Origin: Pseudoips prasinana
Lineage: Eukaryota > Arthropoda > Insecta > Lepidoptera > Nolidae
Assembly: GCA_951640165.1 (NCBI GenBank)
Contig: OX621249.1
Span: 25,401,201 to 25,465,200, forward strand
DNA: 64,000 bases
Reading direction: 5' to 3'
Shown here piece by piece: positions 1 to 64,000 of this stretch (the stretch's first letter is position 1; each line of letters opens with the position of its first letter). The notes under the pieces are model-generated. The model saw nothing but the letters and a program-made list of their open reading frames with translations. It made no database searches and was not told the origin of the DNA. Position numbers and translations under genes: made by a program.

Positions 1-320
1 GAAAGTCTTGTCTTATTCGAACTTATACCTGCCGCCACATTCCGCCACAGACCCTCTCACTAAAAGTGAAAATACCATCCTTATCACCTGGAATAGTCAT
101 CTACCACCGTGTGTTTCACAAGAAACTTTTCGCCGCGCACGGTCTGTGGGATCAATTAACTCCGGAGGTATATCAAATCCGGTATGACATGGCAACCTTC
201 AAGAAAGGAGCATATTCCTTTCTTAAAGGCTGGCAACACACTTGCGGCTTCGCTGGTGTTGCGAGGGTCCATGGATAGCAGGGACCCATTTGCTCATTTG
301 CTAACCTATTATATACATAG
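1..320 (+). repeat. Dispersed repeat fragment at the left edge (repeat T)
   Basis: The stretch YDMATFKKGAYSFLKGWQ encoded around 180-235 has decayed relatives at 16045-16140 (+) and 45200-45420 (-). It is a repeated non-LTR-derived or SINE-like piece, not a host exon. Confidence 0.5.
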
Positions 321-321
321 A

Positions 322-557
322 CGGTCGCCGTAGCCTAGTTGGTAGTGCTCCTGCCTACGAAGCTGGTGGTCCTGGGTTCGAATCCCGGTAAGTGCAAATA
401 TTTGTGTGATAAGCTCGAATATTTGTTTCTGAGTCATGGATGTTTTCTATGTATTTAAGTATTTATCTATCTATATATAAGTTTGTATAGCGTCGCCTGG
501 TACCCATAGTACAAGCTTAGCTTATATAGCTTTGCTTAGATATTATTATTATTATAG
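322..557 (+). repeat. SINE-A copy (tRNA-derived)
   Basis: The head has an A-box-like TAGCCTAGTTGGTAG and a B-box GGTTCGAATCC, followed by a common body (ATATTTGTTTCTGAGTC..., GTCGCCTGGTACCCATAG) and an (ATT)n tail. About ten more copies occur in the window, which defines the family. This copy has a rearranged tail. Confidence 0.85.
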
Positions 558-689
558 ATATAATTACATAAAAAAAAATAGTCAATTAAGCTAGAGAGCA
601 AATAAGAGAGAGAGGCAAAAAAGCCTGCATTTATTTTTGCGTAGCCATGCCACAGAGAGACGCATAGATATCAAACATATATATGTTTT

Positions 690-1060
690 TATTCACGGAG
701 GCTTTAAAAAAGCGCTTGTAAATAGTCAGAACATGTTTGTAGTAAAATATAATTAATTTATAATTATTTTTAGATACATATAGATATTTACGTACACGGA
801 TCGTGTAAAAAAAATACAATAAGATTTATTTTATAATAGTAATGATATTAAGCTAGCTTATATTAAGTTATTGACAAGGAGATCATGTGTTGAATTATTT
901 TCGAAATTCAAAATTTCATATATATTTTTACTACATGTTGTCTGAATGGTTCCGTCTATATTAAGGTACGAATTAAATATTATTATTATGGCGGACCTTG
1001 TGTTTATAAAGACAGTCGCGCTTTAATACTACCACCGGATCCAATGCGCCCCAACTGACA
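690..1060 (-). repeat. Repeat X copy: non-LTR 3' end
   Basis: It shares the block GCGCTTGTAAATAGTCAG, the block TTGTCTGAATGGTT and the CGCGCTTTAA end with copies at 3345-3636, 23510-24074, 25720-25840, 29400-29715 and 53075-53415. Read on the - strand it ends in AATAAAAACC plus an A/T tail, like a retrotransposon 3' UTR. Confidence 0.65.
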
Positions 1061-1194
1061 TAACTGAATCACTGCTGCGCTCTTTCCCACGGAATGGGGC
1101 ATCAATGATTCATGTATTCCACTAAATGTTAGCTATATTTTTACTAACATAGAATAAGTCTTATGTATTACTATCAATTTTGAGTCTTTGCTTA

Positions 1195-1450
1195 CTTTAA
1201 TAAATGCTTGCTTTTCGTATGGGTAGTGGTAACCCTAGTGTGAGAGTTGCTCAAGCCGCTCAGTAAGCCTCTGACATGGCTTAACGACTGTTGTCTAATG
1301 ACTACAACCGGGACCGACAGCTTAACGTGCCCTCCGAAGCACGGAGACGCTCAAAAATTAAACCACTTTGGCGGTCACCCATCTATGGACTTACCGCGAG
1401 CCTAGTTGCTTAACCTCGCCGATTGCTTACGGACTCGTGAGAGCATCTAG
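1195..1450 (+). repeat. SINE-B-like copy
   Basis: It contains the shared block GTATGGGTAGTGGTAACCC ... GACCGACAGCTTAACG ... CATCTATGGACT seen again at 30270-30420 and, split, at 32424-32499 with 32870-33045. It is probably a short interspersed element. No coding content. Confidence 0.55.
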
Positions 1451-1584
1451 CTATTTTTAATAAATAATTTTATTATTATTATTATAACACGTAATAGACA
1501 TTTGCAGGATATGAATACGTTACAAAATGAATAACATGTGAATGTTTTATATTACTTATAACAACTGTTTCTATTTTATTTCAG

Positions 1585-1657
1585 TTAAGCCTGTGATTGA
1601 CAAAGGTGATACTGAGGTCCATGTTACATTAGGAAGTGATGCTAAACTCTCTTGTAG
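1585..1657 (+). CDS. Exon 1 of visible gene: first half of Ig1
   Basis: The acceptor TTTCAG ends at 1584 and the donor GTAAGT starts at 1658. The 73 nt encode [12 protein letters not shown]... up to the B-strand Cys (KLSC). The exon begins inside a codon, so at least one coding exon lies upstream of the window. No plausible upstream coding exon is visible in 1-1584. Confidence 0.85.
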
Positions 1658-1956
1658 GTAAGTTTATAATAAAAACACGGGTGCCGGACCATTACGTGTG
1701 GAAAAGGCGGCGTTCACAACTGCTTACCGTACCGGTGGCTAGGGCCAATCTACTGGCAAAACCCTCACTCACCCGAGCAATTAGGTTAACTAATGAAGTA
1801 CACGAAAAAGTGGATATATTCTCATGTAATTTGAGTGAATTCGTAAGGACTGGTGACCTGTAATACAGGTATTTATAACCTAAATCAGGCACCAGTCTCT
1901 CACAAAGTCCTATGTTATACAAGAATGTATTAAACTATGTATGTTTATATAAGGAT

Positions 1957-1989
<33 letters not shown>

Positions 1990-4900
1990 GGGACAATGTC
2001 ACACAGATCATCCTAGCCCCAAACTAAGCAAAGCTTGTACTATGGGTACCAGGCGACGATATACATACTTATATAGATAGATAAATACTTAAATATATAG
2101 AAAACGTCCATGACTCAGAAACAAATATTCGTGCTCATCACACAAATATTTGCACTTACCGGGATTCGAACCCAGGACCACCAGCTTCGTAGGCAGGAGC
2201 ACTACCAACTAGGCTACGGTGACCGCAATATAAGGATCCTATTAAAGTTGCATGAATAATTAGTTAAAAAAAAATAGTTCAATAAGTTGTTTATAATTTT
2301 AAAACCAACACTATCGCATTAGGTCAAGACCTGTAATGATAGGTGTTATTAAGGAGAGAAATAAATAAATAAATAAATAAATTTTTATTGGTTAGACCAT
2401 ATTATATATTAGCCGTGTGGTTTCTGGCCTAGAAAGAATAACAGGGTTACCCCATACCATCCCGAGGGTGTCGTAAAAGTAGTCGGGCAGTAGCGCCACC
2501 TGTGTACTATATTTCATTTCAATTTTAAAAAGCCTTTAAGCCAACACCACCCTTATCGTCCTCAGTCAGAAGATGGACAGAACCATTCTGGGGCACTGGG
2601 TTCAAGTACAAGTGCGTGTACCTGGAGCCCCAGAATGTGGCAGATACTTAAATGATATATATTTTTTTTAATTACTAATATAGTTATAATGATGTAATTT
2701 ACTAACAATATTATGGGCCAAGTGTCTGAAATAAAAAGATTTTATTTTTTATTTTTTTAAATAATTGTAATTTTTTTAGCAACCAGTTTAGTCAGGTTGT
2801 CCGTCGAAATAGGCCTCCCTTAGTCTTTTCCATACGTCTCTGTCTCGAGCAAGTCTTCGCCATCCTTTTGGTAGATCATCTTCCCATCTTTTTATTTGTC
2901 GTCCTTTGTGTATTCTTTTCCCGTTTCTAGGATACCACTCCATTACGTCTTTCGTCCATTTTTCTTTTTTTGTTCTCATAATGTGACCTACTCATAGTTT
3001 CATTTGAGACGTTTTATTTTTGTTTACTATAGCTACCATCTAACTGCGGTGACTACGGCAAATCCTTCCAAATGGGAACGTTATAGAAACCTTTGGGGTT
3101 GGCCTATATCCAGCTGTGAACGATATTAGGCTTATGATGATGATGAGGACTATTCCGTCCACATGCCGACAACTGGAACTTCTATAGATATCCCAAGTAA
3201 AGACTAGCACATACTCGAAGTGGTAGACGAACGCTGAGGAAAAAGCTAAGGTCCAATGATGCTTTAGGTCCCGCAAGAATTTAATCAAAAAGCCATTCCT
3301 ACGTAGTAAGAAAAAGTAATTTGCTAGTGGCAGAAATATGATAAATAAAATAAAAATAAAAAAGGTTTTTATTCACGTAGACTTAAAGAAAGCGCTTGTA
3401 AATAGTCAGAACATGTTCGTAGTAATATATAATTAATTTCTAATTATTTCTAGGTACATATAGATATATAGTTACACGTATTGTAGGAAATAATTTACAA
3501 TAAGATTTATTTTATAATAGTAACGATATTTAGATAACTTAAATTAAGTTATTGTCCAGGATCATGTGTAGGTTTAATGATCTAAATTTTAAATTTTAGC
3601 TATAATTTTACTACATATTGTCTGAATTGGTCTGATGGAAATCTGAATGAGAAAGAAAAGGTATTGATTTATAGAGTAGATTTATAGAGTATTCAGTTAG
3701 AGAGTACACAAAGCGAAATGGAAAATATTATTTTAGAAAATATTGATTTGAAAAAGACAATACATAGCATGAATCAAGAATTATGTGTATTGAAGCAATT
3801 ATGTAAAAGCCCATTATCATCATACAGCCACAATATGTCATCGAGTGCCAAAAAAAGCATTCGACGTCGACTTACAAATAGCTTCCAAACAACTCCATTT
3901 AAACCTAACGAACCTACTACTAACACCTCCTTAGAACTAAGAAGACAAACAATTACACAAATGGAGCAGCAACTAATGATGAATGAAACAAACAAAATAC
4001 AAAAGCTGCCATGTACGTCAACGGAAAACACAGAAAACAAAACTGATACAACCCCACTTTTTAACAACACAGAAGATCCAAAAACGTGTACTGAAAATTG
4101 TTCAGTCTCAGGAAACACGAAAAATACAACAAGCACTGAGATGAAAAACGAGTCATTTAATATGCCGAATCCTAGTTATAAGCTCAAGTGCCAAAAAAGA
4201 GCATTTATTGTTGGCGGGGCGCAGTGTAGAGGACTAGCAACACAACTCATAAAATCAAGATATTACAATCCATATAACTACTATAACTTTCTGTCTATTG
4301 TAAAGCCAAACGCCTCTACGGCGGAAATCTTAAGTAGCATTAAATTATTAGACATTAATTCTGAAGATAAATTGATAATATCTGTTGGACAAAATGATTA
4401 TAACACCTTGAAAATGACAACCGAATTGTGCTTATTTTTACAATCTGTTAAGTGTCCTGTGATCATCTTATGCGTGAATAAAAACATCTGCTCCAATAAA
4501 ATAAGTCTTAATAGAATGATAAAACTAATTTGCACACAAAATAAAGATTGTTGTTTTGTGGAAGATTATTATAATAGAACATCACTTTGTTACAAAATTA
4601 ATCTTTTTATAGATCAAATAGACTACAACAAACGGTTCTTATCTTTCAAAAATTGTCACAACGAAAACTTAAAGGTATTGGGATCGAAGTCTAGACAAAA
4701 CAACTTATCCGTAAAACACCAAAGCTCACAAACGGACATGTCGTTATTTGACAGTAAAACTGAAAATAAATTACCGGTCTTAAATAATGCGACTAAAAAA
4801 GATAAAATAAACAATTCAGTACAGCAACATTTTTTTCGTGGCCAGGAACTATAATATAACGATATTACATCAAAATATTGCCGGTGTCATAAGTAAGTTA

Positions 4901-7900
4901 GATGAAATCGAGCTAGCCTTAAACCTACTCTGCGACAATAAATATTTTATCGATATTATGTGCCTAACTGAAACATTCATTAAATCTGGAGAGGAAGAAA
5001 ATATGTTAATTAAATTATTTAAATTAGGAAGCAGCTTTTCTAGGAAATATCAAAAACGAGGTGGTGTATGTATACTTATAAAACAAGACGTAGAATGTGA
5101 AAATATACAATGGTTAAACAGTATTGCGGTAGAAAACCATTTTGAGATATGTGGTATACAATTAAAAAAATATAAAATAAACTTACTCTGTGTATACAGA
5201 ACACCCAACTCCGATATAGACATTTTTTTTAGAAAATTGCAAGTACAATTGGATAAATTAATTAGGAAAGATAAATACAAAATAATAATATGTGGTGACT
5301 TTAATATTAATTTTCTAGGTAGCAGTAAAATTAAAGATGAGTTTTTAAACATTATATACAATTATAACTTAAACTATCATATAAACAAAGCCACAAGACA
5401 AAATACATGTATTGATAATATATTAAGTGATATAAAAGACGCTAAAGGGGAAATCCATGAACTAGGTCTATCAGACCATAATACGGGACAAACTTTAATA
5501 ATCAAAGCAAAGCATGATTGTAATGTAAATAGACAATGGTTTGCCTATAAAAGAGACATGTGTAATGAAAATATAGAAAAATTTCGCTATTATCTAAGGA
5601 ACATGTCATTTTCTGAAGTTTTTTCTAAAACTGATGTAAACCATGCATTTTCCTCTTTACACGATGAGATCTGCCTCTTTTATAATCTGTGTTTCCCAAT
5701 TATAAAAATTAAAATGAATAAAAATTCTGCTAAACCAAAATGGATCACGAACGGTCTAAAAAAATCATTCATAAGTAAGAGAAAGCTCCAAAGCAGGTAC
5801 TATAAAAATAAGACTTCACAAAATAAGAAAAAATATAATGACTATAGAAAAATACTTAAACAATGCATGACAGATACACAAAGGGATAAAAATAAAATAT
5901 ATATACAGAAATCTGAAAACAAATGCAGAGCGACATGGAAAATCGTTAATGACAAACTAAAACAAAACGATGTAAATAATGAAATAAACGAATTAATTCA
6001 TTGTCAAACTTCACTGACGAAGGGTGAAGATATAGCGACATTCTTTAATGAATACTTTATAAACATTGCAAAGCCTACCGAAAATTTAAATTATACAAAA
6101 AATCATGAAAATGTTCGACGACCAACTCATTCCATATTTCTAGAACCTGTAGACTGCTTAGAAGTTTTTAAAACTACAATGCAATTGCGTAACACAAACT
6201 CAGCGGGATATGATAATATTACCACAAAGATTCTAAAACAAAATATACTCCCCATACTGAAACCTTTGACGCATATAATTAATTTATCTTTGGAGAACGG
6301 TGTGTTTCCCGATGGTTTAAAGTTTTCCGTAGTAAAACCAATTTTCAAGAAGGGATCTAAATCTGAAGCTGGTAATTACAGGCCAATAACCTTAGTTCCA
6401 GTTATCTCTAAAATATTCGAAAAAATCATGTGCACCAGGCTTATGAGCTTCTTTGATAAAAATAATGTAATTAACTCGCAACAAAATGGTTTCATCAAGA
6501 ATAAATCTACTTCATTAGCATGCTTTAAACTTGTGAAGGAAATTCTTGATGCATTAGATAATAAACAGATCCCACTAGCCGTATTTCTAGATTTAAGCAA
6601 AGCATTCGATATGGTATGTAACGACAGGCTATTAAGCAAGTTTGAGCAGTATGGAATCAGAGGGCCTGCTTATGACTGGTTCCAAAGCTACTTAATAGGT
6701 CGGCAACAGTGTACTGAGATCAAAAAAAATTGTAAAAAGACTCAAATAGAAGAAACTTTCAGATCACCGTATTTGATCAACCACTACAGCGTACCACAAG
6801 GTAGTGTGCTTGGGCCTATTCTATTCATAGTATACATCAACGAATTACCTAACTCAACTGACCAATTTACTATATTATTTGCAGACGATACTACTATTTT
6901 AACAAAAGAACAAACGATTGAAAATGCAGTATCTGTAACAAATAAAGCTTTAATGGATATAATAAGCTGGCTAGAAGCTAATAATTTAAAAATTAATATT
7001 AGTAAAACTAAATTTATGAGATATTTGACATATAATAATAAAAATATAGGTAATATAGGAGACATATCTTTGAATTATAATAATATTGACATCGATGAGG
7101 TACATAACATAAAATTTTTAGGAATAGTTACTGACCGTTTCTGCAACTGGAAAGCTCAAGTAGATAATGTATGTAAGAAAATCAATAAATTCATATTTGC
7201 GCTTAGGAAAATTAAAAATATAACAAACAGAGAAACAGCCTTAATGGTATACCACAGCCATGTGTGCTCTATTCTTAGATACGGTGTGATCTTATGGGGA
7301 AACTCGACCGACGCTGAAAGAGCGTTTATAGTACAAAAAAAATGTTTAAGGTCAATCTTCAATCTAAAGTGGACAGATTCCTGCCAACCGATATTTATTA
7401 GAGAAAAAATACTGACATTACCATCAATATACATATACGAGATGTGCAAATTCGTGAGAAATCATATTTTACTATTCGAAAAAGACGAAAAGGCTGAAAT
7501 GAAAAGAAAAATCGTACGCAAACCATTAGTAGGACCAAGAAGTAGGCTAAAAATAGGTGATAAGAACTGCTATAATATGGGTGTTAAGGTATTCAATAAA
7601 CTTCCAGAAAAGCTTAGACACCTACCTGACAATGAATTTTTCAGGACGCTCTTTAAGTGGCTATGTGACAGATGTTTTTATTCAATTGATGACTACATTA
7701 AATATAAATTCACATAAATATGTAATTAGCCTAAATATTTTGACATTGAAATTTTAATTGACATTTTCTAATCTATAATAACTAACATTGTTTTTAAATC
7801 TTATTTTTAATTATTGTTTGGATTCAATCATGTATTAACTACTATTAACAAATTAAATAATTACTATCAATTTCAATGTAATAAGTGTTAAATTATAATC

Positions 7901-10900
7901 TACCTATTACTTTAAATATTTGCACGACATATTCTGTCGAATATAGTGAAACGATAATATAATACCATCAAAATGTAACCTGTATTCTCGCAAATAAAGA
8001 GTTCATTCATTCATTCATTCATTCATTCATTCATACCTAATCATCAGCCTCATATCGTCCGCTGCTGGAGTTAGGCCTCCCCAAAGGCTTCCATTTCATA
8101 GTCACCGTGCTTGGCATGTGAGTTGGAGTCCGCAGTTAGGTGCTAGCTAGTACACAGGTGGCGCTGCTGCCCGACTACCTGGGCCCTGTTTAATAAAGCT
8201 GACAAGTCGACATATATGTCCAAAAATGACATATTTGTGGAATTGTCGTGCTGAGGACGTTTAATAAAAGTGACAAACATGTAAAAAGTCGACATAAAAT
8301 CTTTGACATTGTCATTTAAAAACGCGTTTAATAAAACTTGACATATGTCAAAAAACTACAGTCAAATTATTTCCGACAATTTTTTGTTGACAATTGTCGG
8401 AATTTCGTGAAAATTGTGTCAAATTGTGACATATTTGCTGATCATTCTGTTTTATGAAGACAAATGAGGATAAAACAAGAAAAAAATATCTACAAAGTCA
8501 TAGAATGAAGTAATCAAAAAAATAAATAATAATAATTGAATATTATTAAATTGATTCTGCTTTTAAATGACCGTCGTTGCCTCCTCGTTTGTATTTGTTC
8601 CAAGTATTCGTCATCACTACTCTCGCTGCTTGGTGTAGGTACCATTGTTTGTATAAAACTTTTTATAAACACTACACCTTCAATATTCAAAATATGAATC
8701 ACGACAGAAGGTAAGGCGCCTGTCAGATTTTTTGGACAATTCTACAAATATGTTAATATGTCATTGTCACCTGTCACTCAAAAAGTTTTATTAAACAGAA
8801 ATATGTCGGATTGTCGTGACATATTTCTAGATTTTCCACCATGACAGTTTTGTCACCTGTAAGTTTTATTAAACAGAAACAATGTCGAATTGTAACTTTT
8901 TGACATATGTCGGACTTGTCGAATTGTAACTTTTTGACATATGTCGGACTTGTCGAATTGTCAACTTTATTAAACAAGCCCTTGGAGTATCCCTCAGTCG
9001 CCCTTTACGACACTCACGGCATGGCATGGGGTGGCCCTGTTATTCTTTCGGGGCCGGAAACCGCACGGGTAGTTCTGTTTATTTAGGATTTATTTATTTA
9101 CATTTTTTCAGAGTAATCCAAGGGATACCCAAAGCTTCAATGCAATGGTTGTTCCGTCAGCATGGGGCAAATGCATACATTAGTATGCCGGATGCAACCG
9201 AAACAATTACCCTGAGGTCCATTAGCAGTACTAATATTGGAAATTACAAATGCATCGCAAAAAATATTGTAGGAGAATACAGTTATATCACAGATGTAAT
9301 ATTGGATTGTAAGTATATATTTAAAAATAAATATCAATATCATAGATCAATTAACACACTGGCATCTGGTACCAAACTAATAAATATATTAAATATCGCC
9401 TTTTACTGAACGTGATTTAACTAAACACCATTTACCCGTTTTCATTTCATACAACTCTTGTCCATCCTAAGGTCGCAGCTAGCGATAAGACCGCCCTTTG
9501 TACATTATTACAGTCACCGTAACCTAGTTGGTAGTGCTCCTGCCTATGAACCTGGTGGTCCTGGGTTCAAATCCCGGTAAAAGCAAATATTTGTGTGATG
9601 CTCAAATATTTGTTTCTGAATCATGGATGTTTTCTATGTATATAAGTATTTATCTATCTATATAAGTATGTATATCGTCACCTGGTACCCATAAAACAAG
9701 CGTTGCTTAGTTTGGGGCTAGGATGATCTGTGTGACAGTGACAAAAAAAAACTTATAATAAAAAAAAAATTATAATTATGCAACTATGTTTTTTCTATTT
9801 TTGTAATTTTTGGTGTACAATTCTATATCGTAAACTTATAGAAAACAACATCCGGGACAGTGTTTAGGGACTGCCTATAGAAGTGAAATATGTATTTTTT
9901 CATTGCTCATACTCGGAAAGTAGTCTTTATTTGATCCAACTAGCGAGTGAAAGATGCTACTCCCCACCTTTAGGCGGCAAATACTCATAGTTATTGCATC
10001 CCTCCGTATGGTAGGAATAAATTTAAAAAATAGATCAAAATTTGGTAAGGCGTAGTCGATGTAAAAAATGTAACATATTAAAGAAAAATTGCTTCGGCAA
10101 TGTGTATAAACGGCCAGCATGAATATAGAAAAGACCCACCGTCGTACGAATATGCGATCAGGTCACGTGACCTGACGCGAGTTTAACATTTTTTACATAC
10201 ATACATACATAGACTCACGCCTGTTTCCCAGAGGGGTAGGCAGAGACGACGGATTTCCATTTGTCACGATCTTTGCATACTTCTTTTGCCTCGATTACTG
10301 TCATTATATTCTTCATACATGCTCGCCGGTTTAGGGTACTTCTGACCTGCCCTTTCTTGAGAACATCTCCAATTTGGTCAGAGAATGTTCGACGTGGTCT
10401 TCCCCTTCCGGTTGTCCCATTCACACAGGCCAGGTATACTTCTTTTGTCAATCTTCTTTCATTCATCCTTTCTAAATGGCCAAACCATCTCAGCATGCCT
10501 TTTTCAATCTTTGTGACTACATCCTCTTTCACACCACAACGCTCTCTTACATCAGTATTTTGAATTCTGTCTCTCAAAGTCACACCACACATACTTCTCA
10601 GAGCTCTCATTTCCACTGCATTTATTTTACTTTCATTCTTTTTCTGCCATACCCAACTTTCACTTCCATACATTAAAGTTGGCACTAACACTCCATCGTG
10701 CACGGCTAGTCGAGCCTTCTTTGATACTTGCCGGCTACTCATAAAGGCGTGTAGTGCCCCATTCACTCTGTTCCCCGCATTTACTCTTCTAACAATATCT
10801 TTTTCATATTTCCCATCTCTCGTAAACAAAGTTCCCAAATATACAAACTCATTCACCTGTTCGACTTTCTCTCCTCCAATCACAACATCACACGCTGTCG

Positions 10901-13900
10901 TGTATTCATCCCTCTCAAATACCATTACTTTCGTCTTACCTACATTCATTTTCATCCCTTTCCTTTCAAAAGATTCATACATATTTGTTACCATCACCTG
11001 CAACTCGTCCGCCGATGATGCAAGTAAAACTTGATCATCAGCGTAAAGCAGACATTTGATGAGTAACTCATTCATCCTTACACCGCATTCACTTTCTTTC
11101 AAATCTTTTAAACAGCTATCCATGAATAGGTTAAACAACCACGGTGACGCTACACATCCCTGTCTAACACCCTTTTGGATGCTAAACCACTCGGTGTATG
11201 ACCCGTTAATCCTCACGCAAGCTCTGGAATCCCTATAAAGAGATTTCAGTGCTTGAACAAGGTTGTCGTTCAACCCATACATGGACAGTACCGACCATAG
11301 TTCATTCCTCAACACTCTATCGTAGGCCTTTTCTAAGTCTACGAAGGCACAGTAGACCTTTTGGTTTTTGCCCAAAAACTTCTCTACTATGCTTCGCAGA
11401 GAAAAGACCTGATCCGTGCATCCCATTCCTTTCCGAAAACCCGCCTGTGCATCCCATATTTTCGCATCGGTTTCTTTCACAACTCTTTCAACCAATACTT
11501 TTGCATACAACTTACCAACGACGCTGAGCAGACTAATGCCCCTATAGTTTTTACAGTCTTGCCGTGAGCCTTTCCCTTTGTAAAGAGGTACAATGACAGC
11601 CTTGCACCAATCACTTGGCACTTGGCCGGTGGTATAGCATAGATTGAAAAGGCTGCACAGCTGACTCGCTATGACGCCATGTCCAGCCTTCAGCATCTCG
11701 GAAGTTATCCTGTCATATCCTGGTGACTTACCTGATTTCATACCCTTAATAGCTTTCACAATCTCATCCATACCAATTTCATCTTTACATTTGTTCTCGT
11801 CTATACTTAGTGAACTACGTTCACTCTCTGTTACACCTCTTTCATACAAACTTTCAAAATACTCCTTCCAACGTTTTAACACGCATTCTTCCCCTTTCAC
11901 TATATATCCATCTTGGTCTCGTATGGATTTCAGTTCTGAGGTTTGAGTTATGCCTCTTACTGATCTAACGGATTTCCAGAAAAACTTAATGTTCGTCTGA
12001 AAATCCTTAGACAACCTTCTATCAAAATTATCCTTTTGTTCATTTTTCTTTTCGTTCACCACATCCTTTACAATTCCTTTCATTTTCCTATAATCATTCC
12101 AGGCCCTTTCTATATCCTCATTCGTCGCCTTATGCATTCGTTCGTTTGCTCTGGTGGCTAGCCAGTCTAACCACGCTTTCTTCTTTTCACATACAACTTT
12201 TTGTACACTTTTATCCCACCAAATATTCTTCATCTTTCTTCCTCTTCTTCTCTTTATTACACCACATACTTCACCAGCTACACTCACCACACCTTCTTTG
12301 ACTACCTTCCATAGCTCTTCTACTTCTCTTATCTCTTCAGATCCCTCAAACTTCTCAACCAACTTACTTTTGTACTCATCTGCCACTTCTTCCTCTTGCA
12401 GTTCCTCTACCATCGTACCACCTTGTACCATCTCTGTAACCATGTCTCGAGCAAATAAACTATTCTATTCTATTCTATTCTATTCTATTCTACTTTTATT
12501 CTCTCTAGTACACTTTTAGTCTCAGGGATTCGGTGGCGCCATCCTTTGAACAGACCACTTATTCGGCTCATCACCAGAAAGTGGTCTGTATGGATTGCGG
12601 TCCCACGATAGACAGACTCTTGTGTGTAGAACATTCTTTCTCAGTCTTTCATCTACAATCACGAAGTCAATCATACTCTTTCTCACATTTTTCCTCTCTC
12701 GTGTAAACGTATGTATTCTTATTTTTTACCCATCCCAAAAAAGTGCACAACGCCACCAAAGAAGTTTTCACTTCAAAAATATTTATTAGTATTTGTCACG
12801 TTATGAACTGCACGGTAGAATAAAAAAAAAACCACGTAAATAATAATAATAATATCTAGGGACAATGTCACACGGATCTTCCTAGCCCCAAACTAAGCAA
12901 AGCTTGTACTATGGGTACCAGGCGACGATATACATACTTATATAGATAGATGAATACATAAATACATAGAAAACATTCATGACTCAGAAACAAATATTCG
13001 TGCTCATCACACAAATATTTGCACTTACCGGGATTCGAACCCAGGACCACCAGCTTCGTAGGCAGGAGCACTACCAACTAGGCTAACATTAAATTAATTT
13101 TGAATATGAAATTTTTCTCTACCATTGATTCAAACGCATAACTAAAGAAGAATTGATGCAAAAGATAACTGAAGAATGTGAATTTTCAGATCCTCCGCAG
13201 ATAAGAAGTGATGCAAAACTCGTAAGAGGAAGGGATGGACAAACAGTAACAGTGCGGTGTGACGTCAGCGCTTCACCACCTGCATCAGTCACATGGTATA
13301 AGGGTGGCATCAAAATTGAAAACTCTAGAAAGATGCAAATACATGCTGATAATAGCCTCAGGTAAAAATCTTACACTTACTTACAAAATCAATACGTACA
13401 ATACTTTTAAAATACAAAATCAATACGTAGCTGCGTAGTGTTAATTAATAATAATAATAATATCTGGGGACAATGTCACATAGATCATCCTAGCCCCAAA
13501 CTAAGCAAAGCTTGTACTATGGGTACCAGGCGACGATATTCATACTTATATAGATAGATATAATACTTATATACATAGAAAACATCCATGACTCAGAAAC
13601 AAATATTCGTGCTCATCACACAAATATTTGCACTTACCGGGATTCGAACCCAGGACCACCAGCTTCGTAGGCAGGATCATTACCAACTAGGCTACGGTGA
13701 CCGTCTGCTAATTGTCAGTTTAATCATGCCGGGATGCAATTTGCACCACCCTCCCGCCCGCAAATTTGTGCACATGCAAGAAGGACAATATAAAAAAGCA
13801 AATTACATGCGCCAGTACGATACCCAACACGTGTCAGTACAGTCCTCCACGGACCATTCTCAAGGGTTGCTGACTCGTCGAGTGCATTGCATACAGTGCA

Positions 13901-16900
13901 TTTTTGCGGGCGGGAGGGCGGTGCAAATTGCATCCCGGCATGATTAAACTGACAATTAGCGGAATTAACACTACATATTGATTTTGTATTTTGATTGTTA
14001 TGGATTTCCGCAAAGTTACGCCTGATTCCATTACTTACTTACTTAATATGTGAAAGGTCATCGGTCAACGTTTGGAAGAAGTCGCAGTTAACGATAAGAT
14101 CACCCATTCATCATCATCATCATCATGTCAGAAAAAGTACGTCCACTGCTGGACAAAAGCCTCCCAAAGAATGGAGGAATATGCCATAATCGCCACGCTT
14201 GACAGACGGGTTAGGCGAACTGGCGGGCAAGGCGACTTTAATTTTTTTTGAAGTAATGCATTTTACACACGCTTGACTTGGGGAGTAAGCTAGTGAGAGC
14301 GTTACAAAAAGTGTGATCGAGCGAGGTGTAACGTCCGTACAGTGGATATGTTTCGTAAATTACTGTAGGGGCAAGAAACAGACACATTTTCATTCTATAT
14401 TTCTCTCATACTTACCGTTTCGTATATCGCAGTTTTACATCAGTAGTGTGGTCTAAATCACACTCTTTTTTTTCTATAACATTATTTTTTTTAAATTCTA
14501 GTATCCAAGCAACATTTGCCGACACTGATAATTATAAATGTGAAGCCAGAAATACCTATGGATTGGCAGAAAAAACTACTTATGTCGATATTATATGTAA
14601 GTACTAAATTATCCTACCAATCTTCTTTTTTTACTATATAAAAATAAGTCGGGTTTTCCTTCCTGACGCTATTACTCCAGAACGCACGAACCGATTTCCA
14701 CTGTTTTGCATTCGTTGGAAAGGTCTCGGGCTCCGTGAGGTTTATAGCAAAGAAAATGTATAAAATTTAACGCGGGTAACACCGCGGGGCACAGCTAGTC
14801 TATTATAGTTGAATGTAAGTCATTGCTTGCAATTTTTTAACTCGCTTCTGATATAAAATTACTGGCGATACACTCGTACAGCTGCATGTGGAATATTGCT
14901 GCCACCTTTGGACCGGGGCGCCACGGTATAAACTTCTTCCCTTTGATCGTCTTCAACGTGGTGCAGCTTGAATGGTCGTTGACGACGGGGATCCCATTAT
15001 TTGGCTTGATGGCGCGACAAGTTAGAAACGTGTCGCTTATTAATGACAAAACGAAAGATATGCACTGTCCTTTTCCTGAGAACTATGTTAGAAAGAAATG
15101 CAGCGATATCAAATTATTTTCATTTGTATCGTATAGAATCGAAGGGATTTATAATGAACTAGTTGTGCCCCGCGGTTTTACCCGCGTTATACTTTATAAA
15201 TTATCACAGCTCCTCCCAAATAGGTGGTAGCGTGATAATATTTAGCCTATATGTACGACCTCTTAGTAATATTCGTGAAAAATTTGAAGTAAATTCATGC
15301 AGTACTTTTTGAGTTTAGCCCGGACATACATACAGATATACAGATAAAACTAAAAACTATATTTTTGTCTTCGATATCGATTGTAGATCACGCCCCGAAT
15401 ATCCTTTTAAAAATATATTCAATGTACAATTTCGACTTTCCTACGATTTTATTATATGTATAGATTAACATGCAAAGACATTTAATTGTACTAATATAAT
15501 GATTTCTAAGGCATCTGCCCTCCGACGCACGGAAATGCCCAGAACTTATACCACCTTTGCGGTCATCCATCTCATCCCGTGGGGGGTGTAGTAGAAGTTT
15601 TCCCGCGAGTTTATCTCTGAAAGGACAGCAGTATCTCTCTGTACACTATAACCATAATACTGCAATCGACAACATATCTGGCAAGCGTGGCGATTATGGC
15701 ATATCGCTCCAAATGATGGACTCGATGCAATTTTTTCGGCCTTTGCCCAGCAATCGACGTCCTTCGGCTGTCATGATGATGATGATGATTTACAAACTGG
15801 CAGCCACAGCTGGATTTGAGCTTCTATTTTTGTCTATATATAATTTATTTATTTATTCACAGTACCACCAGACATAGAAAAGCCCAAAAATCTAAGAATT
15901 AATTTAATGGTCGGCCAAAATATCGCCTTGCCTTGTAAAGCAGAGGGGCATCCCCAACCAGACTTAAAGTGGACTTTCCAAAGTGCAGATGCAACTATCC
16001 CACCTAAGACATTAAAGTAAGTCCTGGATGAATAGTTGTCTATCACCGTGCGTTTTTCAAGAAACTGCGGAGGTGTTTCCGATCGGGTATGACTTACTAA
16101 CCTTCAATCAGCGAGCGTATTCCTTTCTTGCCAGATTTAAGCTCTGGTTTCCGAGAAGGAGCGTGGGTCTATGAACTTTATGTGGAGTATATAAGGTCTA
16201 CTTTTATTTTAAGTGTGATTTTGAGAGAAACAACAGTGTGCACTGTGTGAGGATTTATTAGAAACTGAACTTGGAAACATACGATGACATATGAAGTCCT
16301 CTCGACCGAATTTCCGCCACGGTGGCCAGTCTCAATGGGGACTAGCCAATTGCACAGGACCTATTATAGTGCACAAGTGTGTGCGCAAACACAGGGGTAC
16401 TTTCTATTCCATCAGTCTCATGAGCCGATGGGACGACTAGCGACACGACCGTAAAGAGGTCAGGTACAGGACCGACGGCTTTACGTGTTCTCCAAAACAC
16501 GGGGGTGTAATACCGCCAACTTTCAGACTTCGGGCTGACACTGAGAAATTTCTTTTTACGGAAAAATCCCAAAATCACTTTCTGGCCCAGGACCTCATTA
16601 TCTGCAGTTGAACACGTTACCGCTAGACCAACAAGGCAGTCAAAAAAAGTCAAATCTATTAGGTAAGTAAATATCTTTCTTATACCAATGCCATTAAAAT
16701 AGACTAAAACTTTGATCACTGAAGTCGTTAAAACTGTGGTGCATCCTCCTAAGGCGATTGGCACACTGCCCCGCATGATGCAGCGCAGTGCGTGAGTGCG
16801 TGTTCTAACGTTGCTTGTAAGTATCTCATCACACAGAACATGCATCCACGTGCGTTCATGCAGATGCATGTTCTGTGTATTGGACTGTGCGTGTTTTCTA

Positions 16901-19900
16901 TACAAACATAGATACTTACAAGCAACGTTAGAATACGCACTCACGCACTACGCCCACCAATCAATCAGTACCATTATATAGGTATCTGTATCATAATCTG
17001 TTCGACCGTCCCTTACGCTTTTAGTATAAAAATCTTTGATTACTTCCACAGGCGTTTAAAGTCAATATTAAGTTAAGGTTCTACCTAGTTCAGACCAGCC
17101 GCTAATATTTATGATATTTTGAATATTCTTAATTCTGTCTTGTTTTAACGATAAATGTATTATCTTAGCTATAAGAGTTCCTATTTTATTTTAACAATAA
17201 TTATACAAATATGTAAGAATTAGATAATATTTTCCAAGATTAATGTTATTTGTTTCTTAAACTTAAAAATATGAAATAATATTTTGTTATTATTATTATT
17301 ATACTAGCTGTGCCCCACGGTTTTACCCACGTTAAACTTTATAAATTATCACAGCTCCTCCCCCGTAGGTGATAGCGCGATAATATGTAGCCTATATGTT
17401 GACCCGACCTCTTTGTAACATTCATGCAAAATTTGAAGTAAATCCATGTACCTAGTACTTTTATGAGTTTAGCCCGGACATACATACAGACAAACAGACA
17501 AAAATTCCAAAACTATATTTTTGGCTTCGATATCTATTGTAGATCACGCCACTATCATCCTTTTTAAAACATAATCCATGTACAGTTTTGACTTTCCTAC
17601 GATTTTATTATACCTATGTATAGATTATTCTATTAGATATCTAATGTTGTGAAGATCTATGCGCGGCGGTGATCACTTACTATCAGGTAACTCACTAGGT
17701 CGTTTCCCTTATTATCATATAAAAATTAGATCGCTACACCCAAATATGAAAAAAATTGGGATAGTTATCTTTTGTTTACTGTTATTAAAACGTAGCTGTT
17801 ATTTTTAGGCCAACCAAACCTATGTATTTAGACTTGAGGAGGACACAGTTGAGCCAACATGGGAATTACACTTGTACTGCTAGCAACATCGGTGGTTCGG
17901 ATTCAGTCACTTATACTGTCTATGTCTATGGTGAGTACAAAACTTATAGAGCGGTCTGCAACAGAATTTGCTTTAAAAAAATCGTCTCGTATTTATTTGA
18001 AAATTACTTCCGTAAAAATTTGAAGGGCGATACATGAAATTATTTTAGAGATATTGTTTATCAATTAAAATATTTGTGCAGACGCCAGCACATTCAGTTC
18101 CCACAATCTGTCAAATTTCTTTTACAGATTTTCAAATTTATCACAAAAGCATAAAGTTCACTTTCAATTGGGGAAATTTGACAGATTGGGGTAGCTTGAC
18201 GTGTTGGCGTCTGTACATCTCTTCATCTCTTAGTAAAAAAAGTTACGGAAATTTATAAAGTGTGGCGGGTTTCGTTCCCCGAAAAATTTAATATTAACAT
18301 TACATTACAAGACATTAGATTTATTTTTGTTTAATATCAATGGACCAGTTTGTCTGTTTGGATAGATAGATAAATAGAGTCCACTTTATGGCACCAGAAA
18401 ATACAATACATTATCTTAATATAAGCAAATACAGGTACTGACGGCGTTCTTATCGCTTTTTAGCAAGCTCTTTCAGACAACCGTTGGATGGATAAGGAAA
18501 AGTAAGATAGAAAAGGCGGTAGGTAGTTTAGTATGTATAATCACCTAAATTCTTAAATAAATAACATAATATGCACATATTAAAATTTTTCAAGGATAGA
18601 GTGAACCGGCATCTTATGGGTACGCGCGGTCCATCTTCGACCACATCTTCACTCACCATCAGGTGAGATCATGGTCAAGAGTAAACCCATTAAAAAAAAA
18701 CCGGCCAAGTGCAAGTCGGACTCGCCCATGAAGGGTTCGGTAGCAGCCAGTATTTTAGTTGATTAAATGAAAGCAAATTGCGGTTTACGATTTATGACGT
18801 AATAAAAAAACTAGCAATTAGTTTTTTTATTACGTCATAAATCGTAAACCGCAATTTGCTTTCATTTAATCAACTAAATCTCGATTCGAAGATCTCGTTC
18901 AAACCAATTTTCGCTGTTAGTTTGCATGGTAATAATATTTTTTTTAGTTTTATCATTCTCTTATTTTAGAAGTTACAGGGGGGGGGGGACACTAATTTTA
19001 CCACTTTGGAAGAGTCTCTTGGGCAAACCATTCAGTTTAGATAAAAATGATATTCGAAACCTCGATATCATTTTTAAAGACCTCATCATTTCTAAATTTT
19101 GTTTCAGTTCTATGAATGGGGCCCCCCAAAATTATTGTTCTTTGTCTATTTTTGTATAAAAATCTTAATGCGGTTCACCGAATACATCTACTTACCAAGT
19201 TTCAACAGTACAGCTCTGATAGTTTCGGAAAAAAGTGGCCGTGACATACGGACGGACAGACAGACAGACAGACATGACAAACCTATAAGGGTTCCGTTTT
19301 TTGCCATTTGGCTACGGAACCCTAAAAACATGCGGGACATCTTTGGGCACTGCCGATACAAGTGAAAACTACTTTTTTATTTCTCATACTCGGAAAGTTG
19401 TGTTAATTTGATGCAAGTAGCGAGTGGAAGATACTACTACGGATATTTAGGTGGTAAATGCCTCTATATGGTGGCAATATTCTTGTAAAATAAGTAGAAC
19501 TAAATTTAATTAAGTAAAAAATCTAAAAAAAATATGAAAACAATTCTGCGGTTGTGTGAGTGTATATGGGCCGATGTGAATTACAAAAAAAATCCCTTCG
19601 TCTAAAACATATTTGATCAGGGCACGTGTCCTAACGCGAGTTTAACATTTTTTACACATCTCAAAAATGTGCACAACGCCGCTAAAGAAATTATCACTTC
19701 ATAAAAATAAGAAGCGATAAATAATAACCTTGACTTATCCACAGCTCCACCGATCATCGAAAATGTATACAAAGACAAGACCTTCGATGTGGTGAAAGGG
19801 GACAAGGGTTTGCGAATTCAATGTAAAGCAACTGGTACTCCAACACCCAGGATTACCTGGCAAAAGGACAATTTGAACATCGCAATGGGTAAATAAAATC

Positions 19901-22900
19901 TTAAATAATAATAAACTACAACCTGGGGGACTTCAGCCTAATTCGCCGGTCATAGTGATCGGCGTTCAGATGAAAGTTAAAAATGACCCAATCATTCATT
20001 CAATCGGTTTCCATAAGTACATGTGATATATAGCCCGGAATCTCATCATATTATCATCATATCAGCCGAAAGACGTCCACTGCTGGACAAAGGCCTCCCC
20101 CAAAGATCTCCACAATTGCCGGTCTTGCGCTATCCGCATCCAGCGATTTCCAGCGACCCGCACAAGATCATCGGTCCATCTTGTAGGGGGCCTGCCCACG
20201 CTGCGTCTTCCGGTTCGTGGTCGCCACTCGAGAACCTTTCTGCCCCAGCGGCCGTCGGCTCTACGAGCTATGTGCCCTGCCCACTGCCACTTCAGCTTGG
20301 CAATTCTTACGGCTATGTCGGTTACTTTGGTTCGCCTGCGGATCTCAACATTTCTGATTCGATCTCGCAGGGAAACTCCAAGCATAGCCCTTTCCATTGC
20401 TCTTTGGGTGACCTTGAGCCGCCTGATAAGGCACATAGTGAGCGAGCACGTCTCTGTTCCGTAAGTCATCACTGGCAACACACACTGGTCGAAGACTTTC
20501 GACTTGAGACATCTATTATATCTATAACATATCAGCCCGGAATCTATTATTTTATTATTTTCAACGTTGAAGCCGATTAAAGGAATGATTTAGTCAATTT
20601 TAACCTTAATATATTTGTACGCCGATCATGATTACGATGACCGGCGTAGTAAGCAGTAGCCCCCCAGAACGACAGAGTTCCGGTCGTTATTTAGTGACAT
20701 CTTCAAGAATTTCCGAGATTCTACAGCGACTATATTTAATAACTAGCTGTGACCGCGACTTCGTCAGCGTGTTAATTAGTTTATTTAGTTTTTTAGTAAA
20801 ATAAAATACTTTTTCTAAAATGAAAGTAGCGCAAGTTACGCCTTATTACATCAGCTACCTGCCAATAAAAGTCCCGTGAAAATTGGTCTAGCCATTTCAG
20901 AGATTAGACGGAACAAACAGACAGACAGACAGACAAAAAATGTAAAAAATGTTATTTTGGTGTATGTACCGTATATATATTCATATTTATGTAGTAAAAA
21001 CCGGCTATTTCAATATTACAAACAGACACTCCAATTTTATTTATTTGTATGTATAGAATATATTTTATTTAAATATATATATATATAAAAGCAGCCTAAG
21101 TTACGTCTTATTACATCAGCTACCTGCCAGTAAAAGTCCCGTCAAAATCGGTCCAGCCATTTCAGAGATTAGCCGGAACAAACGACAGACAGACAGACAA
21201 AAATTATATATTCATATTTATGTAGTAAAAACCGGCTATTTCAATATTACAAACAGACACTCCAATTTTATTTATTTGTATAGATAAGATATTTGTATAG
21301 ATTTATGTAGTAAAAACCGGCTATTTCAATATTACAAACAGACACTCCAATTTTATTTATTTGTATAGATAATGGCCATGAAATTCGGCCACGGCGGCCA
21401 GTTTCAATGCCATCAGAGTAAGACTTAGTATAGTGCGCAACACGGATGTTTTTCATCAATCTAGGCGCTAAGACCGAGTGCCTACGGCTTTACGTGCTCT
21501 CCGAGGCACGTATTAGTACCACCGCCAACACTGTTATGCTACACTTTGCGAGTTGTTCAGTTCTATTTAAGATACGTCTTCTATTTATGTTACAACTTGT
21601 ACAACTTATTTTTACTATCAGGTACTGAATGGTATGACATGGAAGAAGATGGTACTTTAATTATTAGGAGCATTGATGACAAAGTAGAAGGGACCTACAC
21701 GTGCCTAGCTCAAAACCATTTTGGAAAAAAATCGGAAAACTACGAAGTTAAATATCATGGTAAGGAATTTTTCAGGTATCTTTAAAATGAATTGTATAAA
21801 TTTAAGTGAATGGGAATCGAACCTACGACCACGAGGTATCCGGCCCCATGTGCGTTAAGCATCTTTTACACTGTAGCAAACCAACGTCACCCTGACACCT
21901 GATACCTGACCTGAGATGTCACCCTGGTGGTTGCCATCCATCTAGACTGCCCAACTGCAGTCTACAAGATTCTATAACAAACTTCCCAATGATATTAGGG
22001 AATTGTCTACGAATAAGTTTAAAAGAATTATTAAAGCCAAATTGTGTAGCAGGGCATATTACAAAATTTCTGATTATTTAAGTGATAAAAGTGCTTAGGA
22101 TTGAGTTGTTCTGAGTCATATTTATTATATCATACATGATTGTAATTAATCTTAAGTATATTTTATTTTAAAAACGGATTCCTACTGAGTTTTCTGACAG
22201 TGTTTCTCAGTAGCTGCCACGTCATGCACTGCACGGTAGGGTAAAAAAATATGACGATTCCACATAAATGTAAAATTTTTACGGAATAAAGTACCTTTGA
22301 CTTTCAATTTGACTTACATGGATGACAATCACCAGGGTGACGTCTGTTGGGACGTTTGCAACCGTATAGAAGATGCTTTAACAGCTCCGCCATCGCACCG
22401 TGGTTTCTCAGACTCGAATTTATACAATCTTTTCGATATTCTTAACGCATCTAAGACGCTTTTAGCTTTTAAGGAGACATGTTTATTAGAAAGCCGACAA
22501 ACTAACTTTAAAAGTTAGCTTTGGCGGCTTTCACTGCTTCATCGAACAAAAGAAGTAAGTGAGGGCTCAAACTGTGGTAACCTCGAACCTCGGCTCATGG
22601 CGGTGACAGATGGAGGTAGATGAGAGGGATTTTAGGAACGATTTGTCGCTCTACTTTTCGAAGACGGAATTTGGGTTAGGATATTATTCATCATGTCAAT
22701 TGAATAACGTCCACTGCTGGATAAAGGTATCCCGAAAAAATATTCAAAATGGAATTAAATATGCTATGCTGTGCGGTGACGGCACAGAGTATGATTATCC
22801 CATTTCATCCCGTGGGGTGCGTAGAAATCGACCCAGGGAAGACCTACCAGAGAACGGGCAGCAGCGTTTTTCTGTGAACTATGACCATCAAACTGCGATT

Positions 22901-25900
22901 GCCAACCCGTCTGCCAACCGTGGTGATCATGGCATATCCCCCTTTCTGTGGGAAGGCTTTTGTACAGAAGTTGACGTACTTTGACTGACATGATGATCTC
23001 AAAAAATGATCTCAAAAACAAAACCGATAGATAATACCTACATCCTCCGGAAGGGTGTCAGCAAGGGAATCCTAAATTTGATCTGACGGCGTGTATCGTT
23101 CGTAGCTTAACTCTGCTTAACGCAGAGCGCTTACCCCGGATCGGTAAATGGTGCAGGTTCGAGACCCGCTGGACGATCAGTTTTATGATTTCCCATTTTT
23201 GAGATTAGATAAACGCTTTACATTGCGAATAATGCTATAAAAATTCAAATTTAATAAATAATTAAAAATGGAATGGCATTAGTGCCAAGCAAGGGATGGC
23301 GATCTTAGTATGATACTCATAGTACACAGAGAGACGCTACTTCCCGTTCTCTGGTAGAAATTCCTTTAGGATGACTTCTTCACCCCCCACGGGTGAGATG
23401 GGGTTATGATATTCGTAGCCGGAAGCCACACAAGCTCTTGATAAATTAATTTTCCACATAAAATAAACCCTTGTAATGTTATTTATCGGACAATTTTGGA
23501 TAACTTGTGTTACATTCTTCTCAGTTACGGCACATTGGATCCGGTGGTAACATTAAAGCGCGACCGTCGTTATAAATCCAAGGCCCGCTTTAATAATAAT
23601 ATTAAATTCTTACATTAATATGGACAGAACTATTCAGATAAGATGTACCTCTAGTAAAATATATCTATAACTATAAATTTCGATAATTAAACCTATAAAT
23701 AATCTCTTTCACAATAACTATAAGCTAACTATATCATTACTATTGAAAATTAAATGTTATTTCTAAATGTTTTAAATAAATAAATAAATAAAGATGGATT
23801 TTATTCACGTACGTTTTATTACTTTAGAAAAGCGCTTGTAAATAGTCAGAACATGTTTGTAGTAATACAGTTATTATTTCTAGTTACTTATTACAGATAT
23901 TTAGGTACACGGAATGTTAAAACATTTATACAATTTATTTTATAATGGTAGTGATATTTAGCTAGCTTGTATTAAGTTATTGTCAAGGAGATTATGTTTA
24001 GTTGAAGTTTTTAATATTATGTATTCAAATTTATATTTTACTACATATTGTCTGAATGGTTCTGTCTATATTAACCCATTAATGGCCAAATGTAAGCTAA
24101 AAACGTTTATGTTTCAAATTATTTATTTTTGTAATGAGTGAAGTAGTAAAGTATACAAATTGGGAAAAATAACCAAAAAATAAATTTTCTTTTAGGTTTT
24201 TAGGGGGTGTACTCGATTGAGAACACCGGCCACTTCAAGGTGAAATTTTTCGTAGCAAGGATTTTCGACGCAGAGTCTTCAGACATTTCTTGCACTCCCA
24301 GCGGACTCTTGAATGGAAAACAACACAACGCAGCTGCTTTAATTTCTTTTTTGGGTAGTGTCCCGAGCCATCTTGGGGTAAACCCTCGACCAAAGACGAA
24401 GACGGTTGAGCCTTTTTTCGTGTTTCTTGCCGCAAATAGCAGCACCGTTGCACAATGTCCTAAATTCCGTAGGTCAACTAAAAGACTACAATTGGTAAAG
24501 AAATTATCATAAACCACTTTATGGTTTGTAGGATTGGTGTCCAGTTTTTGAAGTAATGACTTCACAACCCTAGAACCCAGAGGCTCGGTAGTTGCTTCAA
24601 GGGATTTTCCACAATAGAAATCGAAGCTATAACAATACCCAGTTGAGCTTGCCGCTACCCAATTATTATAGCCAAACTGTACTGGTTTACCACGGATAAA
24701 TTGTTTGCTGGGTGATGTCCATAATATTTGACCATCGCCTCATCAACAGATATATTTTTGTGAAAAATGCCCCATTGCTTGTATTTTTCCTGTCGCTGTC
24801 GTCATTGACGTTTTGAAGCTAGAGGTTCCTCATCACTGCTATTACCATCGCTAGAAGTTTCGTCTTTATTGTTAAAAAAATATCAATATTTCCAGGTACA
24901 TCTCATGGTAACGTGTGTGTTTCCAAGTCCTCATCTGTCCCTTTTATTCATCAGTAACGGCACTTGGGTCGGGTGGTATTATGGCCAAGTCATATTCTCC
25001 GCCACCGCTGTCATCTAAAACAGCTTGAACGGCTCGCTCAAGGACATCATACTTATTGGTGACGTTGAAATATTTACGGTTCATCAATTGACTCAACTTA
25101 TCTAAAAAAATATATTACATTATTTTATATACCCATGTGGCCACTGTACTCAAACGAGTACACTGGTAGAAATCGGCATAAAAGTCATCCAAAATGAAAA
25201 ATAATAGGGTAAACGATAACAATTATTATGAACAAGAATGTATCTCATAATAATTTGCACGTTACATAGTAATTACATATTAAATAAAAAAAATAATGAT
25301 GATAGAAAAGAATTACCTTTGCTATCTTGAGAATGGCGACTTCAAGTGAATACCTGTCACAATAAAATTTTACCTACCCACTTTATGTTATTATAATTAA
25401 TAAAACCATTTTACCCTCTGCTAATTATAATTAAAAGAAAAATGTTAGTCTTATTAAATCTAGGTATATGTTTAAAAGTTTAACTGTACTCCATCGAGTA
25501 CAGCGGCTGTAAATGGGTTAAGGTATGAATTCAGTTTTCATACAATCCGTGTACCGAAATATCTATATGTACAGACGCCAGCACATCAAACTATCCCAAT
25601 CTGTCAAATTTCCTCAATTGAAAATAAACCTTATGCTTATGTGATACAGTTGAAAATCTATAAACGTTTGACAGATTGGGATAGCTGGATGTGCTGGCGT
25701 ATGTACCTTGCAATAAATATGATTACTTAACTATATTACTAGATACATGCTACATACTATATACAAACATGTTCTGACTATTAACAAGCGCTTTTTTAAA
25801 GTCAACGTAAATAAAAACCTTTTAATTAATATTTATTAATTTTTATTAATAATAAAAATTAATATTTATTAATATTTAAATTTTGGTAGGACCTTTTATT

Positions 25901-28900
25901 TATTTTTTAATAATTCACCTACCTGTGGATATAGTTTTCTATAAATTAAATAATTTCAAAATCAGTTAAGTAGTTTTTATATTATCCACAAATGTATGAT
26001 TGTTTTCTCTTTATAATATAAATCTCTATCACATTAATTCCTTCGCTTGAAACTATGTATTTTATTTTTTATAGGTTAACCAACGATAATTTACATAAAT
26101 ATTACCGTATTTCATGTAATAAGCACTTATTAATAAGCAACTCGTGCGTATAAAATACGCAATAAGTTATTAGAACCGTTAATTTTACACAATTATATTT
26201 GTAAATACTTAAGTTAATCATATACATCTTCTATATATATATATATATATAAATCAATGCCACTTTTCGTTGTTTTCGCTTGAATCTATGTATTTTATTT
26301 TTTATAGGTTAACCAACGATAATTTACACAAATATTACCGTATTTCATGTACTAAGCACTTATAGATAAGCAACTCGTGCGTATAAAATACGCAATAATT
26401 AATTAGAACCGTTAATTGTACACAATTATATTTGTAAATACTTAAGTTAATCATATACATCGTCTATCTATATAATCTATATATATAAAAATCAATGCCA
26501 CTTTTCGTTGTAATTTTATAACTCAACAACGCCTTTACCGATTTGGCTAATTTTGGTCTTGAATTATTCGTGGAAGTCCAGGTAAGGTTTGTACGTAGAA
26601 AAAAATAAAAAAAGTCTTGAAAAAGTGTAAAATCAACATCTTTCTATACTCCCATATACAAACAATTTGTGCTTATACTTAAAAGCGTAGCGAAGCACGT
26701 ACCGGGCCGCTAGTTTATTATAAACTAGCTGTGCCCCGCGGTTTTACCCGCGTTAAATTTTATGAATTATCACAGCTCGTCCCCCGTAGGTGATAGCGTG
26801 ATAGTATGTAGCCTATATGTTGACCCGACCTCTTAGTAATATTCATGCAAAATTTTAAGTAAATCCATGCAGTACTTTTGAGTTTAACCTGGATATACAT
26901 ACAGACAAACAGACACACTGACAAAAATTCTAAAAAAAACTTATGTGTACTTATGTACACGCGTTAGAAGTTATTCTTCTTAATATACAACTTGAACATA
27001 GTTATCAATTTTCATACCACCTAGAACTAACGTCATGCTGTTATTTTTACGATGTGCGCGCATCTGCGCGCAACTTCATGCTGTTAAATTTTTTGGTGTC
27101 GGTGTGCGCGCGCATCGTAAAAATTCACTCTCATCATTTTTCTCCATCGCGCCAAAAGAACGATATTTTTGGCTTCGATATCGATTGTAGATAACGCCCC
27201 AAGTCACCTTTAAAAAAAAAATTCAATGTACAGTTTTGACTTTCCTACGATTTTATTATATGTATAGATATCATCATTATGTCAGCCAAAGTACGTCCAC
27301 TGCTGGAAAAAGCCTCCCCAATGATATGCCTTAATCGCCACGCTTGGCATACGGGTTGGCGATCGCAGTTTGATGGTGGAAAAACGCTGTTGCCCGTTTT
27401 CTGGTAGGTATTCCCTCGGTCGATTTCTACGCATCCCGCATGAGATGGGGTGACGATATTCTATGCCGTCACCACACAGTATAAAACTTATTATAAATAT
27501 ATAGTTTTAAAAACATCTATTCATATAATAAAATCGTACGAAAGTCAAAACTGTACATTGAATATTTTTTTAATAGGATACTTGGGGCGTGATCTACATG
27601 ATGTGATCTGGATATCGAAGCCAAAAATATAGTTTTTAGAATTTTTGTCTGTATGTATGTCCGGGCTAAAATCAAAAAGAACTCCATGGATTTACTTCAA
27701 ATTTTGCACGGATATTACAAAGAGGTTGGGTCAACATATAGGCTACATATTATCACGCTATCATCTACGGGGGAGGAGCTGTGATAAGTTATAAAATTTA
27801 ACCGCGGGGCACAGCTAGTTAACAATATGAAATGACTGCACATGTGGCGCAACGGTTAAGACAGTCGCCACGCCACTCCGTGTATCGGGTTCGATTCCCG
27901 CAGAGGACAACTGTTTGAGTAAACCATAAGTAGTTATTCTGAAGTTGGATGTTTTGTGTCCGTGCAGTATTATGCTTTTATAGTACTCCGCGATACAGAG
28001 AAATTTCACCTTAGCCTAGTTGGTAGTGCTCCTGCCTACGAATCTGGTGGTCCTGGGTTCGAATCCCGGTAAGTGCAAATATTTGTATGATGAGCACGAA
28101 TATTTGTTTCTGAGTCATGGATAGTTTCTATGTATATAAGTATTTATATAAGTATGTATATCGTCGCCTGGTACCTATAGTACAAGCTTTGCTTAGTTTG
28201 GGGCTAGGATGATCTGTGTGACATTGTCCAGAGATATTATTATTATTAATTGCTGGTCCTTTTACATACACAAATTAAAAAATCAACAGTCCAACGGATA
28301 ACTTACTTCTTTTTGAAATCGGTTAGTCTATTGTAGCGTAACTATCGAGTGTAACAAAGGCAGGGGTGGTGTCTCTATTGCGAACTTAACTGTTATTTTA
28401 ATTTATTTTGTTGTTTCTTAATTAAGCACTAGGGAAATAAATCCCTGTGTCGCGGGGTAGCGATACTATAACACTTAAGTTACGAACTAAATCTTTTTCA
28501 TATTTATTTATTTAGGACAACTTACAAAACATACACTAATACATTGAACACATATATGTTATAAAATTACGTGCTAAATGTTGCTTTACTTACAAGTCGC
28601 CACGGCATGGTAAAGGACAGTTTTTTTTTTTATTTCCTTACTAAACTTAAGATTACTTAGATTACTACAAATTCAAAGATACAAAGATAACAAAATAAAT
28701 AACAATAAAACTTAAGTTTACTAATGATTAGCAATTAGAATTCATCTGTACACTATGACAGGTACACACGGCTACATATCAAGCTATTGTTTTCTAATAT
28801 AAGCTGACCTCTCACTGTATGGAAATCCTATACAACGCGGGACGAGCTTATACTGGAAATGCATAGCTTGGTTGTTCTTTTTTTTTAATTCAGTTTTACG

Positions 28901-31900
28901 GCTTTGGCTTCTTCCGCCTTATGAGCCTTCCGTAAAATATATTTTTATTTCATTTATTTTCTCATGTCAAGTAAAGTCCGTCACAGTCAAGTCATACGTA
29001 GTCCTTGTCGTACCCTAGTAAAGCTGTAGAGACTTTACTAGAGGCTAATATAGAGTATTAGATTCAACACAGAAAATCAAAATTCACGGCAATATGGCAC
29101 TTTCCTCCACTTGCGTACGTTGTCCATGATGTTATGTCTAAAAATCCACCATATTTACACATACAAACTTGAATTTACACCAGTTTTTGAAAATGAAACA
29201 ATGCCCTGTTGCGTCTTTTTCCGCGTTGGCGCCAAAACTCCCATACTTTGGTGTGTAGCAGTGTGTACCACATTAAACAAAATAAAAAAGGTTTTTATTC
29301 ACGTAGACTTTAAAAAAGTGCTTATTTACAAGCACTTTTTTAAAGTCTACGTGAATAAACACCTTTTTTATTTTGTTTAATGTGGTACACACTGCTATAA
29401 AAAAGGTTTTTATTCACGTTTTTTGTCAGCAGTGTTTGTAGTAATATAATTAAGTATACATTATTATTTCTATTTATATAGATATTTAGGTACACGGATT
29501 GTATGAAAACATTTATAACATTTATTTTATAATGGCAATGATATTTAGCTAGCTTGTATTAAGTTATTGTCAAAGAGATTATGATTAAGTTGAATTATTA
29601 AAATTTATAGGTTAGCTATATTTTTACTACATATTGTCTGAATGGTTCTGTCTATATTAAGGTATTATTATTATGGCGGACCTTGTGTTTATGACGACGG
29701 TCGCGCTTTACTTTAAATACCTTCAAATAACCCTAAAATTATATTTTCAGAGTATCCATTATCATCAACATCATATGTGAACAATCTGTTTCTTGAAGAA
29801 GGCTCGTCTCTTGATCTCAAATGCAAAATTCCTCATAAACCTGACTCTTTGCGCTGGTATAAGGTACATATTCGTATTTAAACAATACTACTTAAGACAA
29901 TAGCCCACTTACACGAGGTAGTCCACTTAGGGCACCCATCTATAACGATCACCGTAGCCTAGTTGGTAGTGCTCCTGCCTACGAAGCTGTTGGTCCTGGG
30001 TTCGAATCGCGGTAAGTGCAAATATTTGTGTGATGAGCACGAATATTTGTTTCTGAGTCATGGATGTTTTCTATGTATATAAGTATTTATCTATCTATAT
30101 AAGTATGTATATCGTCGCCTGGTACCCATAGTACAAGCTTTGCTTAGTTTGGGGCTAGGATGATCTGTGACATTGTCCAGAGATATTATTATTTTAGTTT
30201 AGGGCGGTGATGGGTGAGAGCGGTGTTGGAGGAGATTCGTGTAAGTGGGCTATAACCTTTACTTATCGTATGGGAAGAGGTAACCCTAGCGTCAAATTTG
30301 TTCAAGCCGCTCAGTAGGCTTTAGAAATTTGTTTCAAGATTACAACCGGGACCGATAGCTCAACGGGCTTTAGAAATTTGTTTCAAGATTACAACCGGGA
30401 CCGATAGCTCAACGTTCCGTCCGAAGGTCAGCCTTAATTTTTGTACAATACAACTATTAATGTAGCCTTGTTTTTCCTATTTGTTCTGAGTCTTAGTATA
30501 CTTTGTGCCAGTTAATTGTTTGTTTGTAAAAGACCAGAACTGTATTTTGTTAAGAAGAGTTCCTTTCCTTATAATAGCGTAAGTACGCTATGATTTCTTA
30601 ACGTTTTGAACGCCACAGTCACATGACTGTGGCGTTCAAAACGTCACGTAACGTCATCTATACATATAGATGACTATCCAAAATATGTCTAGCACGCCAT
30701 AGTGGTGACCAATGTCAATGACTCAGAACAAACAGAAATTTACATGCACACAATATCACTCTTATTTAAAATAATTCCGATATCCGCCGCTTAACCATGT
30801 CTCAGCTAAACCCTGCTCAACCACTTAAACCCCGCTCAACTATTTCTTTATTTAAAAACCCCATTTAAAGGTTTCTCAGCTAAGTAACGTCATTTTATTT
30901 TACTCTATCAACATTTCTGGGACTGGTATAGAGCTTGACCAAAATTAATCGACTAAATCGGATTATAACAGTGCATTTTCAAGGATTATTGATTTTCTTC
31001 GGTCGATTTTGAAGTTTGTGATAAGATTCCAACTGGAATTCAGTATTTATTTAAAAATTAAAACGGTTAGTAACTTCAATAAAACTTCCATTCACAAACA
31101 AACGTCAAACAAAACGTCAGCTGATGCAAATCAAATCCGCCATATTTAAGCAAGGTTTAAACCAGGGGCCGACGCGGTTTAAATTTTGACATGGCTTAAC
31201 CTCGGGTCGAAGTTAAATCGTGTTTTTAAATGAAAAAATTGATAAACCATGGTTAGGCGGCGGGCTTAAATTTAAGTATCGTTTTTAAATAAGGCTGTAT
31301 CTGTCCTGGGTGGGAGTCGAACCCACGACCTGCGGCATGAAGGCAAGCAACTACCAACTACGCCAAACAGTGCGTATTTACCATTTAAGCTTTCTTTGGG
31401 TGGTTCAAATTTTTTTTAATTTAATTTACGTACTATATTTATAGGACTATGAGTTGATATCGTTCGAAGAGTTGAAATTAATGAACATAACGAGATACCA
31501 AGAAGGCCTGTACACCTGCCGTGTGAGTGACTGGACCCATGCTCGTTCAGAGTCTACCTACATCAAAGTTGGCTCCAAACCTGTGTTCCTTGACGAGCAC
31601 GTAGAGAGAGTGGAATTTTATCATGGAGAACTGGGCTTGTTGAATTGTGATGCCAGAGGCGACCCTGTACCTAAGGTAACTACCTAATTTCAACTTAATA
31701 ATAATACAATATTATCTTACCTCTTGGTTGTATTTCGGCTATAGCCAGTCTCAATAAAGATAAGCCTAGAGATTTGCCTATGGTAGGAATACATTTAAAA
31801 AATAGAACTTTATTTGGTAGTCGGCTGAAAAAATTAAACATTTTTAAGAAACAAAAGTGCAGAAGTTTACACTTCAAAAATGCTGCGGTCATGTGTGTGT

Positions 31901-34900
31901 ATTAAAAAAAAGCATCTCCGTCTTACGAATATTCGTTCAGGTCCTGACGCGAGTTTAACTTTTAACCCATCCTAAAAAAATGCCGGTAAAGAAGTTTTCA
32001 CTTCTATAATAATCTAAGGTTTAATTTGTTCGGTTCTTTTCAATGACAACTGTTGATAAATTTTATATTAAGCCTTAATTTTTGAGACAGTAGGGTCATA
32101 TTACTGTATCAAAAATTTGGAATAAATCTAAGAAATACTAATTGTATGATATTGGCAGGTAACTTGGACGCACAACGGCAAGCCTATGAGCTGCGCTGAC
32201 ATGAGTACTTGTCCCATTCCCAACATGAGATATGATGACAGGGGATCCTACGAATGTGAAGTAACTAACCAATTTGGAACTATACATCGCTCGTTCACTA
32301 TTAAGTCTAGAGGTAAGATAACAAACGATAGAATCAATCGAAATGGTGACAGTCGTTTTGATGTTTTTACTACTAGAAATAAACATGCTACCAGTATTTG
32401 TTTCTCGTTGTTTTTTCTATATCGTATGGGCAGTGGTTACCCTAGTGGCAGATTTGTTCAAGCCGCCCAGTACGGTTCTGATATGACTTATCGACTGTTC
32501 TCATAAATGGGAAATCATAAATTTGATCGTCCGGCGGGTCTCGAACCTGCACCATCTACCAATCCGGGGTAGGCGCTCTGCGTTAAGCTACGAACGATAC
32601 ACGCTGGCAGATCAAATTTAGAATTCCCTTTCTAACACCCTTCCGGAGGATGTAGGTATTATCTATCGGTTTTGTTTTCTAGAAACATGGCCGACTGATA
32701 TGTTCACAGTTGCATGTGAAAGATCACATCATATTGATAATACCTTCCAAATTATTAAATATGGTAGATGGTGCAGGTTCGAGACCCGCCGGACGCTCAA
32801 ATTTATGATTTCCCATTTTTGAGATTAGATAAACGCTTTGCATTGCGAATAATGCTATAAAATTTAAATTTATCGACTGTTGTCTTATCACAACTACCGG
32901 GACCGACAGCTTAAGGAGTCCTCCGGAACACGGAGTTGCTCAGAAATTAAACCACTTTAACGGTCACCCATCTATGGACTGACCGCATACCTAGGTGCTT
33001 TACCTCGCTGACCGCTTACGGACCGTTGAGTACCACTGGTCATTCTTTCTCGTAAAATTACCCTAGTGACCTGCTTTAACTATATCAAAGTTATCCGCGG
33101 CCGACAGTTTAGCGAGTCATTTTCTAACGAAAGGCAAGTGGCATAGACCTACCGACTGTAAAGCGATCAGGGGCTCTACCGACTAAGTCGCCGAACATCG
33201 TTTTCGTGAATGGCGTTCAGATAAATAAAGGTTAAAAATTACTTGATCAATCGTTAAATCGGCGTCAACGTTGACAATCGATTCCGGACCATTTATGACG
33301 TCACATGTGCTCATGGAAGCCGATTTAACGATTAATTAAGTCATTTTTAAGCTAATAAATAATATTGGAAGGCCGTAGACGATGTTCGGCGACTTAGCCG
33401 GTAGAGCCCCAGATTCACTAAGTTCTGGGTTGAAATTCCGGGTCGGATCAAGAACTGTAATTGAGATTTTCTCCCGCGAAGTACACCTAATAACCGACCA
33501 GAGCATGGAAGTTGGGTGTGCTATAAGACTGTGCCTCGAGCGATCAGATTCACTAAGTTCTGGGTTCAAATCCCGGGTCGGATCAAGAACTGTAATTGAG
33601 ATTTTCTCGCCCGAAATACACCTAATAACCGACCAGAGTATGGAACTAGAGTGTGCTATAAGACTGTGCCTCGAGCGATCACATTCACTAAGTTCTGGGT
33701 TCAAATCCCGAGTCGGAATTGAGATTTTCTCGCGCGAATACACCTAATAACCGACCAGAGTATGAAAGTTGGGTGTGCTATAAGACTGTGCCTCGAGCGA
33801 TCAGATTCACTAAGTTCTGGGTTCAAATCCCGGGTCGGATCAAGAACTGTAATTGAGATTTTCTCGCGCGAAATACACCTAATAACCGACCAGAGTATGG
33901 AAGTTGGGTGTGCTATAAGACTGTGCCTCGAGCGATCAGATTCACGAGGTTCTGGGTTCAAATCCCGGGTCGGATCAAGAACTGTAATTGAGATTTTCTC
34001 GCGCGAAATACACCTAATAACCGACCAGAGTATGGTAGTTGGGTGTGCTATAAGACTATGCCTCGAGCGATCAGATTCACTAGGTTCTGGGTTCAAATCC
34101 CGGGTCGGATCAAGAACTGTAATTGAGATTTTCTCGCGCGAAATACACCTAATAACCGACCAGAGTATGGTAGTTGGGTATGCTATAAGACTGTGCCTCG
34201 AGCGACCAGATTCACGAGGTTCTGGGTTCAAATCCCGGTCGGATCAAGAACTGTAATTGAGATTTTCTCGCGCGAAATACACCTAATAACCGACCAGAGT
34301 ATGGTAGTTGGGTGTGCTATAAGACTGTGCCTCGAGCGATCAGATTCACGAGGTTCTGGGTTCAAATCCCGGGTCGGATCAAGAACTGTAATTGAGATTT
34401 TCTCGCGCGAAATACACCTAATAACCGACCAGAGTATGGTAGTTGGGTGTGCTATAAGACTGTGCCTCGAGCGATCAGATTCACTAGGTTCTGGGTTCAA
34501 ATCCCGGGTCGGATCAAGAACTGTAATTGAGATTTTCTCGCGCGAAATACACCTAATAACCGACCAGAGTATGGTAGTTGGGTGTGCTATAAGACTGTGC
34601 CTCGAGCGATCAGATTCACTAGGTTCTGGGTTCAAATCCCGGGTCGGATCAAGAACTGTAATTGAGATTTTCTCGCGCGAAATACACCTAATAACCGACC
34701 AGAGTATGGTAGTTGGGTGTGCTATAAGACTGTGCCTCGAGCGATCAGATTCACGAGGTTCTGGGTTCAAATCCCGGTCGGATCAAGAACTGTAATTGAG
34801 ATTTTCTCGCGCGAAATACACCTAATAACCGACCAGAGTATGGAAGTTGGGTGTGCTATAAGACTGTGCCTCGAGCGACCAGATTCACGAGGTTCTAGGT

Positions 34901-37900
34901 TCAAATCCCGGTCGGATCAAGAACTGTAATTGAGATTTTCTCGCGCGAAATACACCTAATAACCGACCAGAGTATGGTAGTTGGGTGTGCTATAAGACTG
35001 TGCCTCGAGCGATCAGATTCACGAGGTTCTGGGTTCAAATCCCGGGTCGGATCAAGAACTGTAATTGAGATTTTCTCGCGCGAAATACACCTAATAACCG
35101 ACCAGAGTATGGTAGTTGGGTGTGCTATAAGACTGTGCCTCGAGCGATCAGATTCACTAGGTTCTGGGTTCAAATCCCGGGTCCGATCAAGAACTGTAAT
35201 TGAGATTTTCTCGCGCGAAATACACCTAATAACCGACCAGAGTATGGTAGTTGGGTGTGCTATAAGACTGTGCCTCGAGCGATCAGATTCACTAGGTTCT
35301 GGGTTCAAATCCCGGGTCGGATCAAGAACTGTAATTGAGATTTTCTCGCGCGAAATACACCTAATAACCGACCAGAGTATGGTAGTTGGGTGTGCTATAA
35401 GACTGTGCCTCGAGCGATCAGATTCACGAGGTTCTGGGTTCAAATCCCGGTCGGATCAAGAACTGTAATTGAGATTTTCTCGCGCGAAATACACCTAATA
35501 ACCGACCAGAGTATGGAAGTTGGGTGTGCTATAAGACTGTGCCTCGAGCGATCAGATTCACGAGGTTCTGGGTTCAAATCCCGGGTCGGATCAAGAACTG
35601 TAATTGAGATTTTCTCACGCGAAATACACCTAATAACCGACCAGAGTATGGAAGTTGGGTATGCTATAAGACTGTGCCTCTAGCGATCAGATTCACTTGG
35701 TTCTCGGTTCAAATCCCGGGTCGGATCAAGAACTGTAATTGAGATTTTGTCGCGCGAAATACACTTAATAGCCGTCCAGATTATAGAAGTTGGATGTCCT
35801 ATAAGACTGTGCCTCGAAAAGCACGTAAAACTGTTATTCCTGCGCATGATCTTGTGCAGTCATGTCAGATAGCCACCGCATCGGATTATGTGGGAATAGA
35901 GAGTGCCCCCACGTTTGCGCGCACAATTCATCATCCTGCGTATTCGTCTAGTCTCCGATGAAACTTTCCGCCAGGAGAAGTTTATTATTCTTTGATATTG
36001 GTAAGATCAAATAAGAGTATGACATTTTTTTTATAGATTGCCTACTTAACGTAAACAAGGACTTCACAGAACATCAACCCTTGATGTTATCGCATTCGGG
36101 TTCTTGGCCTGAATATAAAGTATCTGATGGCTACATGACCATACCCCACGATGACTTCTTCTACCTGTATTGCCCGACAAAATTTGCAAGATATTTTCCT
36201 ACACATACAGTATTGACGGCATTTTGTGAAGAAGAAACCATGATAAAAATCAATGGAAATCTATATAACTTTTCCGACATGAAATGCACGAAAATTATAG
36301 AGCCAATAGTTACCAGTACAAGGATTCCTTGCTTGCCTGGCAACACTGAGCTCATCAAAGTTGGATACAAAGGACTGAGTAAAAGTTTAAATGTATACGA
36401 TGTGTGTTTGGATAAAAGTAATAACGTTCCATTATACGCACAAAATACAATGCCCTCGCAATTCGTTGGCAGTCCCAGAAATATAAAGACATGGTTGAAA
36501 AATAGTCTGTTGCCCCTAGATTTTGATTCGATGTATGACTGCAGGAGACAGACTTATGATATTTCGTTGACACTGGGCCGAGACTTTCACTCGTCTGATG
36601 GATGCTGTATCGGTAAAAGACCGCTGGTTAATAATCAAGATTTACATCCTGGTGTTCCTGCTACTGTATCCAATAGCTACCTCAACGTTGTACCACAGTG
36701 GAGTACATGTAACTCGAGGGTAAGTTAACCTTTCTACTGCCTATGAACTAAAATGTTTAGATGGATAATGTGCTGCTTGACATAATTATCAATTGGCAGT
36801 TTTCATAGATGTGGCAGGGATGCAGTGACATTTATCTTTAGCCATATTACTTACTTTTACTCCTTAGCAAATAAATGTGTTGTAATCTTAAGCTAATTCT
36901 AATAAGCGTACTGTGCCTATAGCATGTTCCATATGGATTTAAGTGTAATGATAGTAAGTTAATTATTCTCAATAACTACAACCCAACTCCACCTATAGCA
37001 CGTTCCATTCGGATTTAACCCGCCACTTGTGACGTGAATTTGACTTACAACTTTGGTGACGCCGGTTCTACGCACCGGGTTTTTAAGATATTCTTAATAA
37101 GCAATAAATACTCCATGCTACTTTTACTCAGCTAATATGAAAAGATATGTCTTTTTAGATATATCAATAAAACGAAGATATATATTAACATAGAAATACG
37201 TTTATTAATTCTTACTGTATTACACTTATAACACTGAAAATTATCGATTTTTTTTTCTAGACTTACGTTAAAATATAGAATTTGAAACAAAAAATAAAAT
37301 TTAATAGCTAAATCAGCCTTTTGTGGTCTTATGACAATAGGAACTATAAAAATGAAACAAAAAACGAACTCCTTCCAATAAAAATGTCCCCTCAAAAATA
37401 ACTGGTAAAAATGGTTATCCCAGGTACTCATCAATCTTCAAAATTTCAGCAAGTCTTTGTCTCATCAATCGAGGCAAGTTTGACTGAACCTGTCGTTCTC
37501 GTCGTATAACAGTTTTTCTAGTAGAAGAGCTTCGAAACTATGAGTTTCACGTTCGTAAGACATGCTAAAATTAAGTTGTAAATTAGAAAATAAATTCCTA
37601 AAATATTACTATTTTAGTGAAAACTTGATGAAATTATGTAAAAAGTTTACTGACTACAGAATAATAATAATTAAAATAATTAAGCTCTCAAAATAAATAC
37701 ATAAACTGGTCAAAAAGTTGCAATTAAAAAAATAAGCTATGACTTTTTGACTTACGTAGTCTGTAACCCCGGTCTCACGCACCGGGTTGGGGCCAAAGCT
37801 CCAAGAAGTACCTCCGCGTCGCCGGCGCGGGGTGGACTAACGGTGGGGGATGCGCAATAAGGAAAGTAAACGAAATCACTACTCGATTCTATGGCGGATA

Positions 37901-40900
37901 AAAAAGTTATTCAACTTTTTTGAACTACCCGGTCTTACAGACATACACGTCACAAATGGCGGGTTAAGATGTTGGGGAAATAATCTCGCCGTATAGTTTC
38001 TGGCTAAGAAATAAGTACAGGACCACCCCACATCGTCCCAGAGATGTTGTAAGAGACGACTAAGGGATACATCAGGTAGTCGGGCAGCAGCGTCTCCCGT
38101 GTATTAGCCACCTGTGTAATGTTGTGGAATGCTTATCTGTAGCAGTGATAATGATTGCGAAATAGCTGCTTAAGCTAATCAACATTAAATGTATTTCCCT
38201 ATTAGATACTGAATGTATATGGTTTTCTTTTAACCTCTTTAATTATTATTTTTTTGTTTTTGCCCTATTGGGCAGGCTAAGGTCTGTGACCATACCGCCT
38301 CGTCTTCAGTTGTATTATTTCTAATTTTATATTTTAAAGTCAGTCAGTCATGTCCGTCACGTCCGTCACAGTCATGTCCGACACGTCCGTCACAGTCAAG
38401 TCATAGTCCCACCTCAGTAAAGCAGTGGAGACTTTACTAGAGGCTTCTATGGAGTTTTGGTTTCAACACGGAAAATCATAATTCACGGCAATATCGCACT
38501 TTTCTCCACTTGTGTACGTTGTCGAAGATGTTATGTCTAAAAATCCACCATATTTACACATAAAAACTCGAATTTACACCAGTTTTTGAAAATAAAACTT
38601 AGCCTCGATGCGTCCTTTTCCGCGTTGGCGCCAAAACTCCTTAACCTCTTTAATCTGGCTGAGTCGTTAAACACCTTGAAGATGTCTCCTACTTGTCAAA
38701 GTTCCGTTATAGGTCAAGTGCTTAATGTAGTTTGTGTTAATTAGTGAGTAAATAGATGACTTTCCCAATGAATAAGTTATTTGGCTAACGGGCCTGTTGG
38801 CGTGGTTAGCAAATGCTTGCTTTTCACGCCGGAGGTCATGGGTTCGAGTCCTACCCAGGACAGATATAATAATATAATAATAATATCTGGGGACAATGTC
38901 ACACAGATCATCCTAGCCCCAAACTAAGCAAAGCTTGTACTATGGGTACCAGGCGACGATATACATACTTATATAGATAGATAAATACTTATATACATAG
39001 AAAATATCCATGACTCAGAAACAAATATTCGTGCTCATCACGCAAATATTTGCACTTACCGGGATTCGAACCCAGGACCACCAGCTTCGTAGGCAGTAAC
39101 ACTACCAACTAGGCTATGGTGATCGTCATATTTGTGTGCATTATCTAAATATGCATGTATTTGCAAAAGAAAATTAGTTTATGTAGTATATCAGCTATCT
39201 GGTTACAAGCTCTGCTTAGTTTGGGATGATAAGTGTGTAAATAATGTCCCAGAATATTATTTTTATTATACTACTAGCTGTCCCGGCAAACTTCGTCCTG
39301 CCACACAAATAGAAATATAATCTGTCACTTAGCAGGTTTATTGTATTTCTACAACACAATTATTCAGGGTCCCGTTCGTGCTGAAACGCTTAAAAGGTCA
39401 CCGTAGCCTAGTTGGTAGTGCTCCTGCCTACGAAGCTGGTGGTCCTGGGTTCGAATCCCGGTAAGTGCAAATATTTGTGTGATGAGCACGAATATTTGTT
39501 TATGAGTCATGGATGTTTTCTATGTATTTAAGTATTTATCTATCTATATAAGTATGTATATCGTCGCCTGGTACCCATAGTACAAGCTGTGCTTAGTTTG
39601 GGGCTAGGATGATCTGTGTGACATTGTCCCCAGATATTATTATTATTATTTTAAAAAAAATAGGTCCTGTTGATTAGAAGGATGACTGCACTCCACAGTG
39701 TCCTGTATCAGAAATGGTGTTTTATACGGATTTATTTATTTTGTAATTTTCGTAATTGCCCACTTCGCAAACGTTCTTCTTCAGTGGATTGATTTGTGAT
39801 TTTACTGTGATTTAGAAATAGATAACATAATAATTGTTAGTATAGCAAATTAAATGTTTTGATTTATATAAAATTGGTGAAATGCTAGGAGAAATACAAC
39901 CGTCATTGCCAATTTTATATAATTCAAAACATTTCATTTGCTATACTAACAATTATTAGGTATGTAATATCGAATCCATTTATTTATGAACTAATTGTCG
40001 AACGTCTAACATAAGCTTAATTTAGTACTTGCAAAATAATATTTATTAAAAACACTAAAACAAATAAATTAATCAGTAACCTATTAAAAAAAACAAACCA
40101 AAAACAATTTCACGATTTATAGCCTTTATACTGACAGAAAGCGATAATGGATTATTCTAAAAACTCTAGTTCATTCTGTATTGTCCATCTAGGCAGTTTT
40201 TATTTCATTTCGATGAAATTACTTTCTATGTATTTGAATTTTGTTTTAAATAATTATGTTACTATATTTTATCCTATTACTGGCGAAAATATATCCAAAA
40301 ACATTAAAATCATTTAAATTGCTCCACCCGTTCTTGAGTTATAAGTGGTGTAACTAACACGACTTTCTTTTATATATATAGATTAATGATATATTGTAAA
40401 AAAGTCGAGTTCGTTACACCATTTATAATTCAATAACGTGTGACTGGAGTCCTCGTAAACGGCCGATTTCTTTTGTATATATTAATGATGACATTTTTTT
40501 AAACATAGAATTGGGAAGAAGTTGAGAGCAGAGTAAGGAAGCTAGCAAAATCAGCCGGAAGTGAGGTGAAAGTGATCACGGGGACCGCGCGGCATCTGCG
40601 CATGCGCCGTGGACTATCTTATACGACTATAGACCTTCACGATGCAAGAAGACAGAGACAACCTGTAGGAGAATATTTATGGAAGGTATGTTAGCAAAAT
40701 TTCTTTAGCATAATAGTTTGTGAGTGTGTGACTGTGAGAGTGTTTGTTACTCCTTCACGGCTAAACCGCTGGAGCGATTTTAATAAAATTTGGTATAGAG
40801 TTAGCTGACACCCTGGATTAACACATAGGCTACAATTTATAAATTTTAACGCGGGTAAAACCGCGGGGCATAGCTAATAATTAATAAATTGAGTTTTTAA

Positions 40901-41636
40901 ATTTCACCACGTCGATAGTACGGAGTTAGTGCGAATAACAGAAAAACACTAAGCTTTGTATAATAATTTAGTGTTTATAAATGAACAAGTGCAAACTATA
41001 AATCATCGTCATATCAGCCAAAGGCGTCGACCGCTGAACAAAAGCCTAATACAGATATCCTACTAATATTATAAAGTCGAAACTTCGTGAGTGTGTGAGT
41101 GTATATGTTTGTTACTTCTTCACGTCGAAAGGGCTGGAGTGATTTTAATAAAATTTGGTGTGGAGTTAGCTGACACTCTGGATTAACACATAGGCTATAT
41201 TTTATAAAGTTTAATGCGGGTAAAACCGCGTAGTACAGCTAGTAGGATATCAAATCAACACGGTGTGCAGACACTTAGCTTGACTCTCCATGTATGTAAA
41301 TCATGGAATGCTATGAATAGAAATTAAAATAATTTTATTAATTTCCAGGTCGTCCAATATCCGGCTGCCGACGCCTCACTTGCCATAATTCAGCTAAACA
41401 TACCAGACATGTCACCGTCTGAATTGAAAAGACATATACTGTGCCACGATATATGTCAAAACATACAATGGATAAAAGACTATGACTGGAAAAATATTGC
41501 CAATGGCTATACGTATTGTTGTAACATTAAAGAATTTGAGAGCGCTTTTGGCTATGGCAGAAAGTTTAGCCCCGGACTGGAGTACGTTCTTTTCGACACG
41601 TCCTTAATAACACATAGTACTACAAACAGACCTTAA
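1585..41636 (+). CDS. Ig-domain array fused to a DNA/RNA non-specific endonuclease-like domain (14 exons, 5' partial)
   Basis: Seen: 14 exons with AG/GT borders join in a single frame of 913 codons plus TAA; exon coordinates are given in the separate exon entries. Residues 1-531 form six Ig domains, each with the B-strand Cys, core Trp and the F-strand YxC (NYKC, NYKC, NYTC, TYTC, LYTC, SYEC). Residues 532-913 match the insect alkaline nuclease/dsRNase type of the Endonuclease_NS family: an N-terminal Cys-rich part, then NVVPQW, NWEEVE, TGT and the C-terminal EYLWKVVQY block. Family knowledge: such nucleases are secreted or gut/hemolymph enzymes that cut DNA and dsRNA; I-set Ig arrays bind proteins or surfaces. 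Odd: the catalytic DRGH is GKRP, so activity is doubtful. No transmembrane segment is seen in the visible part, and the chain ends shortly after the nuclease fold, which fits a secreted protein; the signal peptide would lie upstream of the window. Alternative: two separate genes, but no start or signal-peptide exon for a lone nuclease is visible between 32313 and 36036, and the junction phase fits. Confidence 0.88.
1984..2226 (-). repeat. SINE-A copy, reverse orientation
   Basis: It is the reverse complement of the SINE-A consensus. The tRNA-like head ends near 2226 and the tail near 1984 abuts a (TA)n run at 1960-1983. It is about 240 bp. Confidence 0.85.
2400..2650 (-). repeat. Repeat R copy
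   Basis: The block around GTAGTCGGGCAGTAGCGCC and the CCCCATACCATCCCG block match 8035-8180 plus 8982-9075 (opposite strand, split by a MITE) and 37968-38130. It is a dispersed repeat of unknown class. Confidence 0.5.
2768..3000 (-). mobile_element. RTE-type retrotransposon 3' fragment
   Basis: The - strand encodes [27 protein letters not shown] and [18 protein letters not shown], then a stop. This resembles the C-terminus of the RTE-like polyproteins at 20044-20533 and 42818-43090. A further short piece of the same type (+) with a (GAT)n tail lies at 3040-3145. Confidence 0.6.
3345..3636 (-). repeat. Repeat X copy, cut by the CR1-like element
   Basis: It matches the repeat X family and ends abruptly at the TTGTCTGAATTGGTCT block, where the CR1-like element starts. 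Confidence 0.6.
3718..4854 (+). CDS. ORF1 of the CR1-like element (SGNH-like domain)
   Basis: 378 residues. The N-terminal 150 residues are polar and low complexity, with a possible coiled segment at the start. Residues about 160-320 contain [25 protein letters not shown] and [10 protein letters not shown], in the order of SGNH/esterase-like ORF1 proteins of CR1 elements (GDSxxRG ... GxNDxx). The block-I Ser is not present (GGAQ instead of GDSx), so esterase activity is unlikely. The C-terminal 60 residues are basic and polar. Known role in the family: RNA binding or particle formation. No frame breaks. Confidence 0.75.
   Translation: MENIILENIDLKKTIHSMNQELCVLKQLCKSPLSSYSHNMSSSAKKSIRRRLTNSFQTTPFKPNEPTTNTSLELRRQTITQMEQQLMMNETNKIQKLPCTSTENTENKTDTTPLFNNTEDPKTCTENCSVSGNTKNTTSTEMKNESFNMPNPSYKLKCQKRAFIVGGAQCRGLATQLIKSRYYNPYNYYNFLSIVKPNASTAEILSSIKLLDINSEDKLIISVGQNDYNTLKMTTELCLFLQSVKCPVIILCVNKNICSNKISLNRMIKLICTQNKDCCFVEDYYNRTSLCYKINLFIDQIDYNKRFLSFKNCHNENLKVLGSKSRQNNLSVKHQSSQTDMSLFDSKTENKLPVLNNATKKDKINNSVQQHFFRGQEL
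4838..7717 (+). CDS. ORF2 of the CR1-like element: endonuclease + reverse transcriptase
   Basis: About 959 codons. An N-terminal apurinic-type endonuclease has [21 protein letters not shown] and LSDHN. The RT core has [29 protein letters not shown] (motif A), [20 protein letters not shown] (B) and LFADDT (C). The frame is intact to TAA. The frame opens at 4811 and has no ATG before the endonuclease motifs; position 4838 is GTG and the first in-frame Met is about residue 40. Translation may depend on reinitiation or frameshifting near the T-run at 4830-4836, or the ATG may be lost. Function: target-primed reverse transcription. Confidence 0.88.
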   Translation: MARNYNITILHQNIAGVISKLDEIELALNLLCDNKYFIDIMCLTETFIKSGEEENMLIKLFKLGSSFSRKYQKRGGVCILIKQDVECENIQWLNSIAVENHFEICGIQLKKYKINLLCVYRTPNSDIDIFFRKLQVQLDKLIRKDKYKIIICGDFNINFLGSSKIKDEFLNIIYNYNLNYHINKATRQNTCIDNILSDIKDAKGEIHELGLSDHNTGQTLIIKAKHDCNVNRQWFAYKRDMCNENIEKFRYYLRNMSFSEVFSKTDVNHAFSSLHDEICLFYNLCFPIIKIKMNKNSAKPKWITNGLKKSFISKRKLQSRYYKNKTSQNKKKYNDYRKILKQCMTDTQRDKNKIYIQKSENKCRATWKIVNDKLKQNDVNNEINELIHCQTSLTKGEDIATFFNEYFINIAKPTENLNYTKNHENVRRPTHSIFLEPVDCLEVFKTTMQLRNTNSAGYDNITTKILKQNILPILKPLTHIINLSLENGVFPDGLKFSVVKPIFKKGSKSEAGNYRPITLVPVISKIFEKIMCTRLMSFFDKNNVINSQQNGFIKNKSTSLACFKLVKEILDALDNKQIPLAVFLDLSKAFDMVCNDRLLSKFEQYGIRGPAYDWFQSYLIGRQQCTEIKKNCKKTQIEETFRSPYLINHYSVPQGSVLGPILFIVYINELPNSTDQFTILFADDTTILTKEQTIENAVSVTNKALMDIISWLEANNLKINISKTKFMRYLTYNNKNIGNIGDISLNYNNIDIDEVHNIKFLGIVTDRFCNWKAQVDNVCKKINKFIFALRKIKNITNRETALMVYHSHVCSILRYGVILWGNSTDAERAFIVQKKCLRSIFNLKWTDSCQPIFIREKILTLPSIYIYEMCKFVRNHILLFEKDEKAEMKRKIVRKPLVGPRSRLKIGDKNCYNMGVKVFNKLPEKLRHLPDNEFFRTLFKWLCDRCFYSIDDYIKYKFT
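8035..8180 (+). repeat. Repeat R, left part (continues at 8982-9075)
   Basis: It reads to GCTGCCCGACTACCTG and resumes after the MITE with GGAGTATCCCTCAGTCGCC, which matches the uninterrupted copies in reverse at 2400-2650 and 37968-38130. Confidence 0.55.
8181..8981. mobile_element. Harbinger-like non-autonomous DNA transposon (MITE)
   Basis: Terminal inverted repeats start GGGCCCTGTTTAATAAAG (left) and GGGCTTGTTTAATAAAG (right, read inward) and continue with TGACAA and TCGAC. The candidate 3-bp target duplication is CTG/TTG. It has subterminal copies of GACATATGTCGGACTTGTCG, including a 34-bp tandem duplication near 8884-8951. A - strand frame at 8514-8702 with an acidic SSESSDDE stretch may be the remnant of a transposase N-terminus. 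It splits a repeat R copy. Class assignment rests on the ends and TSD length only. Confidence 0.7.
9112..9308 (+). CDS. Exon 2: second half of Ig1
   Basis: The acceptor TTTTTTCAG ends at 9111 and the donor GTAAGT starts at 9309. The 197 nt carry the core Trp (MQWLF) and the F-strand motif GNYKCIAKN, completing Ig1. It ends in phase 1 and is followed by a phase-matched exon. Confidence 0.88.
9512..9760 (+). repeat. SINE-A copy
   Basis: It has a full tRNA-like head (B-box GGTTCAAATCC), the shared body and the GATGATCTGTGTGACA end, then an A/T-rich tail. Confidence 0.85.
9835..10190. repeat. Repeat U copy
   Basis: The blocks CTCATACTCGGAAAGT and GACGCGAGTTTAACATTTTT also occur at 19328-19700 and 31730-32010; a shorter relative is at 12715-12790. 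It is a dispersed element of about 360 bp without coding signs. Confidence 0.55.
10215..12443 (-). CDS. Reverse transcriptase ORF of the RTE-type element
   Basis: 742 codons. RT motifs: [31 protein letters not shown] (A), [18 protein letters not shown] (B) and [11 protein letters not shown] (C). Then a thumb region ([22 protein letters not shown]) and the common C-terminus [13 protein letters not shown] ... [17 protein letters not shown]. The open start is artificial: the first Met lies just after a pentanucleotide run that breaks the frame from the endonuclease part. The RT core itself is uninterrupted, suggesting a young copy. Confidence 0.88.
12461..12492. repeat. (TATTC)n microsatellite inside the RTE coding region
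   Basis: Six TATTC units. On the - strand they read as (GAATA)n with TAG stops, lying between the endonuclease-end codons (SVLERIKVE) and the SLFARDM start of the RT frame. Confidence 0.85.
12842..13086 (-). repeat. SINE-A copy, reverse orientation
   Basis: Reverse complement of the family consensus, with the head ending at 13086 and a (AAT)n tail at 12841-12856. It ends about 100 bp before exon 3. Confidence 0.85.
13190..13361 (+). CDS. Exon 3: first half of Ig2
   Basis: The acceptor TTTTCAG ends at 13189 and the donor is GTAAAA at 13362. It encodes [19 protein letters not shown], the B-strand VTVRC and VTWYKGG, then stops within the D/E strand region. It is 172 nt and leaves two nt of a codon. 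Confidence 0.88.
13408..14003. mobile_element. Foldback MITE with a SINE-A inserted in its left arm
   Basis: The left arm AATACAAAATCAATACG...TGTTAATT (13409-13446) plus GCTAATTGTCAGTTTAATC (from 13708) pairs with the right arm at about 13905-14003. SINE-A (13448-13704, - strand) splits the left arm. The inner arms also match (CCGGGATGCAATTTGCACC). Total arm length is about 100 bp. Confidence 0.7.
13448..13704 (-). repeat. SINE-A copy, reverse, nested
   Basis: Full-length family match, from the (TAA)n tail at left to the tRNA-like head ending GGCTACGGTGACCG at about 13704. Confidence 0.85.
14100..14240 (+). repeat. Repeat W fragment with (CAT)n
   Basis: It has TCATCATCATCATCATG followed by AAAGTACGTCCACTGCTGG. 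Related pieces lie at 15620-15790 (-), 22690-23000 (+), 23277-23450 (-) and 27270-27470 (+). These look like 3' ends of RTE-type elements. Confidence 0.5.
14502..14596 (+). CDS. Exon 4: second half of Ig2
   Basis: The acceptor TTCTAG ends at 14501 and the donor GTAAGT starts at 14597. The 95-nt exon encodes [20 protein letters not shown], the F/G strands of Ig2, and ends in phase 1. Confidence 0.87.
14640..15110 (+). mobile_element. Helitron-like end and an adjoining non-LTR fragment
   Basis: 14640-14798 ends in a GCGGGTAACACCGC hairpin followed by GGGGCACAG and CTAG, the arrangement of a Helitron 3' end. 14840-15010 (+) encodes a decayed RT thumb piece (MWNIAATF..., [13 protein letters not shown] in another frame) resembling Jockey/CR1 C-termini. 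Confidence 0.5.
15159..15464 (-). mobile_element. Non-autonomous Helitron-like element H1
   Basis: On the - strand it begins TCTATACATATAATAAAATC and ends with a short GC hairpin, GGGGCACAA and CTAG, about 306 bp. It is the same family as 17304-17624, 26725-27267, 27516-27818, 44510-44826, 45917-46216 and 46785-47260. Confidence 0.7.
15863..15864 (+). other. Intron 4 3' splice junction
   Basis: The junction ..TTCACAG|TACC sits directly after repeat W and a short T-rich tract. It marks where Ig3 coding begins. Confidence 0.8.
15863..16016 (+). CDS. Exon 5: first half of Ig3
   Basis: The acceptor TTCACAG ends at 15862 and the donor GTAAGT starts at 16017. It encodes [19 protein letters not shown], the Cys in ALPCKAEG and LKWTF. 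It is 154 nt and joins exon 6 in a split AAG codon. Confidence 0.88.
16320..16650. repeat. SINE-B-like and tRNA-like repeat remnants
   Basis: The blocks GCCGATGGGACGACTAG, GACCGACGGCTTTACGTG and TTCCGCCACGGTGGCCAG recur at 21376-21540. Decayed dispersed repeat; no coding support. Confidence 0.4.
16787..16949. repeat. Inverted-repeat element with 40-bp arms
   Basis: The left arm 16787-16826 (AGTGCGTGAGTGCG..., CTAACGTTGCTTGTAAG) pairs with 16910-16949, with one or two mismatches and a central ACGTGCGTTCATGCAGATG-type inner palindrome. It is a foldback MITE. Confidence 0.75.
16950..17303. other. AT-rich intronic stretch
   Basis: I see no coding signal, hairpin or clear repeat here beyond (ATT)n just before the Helitron-like copy. 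Confidence 0.5.
17304..17624 (-). mobile_element. Non-autonomous Helitron-like element H2
   Basis: CTAG at 17304-17307 is followed by the hairpin block on the reverse strand; the TC end is at 17624 (TCTATACATAGG...). About 320 bp, same family as H1. Confidence 0.7.
17809..17930 (+). CDS. Exon 6: second half of Ig3
   Basis: The acceptor TTTTTAG ends at 17808 and the donor GTGAGT starts at 17931. It encodes [20 protein letters not shown] and a closing G strand. It is 122 nt. Confidence 0.88.
18078..18218. mobile_element. MITE-M copy 1
   Basis: It starts GCAGACGCCAGCACATTCAG and ends with the inverse GACGTGTTGGCGTCTGTAC. The inner inverted block CAATCTGTCAAATTTC is also shared. The same element is at 25566-25708. 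Confidence 0.75.
18565..18690 (+). mobile_element. Non-LTR 3'-end fragment (repeat V)
   Basis: The block GCATCTTATGGGTACGCGCG ... ACCATCAGGTGAGATC is shared with 53810-53915, where it continues a C-terminal RT frame. It is a short truncated insertion. Confidence 0.55.
18693..19327 (-). repeat. Repeat G copy 1, with internal palindrome
   Basis: It is bounded by CCGGCCAAGTGCAAGTCGG and CTACGGAACCCTAAAAA. It contains a (CAGA)n run and the GGGTTCCGTTTTTTGCCATT end. The second copy is at 58650-59238 on the other strand. The inner 18756-18876 palindrome is absent from that copy. Confidence 0.7.
18756..18876. repeat. 121-bp palindrome with 58-bp arms
   Basis: The left arm starts TAGTTGATTAAATGAAAGC and the right arm ends with its exact reverse complement; the spacer is 5 nt (GCAAT). 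By eye the arms are perfectly complementary. It is an inverted duplication of a piece of repeat G. Confidence 0.9.
19328..19700. repeat. Repeat U copy
   Basis: The shared blocks TTTCTCATACTCGGAAAGT and ACGCGAGTTTAACATTTTTT are present. It lies just upstream of exon 7. Confidence 0.55.
19745..19888 (+). CDS. Exon 7: first half of Ig4
   Basis: The acceptor TCCACAG ends at 19744 and the donor GTAAAT starts at 19889. It encodes [20 protein letters not shown], then LRIQCKATG and ITWQKDN. It is 144 nt. Confidence 0.88.
19930..20660. mobile_element. MITE interrupted by an RTE 3' end
   Basis: The outer parts 19930-20043 and 20534-20660 form the two inverted ends of one element (CGCCGGTCATAGTGATCGGCG left; ATGACCGGCG right) related to the MITE-N ends. 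The interrupting RTE piece is flanked by AGCCCGGAATCT on both sides. Confidence 0.7.
20044..20533 (-). mobile_element. RTE-type retrotransposon 3' fragment with 12-bp TSD
   Basis: The - strand frame (20062-20481) encodes [45 protein letters not shown] and [20 protein letters not shown], ending QQWTSFG. The 3' tail is TATGATGATAATATGATGA. The target duplication AGCCCGGAATCT is at 20032-20043 and 20534-20545. Only the C-terminus is present. Confidence 0.85.
20741..21375. repeat. Helitron-like end and triplicated 69-bp block
   Basis: CTAGCTGTGACCGCGACTTC at 20743 resembles a Helitron-like terminus. The block TATGTAGTAAAAACCGGC...TTATTTATTTGTAT recurs three times (about 20990, 21221 and 21305), in part with the preceding ACAGACAGACAGAC run. 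Confidence 0.55.
21622..21759 (+). CDS. Exon 8: second half of Ig4
   Basis: The acceptor CTATCAG ends at 21621 and the donor GTAAGG starts at 21760. It encodes [20 protein letters not shown], the F-strand Cys region of Ig4. It is 138 nt and ends in phase 1. Confidence 0.88.
21955..22313 (+). mobile_element. CR1-like 3'-end fragment
   Basis: It encodes [34 protein letters not shown] and a stop, the usual C-terminus of these RT proteins, followed by a 3' UTR with AATAAAGTACC. The flanks 21916-21948 and 22316-22347 are inverted copies of a GTCACCCTGGTG block. Confidence 0.65.
22690..23000 (+). repeat. Repeat W copy
   Basis: It has AACGTCCACTGCTGGATAAA and CATCCCGTGGGGTGCGTAG; the second half is mirrored by 23277-23450 (-), flanking SINE-C. 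Confidence 0.5.
23022..23260 (+). repeat. SINE-C copy (tRNA-like)
   Basis: It contains GTAGCTTAACTCTGC...CGCTTACC and the B-box-like GGTTCGAGACCC, then TGATTTCCCATTTTTGAG and an A/T tail. Other copies form an inverted pair at 32500-32869. Confidence 0.7.
23510..24074. repeat. Two repeat X copies head to head
   Basis: 23510-23790 reads + (GGATCCGGTGGTAACATTAA...) and 23795-24074 reads - (AAGCGCTTGTAAATAGTCAG...). The latter is cut at a TTAA by the piggyBac element. Confidence 0.6.
24075..25517 (-). mobile_element. piggyBac-like DNA transposon, decayed
   Basis: TTAA lies at 24071-24074 and 25518-25521, flanking ends CCCATTAATGGCC and (inward from the right) CCCATTTACAGCC. The TTAA target site and CCC...GGG ends are diagnostic of piggyBac. 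The subterminal GTACTC/GAGTAC repeats are inverted at both sides. It carries transposase remnants on the - strand. Confidence 0.88.
24195..24900 (-). pseudogene. piggyBac transposase remnant
   Basis: The - strand reads [15 protein letters not shown], then after a frame change [20 protein letters not shown], then the open part (24200-24565) [32 protein letters not shown], matching the DDE_Tnp_1_7 order (DEsM ... fGyk ... DNfFtS). At least one frameshift and further losses are present and the usual C-terminal zinc finger is not seen. Not functional. Confidence 0.8.
25566..25708. mobile_element. MITE-M copy 2
   Basis: It begins TGTACAGACGCCAGCACATC and ends GATGTGCTGGCGTATGTACC; inner blocks match copy 1 at 18078-18218. 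Confidence 0.75.
25850..26713. repeat. AT-rich region with a 232-bp direct duplication and a Helitron-like end
   Basis: The block TATGTATTTTATTTTTTATA...CAACTCGTGCGTATAAAATA occurs from about 26055 and again from about 26287. 26465-26713 ends GTACCGGGCCGCTAG, a Helitron-like terminus, after a TCTATATATA start. Confidence 0.6.
26725..27267 (-). mobile_element. Helitron-like element H3 with a 230-bp insert
   Basis: CTAG is at 26725-26728 and the TC end at 27267. Compared with H1/H2 it has extra sequence at about 26941-27167 that includes the GC-rich inverted block ACGATGTGCGCGC...GCGCGCATCGT. Confidence 0.65.
27270..27480 (+). repeat. Repeat W copy
   Basis: It has ATCATCATTATGTCAGCC, AAAGTACGTCCACTGCTGG and CATGAGATGGGGTGACG, as in the other W copies. 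Confidence 0.5.
27516..27818 (+). mobile_element. Non-autonomous Helitron-like element H4
   Basis: It starts TCTATTCATATAATAAAATC after an A and ends AACCGCGGGGCACAGCTAG before a T. TC...CTAG ends without target duplication and an A/T insertion site are the Helitron pattern. 303 bp. Confidence 0.75.
27835..27995 (+). repeat. SINE-E copy (tRNA-like)
   Basis: The head GTGGCGCAACGGTTAAGAC and the B-box GGTTCGATTCC are followed by CAACTGTTTGAGTAAACC. A reverse copy is at 47763-47935. It directly abuts a SINE-A. Confidence 0.65.
28005..28250 (+). repeat. SINE-A copy
   Basis: Full family match from TAGCCTAGTTGGTAG to the (ATT)n tail. Confidence 0.85.
28260..28980. repeat. Non-LTR 3' UTR-like and AT-rich sequence
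   Basis: It contains a 12-nt T run at about 28621-28632 and CACTAGGGAAATAAATCCCTG (also seen in reverse near 47770-47795). No frame of note. Confidence 0.35.
28980..29257 (+). repeat. Repeat Z copy
   Basis: The blocks AAGTCCGTCACAGTCAAGTC, AGACTTTACTAGAGGCT and CGTTGGCGCCAAAACTCC recur at 38340-38645 and in part at 43200-43400. Confidence 0.6.
29258..29396. repeat. 139-bp palindrome formed from repeat X
   Basis: AGCAGTGTGTACCACATTAA at left is mirrored at 29377-29396. The arms of about 67 bp differ at one or so positions around a 5-6 nt loop (ATTTAC). The inner part is the repeat X end ATTCACGTAGACTTTAAA. Confidence 0.85.
29400..29715 (-). repeat. Repeat X copy
   Basis: It runs from TTTTTATTCACG through TTGTCTGAATGGTTCTGTC to GTCGCGCTTTA, ending 35 bp before exon 9. 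Confidence 0.6.
29751..29863 (+). CDS. Exon 9: first half of Ig5
   Basis: The acceptor ATTTTCAG ends at 29750 and the donor is GTACAT at 29864. It encodes [25 protein letters not shown] and LRWYK and ends in phase 0. The preceding intron (about 8 kb) is the longest in the gene and is filled with transposons. Confidence 0.87.
29946..30195 (+). repeat. SINE-A copy
   Basis: Full match with one B-box change (GGTTCGAATCG). It lies in the intron that splits Ig5. Confidence 0.85.
30270..30440 (+). repeat. SINE-B-like fragment with a 60-bp internal duplication
   Basis: The block GGCTTTAGAAATTTGTTTCAA...GACCGATAGCTCAACG occurs twice in tandem (30308-30366, 30367-30425). Confidence 0.65.
30601..30646. 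repeat. Perfect short palindrome
   Basis: ACGTTTTGAACGCCACAGTC is mirrored to the right across a 2-4 nt centre. It has arms of about 21 bp. Confidence 0.8.
30757..31298. mobile_element. DNA transposon remnant with CTTATTTAAAA ends
   Basis: The left CTTATTTAAAAT...CCGCCGCTTAACCATG is mirrored by the right CATGGTTAGGCGGCGGG...TTTTTAAATAAGG. Its ends resemble those of Harbinger-type elements. No transposase frame. Confidence 0.55.
31304..31375 (-). repeat. SINE-D head fragment
   Basis: CTGTCCTGGGTGGGAGTCGA, ACCCACGACCTGCGGC and CTACGCCAAACAG match the SINE-D head (reverse) at 42650-42753. Confidence 0.6.
31445..31675 (+). CDS. Exon 10: end of Ig5 and start of Ig6
   Basis: The acceptor TTTATAG ends at 31444 and the donor GTAACT starts at 31676. 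The 77 codons run in phase 0 at both ends. The exon closes Ig5 ([11 protein letters not shown]) and opens Ig6 ([20 protein letters not shown] then [11 protein letters not shown]). Unlike the other domain borders there is no intron between Ig5 and Ig6. Confidence 0.9.
31730..32010 (-). repeat. Repeat U copy, decayed
   Basis: It shares TGGTAGGAATACATTTAAAAAATAG- and CTGACGCGAGTTTAAC-type blocks with 9835-10190. Confidence 0.45.
32159..32312 (+). CDS. Exon 11: second half of Ig6
   Basis: The acceptor TTGGCAG ends at 32158 and the donor GTAAGA starts at 32313. It encodes [10 protein letters not shown], an extra Cys pair (SCADMSTCP) and [15 protein letters not shown]. It ends in phase 1, matching the nuclease exon downstream. 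Confidence 0.88.
32424..33045. repeat. SINE-B interrupted by an inverted SINE-C pair
   Basis: SINE-B left part 32424-32499, right part 32870-33045. The insert 32500-32869 is two SINE-C copies in opposite orientation. TTATCGACTGTT flanks it at 32488-32499 and 32870-32881. Confidence 0.7.
33171..33409. mobile_element. MITE-N copy 1 (CAG target duplication)
   Basis: The ends GGGCTCTACCGACTAAGTCG and (right) CGACTTAGCCGGTAGAGCCC are inverted. CAG flanks it at 33168-33170 and 33410-33412. 239 bp, inserted in the first unit of the satellite array. Copy 2 is at 47962-48202. Confidence 0.8.
33410..35817. repeat. 135-bp tandem repeat array, about 18 units
   Basis: The landmark GCCTCGAG recurs at 33533, 33668, 33790, 33925, 34060, 34195, 34329, 34464, 34599, 34734, 34868, 35002, 35137, 35272, 35407 and 35541, then in altered form at 35676 and 35811. 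Units are 134-135 bp, except one of 122. Because 135 is a multiple of three, both strands give long artificial frames. Each unit holds GGGTTCAAATCCCGGGTCGG, a B-box-like motif, so the unit may descend from a tRNA-like element. It sits in the intron before the nuclease exon. Confidence 0.95.
35818..36036. other. Unassigned sequence between array and exon 12
   Basis: It contains GCACGTAAAACTGTTATTCC and ATCGGATTATGTGGGAATAG, which look like the non-repeated end of the dispersed element that seeded the array. No start codon plus signal peptide is visible. Confidence 0.4.
36037..36719 (+). CDS. Exon 12: main part of the nuclease-like domain
   Basis: The acceptor TTTATAG ends at 36036 and the donor GTAAGT starts at 36720. 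The 683-nt exon encodes residues 533-759. It starts with [10 protein letters not shown] and HQPLML and has many Cys as in insect alkaline nucleases ([31 protein letters not shown]). It ends [16 protein letters not shown]...[18 protein letters not shown] is the NxxPQ block of the Endonuclease_NS family. Twenty-one residues before its Asn, where the family has the catalytic His of DRGH, there is Pro727. N757 sits nine residues after N748, as the Mg-binding Asn does in the Serratia enzyme. Confidence 0.9.
36720..37014. other. Intron sequence without recognised features
   Basis: I see AT-rich intron sequence; two similar CCTATAGCA(C/T)GTTCCAT blocks (36915 and 36992) suggest decayed repeats. Confidence 0.4.
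37019..37963. mobile_element. TTAA-flanked piggyBac-type element, non-autonomous
   Basis: TTAA at 37015-37018 and 37964-37967 flanks CCCGCCACTTGTGACGTG (left) and CACGTCACAAATGGCGGG (right), which are inverted with one mismatch. A second inner inverted block is CACCGGGTT (37075, 37780). 945 bp. Only short frames (such as 37132-37434, -) without transposase motifs. Confidence 0.8.
38130..38340. other. Unassigned intron sequence
   Basis: AT-rich, no recognised repeats or coding signals. Confidence 0.4.
38340..38645 (+). repeat. Repeat Z copy
   Basis: It matches 28980-29257 from GTCCGTCACAGTCAAGTC to TTGGCGCCAAAACTCC. Confidence 0.6.
38790..39270 (+). repeat. SINE-D split by a nested SINE-A
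   Basis: SINE-D head 38790-38867 (GGGCCTGTTGGCGTGGTTAG ... GGTTCGAGTCC); body resumes at 39126-39270 (ATTTGTGTGCATTATC, AGCTCTGCTTAGTTTGGGAT). SINE-A (-) occupies 38868-39125. Confidence 0.75.
38868..39125 (-). repeat. SINE-A copy, nested in SINE-D
   Basis: Reverse-oriented full copy, tail (TAA)n at left, head ending GGCTATGGTGATCG. Confidence 0.85.
39396..39652 (+). repeat. SINE-A copy
   Basis: Full-length family match with (ATT)n tail. Confidence 0.85.
39830..39958. repeat. Inverted repeat, 48-bp arms
   Basis: ATAATTGTTAGTATAGCAAA at left is mirrored by TTTGCTATACTAACAATTAT at right, around a loop of about 30 nt. A few arm mismatches. Confidence 0.8.
39960..40508. other. Intron sequence before exon 13
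   Basis: AT-rich. 40320-40384 resembles a Helitron-like terminus (TTCTTGAGTTATAAGTGGTG ... TATAGA); the matching CTAGCTGTCCCGGCAAAC end is near 39285. No coding signal. Confidence 0.4.
40509..40685 (+). CDS. Exon 13: nuclease-like domain, NWEEVE block
   Basis: The acceptor ACATAG ends at 40508 and the donor GTATGT starts at 40686. The 59 codons begin [14 protein letters not shown], carry [14 protein letters not shown] and end GEYLWK. NWExVE, V.TGT and a closing ylWK are conserved in alkaline nucleases/dsRNases; Glu765 corresponds to the structural/metal-site Glu127 of the Serratia enzyme. Confidence 0.9.
40712..40877 (+). mobile_element. Short Helitron-like element
   Basis: It ends GCGGGTAAAACCGCGGGGCA then TAGCTAA. 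The interior CACATAGGCTACAATTTATA is shared with the next copy. Confidence 0.55.
41058..41242 (+). mobile_element. Short Helitron-like element, TC...CTAG
   Basis: It starts TCCTACTAATATTATAAAG and ends GTAAAACCGCGTAGTACAGC TAG, 185 bp, about 100 bp before the last exon. Confidence 0.7.
41349..41636 (+). CDS. Exon 14: nuclease-like domain C-terminus and stop codon
   Basis: The acceptor TTTCCAG ends at 41348. The frame runs [53 protein letters not shown] to [14 protein letters not shown] and TAA at 41634-41636. The kVV(QY) continuation of lWK and the Cys pairing pattern are as in insect alkaline nucleases. Confidence 0.9.
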   Translation, partial: VVQYPAADASLAIIQLNIPDMSPSELKRHILCHDICQNIQWIKDYDWKNIANGYTYCCNIKEFESAFGYGRKFSPGLEYVLFDTSLITHSTTNRP

Positions 41637-41659
41637 AGCAGACAAAACCCAGTTATTAT

Positions 41660-42060
41660 TATTAGGTTAGATAGGGCTGGCGCAAAAGGGGGGTACCGGA
41701 GCAGCATACCCGCGTTCCCGAGACTCCCCCATCAGGCGCCAAGAGAAGTCCACGGCAGGTAGGTTTAGTCGGTGCAAGTCCGTCATACCCACCCGCAGAC
41801 ACTTTTTGCGGGTGGCATGCGATGGCACTCCCCCTGCCTTAACAAAAAAGTTAGATAGGGCAGAGTCGTTGTCAGCGAGGATCTTGCCCCTTAACCCCTG
41901 ATCGGTGATCCCGCGCCTGTAGTCCATGCCAATGAACACCCTCTTTTTACTTCAGCGGCCCCCTGAGCTGTGGCCCGAACCCCTTAAGAGTGCCCTCAGG
42001 TATTGGTCGCTTAAGTTAAGCTACTACTTCTGCACTAGCCCACTGCTCGGTGTCTTCAAT
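41660..42060 (-). repeat. GC-rich repeat-like segment in the presumed 3' UTR
   Basis: This block is markedly richer in GC than its flanks and has an open - strand frame (41667-41939) without recognisable domains. It contains the direct repeat TTAGATAGGGC (41665 and about 41851). It is probably a transposon piece; I cannot name the family. Confidence 0.3.
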
Positions 42061-42457
42061 TTTTAAGTTATAATGTAGAGTACTAGATTTAAAAAATAGT
42101 AGCTAGGTAAATTTGTTTCGATTTGAGGATTTAAAGAAAAAATGTAATTAAATAGACTGCACGGATAGGGAGTATGTTTTGAGTTAAGTTTATTGATATC
42201 GATGACAATATAATGTTATAGTGTTTTGCAATCAATGAGATAATTTAATATATAGTATAATTTACCTTGAACCGAGCAATGTTAGCTAAAACTGGCCGGA
42301 AAATAACATGTTATTTAGATTGAATTACAATATGATTAAAGAATAATATTGTAAACAGTAAATGTTGCGGACAACGACGGTTATTTTATTATCTAATTAT
42401 TTAAAGAAGGTATTATGTTAAATTCAATTGTATATATTTTATAAGGTTCTTTAAAGA

Positions 42458-42468
42458 AATAAAATAAA
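42458..42468 (+). promoter_or_regulatory. Candidate poly(A) signals of the Ig-nuclease gene
   Basis: Two overlapping AATAAA hexamers (42458-42463, 42463-42468) are followed by a T-rich stretch. They lie about 820 nt after the stop codon and are the best poly(A) site candidates in the 3' flank. A 3' UTR of that length would include the GC-rich insert at 41660-42060. Confidence 0.45.
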
Positions 42469-42521
42469 TTTATTGTCATGGTTATTTTATTCATTTCGTT
42501 GGCAATAATCATTATTACATC

Positions 42522-42753
42522 CTGGGACATTATTCACACACCGCCATCTGATTCCAATCTAAGCAGACCTTGTAATATGGAAACCAGATACTTTTCTTTT
42601 GTAAATACATACTTATATAGATAATTACCTACATCCAGATTCAGGACAAACAGACATGTTCCTGCACACAAATATCTGTCCTGGGTGGGAATCGAACCCA
42701 CGACCTGCGGCGTAAAAAGCAAGCATTTACCAATCACGCCAACAGGCCCGTCT
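42522..42753 (-). repeat. SINE-D copy, reverse
   Basis: The head on the right (CACGCCAACAGGCCCG) and the B-box TCGAACCC in reverse lead to a body ending CTGGGACATTATTCAC at left. The other full copy is at 55132-55376. Confidence 0.75.
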
Positions 42754-42817
42754 AACACCTCGTGACACGTTCAAAAAAGAAAACAACGAAAATTCTTATC
42801 AGATATTTTTTTTACTA

Positions 42818-43110
42818 CGAACCAAAGTCACCGACATAGCCCGAAGAATTGCAAAACTGAAGTGGCAGTTGGCGGGGCACATAGCTCGTAGAACCGATGG
42901 CCGTTGGGGCAGAAAGGTTCTTGAGTGGCGACCACGAACCGGAAGACGCAGCGTGGGCAGGCCCACTACAAAATGGACCGATGATCTTGTACGGGTCGCT
43001 GGAAACAGCTGGATGCGAATAGCGCAAGACCGGCAATTGTGGAGATCTTTGGGGGAGGCTTTTGTCCAGCAGTGGACGTCTTTCGGCTGATATGATGATG
43101 ATGATTTTTT
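42818..43110 (+). mobile_element. RTE-type 3' fragment
   Basis: It encodes [40 protein letters not shown] and [11 protein letters not shown], stop, then (GAT)n. It is close to 20044-20533 (-), which suggests recent activity of this family. Confidence 0.8.
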
Positions 43111-43199
43111 TTACTAACTCGAGAAGAGTATTTGCGGGTGTCAAGTAATTTGATAAATCAAGTTATTTGCTTATGAATTCAACATGCAGTGGTCATTAA

Positions 43200-43400
43200 G
43201 TCACAGTCAAGTAAAGTCCGTCACAGTCAAGTCAAAGTCCCACCTCAGTAAAGTAGTGGAGACTTTACTAGAGGCTTCTATGAAGTTTTGGAATTAACAC
43301 GGAAAAACATAATTTATGGTAACCGCGTATGTTGTCGAAGACGTTATGTTTACAATTCCACAATTTTTACACATAGAATCTTTCATTTACCTACACCAGT
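43200..43400 (+). repeat. Repeat Z partial copy
   Basis: It shares AAGTCCGTCACAGTCAAGTC and GTGGAGACTTTACTAGAGGC with the other Z copies. Confidence 0.55.
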
Positions 43401-43448
43401 ATAATAAATGAAACAACATTCCAGTTCCAACAGTTTTCCAACAACAGA

Positions 43449-43696
43449 GTTTGTTGGCAATACAATGGCTTGCTATTCGATTTGTGTCTTCGAATTCTAA
43501 AGACATCTGAGTTTTCATGCGAACACGGAAAATTACACGTGGTACCTCCACGTGTAATTTTCTCTTTTGTCTCATGGGCCGTGAAAATTACACGTGGAGG
43601 TACCACGTGTAATTTGCCGTGTTGGCGTGAAAACTCAGATGTCTTTATAATTCGAAGACACGAATCGAACAGCAAGCCATTGTGTTCCCAACAAAC
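43449..43696. repeat. Large inverted repeat, arms of about 110 bp
   Basis: GTTTGTTGGCAATACAATGG is mirrored at the right end; the arms include a CACGTGGTACC / GGTACCACGTG inner palindrome and GACATCTGAGTTTTC. The spacer is about 22 nt (CTCTTTTGTCTCATGGGC). A few mismatches and small gaps. Confidence 0.85.
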
Positions 43697-43727
43697 TATT
43701 TATTTTTATTTATTCTGCATGTATACT

Positions 43728-44425
43728 ATGTGCGGTATAGCTCGTAGAACCGACGGCAGCTGGGGCAGAAACGCTCTGGAGTGGCGACCACGTACCGGAA
43801 GAGGCAGAGTGGGCGGGCCCCCTAAAAGTCTAAAATAACAAAGTATATAACATAATAACCTCAGGAATAAAAAATGCTAACTCAAGTAACGTTTTTAGGA
43901 AAAGGCTAGCAAATTACATAAAAACAAAAATACCTCTGTGATTACAATGATAAATGAACTTTATACAGCATCTAGATACCTACACTCATTCTCCTCAAAT
44001 TTCTGTCTTATTTTAACTTGCTAATATTACCTGTCATTTAATTTTAACTTTTAGCTTTACACCTAGATAAGTATAACATTGTTTATGTTTGTTATGGTTA
44101 GATACACGAAGCATAAATTGTCATTATGTTTTTACTTTTTGTTTCAAGTTCATTTTAATTCTTATTTTTTACTATGTATGTAGGTACCTATGCCAACGAA
44201 CATATTATATTATGATAATTTTGTTTATATCGAAGTTCTCATGTGAGTGACGTATGTCTTAATGAGAATAAATGTCTTTAAACTTTAAGTCGGGCCGACG
44301 ATCTTGGAAGGTGTGCGGGTAGCCGCTAGATGCAGGCAGCGCAAGACCGACCATTGTGGAGATTCTTGGGGGAGGTCTTTGTCCACAATGGACGTCTTAC
44401 GGCTGATATGACGATGATCATGATG
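43728..44425 (+). mobile_element. RTE-type fragment split by another insertion
   Basis: 43728-43830 (AGAACCGACGGCAGCTGGGG, GGAAGAGGCAGAGTGGGCGG) continues at 44286-44425 (GGGCCGACGATCTTGG, GCAAGACCGACCATTGTGG, TGATATGACGATGATC). The AT-rich 43832-44285 insert ends AATAAATGTCTTTAAAC, like a non-LTR 3' end; AAGT is a possible target duplication. Confidence 0.65.
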
Positions 44426-44509
44426 TATGGGCGTCTCAGGTACCTAGTATCTGAGTATTATACTCTTATAAAAATTACCACGTGAGAGGTATTTAATGCT
44501 ATATTTTAA

Positions 44510-44826
44510 GTTATATAATAAAATCGTAGGAAAGTCAAAATTGTACATTGGATATTTTTTAAAAAGGATACTTGGGGCATGATCTACAATCGATATCGAA
44601 GCCAAAAATAAAGTTTTTAGAATTTTTGTCTGTGTGTTTGTTTGTCTGTATGTATGTCCGGGCTAAACTCAAAAAGTACTGCATAGATTTACTTCAAATT
44701 TTACATCAATATTACGAAGACGCCGGGTCAGCATATAGGCTACATATTATCACGCTATCACTTACGGGGGAGGAGCTATGATAATTTATAAAATTGAACG
44801 CGGGTAAAACCGCGGGGCACAGCTTG
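44510..44826 (+). mobile_element. Helitron-like element H5, degenerate ends
   Basis: Body as in H4; the end reads AAACCGCGGGGCACAGCTTG, so the terminal CTAG is mutated. Confidence 0.6.
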
Positions 44827-45030
44827 TAGTAAATAATAATTAAACCTATCAAGTTCAAATTGGACTTGGGCAGTAAGAGTTCCGTGTCATCCTGTGGAAC
44901 AGTCAGCATTTTTTTTTGTGCGAGTTCACACGAACTATTAAATTTGATGCGATACAGCCCGCTGACAGACGGACAGACAGATAGGAGGATAGGCAGCAGA
45001 GGCTTAGTAATAGTTTTCCGCGACATTTGT

Positions 45031-45086
45031 AGAACGTAAAAGTTTAAATCAAACTGGCGCTAGTTTGATTTAAACTTTTACGTTCT
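45031..45086. repeat. Palindrome with 25-bp arms
   Basis: AGAACGTAAAAGTTTAAATC is mirrored at 45067-45086; 6-nt centre GGCGCT. Confidence 0.85.
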
Positions 45087-45850
45087 TACGTATTAAGAAA
45101 CTAATATTGCTATAGTGCCTACTCAAGTTCTTATAGCTTGAATCTAATGTAACTATTGAAAGACATTGCTATACCAAAATATAATTACTATAATCTTTAA
45201 TTCTAAACTTCTTTTTATAAGCAAAAAGGTCACCTGATGGTAAGTAATCATAATCAATCAGCTCATGGATACTCACATCACCAAAGAGGCTGGTAAGGCA
45301 ATTTTTAAGAAAGGAAATAGGTCCTCGCTCTTTGAATATGGCCATGTCATACCGATCGGAAATGACTCCGCAGTAACTGAGAACAGAGTGGTAAAGCACC
45401 TTAATTAGTTTTTTTGTGAAACGCGCGGTGATATCCTACAAATCCCGGTGATATGGATGAAATTTCCACGCCTGGCGGCGATAGGTTGTGTAGCGGAACT
45501 TGGTGGCAGACTAGGAGAACAGGAGCGATACACATAATATAAAAACTTAATATAAACATAATTTTATTTACTTAATGAAGGTTTGCCAACAGTTGAAAAG
45601 AAAAGAAATTTTTTATTGCTAACGTTGAAAGATACAATTTACCCGTCGATATTTAAAAAACAAAATACTTGATATTGTGGTGGTAGGTGGGTGCATTTTA
45701 TTTTTATAACTGCAGCAACTAGGTATCCAGTTCAGCATTAGCAAAACCAGAGGCTTGGCACTGACTTTCAACTGGACCCTCTTATGACTGATGAATGAAA
45801 AGATAAAATAGAATAATTATATTATATCGATATATAATGATAAATATGAT

Positions 45851-45916
45851 ATATACACAAATATATACTTCTAAACGATATCTATATAGATATCGTTTAG
45901 AATATTTGTGTATACC
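45851..45916. repeat. AT-rich palindrome
   Basis: CTAAACGATATCTATATAG is mirrored immediately; longer partly matched arms carry ACACAAATAT. Confidence 0.7.
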
Positions 45917-46216
45917 TACATATAATAAAATCGTAGAAAAGTCAAAACTGTATATTGAATATTTTTTTAAAAGGATACTTGGGGCGTGATCTATCGATAT
46001 CAAAGCCAAAAATATAGTTTTTAGAATTTTTGTCTGTTTGTCTGTATGTATGTCCGGGCTAAATTCAAATAGTACTGCATGGATTTACTTCTAATTTTGC
46101 GTGAATATAACGAAGAGGTCGGTTCAACATATAGGCTACATTTTATCACGCTATCACCTACAGGGGTGTGATAATTTATAGAATTTAACGCGGGTAAAAC
46201 CGCGGGGCACAGCTAG
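45917..46216 (+). mobile_element. Non-autonomous Helitron-like element H6
   Basis: The body is of the H family and the 3' end is GTAAAACCGCGGGGCACAGC TAG at 46216. Confidence 0.7.
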
Positions 46217-46784
46217 TGAATAATAAAGGGCATTACGAACACTAATTATATAGAAATATCTACGACTATATATGTATGTTTGTAAAATAAAAAGTTGTTA
46301 CAGATTTACTGTAGATAAGAACTCACATGTATTTGTATCTTAAATCTAACTACACAACCAATTATTAGGTATATGCAAAGTGTATTTGTATCATATACAG
46401 TGTAATTTAAAAAAAATCTAATTATTTACATTAATATATTTACACATAGAATATATTTACATTAATTCCAGATAATATTATTTTAAACTAGCTGGTGCCC
46501 GCGACTTCGTCCGCGACAATTTTGAATGATAACCAATATAACTACTTATTTCTAGCTAAATCTAAAAAATATAACTTTCAAAAGAAATAAGCAATATAAA
46601 TTAAAGAAAACCTAATCTATAAATAACCTAGGTATGAAATAGACTAAAGACTACTTTGCTACTGTTATTTAAAAAAATTACCCGATGTCATCAATTGTCC
46701 TAAAGTAAAGTCAGTAAGTCAACTAAAGTAAAATAATAATCAACGATGCATTAATCACAAAGGTAACTCCCATTAGATTAGGTT

Positions 46785-47260
46785 GACCCGACCTCTAAGT
46801 AATATTAATGCAAAATTTGAAGTTAAACCATGCAGTGCTTTTTGAGTTTAGCCCGGACAAACAGACAAAAATTCTAAAAACTATATTTTTGGTTTCGATA
46901 TCGATTGCAGATCAGGCCACAAGTATCCTTTTAAAAAATATTCAATGTACAGTTTTGACTTTCCTACGATTTTATTATATGTATAGATAAGATCACAGCT
47001 CCTCTCCTGTAGGTGATAGCGTGATAATATATAGCCTATATGTTGAGCCGACTTCTTAGTAATATTAATGCAAAATTTGAAGTTAATCCATGCAGTAGTT
47101 TTTGAGTTTAGCCCGGACATACATACAGACAAACAGACAAAAATTCTAAAAACTATAGTTTTGGTTTCGATATCGATTGTAGATCACGCCACAAGTATCC
47201 TTTTAAAAAAATATTCAATGTACAGTTTTGACTTTCCTACGATTTTATTATATGTATAGA
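46785..47260 (-). mobile_element. Two tandem Helitron-like copies (H7, H8), truncated
   Basis: 46785-46987 and 46990-47260 are partial copies in the same orientation, each with a TCTATACATATAATAAAATC end; both lack the CTAG end. Confidence 0.65.
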
Positions 47261-47762
47261 TACTAATCACTACTGATTAATTGATACCCTTATACTTACT
47301 ATTTTATGGAGCAATCTATAAGATTCTATAACAAACGTCAACTTAACTATTTTCGTCTTTATAAAGACACAGATACGCCACGTCCCTCCGCTGGGCAAGA
47401 CGATCAAGAACCATTTATGTAAGACTTTGTATATATATATATATTACATGCCAAAACACACGCCATCACCATCAAAGCTAAACCTATACTTTGAGCTGTG
47501 TAGAATAATATGCATTAACAGTTGTTTCATAGAACAATTGCCTTTCAATAAGACGTGAAGGATTCGACATTGACATTATGATGCGAACATTAACTTTGGC
47601 ACTAAAATAATAATAATACAACAATTACAATGAGTGTCCATTAAATGATGATATACAGTATTTTAAAATTAATAGTCTTTATAACGTATGTTAGGGCAAG
47701 TGCTAACATAGCTCATAGCCAGATGTTCTCAATGGTCCGTAAGTGGCTTCTTTTTTCTTTTT

Positions 47763-47940
47763 AACTAACGCCCGCACTAGGGTATTTAATCCCTGTGTAA
47801 ACATACAATAGACGGACACAAATTACATCTAGACTCAGAACAACTATTTACAAAAATAGCTGTCCGGCGCGGGACTCGAACCCGCGACACGAAGCGGCGA
47901 GGCGACTGTCTTAGCCGCTGCGCCACACGTGTAGTCTTGG
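47763..47940 (-). repeat. SINE-E copy, reverse
   Basis: It has GGGACTCGAACCCGCGAC and GCCGCTGCGCCACACGTG (head, reverse), and the body CTCAGAACAACTATTTAC. Confidence 0.65.
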
Positions 47941-47961
47941 CGAGTATAGTTAATAATACAG

Positions 47962-48202
47962 GGGCTATACCGGCTAAGTCAACGAACATCGATTTCTTAA
48001 ATGGCGTTCAATAAAATAAAGGTTAAAAATGACTTAATCAATCGTTATATCGGCTTCAACGTTGACAATCTATTGCAGACCATTTATGACGTCACATGTG
48101 CTCATGGAAGCCAACTTAACGATTGAATAAGTCATTTTTGACCTTTATATATTTGAACGCCATTTTAGAAATCGATGTTCGGCGACTTAGCCGGTAGAGC
48201 CA
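47962..48202. mobile_element. MITE-N copy 2
   Basis: The ends GGGCTATACCGGCTAAGTC and GACTTAGCCGGTAGAGCC are inverted; the interior CATTTATGACGTCACATGTG is identical to that of copy 1. Confidence 0.8.
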
Positions 48203-48208
48203 CTGTTG

Positions 48209-48600
48209 AGGTGGTTAATTGCATGACCAACTTATCTCCATCACTTCTTCATGTCGGATGGATAATGGATCGAGCTTGACCAACCACAGGGCGATGTCGA
48301 TATCCTCGCTGAAGTCAAATCTGCGGACTCACCTGGTTATAGGAACAGCACAGGTCGGTCTTGCCGGTCGTTGGAGGAGTGGCTGGTAGCGCGGCGCTCG
48401 CCCGCCAGGCTGACGCCGGAGCCAGGACCTTGCTAAGCTTGCGGTAGTTTATTTTCCGAACGTATCCGTAGTTCGGAGGGTACGTTAGGTTGCCGGTACC
48501 GGCTGTAGCCATTAGGCAACAGTCGTTAGACTTTGTCATAGGTCTGATGGGCGGCTTGAACTCTGACACCAGGCTAACCACAGCCTGTGGATAGTAGATA
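48209..48600 (-). other. GC-rich segment of unclear origin
   Basis: 48209-48440 is GC-rich against its surroundings and has protein-like - strand frames (FDFSEDIDIALWLVKLDPLS; SGVSLAGERRATSHSSNDRQ) with a CCAGGTGAGT donor-like site between them. 48440-48600 then resembles the SINE-B block. It could be captured exon sequence or an unknown repeat. Confidence 0.3.
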
Positions 48601-48769
48601 AAGAAAGAAAGACGAGAAACAAATACTGGTAGAATGTTTATGTCTAGTGGTAAAAAAATGTGAGCCGTCACGGGACGCCTGGCAGATGTGAAACATCGAC
48701 ATTATTTTGTAAAAGTAATATGCAGAAAAGAACATTTTGTGATAGGAACTAAATATGTCATAATGATAA

Positions 48770-48900
48770 AATAAAAAGTCGATTGCGCATGGCGACGCGT
48801 CGCCATACCGTACACACTACTATCGTATAGCGTGGCGACGCGCATGCGTCACGGCATTCGTCGCCACGCCATAAATCTGTTTTACGTGCGGCTATAGATG
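48770..48900. repeat. GC-rich repeat with GGCGACGCG motifs
   Basis: CATGGCGACGCGTCGCCATA, GCGTGGCGACGCGCATGC and TCGTCGCCACGCCA form several short inverted pairs. MITE-like. Confidence 0.5.
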
Positions 48901-49270
48901 TTTCACATCAAAAGATCAAAACGACTGTCACCATTTGATTTGGTTATAAGCCCCACTCAGTGCTACTCCAAAACAAAATATCCTAAATCCTACTAAAAAT
49001 ATGATGTTGGGGAATTATCGTTTCAGCATTGTAAGCAAAAGCCGTTATTTTAAAGAGCATATTAATTTTAATAAACAATGCAGTATACAGAATTTCGTCG
49101 TATCAAATATTACAATACATTATATATTGAAACTTTTGGCACTTACAGACATTCTAATGTATTCGCGTAAGTAATGTCAAATAACAATGACCCCGTTTCA
49201 ACACTTCATAAAAATATCGTTAAATTGTTGCAGAATTGTCAGTTATAGAATATAACAAATAAATTGTAAG

Positions 49271-49563
49271 TGAGTATCCTGTCTACTCCTTTGACTTGTC
49301 AAGGCGAGGAGAGTGCTATTACGACCAGCCAGTACTAAATTTAATTGAATTATTTTGCTTCTGTCATTGGTTTACAATATTTATTGTTAATACTAATTGA
49401 GTATCCTGTTTACCCCAATGATTTGTCAAGGCGAGAGGAGTGCTATTACGACCAGCCAGTACTAAATTCAATTCAATTATTCTGCTTCTGTCATGGGTTT
49501 ACAATACATATTTTCAACCATGGCAGAAGCTAAATAATTGAATTGAACATAGTACTGGCTGGT
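49271..49563. repeat. Direct and inverted duplication
   Basis: 49271-49381 and 49397-49506 are direct repeats (GAGTATCCTGTNTAC, GCTATTACGACCAGCCAGTA). 49449-49506 is again mirrored by 49507-49563. Confidence 0.75.
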
Positions 49564-49789
49564 CTATTTTGTTTGCAACATGAGCCCTTTTAAGCAACAA
49601 TAGTTCGAAACTTAATTAGTTACATATAATTAGTTGTTATATACGTGATTTTATTTCTAACTACTATTTGGTAGTCGTAATTGAAATCAAACAATCTACC
49701 TTTTGCATTACAAGAAGCGCCGTATTCAAGCAAAAATACTAATTGCACAGCAAAATAGTTATCTCAAAATATTATAGTCTTTAGGCATA

Positions 49790-49826
49790 AACTAAAATTG
49801 CTGTCTACAGCAATTTTAGTTTATGG
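49790..49826. repeat. Short hairpin
   Basis: TAAACTAAAATTGCTGT is mirrored by ACAGCAATTTTAGTTTA with a short loop. Confidence 0.8.
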
Positions 49827-49959
49827 CATATTGCTATTTATTTAAAATATGATTGGATTGGTTGTGTAAATAATTTTTTTCCTAAATATTTTTGTACCGA
49901 ACGGTCGCAAGCAAAACCTACTTTTCCAATAGTGAAATACATTATCATTTACGCCCAGG

Positions 49960-50575
49960 CGCTATCAGCTTGCCAAAGAATGGCCGCAAGGGCAGAAAAG
50001 TTCTCCTATGGCGACCACAAACTGCAAGACTCAGCGTGGGCAGGCCACCTACAAGATGGACCGATGATCTTGTGTCGACGCTGGAAATCGCTGGACCCAG
50101 TAATTGTAGAGATCTTTGGGGAAGGTTTATGTCCTGCAGCTTGTGGCCTGGCTATACTCAACGATCCTACAACGCTCTACGCGTACAATACAACAATCCG
50201 TTTAATGCTGGTAGGGCTGCCCCGTTTCTGTAGTGCGTCGGGAATGTTCGCAGATGCACATGTAGATTGTTTTTATGCAACAATGCGTAAAAGATGCGGT
50301 TCTCTGGTGCATAGAGTGCGGACCAGCTCTAACAGTATCCTAAACATGATTGCAAGTAGGTTTGACTGCGCCTACATAAGTCGTTGCTGTGCCGTCTCCC
50401 ATGGCTTGTCGCGGGGATGACGGTTGCAGGGTAATAATAATGTATGTTACTAACATAGCTGTAAGTCCTACTAACATATATGAGTCATAGCTACTTGAAA
50501 AATAAAATTTCTATTCTATTCTATTCTATGTCCAGCAGTCTTCCAGTTGATATGATGATGAGGATGATAAATAAT
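49960..50575 (+). mobile_element. RTE-type 3' fragment interrupted by a non-LTR 3' end
   Basis: The RTE part 49960-50139 and tail 50528-50575 (CTTCCAGTTGATATGATGATG) flank a 388-bp insert. ATGTCC(T/A)GCAG at 50129-50139 and 50528-50538 is the target duplication. Confidence 0.8.
50140..50527 (+). mobile_element. Nested non-LTR 3' end with (TTCTA)n tail
   Basis: It encodes NALRVQYN-type sequence, LVGLPRFCSASGMFADAHVD, MRKRCGSLVHRVRTSSNSIL, then a stop, 3' UTR, AATAAA and a (TTCTA)n tail. This is the C-terminus of a Jockey-like RT protein family common in Lepidoptera. Confidence 0.8.
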
Positions 50576-50596
50576 GTGATGATATTACCTGTTATG

Positions 50597-50684
50597 AGTT
50601 TTATAGATTCTAATTTCAAAAGAGGTTTTATTTTATAGGAAGGTTATAAAATAAAACCTCTTTGAAATTAGAATCTATAAAACT
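50597..50684. repeat. 88-bp palindrome with about 41-bp arms
   Basis: AGTTTTATAGATTCTAATTT is mirrored at 50665-50684; 6-nt loop GGAAGG, one single-base gap. Confidence 0.9.
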
Positions 50685-51292
50685 GTTCATTCTTGTACAA
50701 TAGCTGGACTTAGGTTTTAACGTTAGATAAAAATTTAAATTAATAAAAAAGTATATTTTTTTATCAAAAAGTTAACAAAATTGAAGTGCTAAAGAATGTA
50801 GTTATTTGGAAAAATTCAAAAAATTAAAATAATTCTGAGCCACAAAATGTATGTTTTCATGTAAATAAACATTCATAAAATTTCTTATGGGGCCAAAATG
50901 TGTGTGGCGTTATTCTTTATAGATAGAGTTACAATAAAACATTTATGTCCATTTATGAACACACACACGCCCATGCGGTAGTCATTGGGGATTCAACACA
51001 ACAATACTGTTGAAGTTGTCTGGTTCTTTTTAAAGAATTCTTTAAAATCTCTTAGTAACCCGTACCAAACTAAAAGAGGTACAAATACATCAAGTTATAA
51101 CAGTACATGTCCAAACTCTAGAGAACTCCATCTGGAAGAAAAAGGTTTACTCACAAACAGCTTTCGCATTTATAACATTAGTAGATAAAAACAGTTTAGT
51201 TGGCGTAAAAGAATTGCGATTTTGTATGTATATCCTAATTGTAATGATTGAACTAATAACATAAAAGTAGATCAAGAGATCACACATTAGTA

Positions 51293-52735
51293 TTGAATAT
51301 TGGTGATGAACTGGTTTCAGACAAGCATACCATTGCCAATTTTTTAGCTGCTTTTTTTGCAAATATACCCGTGGATATTACTAAGTGTCTCGCATCATCA
51401 CCAGATGTGGCTGAACTCTTTTTAAATCAAAGCGTAAAACAAACTGTACCTAACTTTAGTTTTAAATCCGTAACAAGTGATGATATTATAAAAGCTTTTA
51501 AGAGTATTAAAAGGAAAGGCACAGAAGATTTGTGGGGACTGTCTGTTAAAGCAATTGAATCAATCATACTAAACATTGCTACAATCCTTGCAGCCATCTT
51601 CAATGGCTGTATAAGTGATGGTGTCTTTCCCGATTTAATGAAAATAAGTAAGATAATACCCATTTTCAAGGCAGGTTGTTCAAAAAATGCCACGAATTAT
51701 AGGCCTATCTCAATACTGCCAGCTTTAAGTAAAATATTTGAAAAGCTGATGCTCAGCCAAATGTTGTCGCACTTTAACGTGAATGAGATATTGCATAACA
51801 AGCAGTTCGGGTTTACAAGGGGCCGCTCTACTCAGGATGCAGGTTGCACATTAATTAGGTCAATATTGGAGGCTTGGGAGGGATCACAGGATGCGCTGGG
51901 AGTTTTCTGTGATCTCTCTAAGGCTTTCGATTGCGTTGATCATCGTACGCTCGTTGTTAAACTGAAGTACTATGGAATATCTGGCACATCTCTTGATCTT
52001 GTGATGTCCTATTTATCGGGGCGACAACAGATGGTTTCGATAGGCGGTGTCACTTCGGCACGTCATCCTGTGAAAATGGGGGTGCCCCAGGGGTCTATAT
52101 TGGGCCCATTTTTATTTCTAGTTTATATAAATGATCTCCCTTATCTGGTAGAGAAAGTATCAGACATAGTTTTGTTGGCTGATGATACGTCGCTCATATT
52201 TAAAGTAAATAGAAAGGATAAAGATCTTATTGAGCATAATAAAACACTCAGCTTTATATCAGAATGGTTTTCGGCAAATAATCTCTTGTTAAATGCAGGG
52301 AAAACTAAATGCATCAGGTTCTCATTGCCGAATGTGACTCAAATTGTATTGCGAAATTTGTTTAAAGAAATAAATATACTTACTGTGCCATCGGAATATA
52401 TATATCAGAATATAATGTTTGTTAGAAAAAATATTCATAATTATAAAAAGAAAAGTGAACTGCATAATATAAATACTAGGAATAAAAACAAACTAGCCAT
52501 GCCAGGCTTTAGAGTAAGCAAAACTAATAAATCATTTTTAGGAAATTGTATTAGATTTTATAACAAGCTTCCTACTCAAATTACTGATCTGCCTGACACA
52601 AGTTTTAAAACACATATTAAACGTATACTTATGGCTAGGGGTTATTACACCACTAAAGAGTACATCGATGACAAAGACGTCTGGCTCTCACTTCCTACCT
52701 GCACATTGCTCGCTGGAGATCTTGTAGCCATATAG
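51293..52735 (+). CDS. Reverse transcriptase ORF with deleted connection region
   Basis: 480 codons, frame open. Motifs: NYRPISILPALSKIFEKLM, GVFCDLSKAFDCVDH (A), MGVPQGSILGPFLFLVYIND (B), LLADDTSLIF (C). At about residue 350 (FSLPNVTQ|IVLRNLFKEINILTVPSEYI) the sequence jumps from just after the palm to the C-terminal part. About 100 or more residues normally present between them (LGxxxD... and YGxxxWG blocks) are missing. The deletion keeps the frame. The N-terminal endonuclease is absent, so this is a dead copy. Confidence 0.85.
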   Translation: MNIGDELVSDKHTIANFLAAFFANIPVDITKCLASSPDVAELFLNQSVKQTVPNFSFKSVTSDDIIKAFKSIKRKGTEDLWGLSVKAIESIILNIATILAAIFNGCISDGVFPDLMKISKIIPIFKAGCSKNATNYRPISILPALSKIFEKLMLSQMLSHFNVNEILHNKQFGFTRGRSTQDAGCTLIRSILEAWEGSQDALGVFCDLSKAFDCVDHRTLVVKLKYYGISGTSLDLVMSYLSGRQQMVSIGGVTSARHPVKMGVPQGSILGPFLFLVYINDLPYLVEKVSDIVLLADDTSLIFKVNRKDKDLIEHNKTLSFISEWFSANNLLLNAGKTKCIRFSLPNVTQIVLRNLFKEINILTVPSEYIYQNIMFVRKNIHNYKKKSELHNINTRNKNKLAMPGFRVSKTNKSFLGNCIRFYNKLPTQITDLPDTSFKTHIKRILMARGYYTTKEYIDDKDVWLSLPTCTLLAGDLVAI

Positions 52736-53075
52736 ACATGACTGATGTGCTGTGTTACGTGAACTATCTGTAAATGATTGCTATCATATACTTAATTTAA
52801 AATTATTGACTCTGTCTCAAAATGAATAATGTTATTGTTTCGAAGTTTTTCTTTTGTATACCTAAATATAATCTAAAATAATAAGCATTCAGACAACCGA
52901 TCGAGCATATATTGTGTTTGCCTACTAAATAATTACTCTAATTGGACCAAATCCCGTGTTCATGCCCGCTTGAGTATGTTTCGCCGGACCGTCTCAACTG
53001 GGTCGTGTTGAAACCGGTAGTAGATGAACCCACTGAGTTTGTTTCGCTGGGTCTTCTCAGTTGGGGCGCATTGGA
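51293..53075 (+). mobile_element. CR1/Jockey-like element, 5' truncated, RT with internal deletion
   Basis: It contains the RT frame 51293-52735 and an AT-rich 3' UTR. Upstream 50985-51190 may contain decayed 5' parts, ending in a Helitron-like TTTCGCATTTATAACATTAG block. No complete endonuclease. Confidence 0.75.
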
Positions 53076-53415
53076 TCCGGTGGTAGCATTAAAGCGCGAC
53101 CGTCGTTATTAACACAAGGTCCGTCATAATAATAATACCTTTAATATAGACAGAACCATTGACAATATGTAGTAAAAATATTAGACTTAAACTAGATAAT
53201 TAAACATAATCTCTTGACAATAACTTGATACGAGCTAGCTAAAATCATTTCTGTAATAAAATAAATTTTATAAATGTTTTCATACAAGATGTACCTAAAT
53301 ATCTATGTTACTAGAAATAATATCTAATGTATACAACTATATTACTACAAACATGTTCTGACTATTTACAAGCGCTTTTTTAAAGTCTACGTGAATAAAA
53401 ACCTTTTTTATTTAT
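53075..53415 (+). repeat. Repeat X copy
   Basis: It runs GGATCCGGTGGTAGCATTAA to CGTGAATAAAAACC with an A/T tail. Confidence 0.65.
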
Positions 53416-53619
53416 TTTATTTTTTATTTATTTATTCATGTTGGATCGAACTAGTGATCCATGGAAGTAATAATAATTCTAATTGCATCGGCACTTTATC
53501 ACTACAAAATAATAATAATAATATATATTGAATACAGACAAAGTCCATAGTGTGTTAGTAACCCCTTAAAAAATAATGTTAGTGAATATTAAAAGCTCAC
53601 ACTTAAAAAGAAAAACCGT

Positions 53620-53915
53620 CTCCATCAACTTATCCCTCCATCTCCCTTTTTTCATCGGACTACAAGACGTCGGGAGGCTCTCCACCGCTACGTCGTTGAC
53701 ATTCCATTATGCCGTACGAAGCGCTTTGCTTCCTCTTTCATCATACGCACGGCTAAGCTGTGTAACCACTTCCCAAACGACGTGTTTCCAGACTCATATA
53801 ACATGGGTTTACTCAAGGTTAGAGTGAACAGGCATCTTATGGGTACGCGCGGTCCACCTTCGACCACATCTTCACTTACCATCAGGTGAGATCGTGGTCA
53901 AGTACAAACCCATTT
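53620..53915 (+). mobile_element. Jockey-like non-LTR 3' end
   Basis: It encodes LPNDVFPDSYNMGLLKVRVN and [19 protein letters not shown], stop; the typical C-terminus of lepidopteran Jockey-like RT proteins. Same family as 18565-18690. Confidence 0.65.
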
Positions 53916-54165
53916 TGCATACAAAAAAAAATCATAGGGGACTCCCACCTATCTACAAACATTTTTATTTTTCCAACTAACAAACAGTACAAGATTACAA
54001 AACCTAAATCTAATTCGTTCAGTGATTGATGTAACTCGTAAATCAATAACATGGTTGCAATATTATATTAAAGTACAATAAATAAATGCCAATTGTAATC
54101 ATTGTGCGTAAACAAAAAAATGAACTTTGCTGAGGTCAGGGGCTAATATTTAATTACGGCAGAGA

Positions 54166-54440
54166 AGGAAGTACACAAGGATGCAGAGTTAGATTAAAAG
54201 AGGAAATACATCAACAAAATACACATTTCGACATAAAAACAGATTAAACTTACCATCACCAAGAATAAAAATGCACTCTTCTAGTACCCTTGCAATGTCG
54301 GTAAAACTCTACAGCAAACTACCACACCGCATAAAAGACGAAAAAAATATCCATATTTTCACGAGAAAATTAAAAAGCTTCCTCATACAAAAAAGCTGCT
54401 ATTCAATAAATGAGTATTTGAATGATAAATCATTATAAAA
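54166..54440 (+). mobile_element. CR1-like 3'-end fragment
   Basis: It encodes VKLYSKLPHRIKDEKNIHIF, TRKLKSFLIQKSCYSINEYL and a stop, similar to the ORF2 C-terminus of the element at 3637-8034. Confidence 0.65.
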
Positions 54441-54479
54441 AATAAAAATACTTTTGACATCTTTAAATCGTTACTCGAC

Positions 54480-54730
54480 GGTCACCGTAGCCTAGTTGGT
54501 AGTGCCCCTGCCAACGAAGCTGGTGGTCCTGGGTTCGAATCCCGGTAATTGCAAAAATTTTTGTGTTGAGCACGAATATTTGTTTCTGAGTCATGGACGT
54601 TTTCTATGTATTTAAGTATTTACCTGTCTATATAAGTATGTATATCGTCGCCTGGTACCCATAGTACAAGCTTTGCTTAGTTTGGGGTTAGGATGATCTG
54701 TGTGATATTGTCCTTAGATATTATATTACT
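54480..54730 (+). repeat. SINE-A copy
   Basis: Full family match, with GTGCCCCTGCCAACGAAGC in the head. Confidence 0.85.
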
Positions 54731-55131
54731 ATATAATAAATAATGATACGCGCAAATGCAATTAGTAAATAATATGAATAACACAATTTCTTTTTTCTCT
54801 TTTCTTATAATTATACGTGACTTACATAACATTAACTCATGACCTGACATCACACATCATGACAATTATTTATACCTGTACCTACTATACTACCTCCCAA
54901 ATTACAATGTAAAAATATTGCTGTGCCCTAGCAGGGTTCATGTTTGGTACTGTATCTACTCTATTGTTAAGACCTATGTTAACACGGGAATGCAATAAAT
55001 AAATTGAAATTGAGATGTACAAAATATCAAGTCTTCTTTTACGCCATAATCCATTTTAGACACTACTGAAGCCAGATAAATTTACAGCGAAAATCTATAA
55101 AAAAAGAAACAAGATAAGTATTATATTAACG

Positions 55132-55376
55132 GGCCTGTTGGCGTCATTGGTTGATGCTTGTCTTTCACGCCACAGGTCGTGGGTTCGATTCCCACTCAGG
55201 ACAGATATTTGTGTGCTTGAACATGTCTGTTTGTCCCGAGTCTGGGTGTAATTAGCTATATAAGTGTGTATTTACAAAAGAAAAGTAGTACGTGTAGTAT
55301 ATCAGTTATCTGGATTCCATAAGACAAGCTCTGCTTAGTTTGGGATCAGATGTCCGTGGGTGAATAATGCTCCGTG
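55132..55376 (+). repeat. SINE-D copy
   Basis: The head GGGCCTGTTGGCGTCATTGG and B-box GGTTCGATTCC are followed by the body ending GGTGAATAATGCTCCG. Best full-length SINE-D in the window. Confidence 0.75.
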
Positions 55377-55454
55377 ATACTATTATGATATCACATGTTT
55401 ATTACCACTATTATTTACAATATATTATATAAAGGTATTTTAATACGAATACAA

Positions 55455-55665
55455 CTCATAAAATAAGTGGGCTACATGGAGAGAAATTTCCGCATCTTGG
55501 TATTCGCCAGCAAAACCGCCTTCTGCATGTAACGCTCCAGACAGATATCAAGCCCTAAACTTGCTAGGTTGATTTTCAGGGATTTAGGAATAACTCTATT
55601 TGTGGTCCTCGGCCCTTTCGGTCCTCGATATTTGCGCATATTCAAAACTCTCACTCTCAACTCTC
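55455..55665 (-). mobile_element. Non-LTR C-terminal fragment
   Basis: The - strand frame RVIPKSLKINLASLGLDICL, ERYMQKAVLLANTKMRKFLS then stop resembles a conserved lepidopteran retroelement C-terminus. No further motif. Confidence 0.45.
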
Positions 55666-56009
55666 AGATCAAGTTATTATTATTAAAATCAGTTCGCAAG
55701 TAAGGGAGCAATTGCGTTATATATATACGCTAAAATAAATAACTATCGACTTGATAACCTCCTTCTTTTACGGTCGGTTGAATATAGTATCATCGTTAAT
55801 AAAGATTGTTAACCGGTATTAACGCGACTAACCTTGTTTGTTATTATCCCGGCGTTTAGACCAAGTTGCCTAGGGATGACTTGTTTTATTATAATACGTG
55901 AAAGTTTAAAAGTGTATTATTTAGTTGTATGGTTTTTTGTATGTATTTTAACCGTTGTGTGTGCGAATTATTTTTTTAAAATTTAAAAGCTGTATTTAAG
56001 CCATATTAC

Positions 56010-56270
56010 GGTAACCGTAGCCTAGTTGGTAGTGCTCCTGCTTATGAAGCTGGTGGTCCTGGGTTCGAATCCCGGTAAGTGCAAATATTTGTGTGATGAG
56101 CACGAATATTTGTTTCTGAGTCATGGATGTTTTCTATGTATTTAAGTATTTATCTATCTATATAAGTATGTATATCGTCGCCTGGTACCCATAGTACAAG
56201 CTTTGCTTAGTTTGGGGCTAGGATGATCTGTGTGACATTGTCCCTAGATATTATTATTATATTATTATTA
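56010..56270 (+). repeat. SINE-A copy
   Basis: Full family match with (ATT)n tail; followed at 56275-56381 by a Helitron-like terminus (reverse TCCTACTAATATTATAAATG). Confidence 0.85.
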
Positions 56271-56399
56271 CAAATTTCAGCAAAATCCGTTTCGCAGGTT
56301 TTGCGTGAAAGAATAACAAACATCATTACTTCCATACATCTATTACTCACAAACTTTCGCATTTATAATATTAGTAGGATGGAATGCTTTCGAAAAGGA

Positions 56400-57118
56400 A
56401 TCATATACATTTTGCTTAAATTATTTGTAGTTAAGAAACGTTGGAGTCACTTCCGTTTTTAAAACGGTAATTATTATTATACTGAAATAAAGCCTTCAGG
56501 TTTTTATCGCTTAGATATATTAATTTGGTTAATTTGATCCATTACTGGTAACTCATTGAGTGGCCAATCAGCGTTGACCCATATATTTAATAACATGATA
56601 TCATAGAATGTTTCCAATAAATAAAAATCGTATGTGAAATATTCAAAGGTTATGGCATTTTCTGTCAAATCTAAAGTTCAAGTTATTAATTTAATGTTAT
56701 TGCGAGCCTAAATATTAGTATAGAATCAATTTATTTTGAAAGTATAATTAAGGCAAATTTTATTACAATGACTCTAGATTTTGCTCCAGACTCTGCCTGC
56801 GTTGCTGGTCCTTTACAAACCCACGGTGATTACGAATAATCAGGTCTTATTACAAGTCTATGATATAAATTGATATACTACTTTTATTTTATACTATAAG
56901 TGATCCAAGAATTCAATTCTAGAGATGTATCTCTCTAAGAGGTTATCATGGTTCAGTCAATGGGTGAGCAATATAATTTTTTAATTATGCATTAACACAG
57001 GCCCCAGGGTTGGCTTGACTAACATTCAGTCTAGTTTGTTGTCGCAGTGGAATATGCCTTAAAATTATATACTCGTATATCGGTATTTTTAGTGGGAAGA
57101 AAACTTTAAAACATAACT
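56400..57118. other. AT-rich sequence without recognised features
   Basis: No frame over 60 codons with protein-like content, no clear repeat relatives in the window. Confidence 0.5.
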
Positions 57119-57203
57119 AAATAAAAATTGTGAAACTGCCACGAATACGAAAACCAAGGTATGCGGTTTTCGGCTTCGTGGCAGATTCACAATTTTTATT
57201 TAG
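57119..57203. repeat. Hairpin with about 36-bp arms
   Basis: AAATAAAAATTGTGAAACTG is mirrored at right (GATTCACAATTTTTATTT), with TGCCACGAA(T)ACGAAAACC arms around a 9-nt loop. Confidence 0.8.
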
Positions 57204-58649
57204 ATGTTTTTAAAATTTTCTTAATATATACGTGTATATAAATATAAAAACATTTAATTACTTTGAATATATTAACTCTAGAGAAGGTAGGATTGGAAAT
57301 AACTTTAACGAAGTAATACAGTGTGCTTTCATCATTCATCTGTCTTAGTAAGAAGGATATTGCAAGTGTATAGCTAAAATAGGAGCGGGGTAAGGACTGA
57401 GCCTTGGGGAACTCCTGTTCAAATCGAGAGGGGTTAAATGTATCTAACGCGGTATGCAAAGCATCATTCAGAAGGAATTCTCGTAAGATGGCCACAAAAA
57501 CCCCGACTATTGCATAAACATCTTACGAGATTTCCCTTCGATTTAAAATGTCTTAAAAATTAACCATTTGTGGCAGACCTTGTCTAATGCTATTACCGTA
57601 TCGGTGAAGAGTGTACTAGTGTGGCAACTTAATTGTGTTGATTTTTGTTGTTTAGGTGAACGCTGACAGGCGGACTTTGATTTATACAATTATAAAGGTT
57701 TTTCGTGATTAAGATAGGGCGAAAGTTAGATACACAACTAGGGTTGTTGATTTTAGATAGCGGAATGATATATGCTTGTTTCTACGCCTTCGGAAAGCAA
57801 GAAAAAAATAATGAAAAGTTAAAAATATGAGTTAAAACAGCAAGAACTGATGAAATAATGGGAGTAATCATTTTAGAACATATATTATCATACTCGACAG
57901 CAGTAAAAAAAATAGCAAGGATAGATTTTTTTACATCCTCCTCGAAAACTGGCGCTAGTATGAAAGGACTACACTCTGGTATCGAGTGCTTAAAGATATC
58001 ATGTAAGGTGTTGATTTGGGAAGTTAAAGTAACAGGAGGAAGAGAAAAATACTTATTGAGTGCACTTAAGATGAGTGAGTGGGTGATTAGCCTATACCAT
58101 TAGAATTTTAAAAATTCCAAACTTACGAAGTGTTACGTTTGTTATGGAGAGATTTATTGAAATGGCGTTTCTTTGCATCTCTACACAGACGATTGCAGTG
58201 GTTGCGAAGGACTTTGAAACAATTTAAATTTCCTTCGGTTGGTTTTCTCTTGTACTTTCTCTTTACTTTGCCCTTGCGTGACATTAGATCATTTAAATCT
58301 GCGGTAATCTAAGGTGCTGGAAAATTCTTTTTTCCAATCAGTATCGTCCGCATTAAGTTGCAATGACTCCAGATTCATACCCTTGAAATTACGAAGACGA
58401 GCATAGTGTGGCTTACGCTTAGGGAGACGAATGTTAGATCAAAATATCAAAATAAGTAGATCAAGTCATGATAACAAATGACGCGGTAAGTTCCCCGTGA
58501 GAAACAACGAGTTCAGGAGAAGTAACAATCATGAGATCTAGTAAAGAGAGGGTACAGTTGGAAAAATGGTGTGTTGCTGAAAGAGGTAGTAAATGAAGGT
58601 TGAAAGAAGATAAAATAGATTGAAGGTTGTGAGTACGATGATTATTTTT

Positions 58650-59238
58650 AGGGTTCCGTAGCCAAATGGTAAAAAAGGAACCCTTATAGATTCGTCATGT
58701 CTGTCTGTCTGTCCATCCGTATGTCACAGCCACTTTTTTCCGAAACTATAAGAGCTATACTGTTGAAACTTGGTAAGTAGATGTATTCTGTGAACCGCAG
58801 TAAGATTTTTAATAAAATAGCAAAAAACAATAATTTTGGGGGTTCCCCATACATAGAACAGAAACTAAAAAAACAATGTTTTCATCGTACCCATACATGT
58901 GGGGTATCTATGGATAGGTCTTCAAAAATTATATTGAGGTTTCTAATATATTTTTTTTCTAAACTGAATAGTTTGTGAAAGAGACAATTCCAAAGTGGTA
59001 AAATGAGTGCCCCCCCCTGTGACTACTAAAATAATAGAATGATATAACTAAAAAATATATCTGATGTACATTACCATGCAAACTTCCACCGAAAATTGGT
59101 TTGAACGAGATCTAGTAAGTAGTTTTTTTAATACGTCATAAACCGACAACTGCAATTTACCTTTCATTTAATCAACTGAAATACTTGCTGCTACGGAACC
59201 CTTCATGGGCGAGTCCGACTCACACTTGGCCGGTTTTT
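58650..59238 (+). repeat. Repeat G copy 2, inserted in the endonuclease
   Basis: It starts GGGTTCCGTAGCCAAATGG, has a (CTGT)n run and ends GACTCACACTTGGCCGGTTT. It lacks the palindrome of copy 1. Confidence 0.75.
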
Positions 59239-59484
59239 GATCATGTAAGTGTTAAAGTCACCTATAAGAATTACGTGATCATAGGAAGTACAAAGGTCGC
59301 TTAAGAGAACATCGAGAGAGTTAAAATATTTAATATGGAGACTAGGGCCGTAGAATACTCCTAGCAGGATTTTAGTAAAGTGCAAAGAAATTTCAAGAAA
59401 CAGATATTCAGCAAATACGGAATACTGAGATGGTGATAAACTGAATATTTTGTAGGGGATTGCGGTCATTGCGGACAAGCACAA
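59203..59484 (-). pseudogene. Endonuclease fragment of the decayed Jockey-like element
   Basis: The frame FLEISLHFTKILLGVFYGPS, LDVLLSDLCTSYDHVILIGD, FNT is the middle of an apurinic-type endonuclease (V.Y.PP ... GDFN). It is cut right after GDFNT by repeat G. Confidence 0.8.
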
Positions 59485-60339
59485 AACGTCAGGGTGATGG
59501 CGCGGAATACTCTGGACATTAATATGGACAATATTTAGGTGATTGCGATGGTTTGAAAAACAGAGGATAGCTGATCATGCAGTAGGCTGGTGGAATCACT
59601 ATCCACACTGATAAAACTGACAGAAGAAGAAGAACAAGAGAAGAAGTTATCATCAATACCGATCATGTTATTCATGTCGTAGCGTAGAATGATATATAAA
59701 GAAGTTCAATATACACTATAGAGTAACAAAAGAATATATATAATATACAATAAATAAAAAAAAGTCGAAATAAAAATTAAATATCAATATAATATTAATC
59801 TACTACTATGCGATTTAAACTCACCAACTCACTGTCACTGGTGGAAGAGACTTAAACATAAAACCAGCAAATATAGCAAATTTATAGTATCCAGAAAAAA
59901 CAATTTAATTGACCACATAACATTGCACGCCTCTGCATAAAATTCTGTAAATTTGTGCAATACACCAATATTATATTCTCAGAATTGTTAACTACCTGAT
60001 TCACATTTATTACATTAAAAAAAAAACAACAACTCGACTATATACATATATATTATTTTGGGAGAAATGAAACGTAATTAAATTACAGGCTTTCGATAGG
60101 TTATAGGTGACACAAACAAATAATTTCATATGACATCTGATGTCAAAATAAAGCGAGTGTTGCAAGAAAAAATAAATATTTCGAAGAAATATCCTCAAGT
60201 TACCTACAAAAGGTAATACAAATATATATATGTTATGGGGTAGAAATATCTATAGTGTCAGTGTACAGAAAGAAAACAGCTGCTAATAACAGTGTTATGC
60301 GAAGAATTAAAAAATAAAAGAAGACAAAACAAACTGAAG

Positions 60340-61000
60340 TTAGCGAACTGAAGTCGCTTTACGAACAACTTTAGTTTCTGGCTTCGATTTTGATGTGGTG
60401 GCGGCATCAGACAAGTTTGCATCATCAGCAGTAGTACTGTTTGGAAACTTTACTATAAGAGCATCAAGTTCTGCAGATGCTTCAATTTTCTGGCGCATTT
60501 TCCCAGGAGTGAGGATGATAATCTTGCCTTCCGTGGACCAAACATTTTTAAGAGTAAAGTGCTTACGCGCTGCTGTGAAGACTCGATGCCTAGTCCGAGT
60601 GAAGAACTCGGAAACCGTGATGCCAGTGCTCTTTTAAGTGGTTTTGTTATCCCAAACAAGATGCCGGTGTTCTTTGTCGTGAAAACGTACTAAAATTGGT
60701 CTGGTTTTCCGGTTGTCCCCCCTTATGCCTAGACGATGGATGACGTCCTAGTTGCGGGGAACAAGTTCGGTCAACTTCATTCGGTCGGTTAATATGCTGA
60801 TAGTGGTCTAGTGAACATCTTCATTTGGCTTCTCATCGATTACATGAAGTAGTAAAACTTTTCTACGCATTTTAGTCTCGTCCCTATCTAATCCTAGATG
60901 TAACAGTTAGAACTGAGTCTTAAAGTGGCCAAGTGTGTGAAGAATGAAGGACTTAAATTCAGTGAAAACTCGGGATAATGCTGCTATATCGGAGTGTGGT
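60340..61000 (-). pseudogene. Retrotransposon ORF1 remnant, baculovirus FP25K-like fold
   Basis: The - strand reads DETKMRRKVLLLHVIDEKPN, stop, TDRMKLTELVPRN, stop, DVIHRLGIRGDNRKTRPILV, VRFHDKEHRHLVWDNKTT, stop, KSTGITVSEFFTRTRHRVFT, AARKHFTLKNVWSTEGKIII, LTPGKMRQKIEASAELDALI, ending KVVRKATSVR and TAA at 60340-60342. The order matches ORF1 proteins with an FP25K-like nucleic-acid-binding domain. At least three in-frame stops: inactive. Confidence 0.7.
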
Positions 61001-61309
61001 ATAGAACCCACCCAATGTTTTGTCCAACTTCTCTTCGTGTTGCTTCATACGTGATGTGAATAACTTTTCAAAGTCATAAAATCTTTTTCAAACCTGCTGT
61101 CCATGCTGGGTGTTTAATGCTCCAGTGAAGTGGATGTCGAAAACTAATCAGTACAGTGAGAATAGGTGGGCTTAAGTGTTTATCAGTGCAACATCTAATA
61201 GGACACAATTAACTTATTTATCAGGTCATTTATTCATAAAAACTTAAAGAGATTAATTTGCATATTAACAATAACCAAAACTTACCTTACATACTATAAT
61301 ATTTAATAC

Positions 61310-61813
61310 CTATAAATAAAAAACTGAATTTAAATCGTTGCCTGCGGGCAAGGTGCCCAGAAAGCTGGCCACATTACCCCGTTGAATAGCGAGGCTAATA
61401 CGTTGTTTTAAGTACGAGCCAGCTCTCTGGTCACCTGACGACTTGATTAGACGCCTGGACAGCTCCCTAACAAAAACACGTGCTTCTGGACCCCAGGGAC
61501 CCATTGTTTCCACCCCAAAGGGAAGAAAGAAATATCCTCCACCGATTGATGTATATTTTCTTCGCTTAAGGGCCTCCGCGGATTCAGCTACAACTCCCGC
61601 CGCCCTCGAGCTGATTGGTAGGTGGGAGGGAGCCAGTGTGTCAACACAAGTTGCATCCCACACCAAAGGCTTCCCTCGACTCCAAGGAACCAACGTCATT
61701 CCATCAGGCCTCTTGCCAACGTCACGTGAAATACCGTTGGGCTCTAAAAGAGCCGGCACGTGGACGGTAGCAAGGGTCCGGTGGATGACGTCATTGAGGG
61801 CGGCATGGCGCGA
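61310..61813 (-). pseudogene. Restriction-like endonuclease part, downstream of the in-frame stop
   Basis: Same frame as the RT. It reads SRHAALNDVIHRTLATVHVP, LLEPNGISRDVGKRPDGMTL, KPLVWDATCVDTLAPSHLPI, KRRKYTSIGGGYFFLPFGVE, LKQRISLAIQRGNVASFLGT, stop. KRPDG, WDAT and the later KxxKY are a plausible PD-(D/E)xK active site. It would be translated only by readthrough. Confidence 0.75.
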
Positions 61814-64000
61814 TTAACGTCCAGCGCTACGGCGGCAAGATAGACCATGATGACCTAAGCGATCTACTTCAACTCCACAGGGACAATTGTGTGGTTCTGT
61901 TTGGGAGATGCCCAGACGCAGACCAACTGCAATGGAAAACATATTGTTATCCAAAAGCGTTCCTATATTGGTCGAAGGGATTGCCTGCAACCAGTAACCC
62001 GACTCACGTTCGGAAGTGGCTAGTAGACGAGCCCGGTCTCGAATATCTGAACATGTATTAAGTAGGGAATTTTGAATTGACTTACATAGGGGCTCGTCCC
62101 ATTGTCGTTGAAAGAAGAGTAATTTTGGAAACGCCGCACTCGGACAGGCCATCGACCAAGCATCTTTGGCTGCATCCATGCCCACCAACGGTGCACTGCC
62201 GATTGATGGGCTAATTATCCTGCGATACAAACCCTCAGTGGAATGGACTGAAGAAAAAAACGCTGGAAGAGAAACACTAGAAATTTTGCGAATACCTAAA
62301 CCTCCAAAACGGATCGGAAGGGAGGCCTGACACCAGGAGTTATCCGAAAGCGAACAATTTAAAATTTGGGTTAAAACATTTTTAATTGAGTTGTCCAAAC
62401 TTGATAAAAGACAGGTTTGGTTCCAAAATTGACAGCAACGGAGGATATAGATGAATTTTGGTACGAATAAACAAAATCTAATAATATGAAAAGCAACATG
62501 TGAATGAATTTTGGATAGTAGTTCTGAAGTGTCTTCAAATTTACAGCGCTGGTCGTTAATAAAAGTAGGGAATGAATCTTCAAGAATTGGAGCACCCAAG
62601 AGGTAAAGCGACTCTTTACTTAATTTGTTTAAATTTGGAGCCAGACTATTAAATTTTCTAATTAAATTTTCTTTCTCATTATTAGCGACGGTATCCATGA
62701 TAAATAGTTCGCATTTGGCGAAATTAAAATCCAGACCAATCGAATGAAATTTTGCTATTAAAGTTTCCAAATCATTAAAAACAGATGTCGAATCGCCTCC
62801 TAGGGTTCCGTCGTCTAAATACCACATGTTCAATTTGGAATTTAGGCTCGAAATTATAGGATGGATGGCCAAGCTGAAAATGGCCGGTCCGAGTGGATCA
62901 CCCTGTTGACAACCAGAACATGAATTCACTAAGTGATTCTTGAATATTAAATTGGAGTCAGAACCGTAACATTGCCAAAGATAAGAATAAATTTCTGGAA
63001 TTAAATTTAGAATTTCCGTCAAAAAGGTGGTTCTGTCAACAGAGTTAAAAGCGTTTTTAACATCCACCTTTAAAATGACCTCTCCGCCATTGTGAGTGAT
63101 GAATGAGCGAAGTGCATGCACAGCTGCTTCGCAACCTCCCTTACTTCCAAATCCTAATTGAACAGGTTGTAATTTATCTTTAAGTTTGGTGCGGATATGT
63201 TTGCAGCAAACCTTTGAAGTAATTCTCCTATACGTACAACCTATAGCTATGGGCCTTATACCGCCATCTTTTTTTTTAAGAGCGCATAAGTTTGCACCGT
63301 ATAGGAGTGGTGAAATCTGTGCATGCACTTTGCCCTGAAGCATGAAGTTGATGAGTGCGGTAATGTCTTTCAGAAGGACTCTACCGGCGTCCCCTGGAGC
63401 CCCAAATAGGAGATCTTTCAAATGCTGTGGGCTAAGGCCGTCCAGACCGCCAGCAGAGCCATTCTTAAAAGACATTACCGCTGCCTTGACATCTCTTTCG
63501 GTCACTTGTATTGGGTTGACAGAAGGGTGAGATGCCGAAAGCAGTGGAGGAAGAGGTCCATTAGATGGTGGATGTTTGTCAACCAGGGCTGATAGAGTTT
63601 CTGGCGTGTTGGGAGCAATGACGTCTTTTGTAAAAAGAAGCTGGGCAGCCCCTCTTATGTCTCCATCACTTACTTTCGTTTCAACTTTCTCATATATATC
63701 ATAAGAATTTTGTAGTCCAGATTTAGCAACAGGGAAGTTTGATGAGTGTTGTGGTTCAAAACAATTTTTTTTTATTGATGACGTCAGTGAGTTTTTCCTT
63801 TCAGAAACATGTAGAATATTAAATGGAAACAATAGAAGTTGCTCCCAGGCGTGCTCGGAATTTTCTTTAATAACTTTTTGAATTTTGGAAGATAAATTTT
63901 CAGCTACGACTATGCGTGCGCCACGAGGAATGCGTTTTACAACCGGAGTTGTCAATTTTACTTCTGAGAGTCTTTGCCAGAAAGGAATCGTATGGAGAGA
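61814..64000 (-). CDS. Reverse transcriptase part of the RLE-type element (partial)
   Basis: The frame is open to the edge (SLHTIPFWQRLSEVKL... precedes TTPVVKRIPRGARIV), so the start lies outside. RT blocks: LCALKKKDGGIRPIAIGCTY, ILKVDVKNAFNSVDR (A), GCQQGDPLGPAIFSLAIHPI (B), MWYLDDGTLGG (C, YLDD instead of the usual F/YADD). Then a thumb, and a zinc-knuckle-like CPCGVEVDRLGHHGLSC just before TAA. The YLDD motif and C-terminal zinc finger separate it from the CR1, RTE and Jockey-like copies elsewhere in the window. Confidence 0.85.
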   Translation of the reverse strand, partial: SLHTIPFWQRLSEVKLTTPVVKRIPRGARIVVAENLSSKIQKVIKENSEHAWEQLLLFPFNILHVSERKNSLTSSIKKNCFEPQHSSNFPVAKSGLQNSYDIYEKVETKVSDGDIRGAAQLLFTKDVIAPNTPETLSALVDKHPPSNGPLPPLLSASHPSVNPIQVTERDVKAAVMSFKNGSAGGLDGLSPQHLKDLLFGAPGDAGRVLLKDITALINFMLQGKVHAQISPLLYGANLCALKKKDGGIRPIAIGCTYRRITSKVCCKHIRTKLKDKLQPVQLGFGSKGGCEAAVHALRSFITHNGGEVILKVDVKNAFNSVDRTTFLTEILNLIPEIYSYLWQCYGSDSNLIFKNHLVNSCSGCQQGDPLGPAIFSLAIHPIISSLNSKLNMWYLDDGTLGGDSTSVFNDLETLIAKFHSIGLDFNFAKCELFIMDTVANNEKENLIRKFNSLAPNLNKLSKESLYLLGAPILEDSFPTFINDQRCKFEDTSELLSKIHSHVAFHIIRFCLFVPKFIYILRCCQFWNQTCLLSSLDNSIKNVLTQILNCSLSDNSWCQASLPIRFGGLGIRKISSVSLPAFFSSVHSTEGLYRRIISPSIGSAPLVGMDAAKDAWSMACPSAAFPKLLFFQRQWDEPLCKSIQNSLLNTCSDIRDRARLLATSERESGYWLQAIPSTNIGTLLDNNMFSIAVGLRLGISQTEPHNCPCGVEVDRLGHHGLSCRRSAGR

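Follow-up and report, generated by a model that had tools for sequence, protein, structure and literature searches.

Results

Organization of the locus

The window, the 64,000-nucleotide stretch of Pseudoips prasinana DNA analysed here (C15:25401201-25465200 of the species' own 1.126 Gb genome), carries on its plus strand the 3' 60% of the coding sequence of a gene in which an array of Ig domains is followed by a nuclease-like domain. We rebuilt this part of the gene from the DNA as 14 exons between 1585 and 41636, with the same ends as in an earlier note on this sequence (from 1585-1657 to 41349-41636). The exons are numbered below as in the whole gene of 25 coding exons, and the Ig domains as in the whole protein, with the numbers of the earlier note in brackets (its Ig1-Ig6 are Ig3-Ig8 of the whole protein).

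1585..1657, plus strand: exon 12 of 25, first half of Ig3 (earlier Ig1), internal exon entered in phase 1
9112..9308, plus strand: exon 13, second half of Ig3 (earlier Ig1)
13190..13361, plus strand: exon 14, first half of Ig4 (earlier Ig2)
14502..14596, plus strand: exon 15, second half of Ig4 (earlier Ig2)
15863..16016, plus strand: exon 16, first half of Ig5 (earlier Ig3)
17809..17930, plus strand: exon 17, second half of Ig5 (earlier Ig3)
19745..19888, plus strand: exon 18, first half of Ig6 (earlier Ig4)
21622..21759, plus strand: exon 19, second half of Ig6 (earlier Ig4)
29751..29863, plus strand: exon 20, first half of Ig7 (earlier Ig5)
31445..31675, plus strand: exon 21, second half of Ig7 and first half of Ig8 (earlier Ig5/Ig6)
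32159..32312, plus strand: exon 22, second half of Ig8 (earlier Ig6), left in phase 1
32313..36036, plus strand: junction intron separating exon 22 from exon 23, in which no signal-peptide-like first exon was found
36037..36719, plus strand: exon 23, N-terminal beta part and first half of the nuclease-like domain
40509..40685, plus strand: exon 24, middle of the nuclease-like domain (PF01223 at 6.5e-05 for the frame 40509-40691 alone)
41349..41636, plus strand: exon 25, C-terminal nuclease-like part (C.D.C...GYTYCC..F) and stop codon
3688-7714: LINE-type element in an intron, with a frame for endonuclease (PF03372) and reverse transcriptase (PF00078)
10215-12464, minus strand: reverse-transcriptase frame in an intron of the gene
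33410-35817: tandem array of a 135-base unit, 18 copies with 95% matches, filling most of the junction intron
51260-52735, plus strand: reverse-transcriptase frame downstream of the gene

Every internal exon border shows AG/GT, the phases agree at 13 of 13 internal junctions, and the joined frame runs for 912 codons with its sole stop at the end, which bears out the proposal of the earlier note that 14 exons join in one frame. The boundary between the two parts also reads as described there: exon 22 (32159-32312), the last of the Ig array, is left in phase 1, and exon 23 (36037-36719), which opens the nuclease part, is entered in the same phase. A Pfam scan of the window product gave 239 bits for I-set over 6 stretches and 57.8 bits for Endonuclease_NS (PF01223) against a curated cut-off of 23. 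The 13 matching phases, together with collinear homology to annotated proteins, rule out a chance pattern.

As for the mobile sequences, the 135-base unit of the junction-intron array holds GGTTCAAATCCCGG, which we take to resemble a tRNA/SINE B box, and a 388-aa frame without Pfam match precedes the endonuclease/reverse-transcriptase frame in the LINE-type element.

The whole gene

A search of the 60 kb upstream of the window with four relative proteins, completed for two short exons by eye from their likeness to the relative P0005, brought the count to 11 more coding exons (nine by search), which extend out to 21.6 kb. In window coordinates, with 0 for the base just ahead of the window, the whole gene thus spans -21582 to 41636; it comprises 25 coding exons and encodes a product of 1519 aa. 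With the start codon 21.6 kb upstream of the window, the exon at 1585, which is entered in phase 1 and has no start codon of its own, is internal.

In a Pfam scan of the 1519 aa, a signal-like start is followed by VWA_4 (residues 29-193, 1.8e-54), the hemicentin galactose-binding-like domain GBD_Hemicentin (220-301, 1.6e-12), eight Ig domains (8 stretches each for Ig_3 and I-set), and Endonuclease_NS (PF01223; 1242-1486, 56.2 bits against the cut-off of 23), after which a stop codon closes the frame. The earlier description of six Ig domains fused in frame to a nuclease-like domain therefore holds for the window but not for the whole gene, which has eight Ig domains behind a VWA domain. The N-terminus reads MWSYKLFLVFIFALISRFSVSG, and the six most hydrophobic 19-residue windows of the product all lie at residues 4-9, so that the product should be secreted, as had been proposed; this prediction comes from a hydrophobicity count.

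A hemolin-like, Ig-only front half is not supported. Hemolin is a four-Ig, Ig-only protein; the moth protein shares with it the Ig domains and the occurrence in Lepidoptera, and differs by its eight Ig domains, VWA, GBD_Hemicentin, and PF01223. Its front half is of the hemicentin type, with an N-terminal VWA_4 containing DDTGS, GBD_Hemicentin, tandem I-set domains, and a signal-like start. Canonical hemicentins have dozens of Ig domains and G2F/EGF modules at the end, whereas the moth protein has only eight Ig domains and a C-terminal pseudonuclease (see below); no G2F or EGF family was among the 21 families detected at E up to 1 in the scan of the whole product.

One fused gene

The 19 database models from 16 species in which Ig domains and PF01223 occur in a single protein (see below) argue against two neighbouring genes, that is, a hemicentin-like Ig gene ending after exon 22 and a separate secreted nuclease beginning at 36037 whose phase matches by chance. 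Nine of these models (P0005-P0008, P0010, P0013, P0014, P0017, and P0019) align to the 1519 aa as one piece and nearly full length. For two genes speak the 3.7 kb junction intron with its 18-copy 135-base tandem array, the same-genome nuclease L001, which stands alone, and the annotation of a Choristoneura protein, P0002, as a 400-aa 'salivary endonuclease-like' protein. P0002 itself, however, opens with an apparent Ig-domain tail, GRYTCIVSNEFGS (Pfam makes no call there), and for this reason probably represents the same fusion, truncated in its model.

The earlier note had named nuclease exons with their own start and signal peptide as the case that would overturn the fusion. A stop just upstream of 36037 closes the frame, and in the junction intron (32313-36036) we found no ATG with a hydrophobic stretch and a good phase-1 donor. 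The same scan, whose criteria are our own, recovered the true first exon 21.6 kb upstream as a positive control and gave 1, 0, 0, and 2 hits on four other stretches. We consider two neighbouring genes extremely improbable. A stand-alone dsRNase gene was likewise rejected as a description of the locus, given that the first nuclease exon lacks its own start and the junction intron lacks a signal-like first exon. Judged from genomic and protein sequence, the Ig array and the nuclease-like domain are one in-frame fused gene.

Relatives in other Lepidoptera

The earlier note had suggested a search for Ig and PF01223 proteins in other Lepidoptera, and two database searches (11 proteins, then 8 new) yielded 19 distinct proteins of fused length, which include isoforms and duplicates and are mostly computed gene models. 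The 16 source species belong to Arctia, Mythimna, Chrysodeixis, Helicoverpa, Spodoptera, Chilo, Galleria, Hyposmocoma, Cydia, Papilio, Vanessa (two), Bicyclus, Maniola (M. jurtina and M. hyperantus), and Pararge. All hits with a named organism are from Lepidoptera; because the search reaches only relatives with shared short words, restriction to this order is not proven.

VWA (PF25106) is present in 18 of the 19 fused proteins, P0011 being the one without it, and 15 of the 19 are 1,240 to 1,585 aa long. Those that align to the product in pieces rather than as a whole are shorter, longer, or have fewer Ig domains. Identity to the product is 47% for Arctia and Mythimna and 42% for Galleria, and the number of Ig domains varies, with 8, 7, 8, 6, and 4 I-set stretches in the five relatives scanned. 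Two long models, P0016 of Cydia amplana (2,210 aa) and P0018 of Spodoptera littoralis (1,968 aa), contain parts of two copies head to tail, which suggests that annotation has joined tandem duplicates of the fused gene.

In a domain tree of 22 rows, from which three fragments (P0001, P0003, and P0004) and P0012, an isoform of P0013, were left out, the window species groups with four noctuids (95/92) and then with Arctia (100/99), and the nymphalids cluster (98/96); the tree bears on these shallower groupings rather than on the deeper branch order. This grouping fits vertical descent.

Most fused relatives are named hemicentin or Hemolin, and the UniRef name 'Hemolin' sits on P0005, P0007, and P0018, all of which are VWA-Ig-nuclease-like and differ in build from hemolin. 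The statement in the earlier note that it knew of no described protein with this architecture is right in part: 19 models are already in databases under transferred names, while among the titles and opening parts of abstracts covered by our literature search there was no description of a hemicentin-nuclease architecture, and no paper within reach of that search contained both 'non-specific endonuclease' and 'hemicentin'.

Absence of the catalytic His

The active site was read in 24 sequences, namely 23 retrieved proteins and the window. Exon 23 has GKRPL where active-type relatives have [RK]GHL; in the BLAST alignment SRGHL of L001 pairs with GKRPL with no gap nearby, and RGHL of L001 aligns with DRGHL of the solved nuclease CPS-6. 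The general-base His is absent in 24/24 sequences: 18 carry Q and 4 carry K at this site, the window has P, and one sequence has M; the preceding RG is altered as well. The second Cydia copy also has M here, and P0002 of Choristoneura fumiferana is among the proteins that lack the catalytic His. At the Asn of the N..PQ....N...W motif, which we take to be the metal binder of Serratia-type nucleases, N is retained in 9/24 sequences including the window and is otherwise G (11), S (2), E (1), or D (1). A profile search of the genome with PF01223 marked 11 places, among which the split exons of the fused gene did not appear, and GH[LM] follows R or K in 8/8 of the same-genome nuclease loci read, a count biased toward the intact motif because these loci were found with the family profile.

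An active fused nuclease, in which VWA and Ig domains aim a working extracellular DNase/RNase at pathogens or nucleic-acid webs, would agree with a fold that looks intact and with the N of LN..P, the NW pair, and the E of the active-site helix, which are largely kept in full-length sequences. Against it stand the loss of the His in every sequence with the change of the preceding RG and the replacement of the metal-site Asn in 15/24. Among the structure matches are, by their titles, crystals of His-to-Ala forms together with nucleic acid (CPS-6 H148A/F122A, EXOG H140A, and mouse EndoG H97A), which fits the lost His being the catalytic one. A different residue could conceivably do the work of the His, but we regard an active enzyme as very unlikely. 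As the catalytic His is absent in all 24 sequences, the nuclease is probably dead and the domain probably a pseudoenzyme. The earlier note did not remark on this probable loss of activity, which KRPL in place of RGHL suggests; the dsRNA handling proposed there, if meant as cutting, finds no support in these sequences.

Conservation and probable origin of the nuclease-like domain

Identity to Arctia is 49% for the nuclease-like domain, 34-55% for the eight Ig domains, and 60% for VWA, and across the seven relatives compared it is 35-50% for the nuclease-like domain and 27-63% for Ig domains. Fourteen cysteines are invariant across seven aligned domain rows, and a motif CC..[KR]R.L occupies the RGHL position in 22/24 sequences (P0004 and P0009 differ). 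This conservation, the cysteines, and the new motif make a decaying remnant unlikely. From these comparisons, the nuclease-like domain is kept across Lepidoptera at a pace like that of the Ig domains.

L001 is a stand-alone nuclease with a signal-like start and one open frame, 0.7 Mb away on the same contig. It aligns with the fused domain over 268 columns at 24% identity (79.7 bits) and shares the C-terminal pattern C.D.C...GYT[FY]CC..F, which supports the descent of the fused domain from the insect dsRNase/alkaline nuclease type that had been proposed. Both have an N-terminal C.LN start after a signal-like or Ig boundary: the mature start of L001, KCILNTRMHF, comes directly after the signal-like stretch, and the pseudonuclease starts directly after the Ig8 exon. 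Because the starts correspond and the C-terminal pattern is shared, the captured piece was probably a whole mature secreted nuclease. The fused domain differs from L001 in having KRPL for RGHL, no signal peptide of its own, a junction to VWA and Ig domains, and two introns within the domain in place of one open frame. It is split at CNSR|NWEE, whereas the frames of the same-genome loci L004 and L008, read by eye, seem to continue to about LE[DT]; given this difference in intron position, its source may be a different nuclease lineage.

All Ig domains but one open at a phase-1 intron (seven of eight); Ig8 is the exception, with its start inside exon 21. We infer that the capture took place through a phase-1 intron, as in classical exon shuffling. 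A mature nuclease would have been joined via this intron where its signal peptide would have been cleaved; the fusion would have preceded the split of the sampled moth and butterfly families, and catalysis would then have been lost.

No stand-alone sister of the pseudonuclease was found with the 382-aa query among candidates of about 210-670 aa, in a single-sequence search in which other insect dsRNases fell below the cut-off; this size class yielded four proteins, namely the Choristoneura cut model and three others that come from contigs of 1.1-1.4 kb. Elsewhere in the genome, two nuclease exons with KGHL, L006 and L007 (C30, about 20 kb apart), are almost the same in sequence; L008, which resembles them, lies nearby on the other strand, and together they form a local cluster of nuclease genes or copies.

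Discussion

A single-sequence search of the PDB with the fused domain gave nothing related (the matches included an antibody light chain at 0.0065), and a profile search reached EXOG/EndoG with a best value of 0.014. Foldseek TM-scores were modest, at 0.28-0.37 by query and up to 0.59 by target among the 50 matches listed, and the NUC domain of ENPP enzymes was tied for the top structural match. In ENPP1-3/autotaxin, as would be the case in the moth protein, a nuclease fold forms the C-terminal domain of a larger protein, and this NUC domain is inactive and structural; ENPPs differ in having a phosphodiesterase domain and are not known to carry VWA or an Ig array.

We think it probable that the product is a secreted hemicentin-type adhesion or recognition protein whose C-terminal part is a pseudonuclease of insect dsRNase descent. 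Adhesion or recognition is preferred because the nuclease part has lost the residue for cutting DNA or RNA. In this scheme VWA and Ig domains would bind matrix, hemocytes, or foreign surfaces, with DDTGS in the VWA domain presumably serving as a MIDAS-like site of adhesive contact, and the pseudonuclease may be a rigid C-terminal cap or a module that holds or presents a ligand, the latter by analogy with the NUC domain in ENPP enzymes. A putative immune role is plausible.

A non-cutting nucleic-acid receptor, in which the dead domain binds extracellular DNA or RNA and VWA/Ig tie it to hemocytes or matrix in clotting or nodule formation, is a doubtful alternative with some points in its favour. 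His-mutant nucleases still bind nucleic acid in crystals, according to structure titles, the motif that replaces RGHL in 22/24 sequences is basic, and proteins of hemicentin name change in infected hemolymph. The net charge of the domain, however, varies between -14 and +17 among the 21 fused rows, unlike that of a conserved binder; this lack of conservation speaks against nucleic-acid binding, for which net charge thus offers no support. That the protein is a Lepidoptera-wide immune protein whose retired nuclease acts as a putative DNA/RNA receptor, holding nucleic-acid webs instead of digesting them, we consider rather unlikely.

The published hemicentin proteins are likened to the moth gene by name, not by sequence, and the direction of change varies between studies. 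In Galleria hemolymph, Madurella was accompanied by a rise of 15- to 54-fold in hemicentin or hemicentin-like protein 1 (PMC7141616) and Aspergillus by a 4-fold rise in hemicentin (PMC6025711), whereas hemicentin-like protein 1 fell after Candida glabrata (PMC7714416). Studies of hemocytes give a hemicentin-like transcript of Spodoptera frugiperda about two-fold down after polydnavirus (PMC1559612), a 'hemicentin 1' transcript down in Chilo after parasitization (PMC3781088), and hemicentin-like protein 2 tabled as a microbe-induced transcript in Heliothis (PMC4553588). Other papers treat hemicentin as a matrix protein: hemicentin-1 appears as a basal-lamina component of the Spodoptera midgut (PMC13116445) and hemicentin is tied to hemocyte shape change (PMC12691282).

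Proteomic and RNA studies of caterpillar immunity that report 'hemicentin' may be measuring the fused VWA-Ig-pseudonuclease protein. In databases this class goes under hemicentin or 'Hemolin', and one cut model is labelled salivary endonuclease; when dsRNases are annotated for RNAi work, the fused protein could be taken for an active nuclease. The fused proteins form a conserved class in moths and butterflies that apparently lacks a name, and their C-terminal part looks like an enzyme domain that was captured by exon shuffling, disabled, and then retained.
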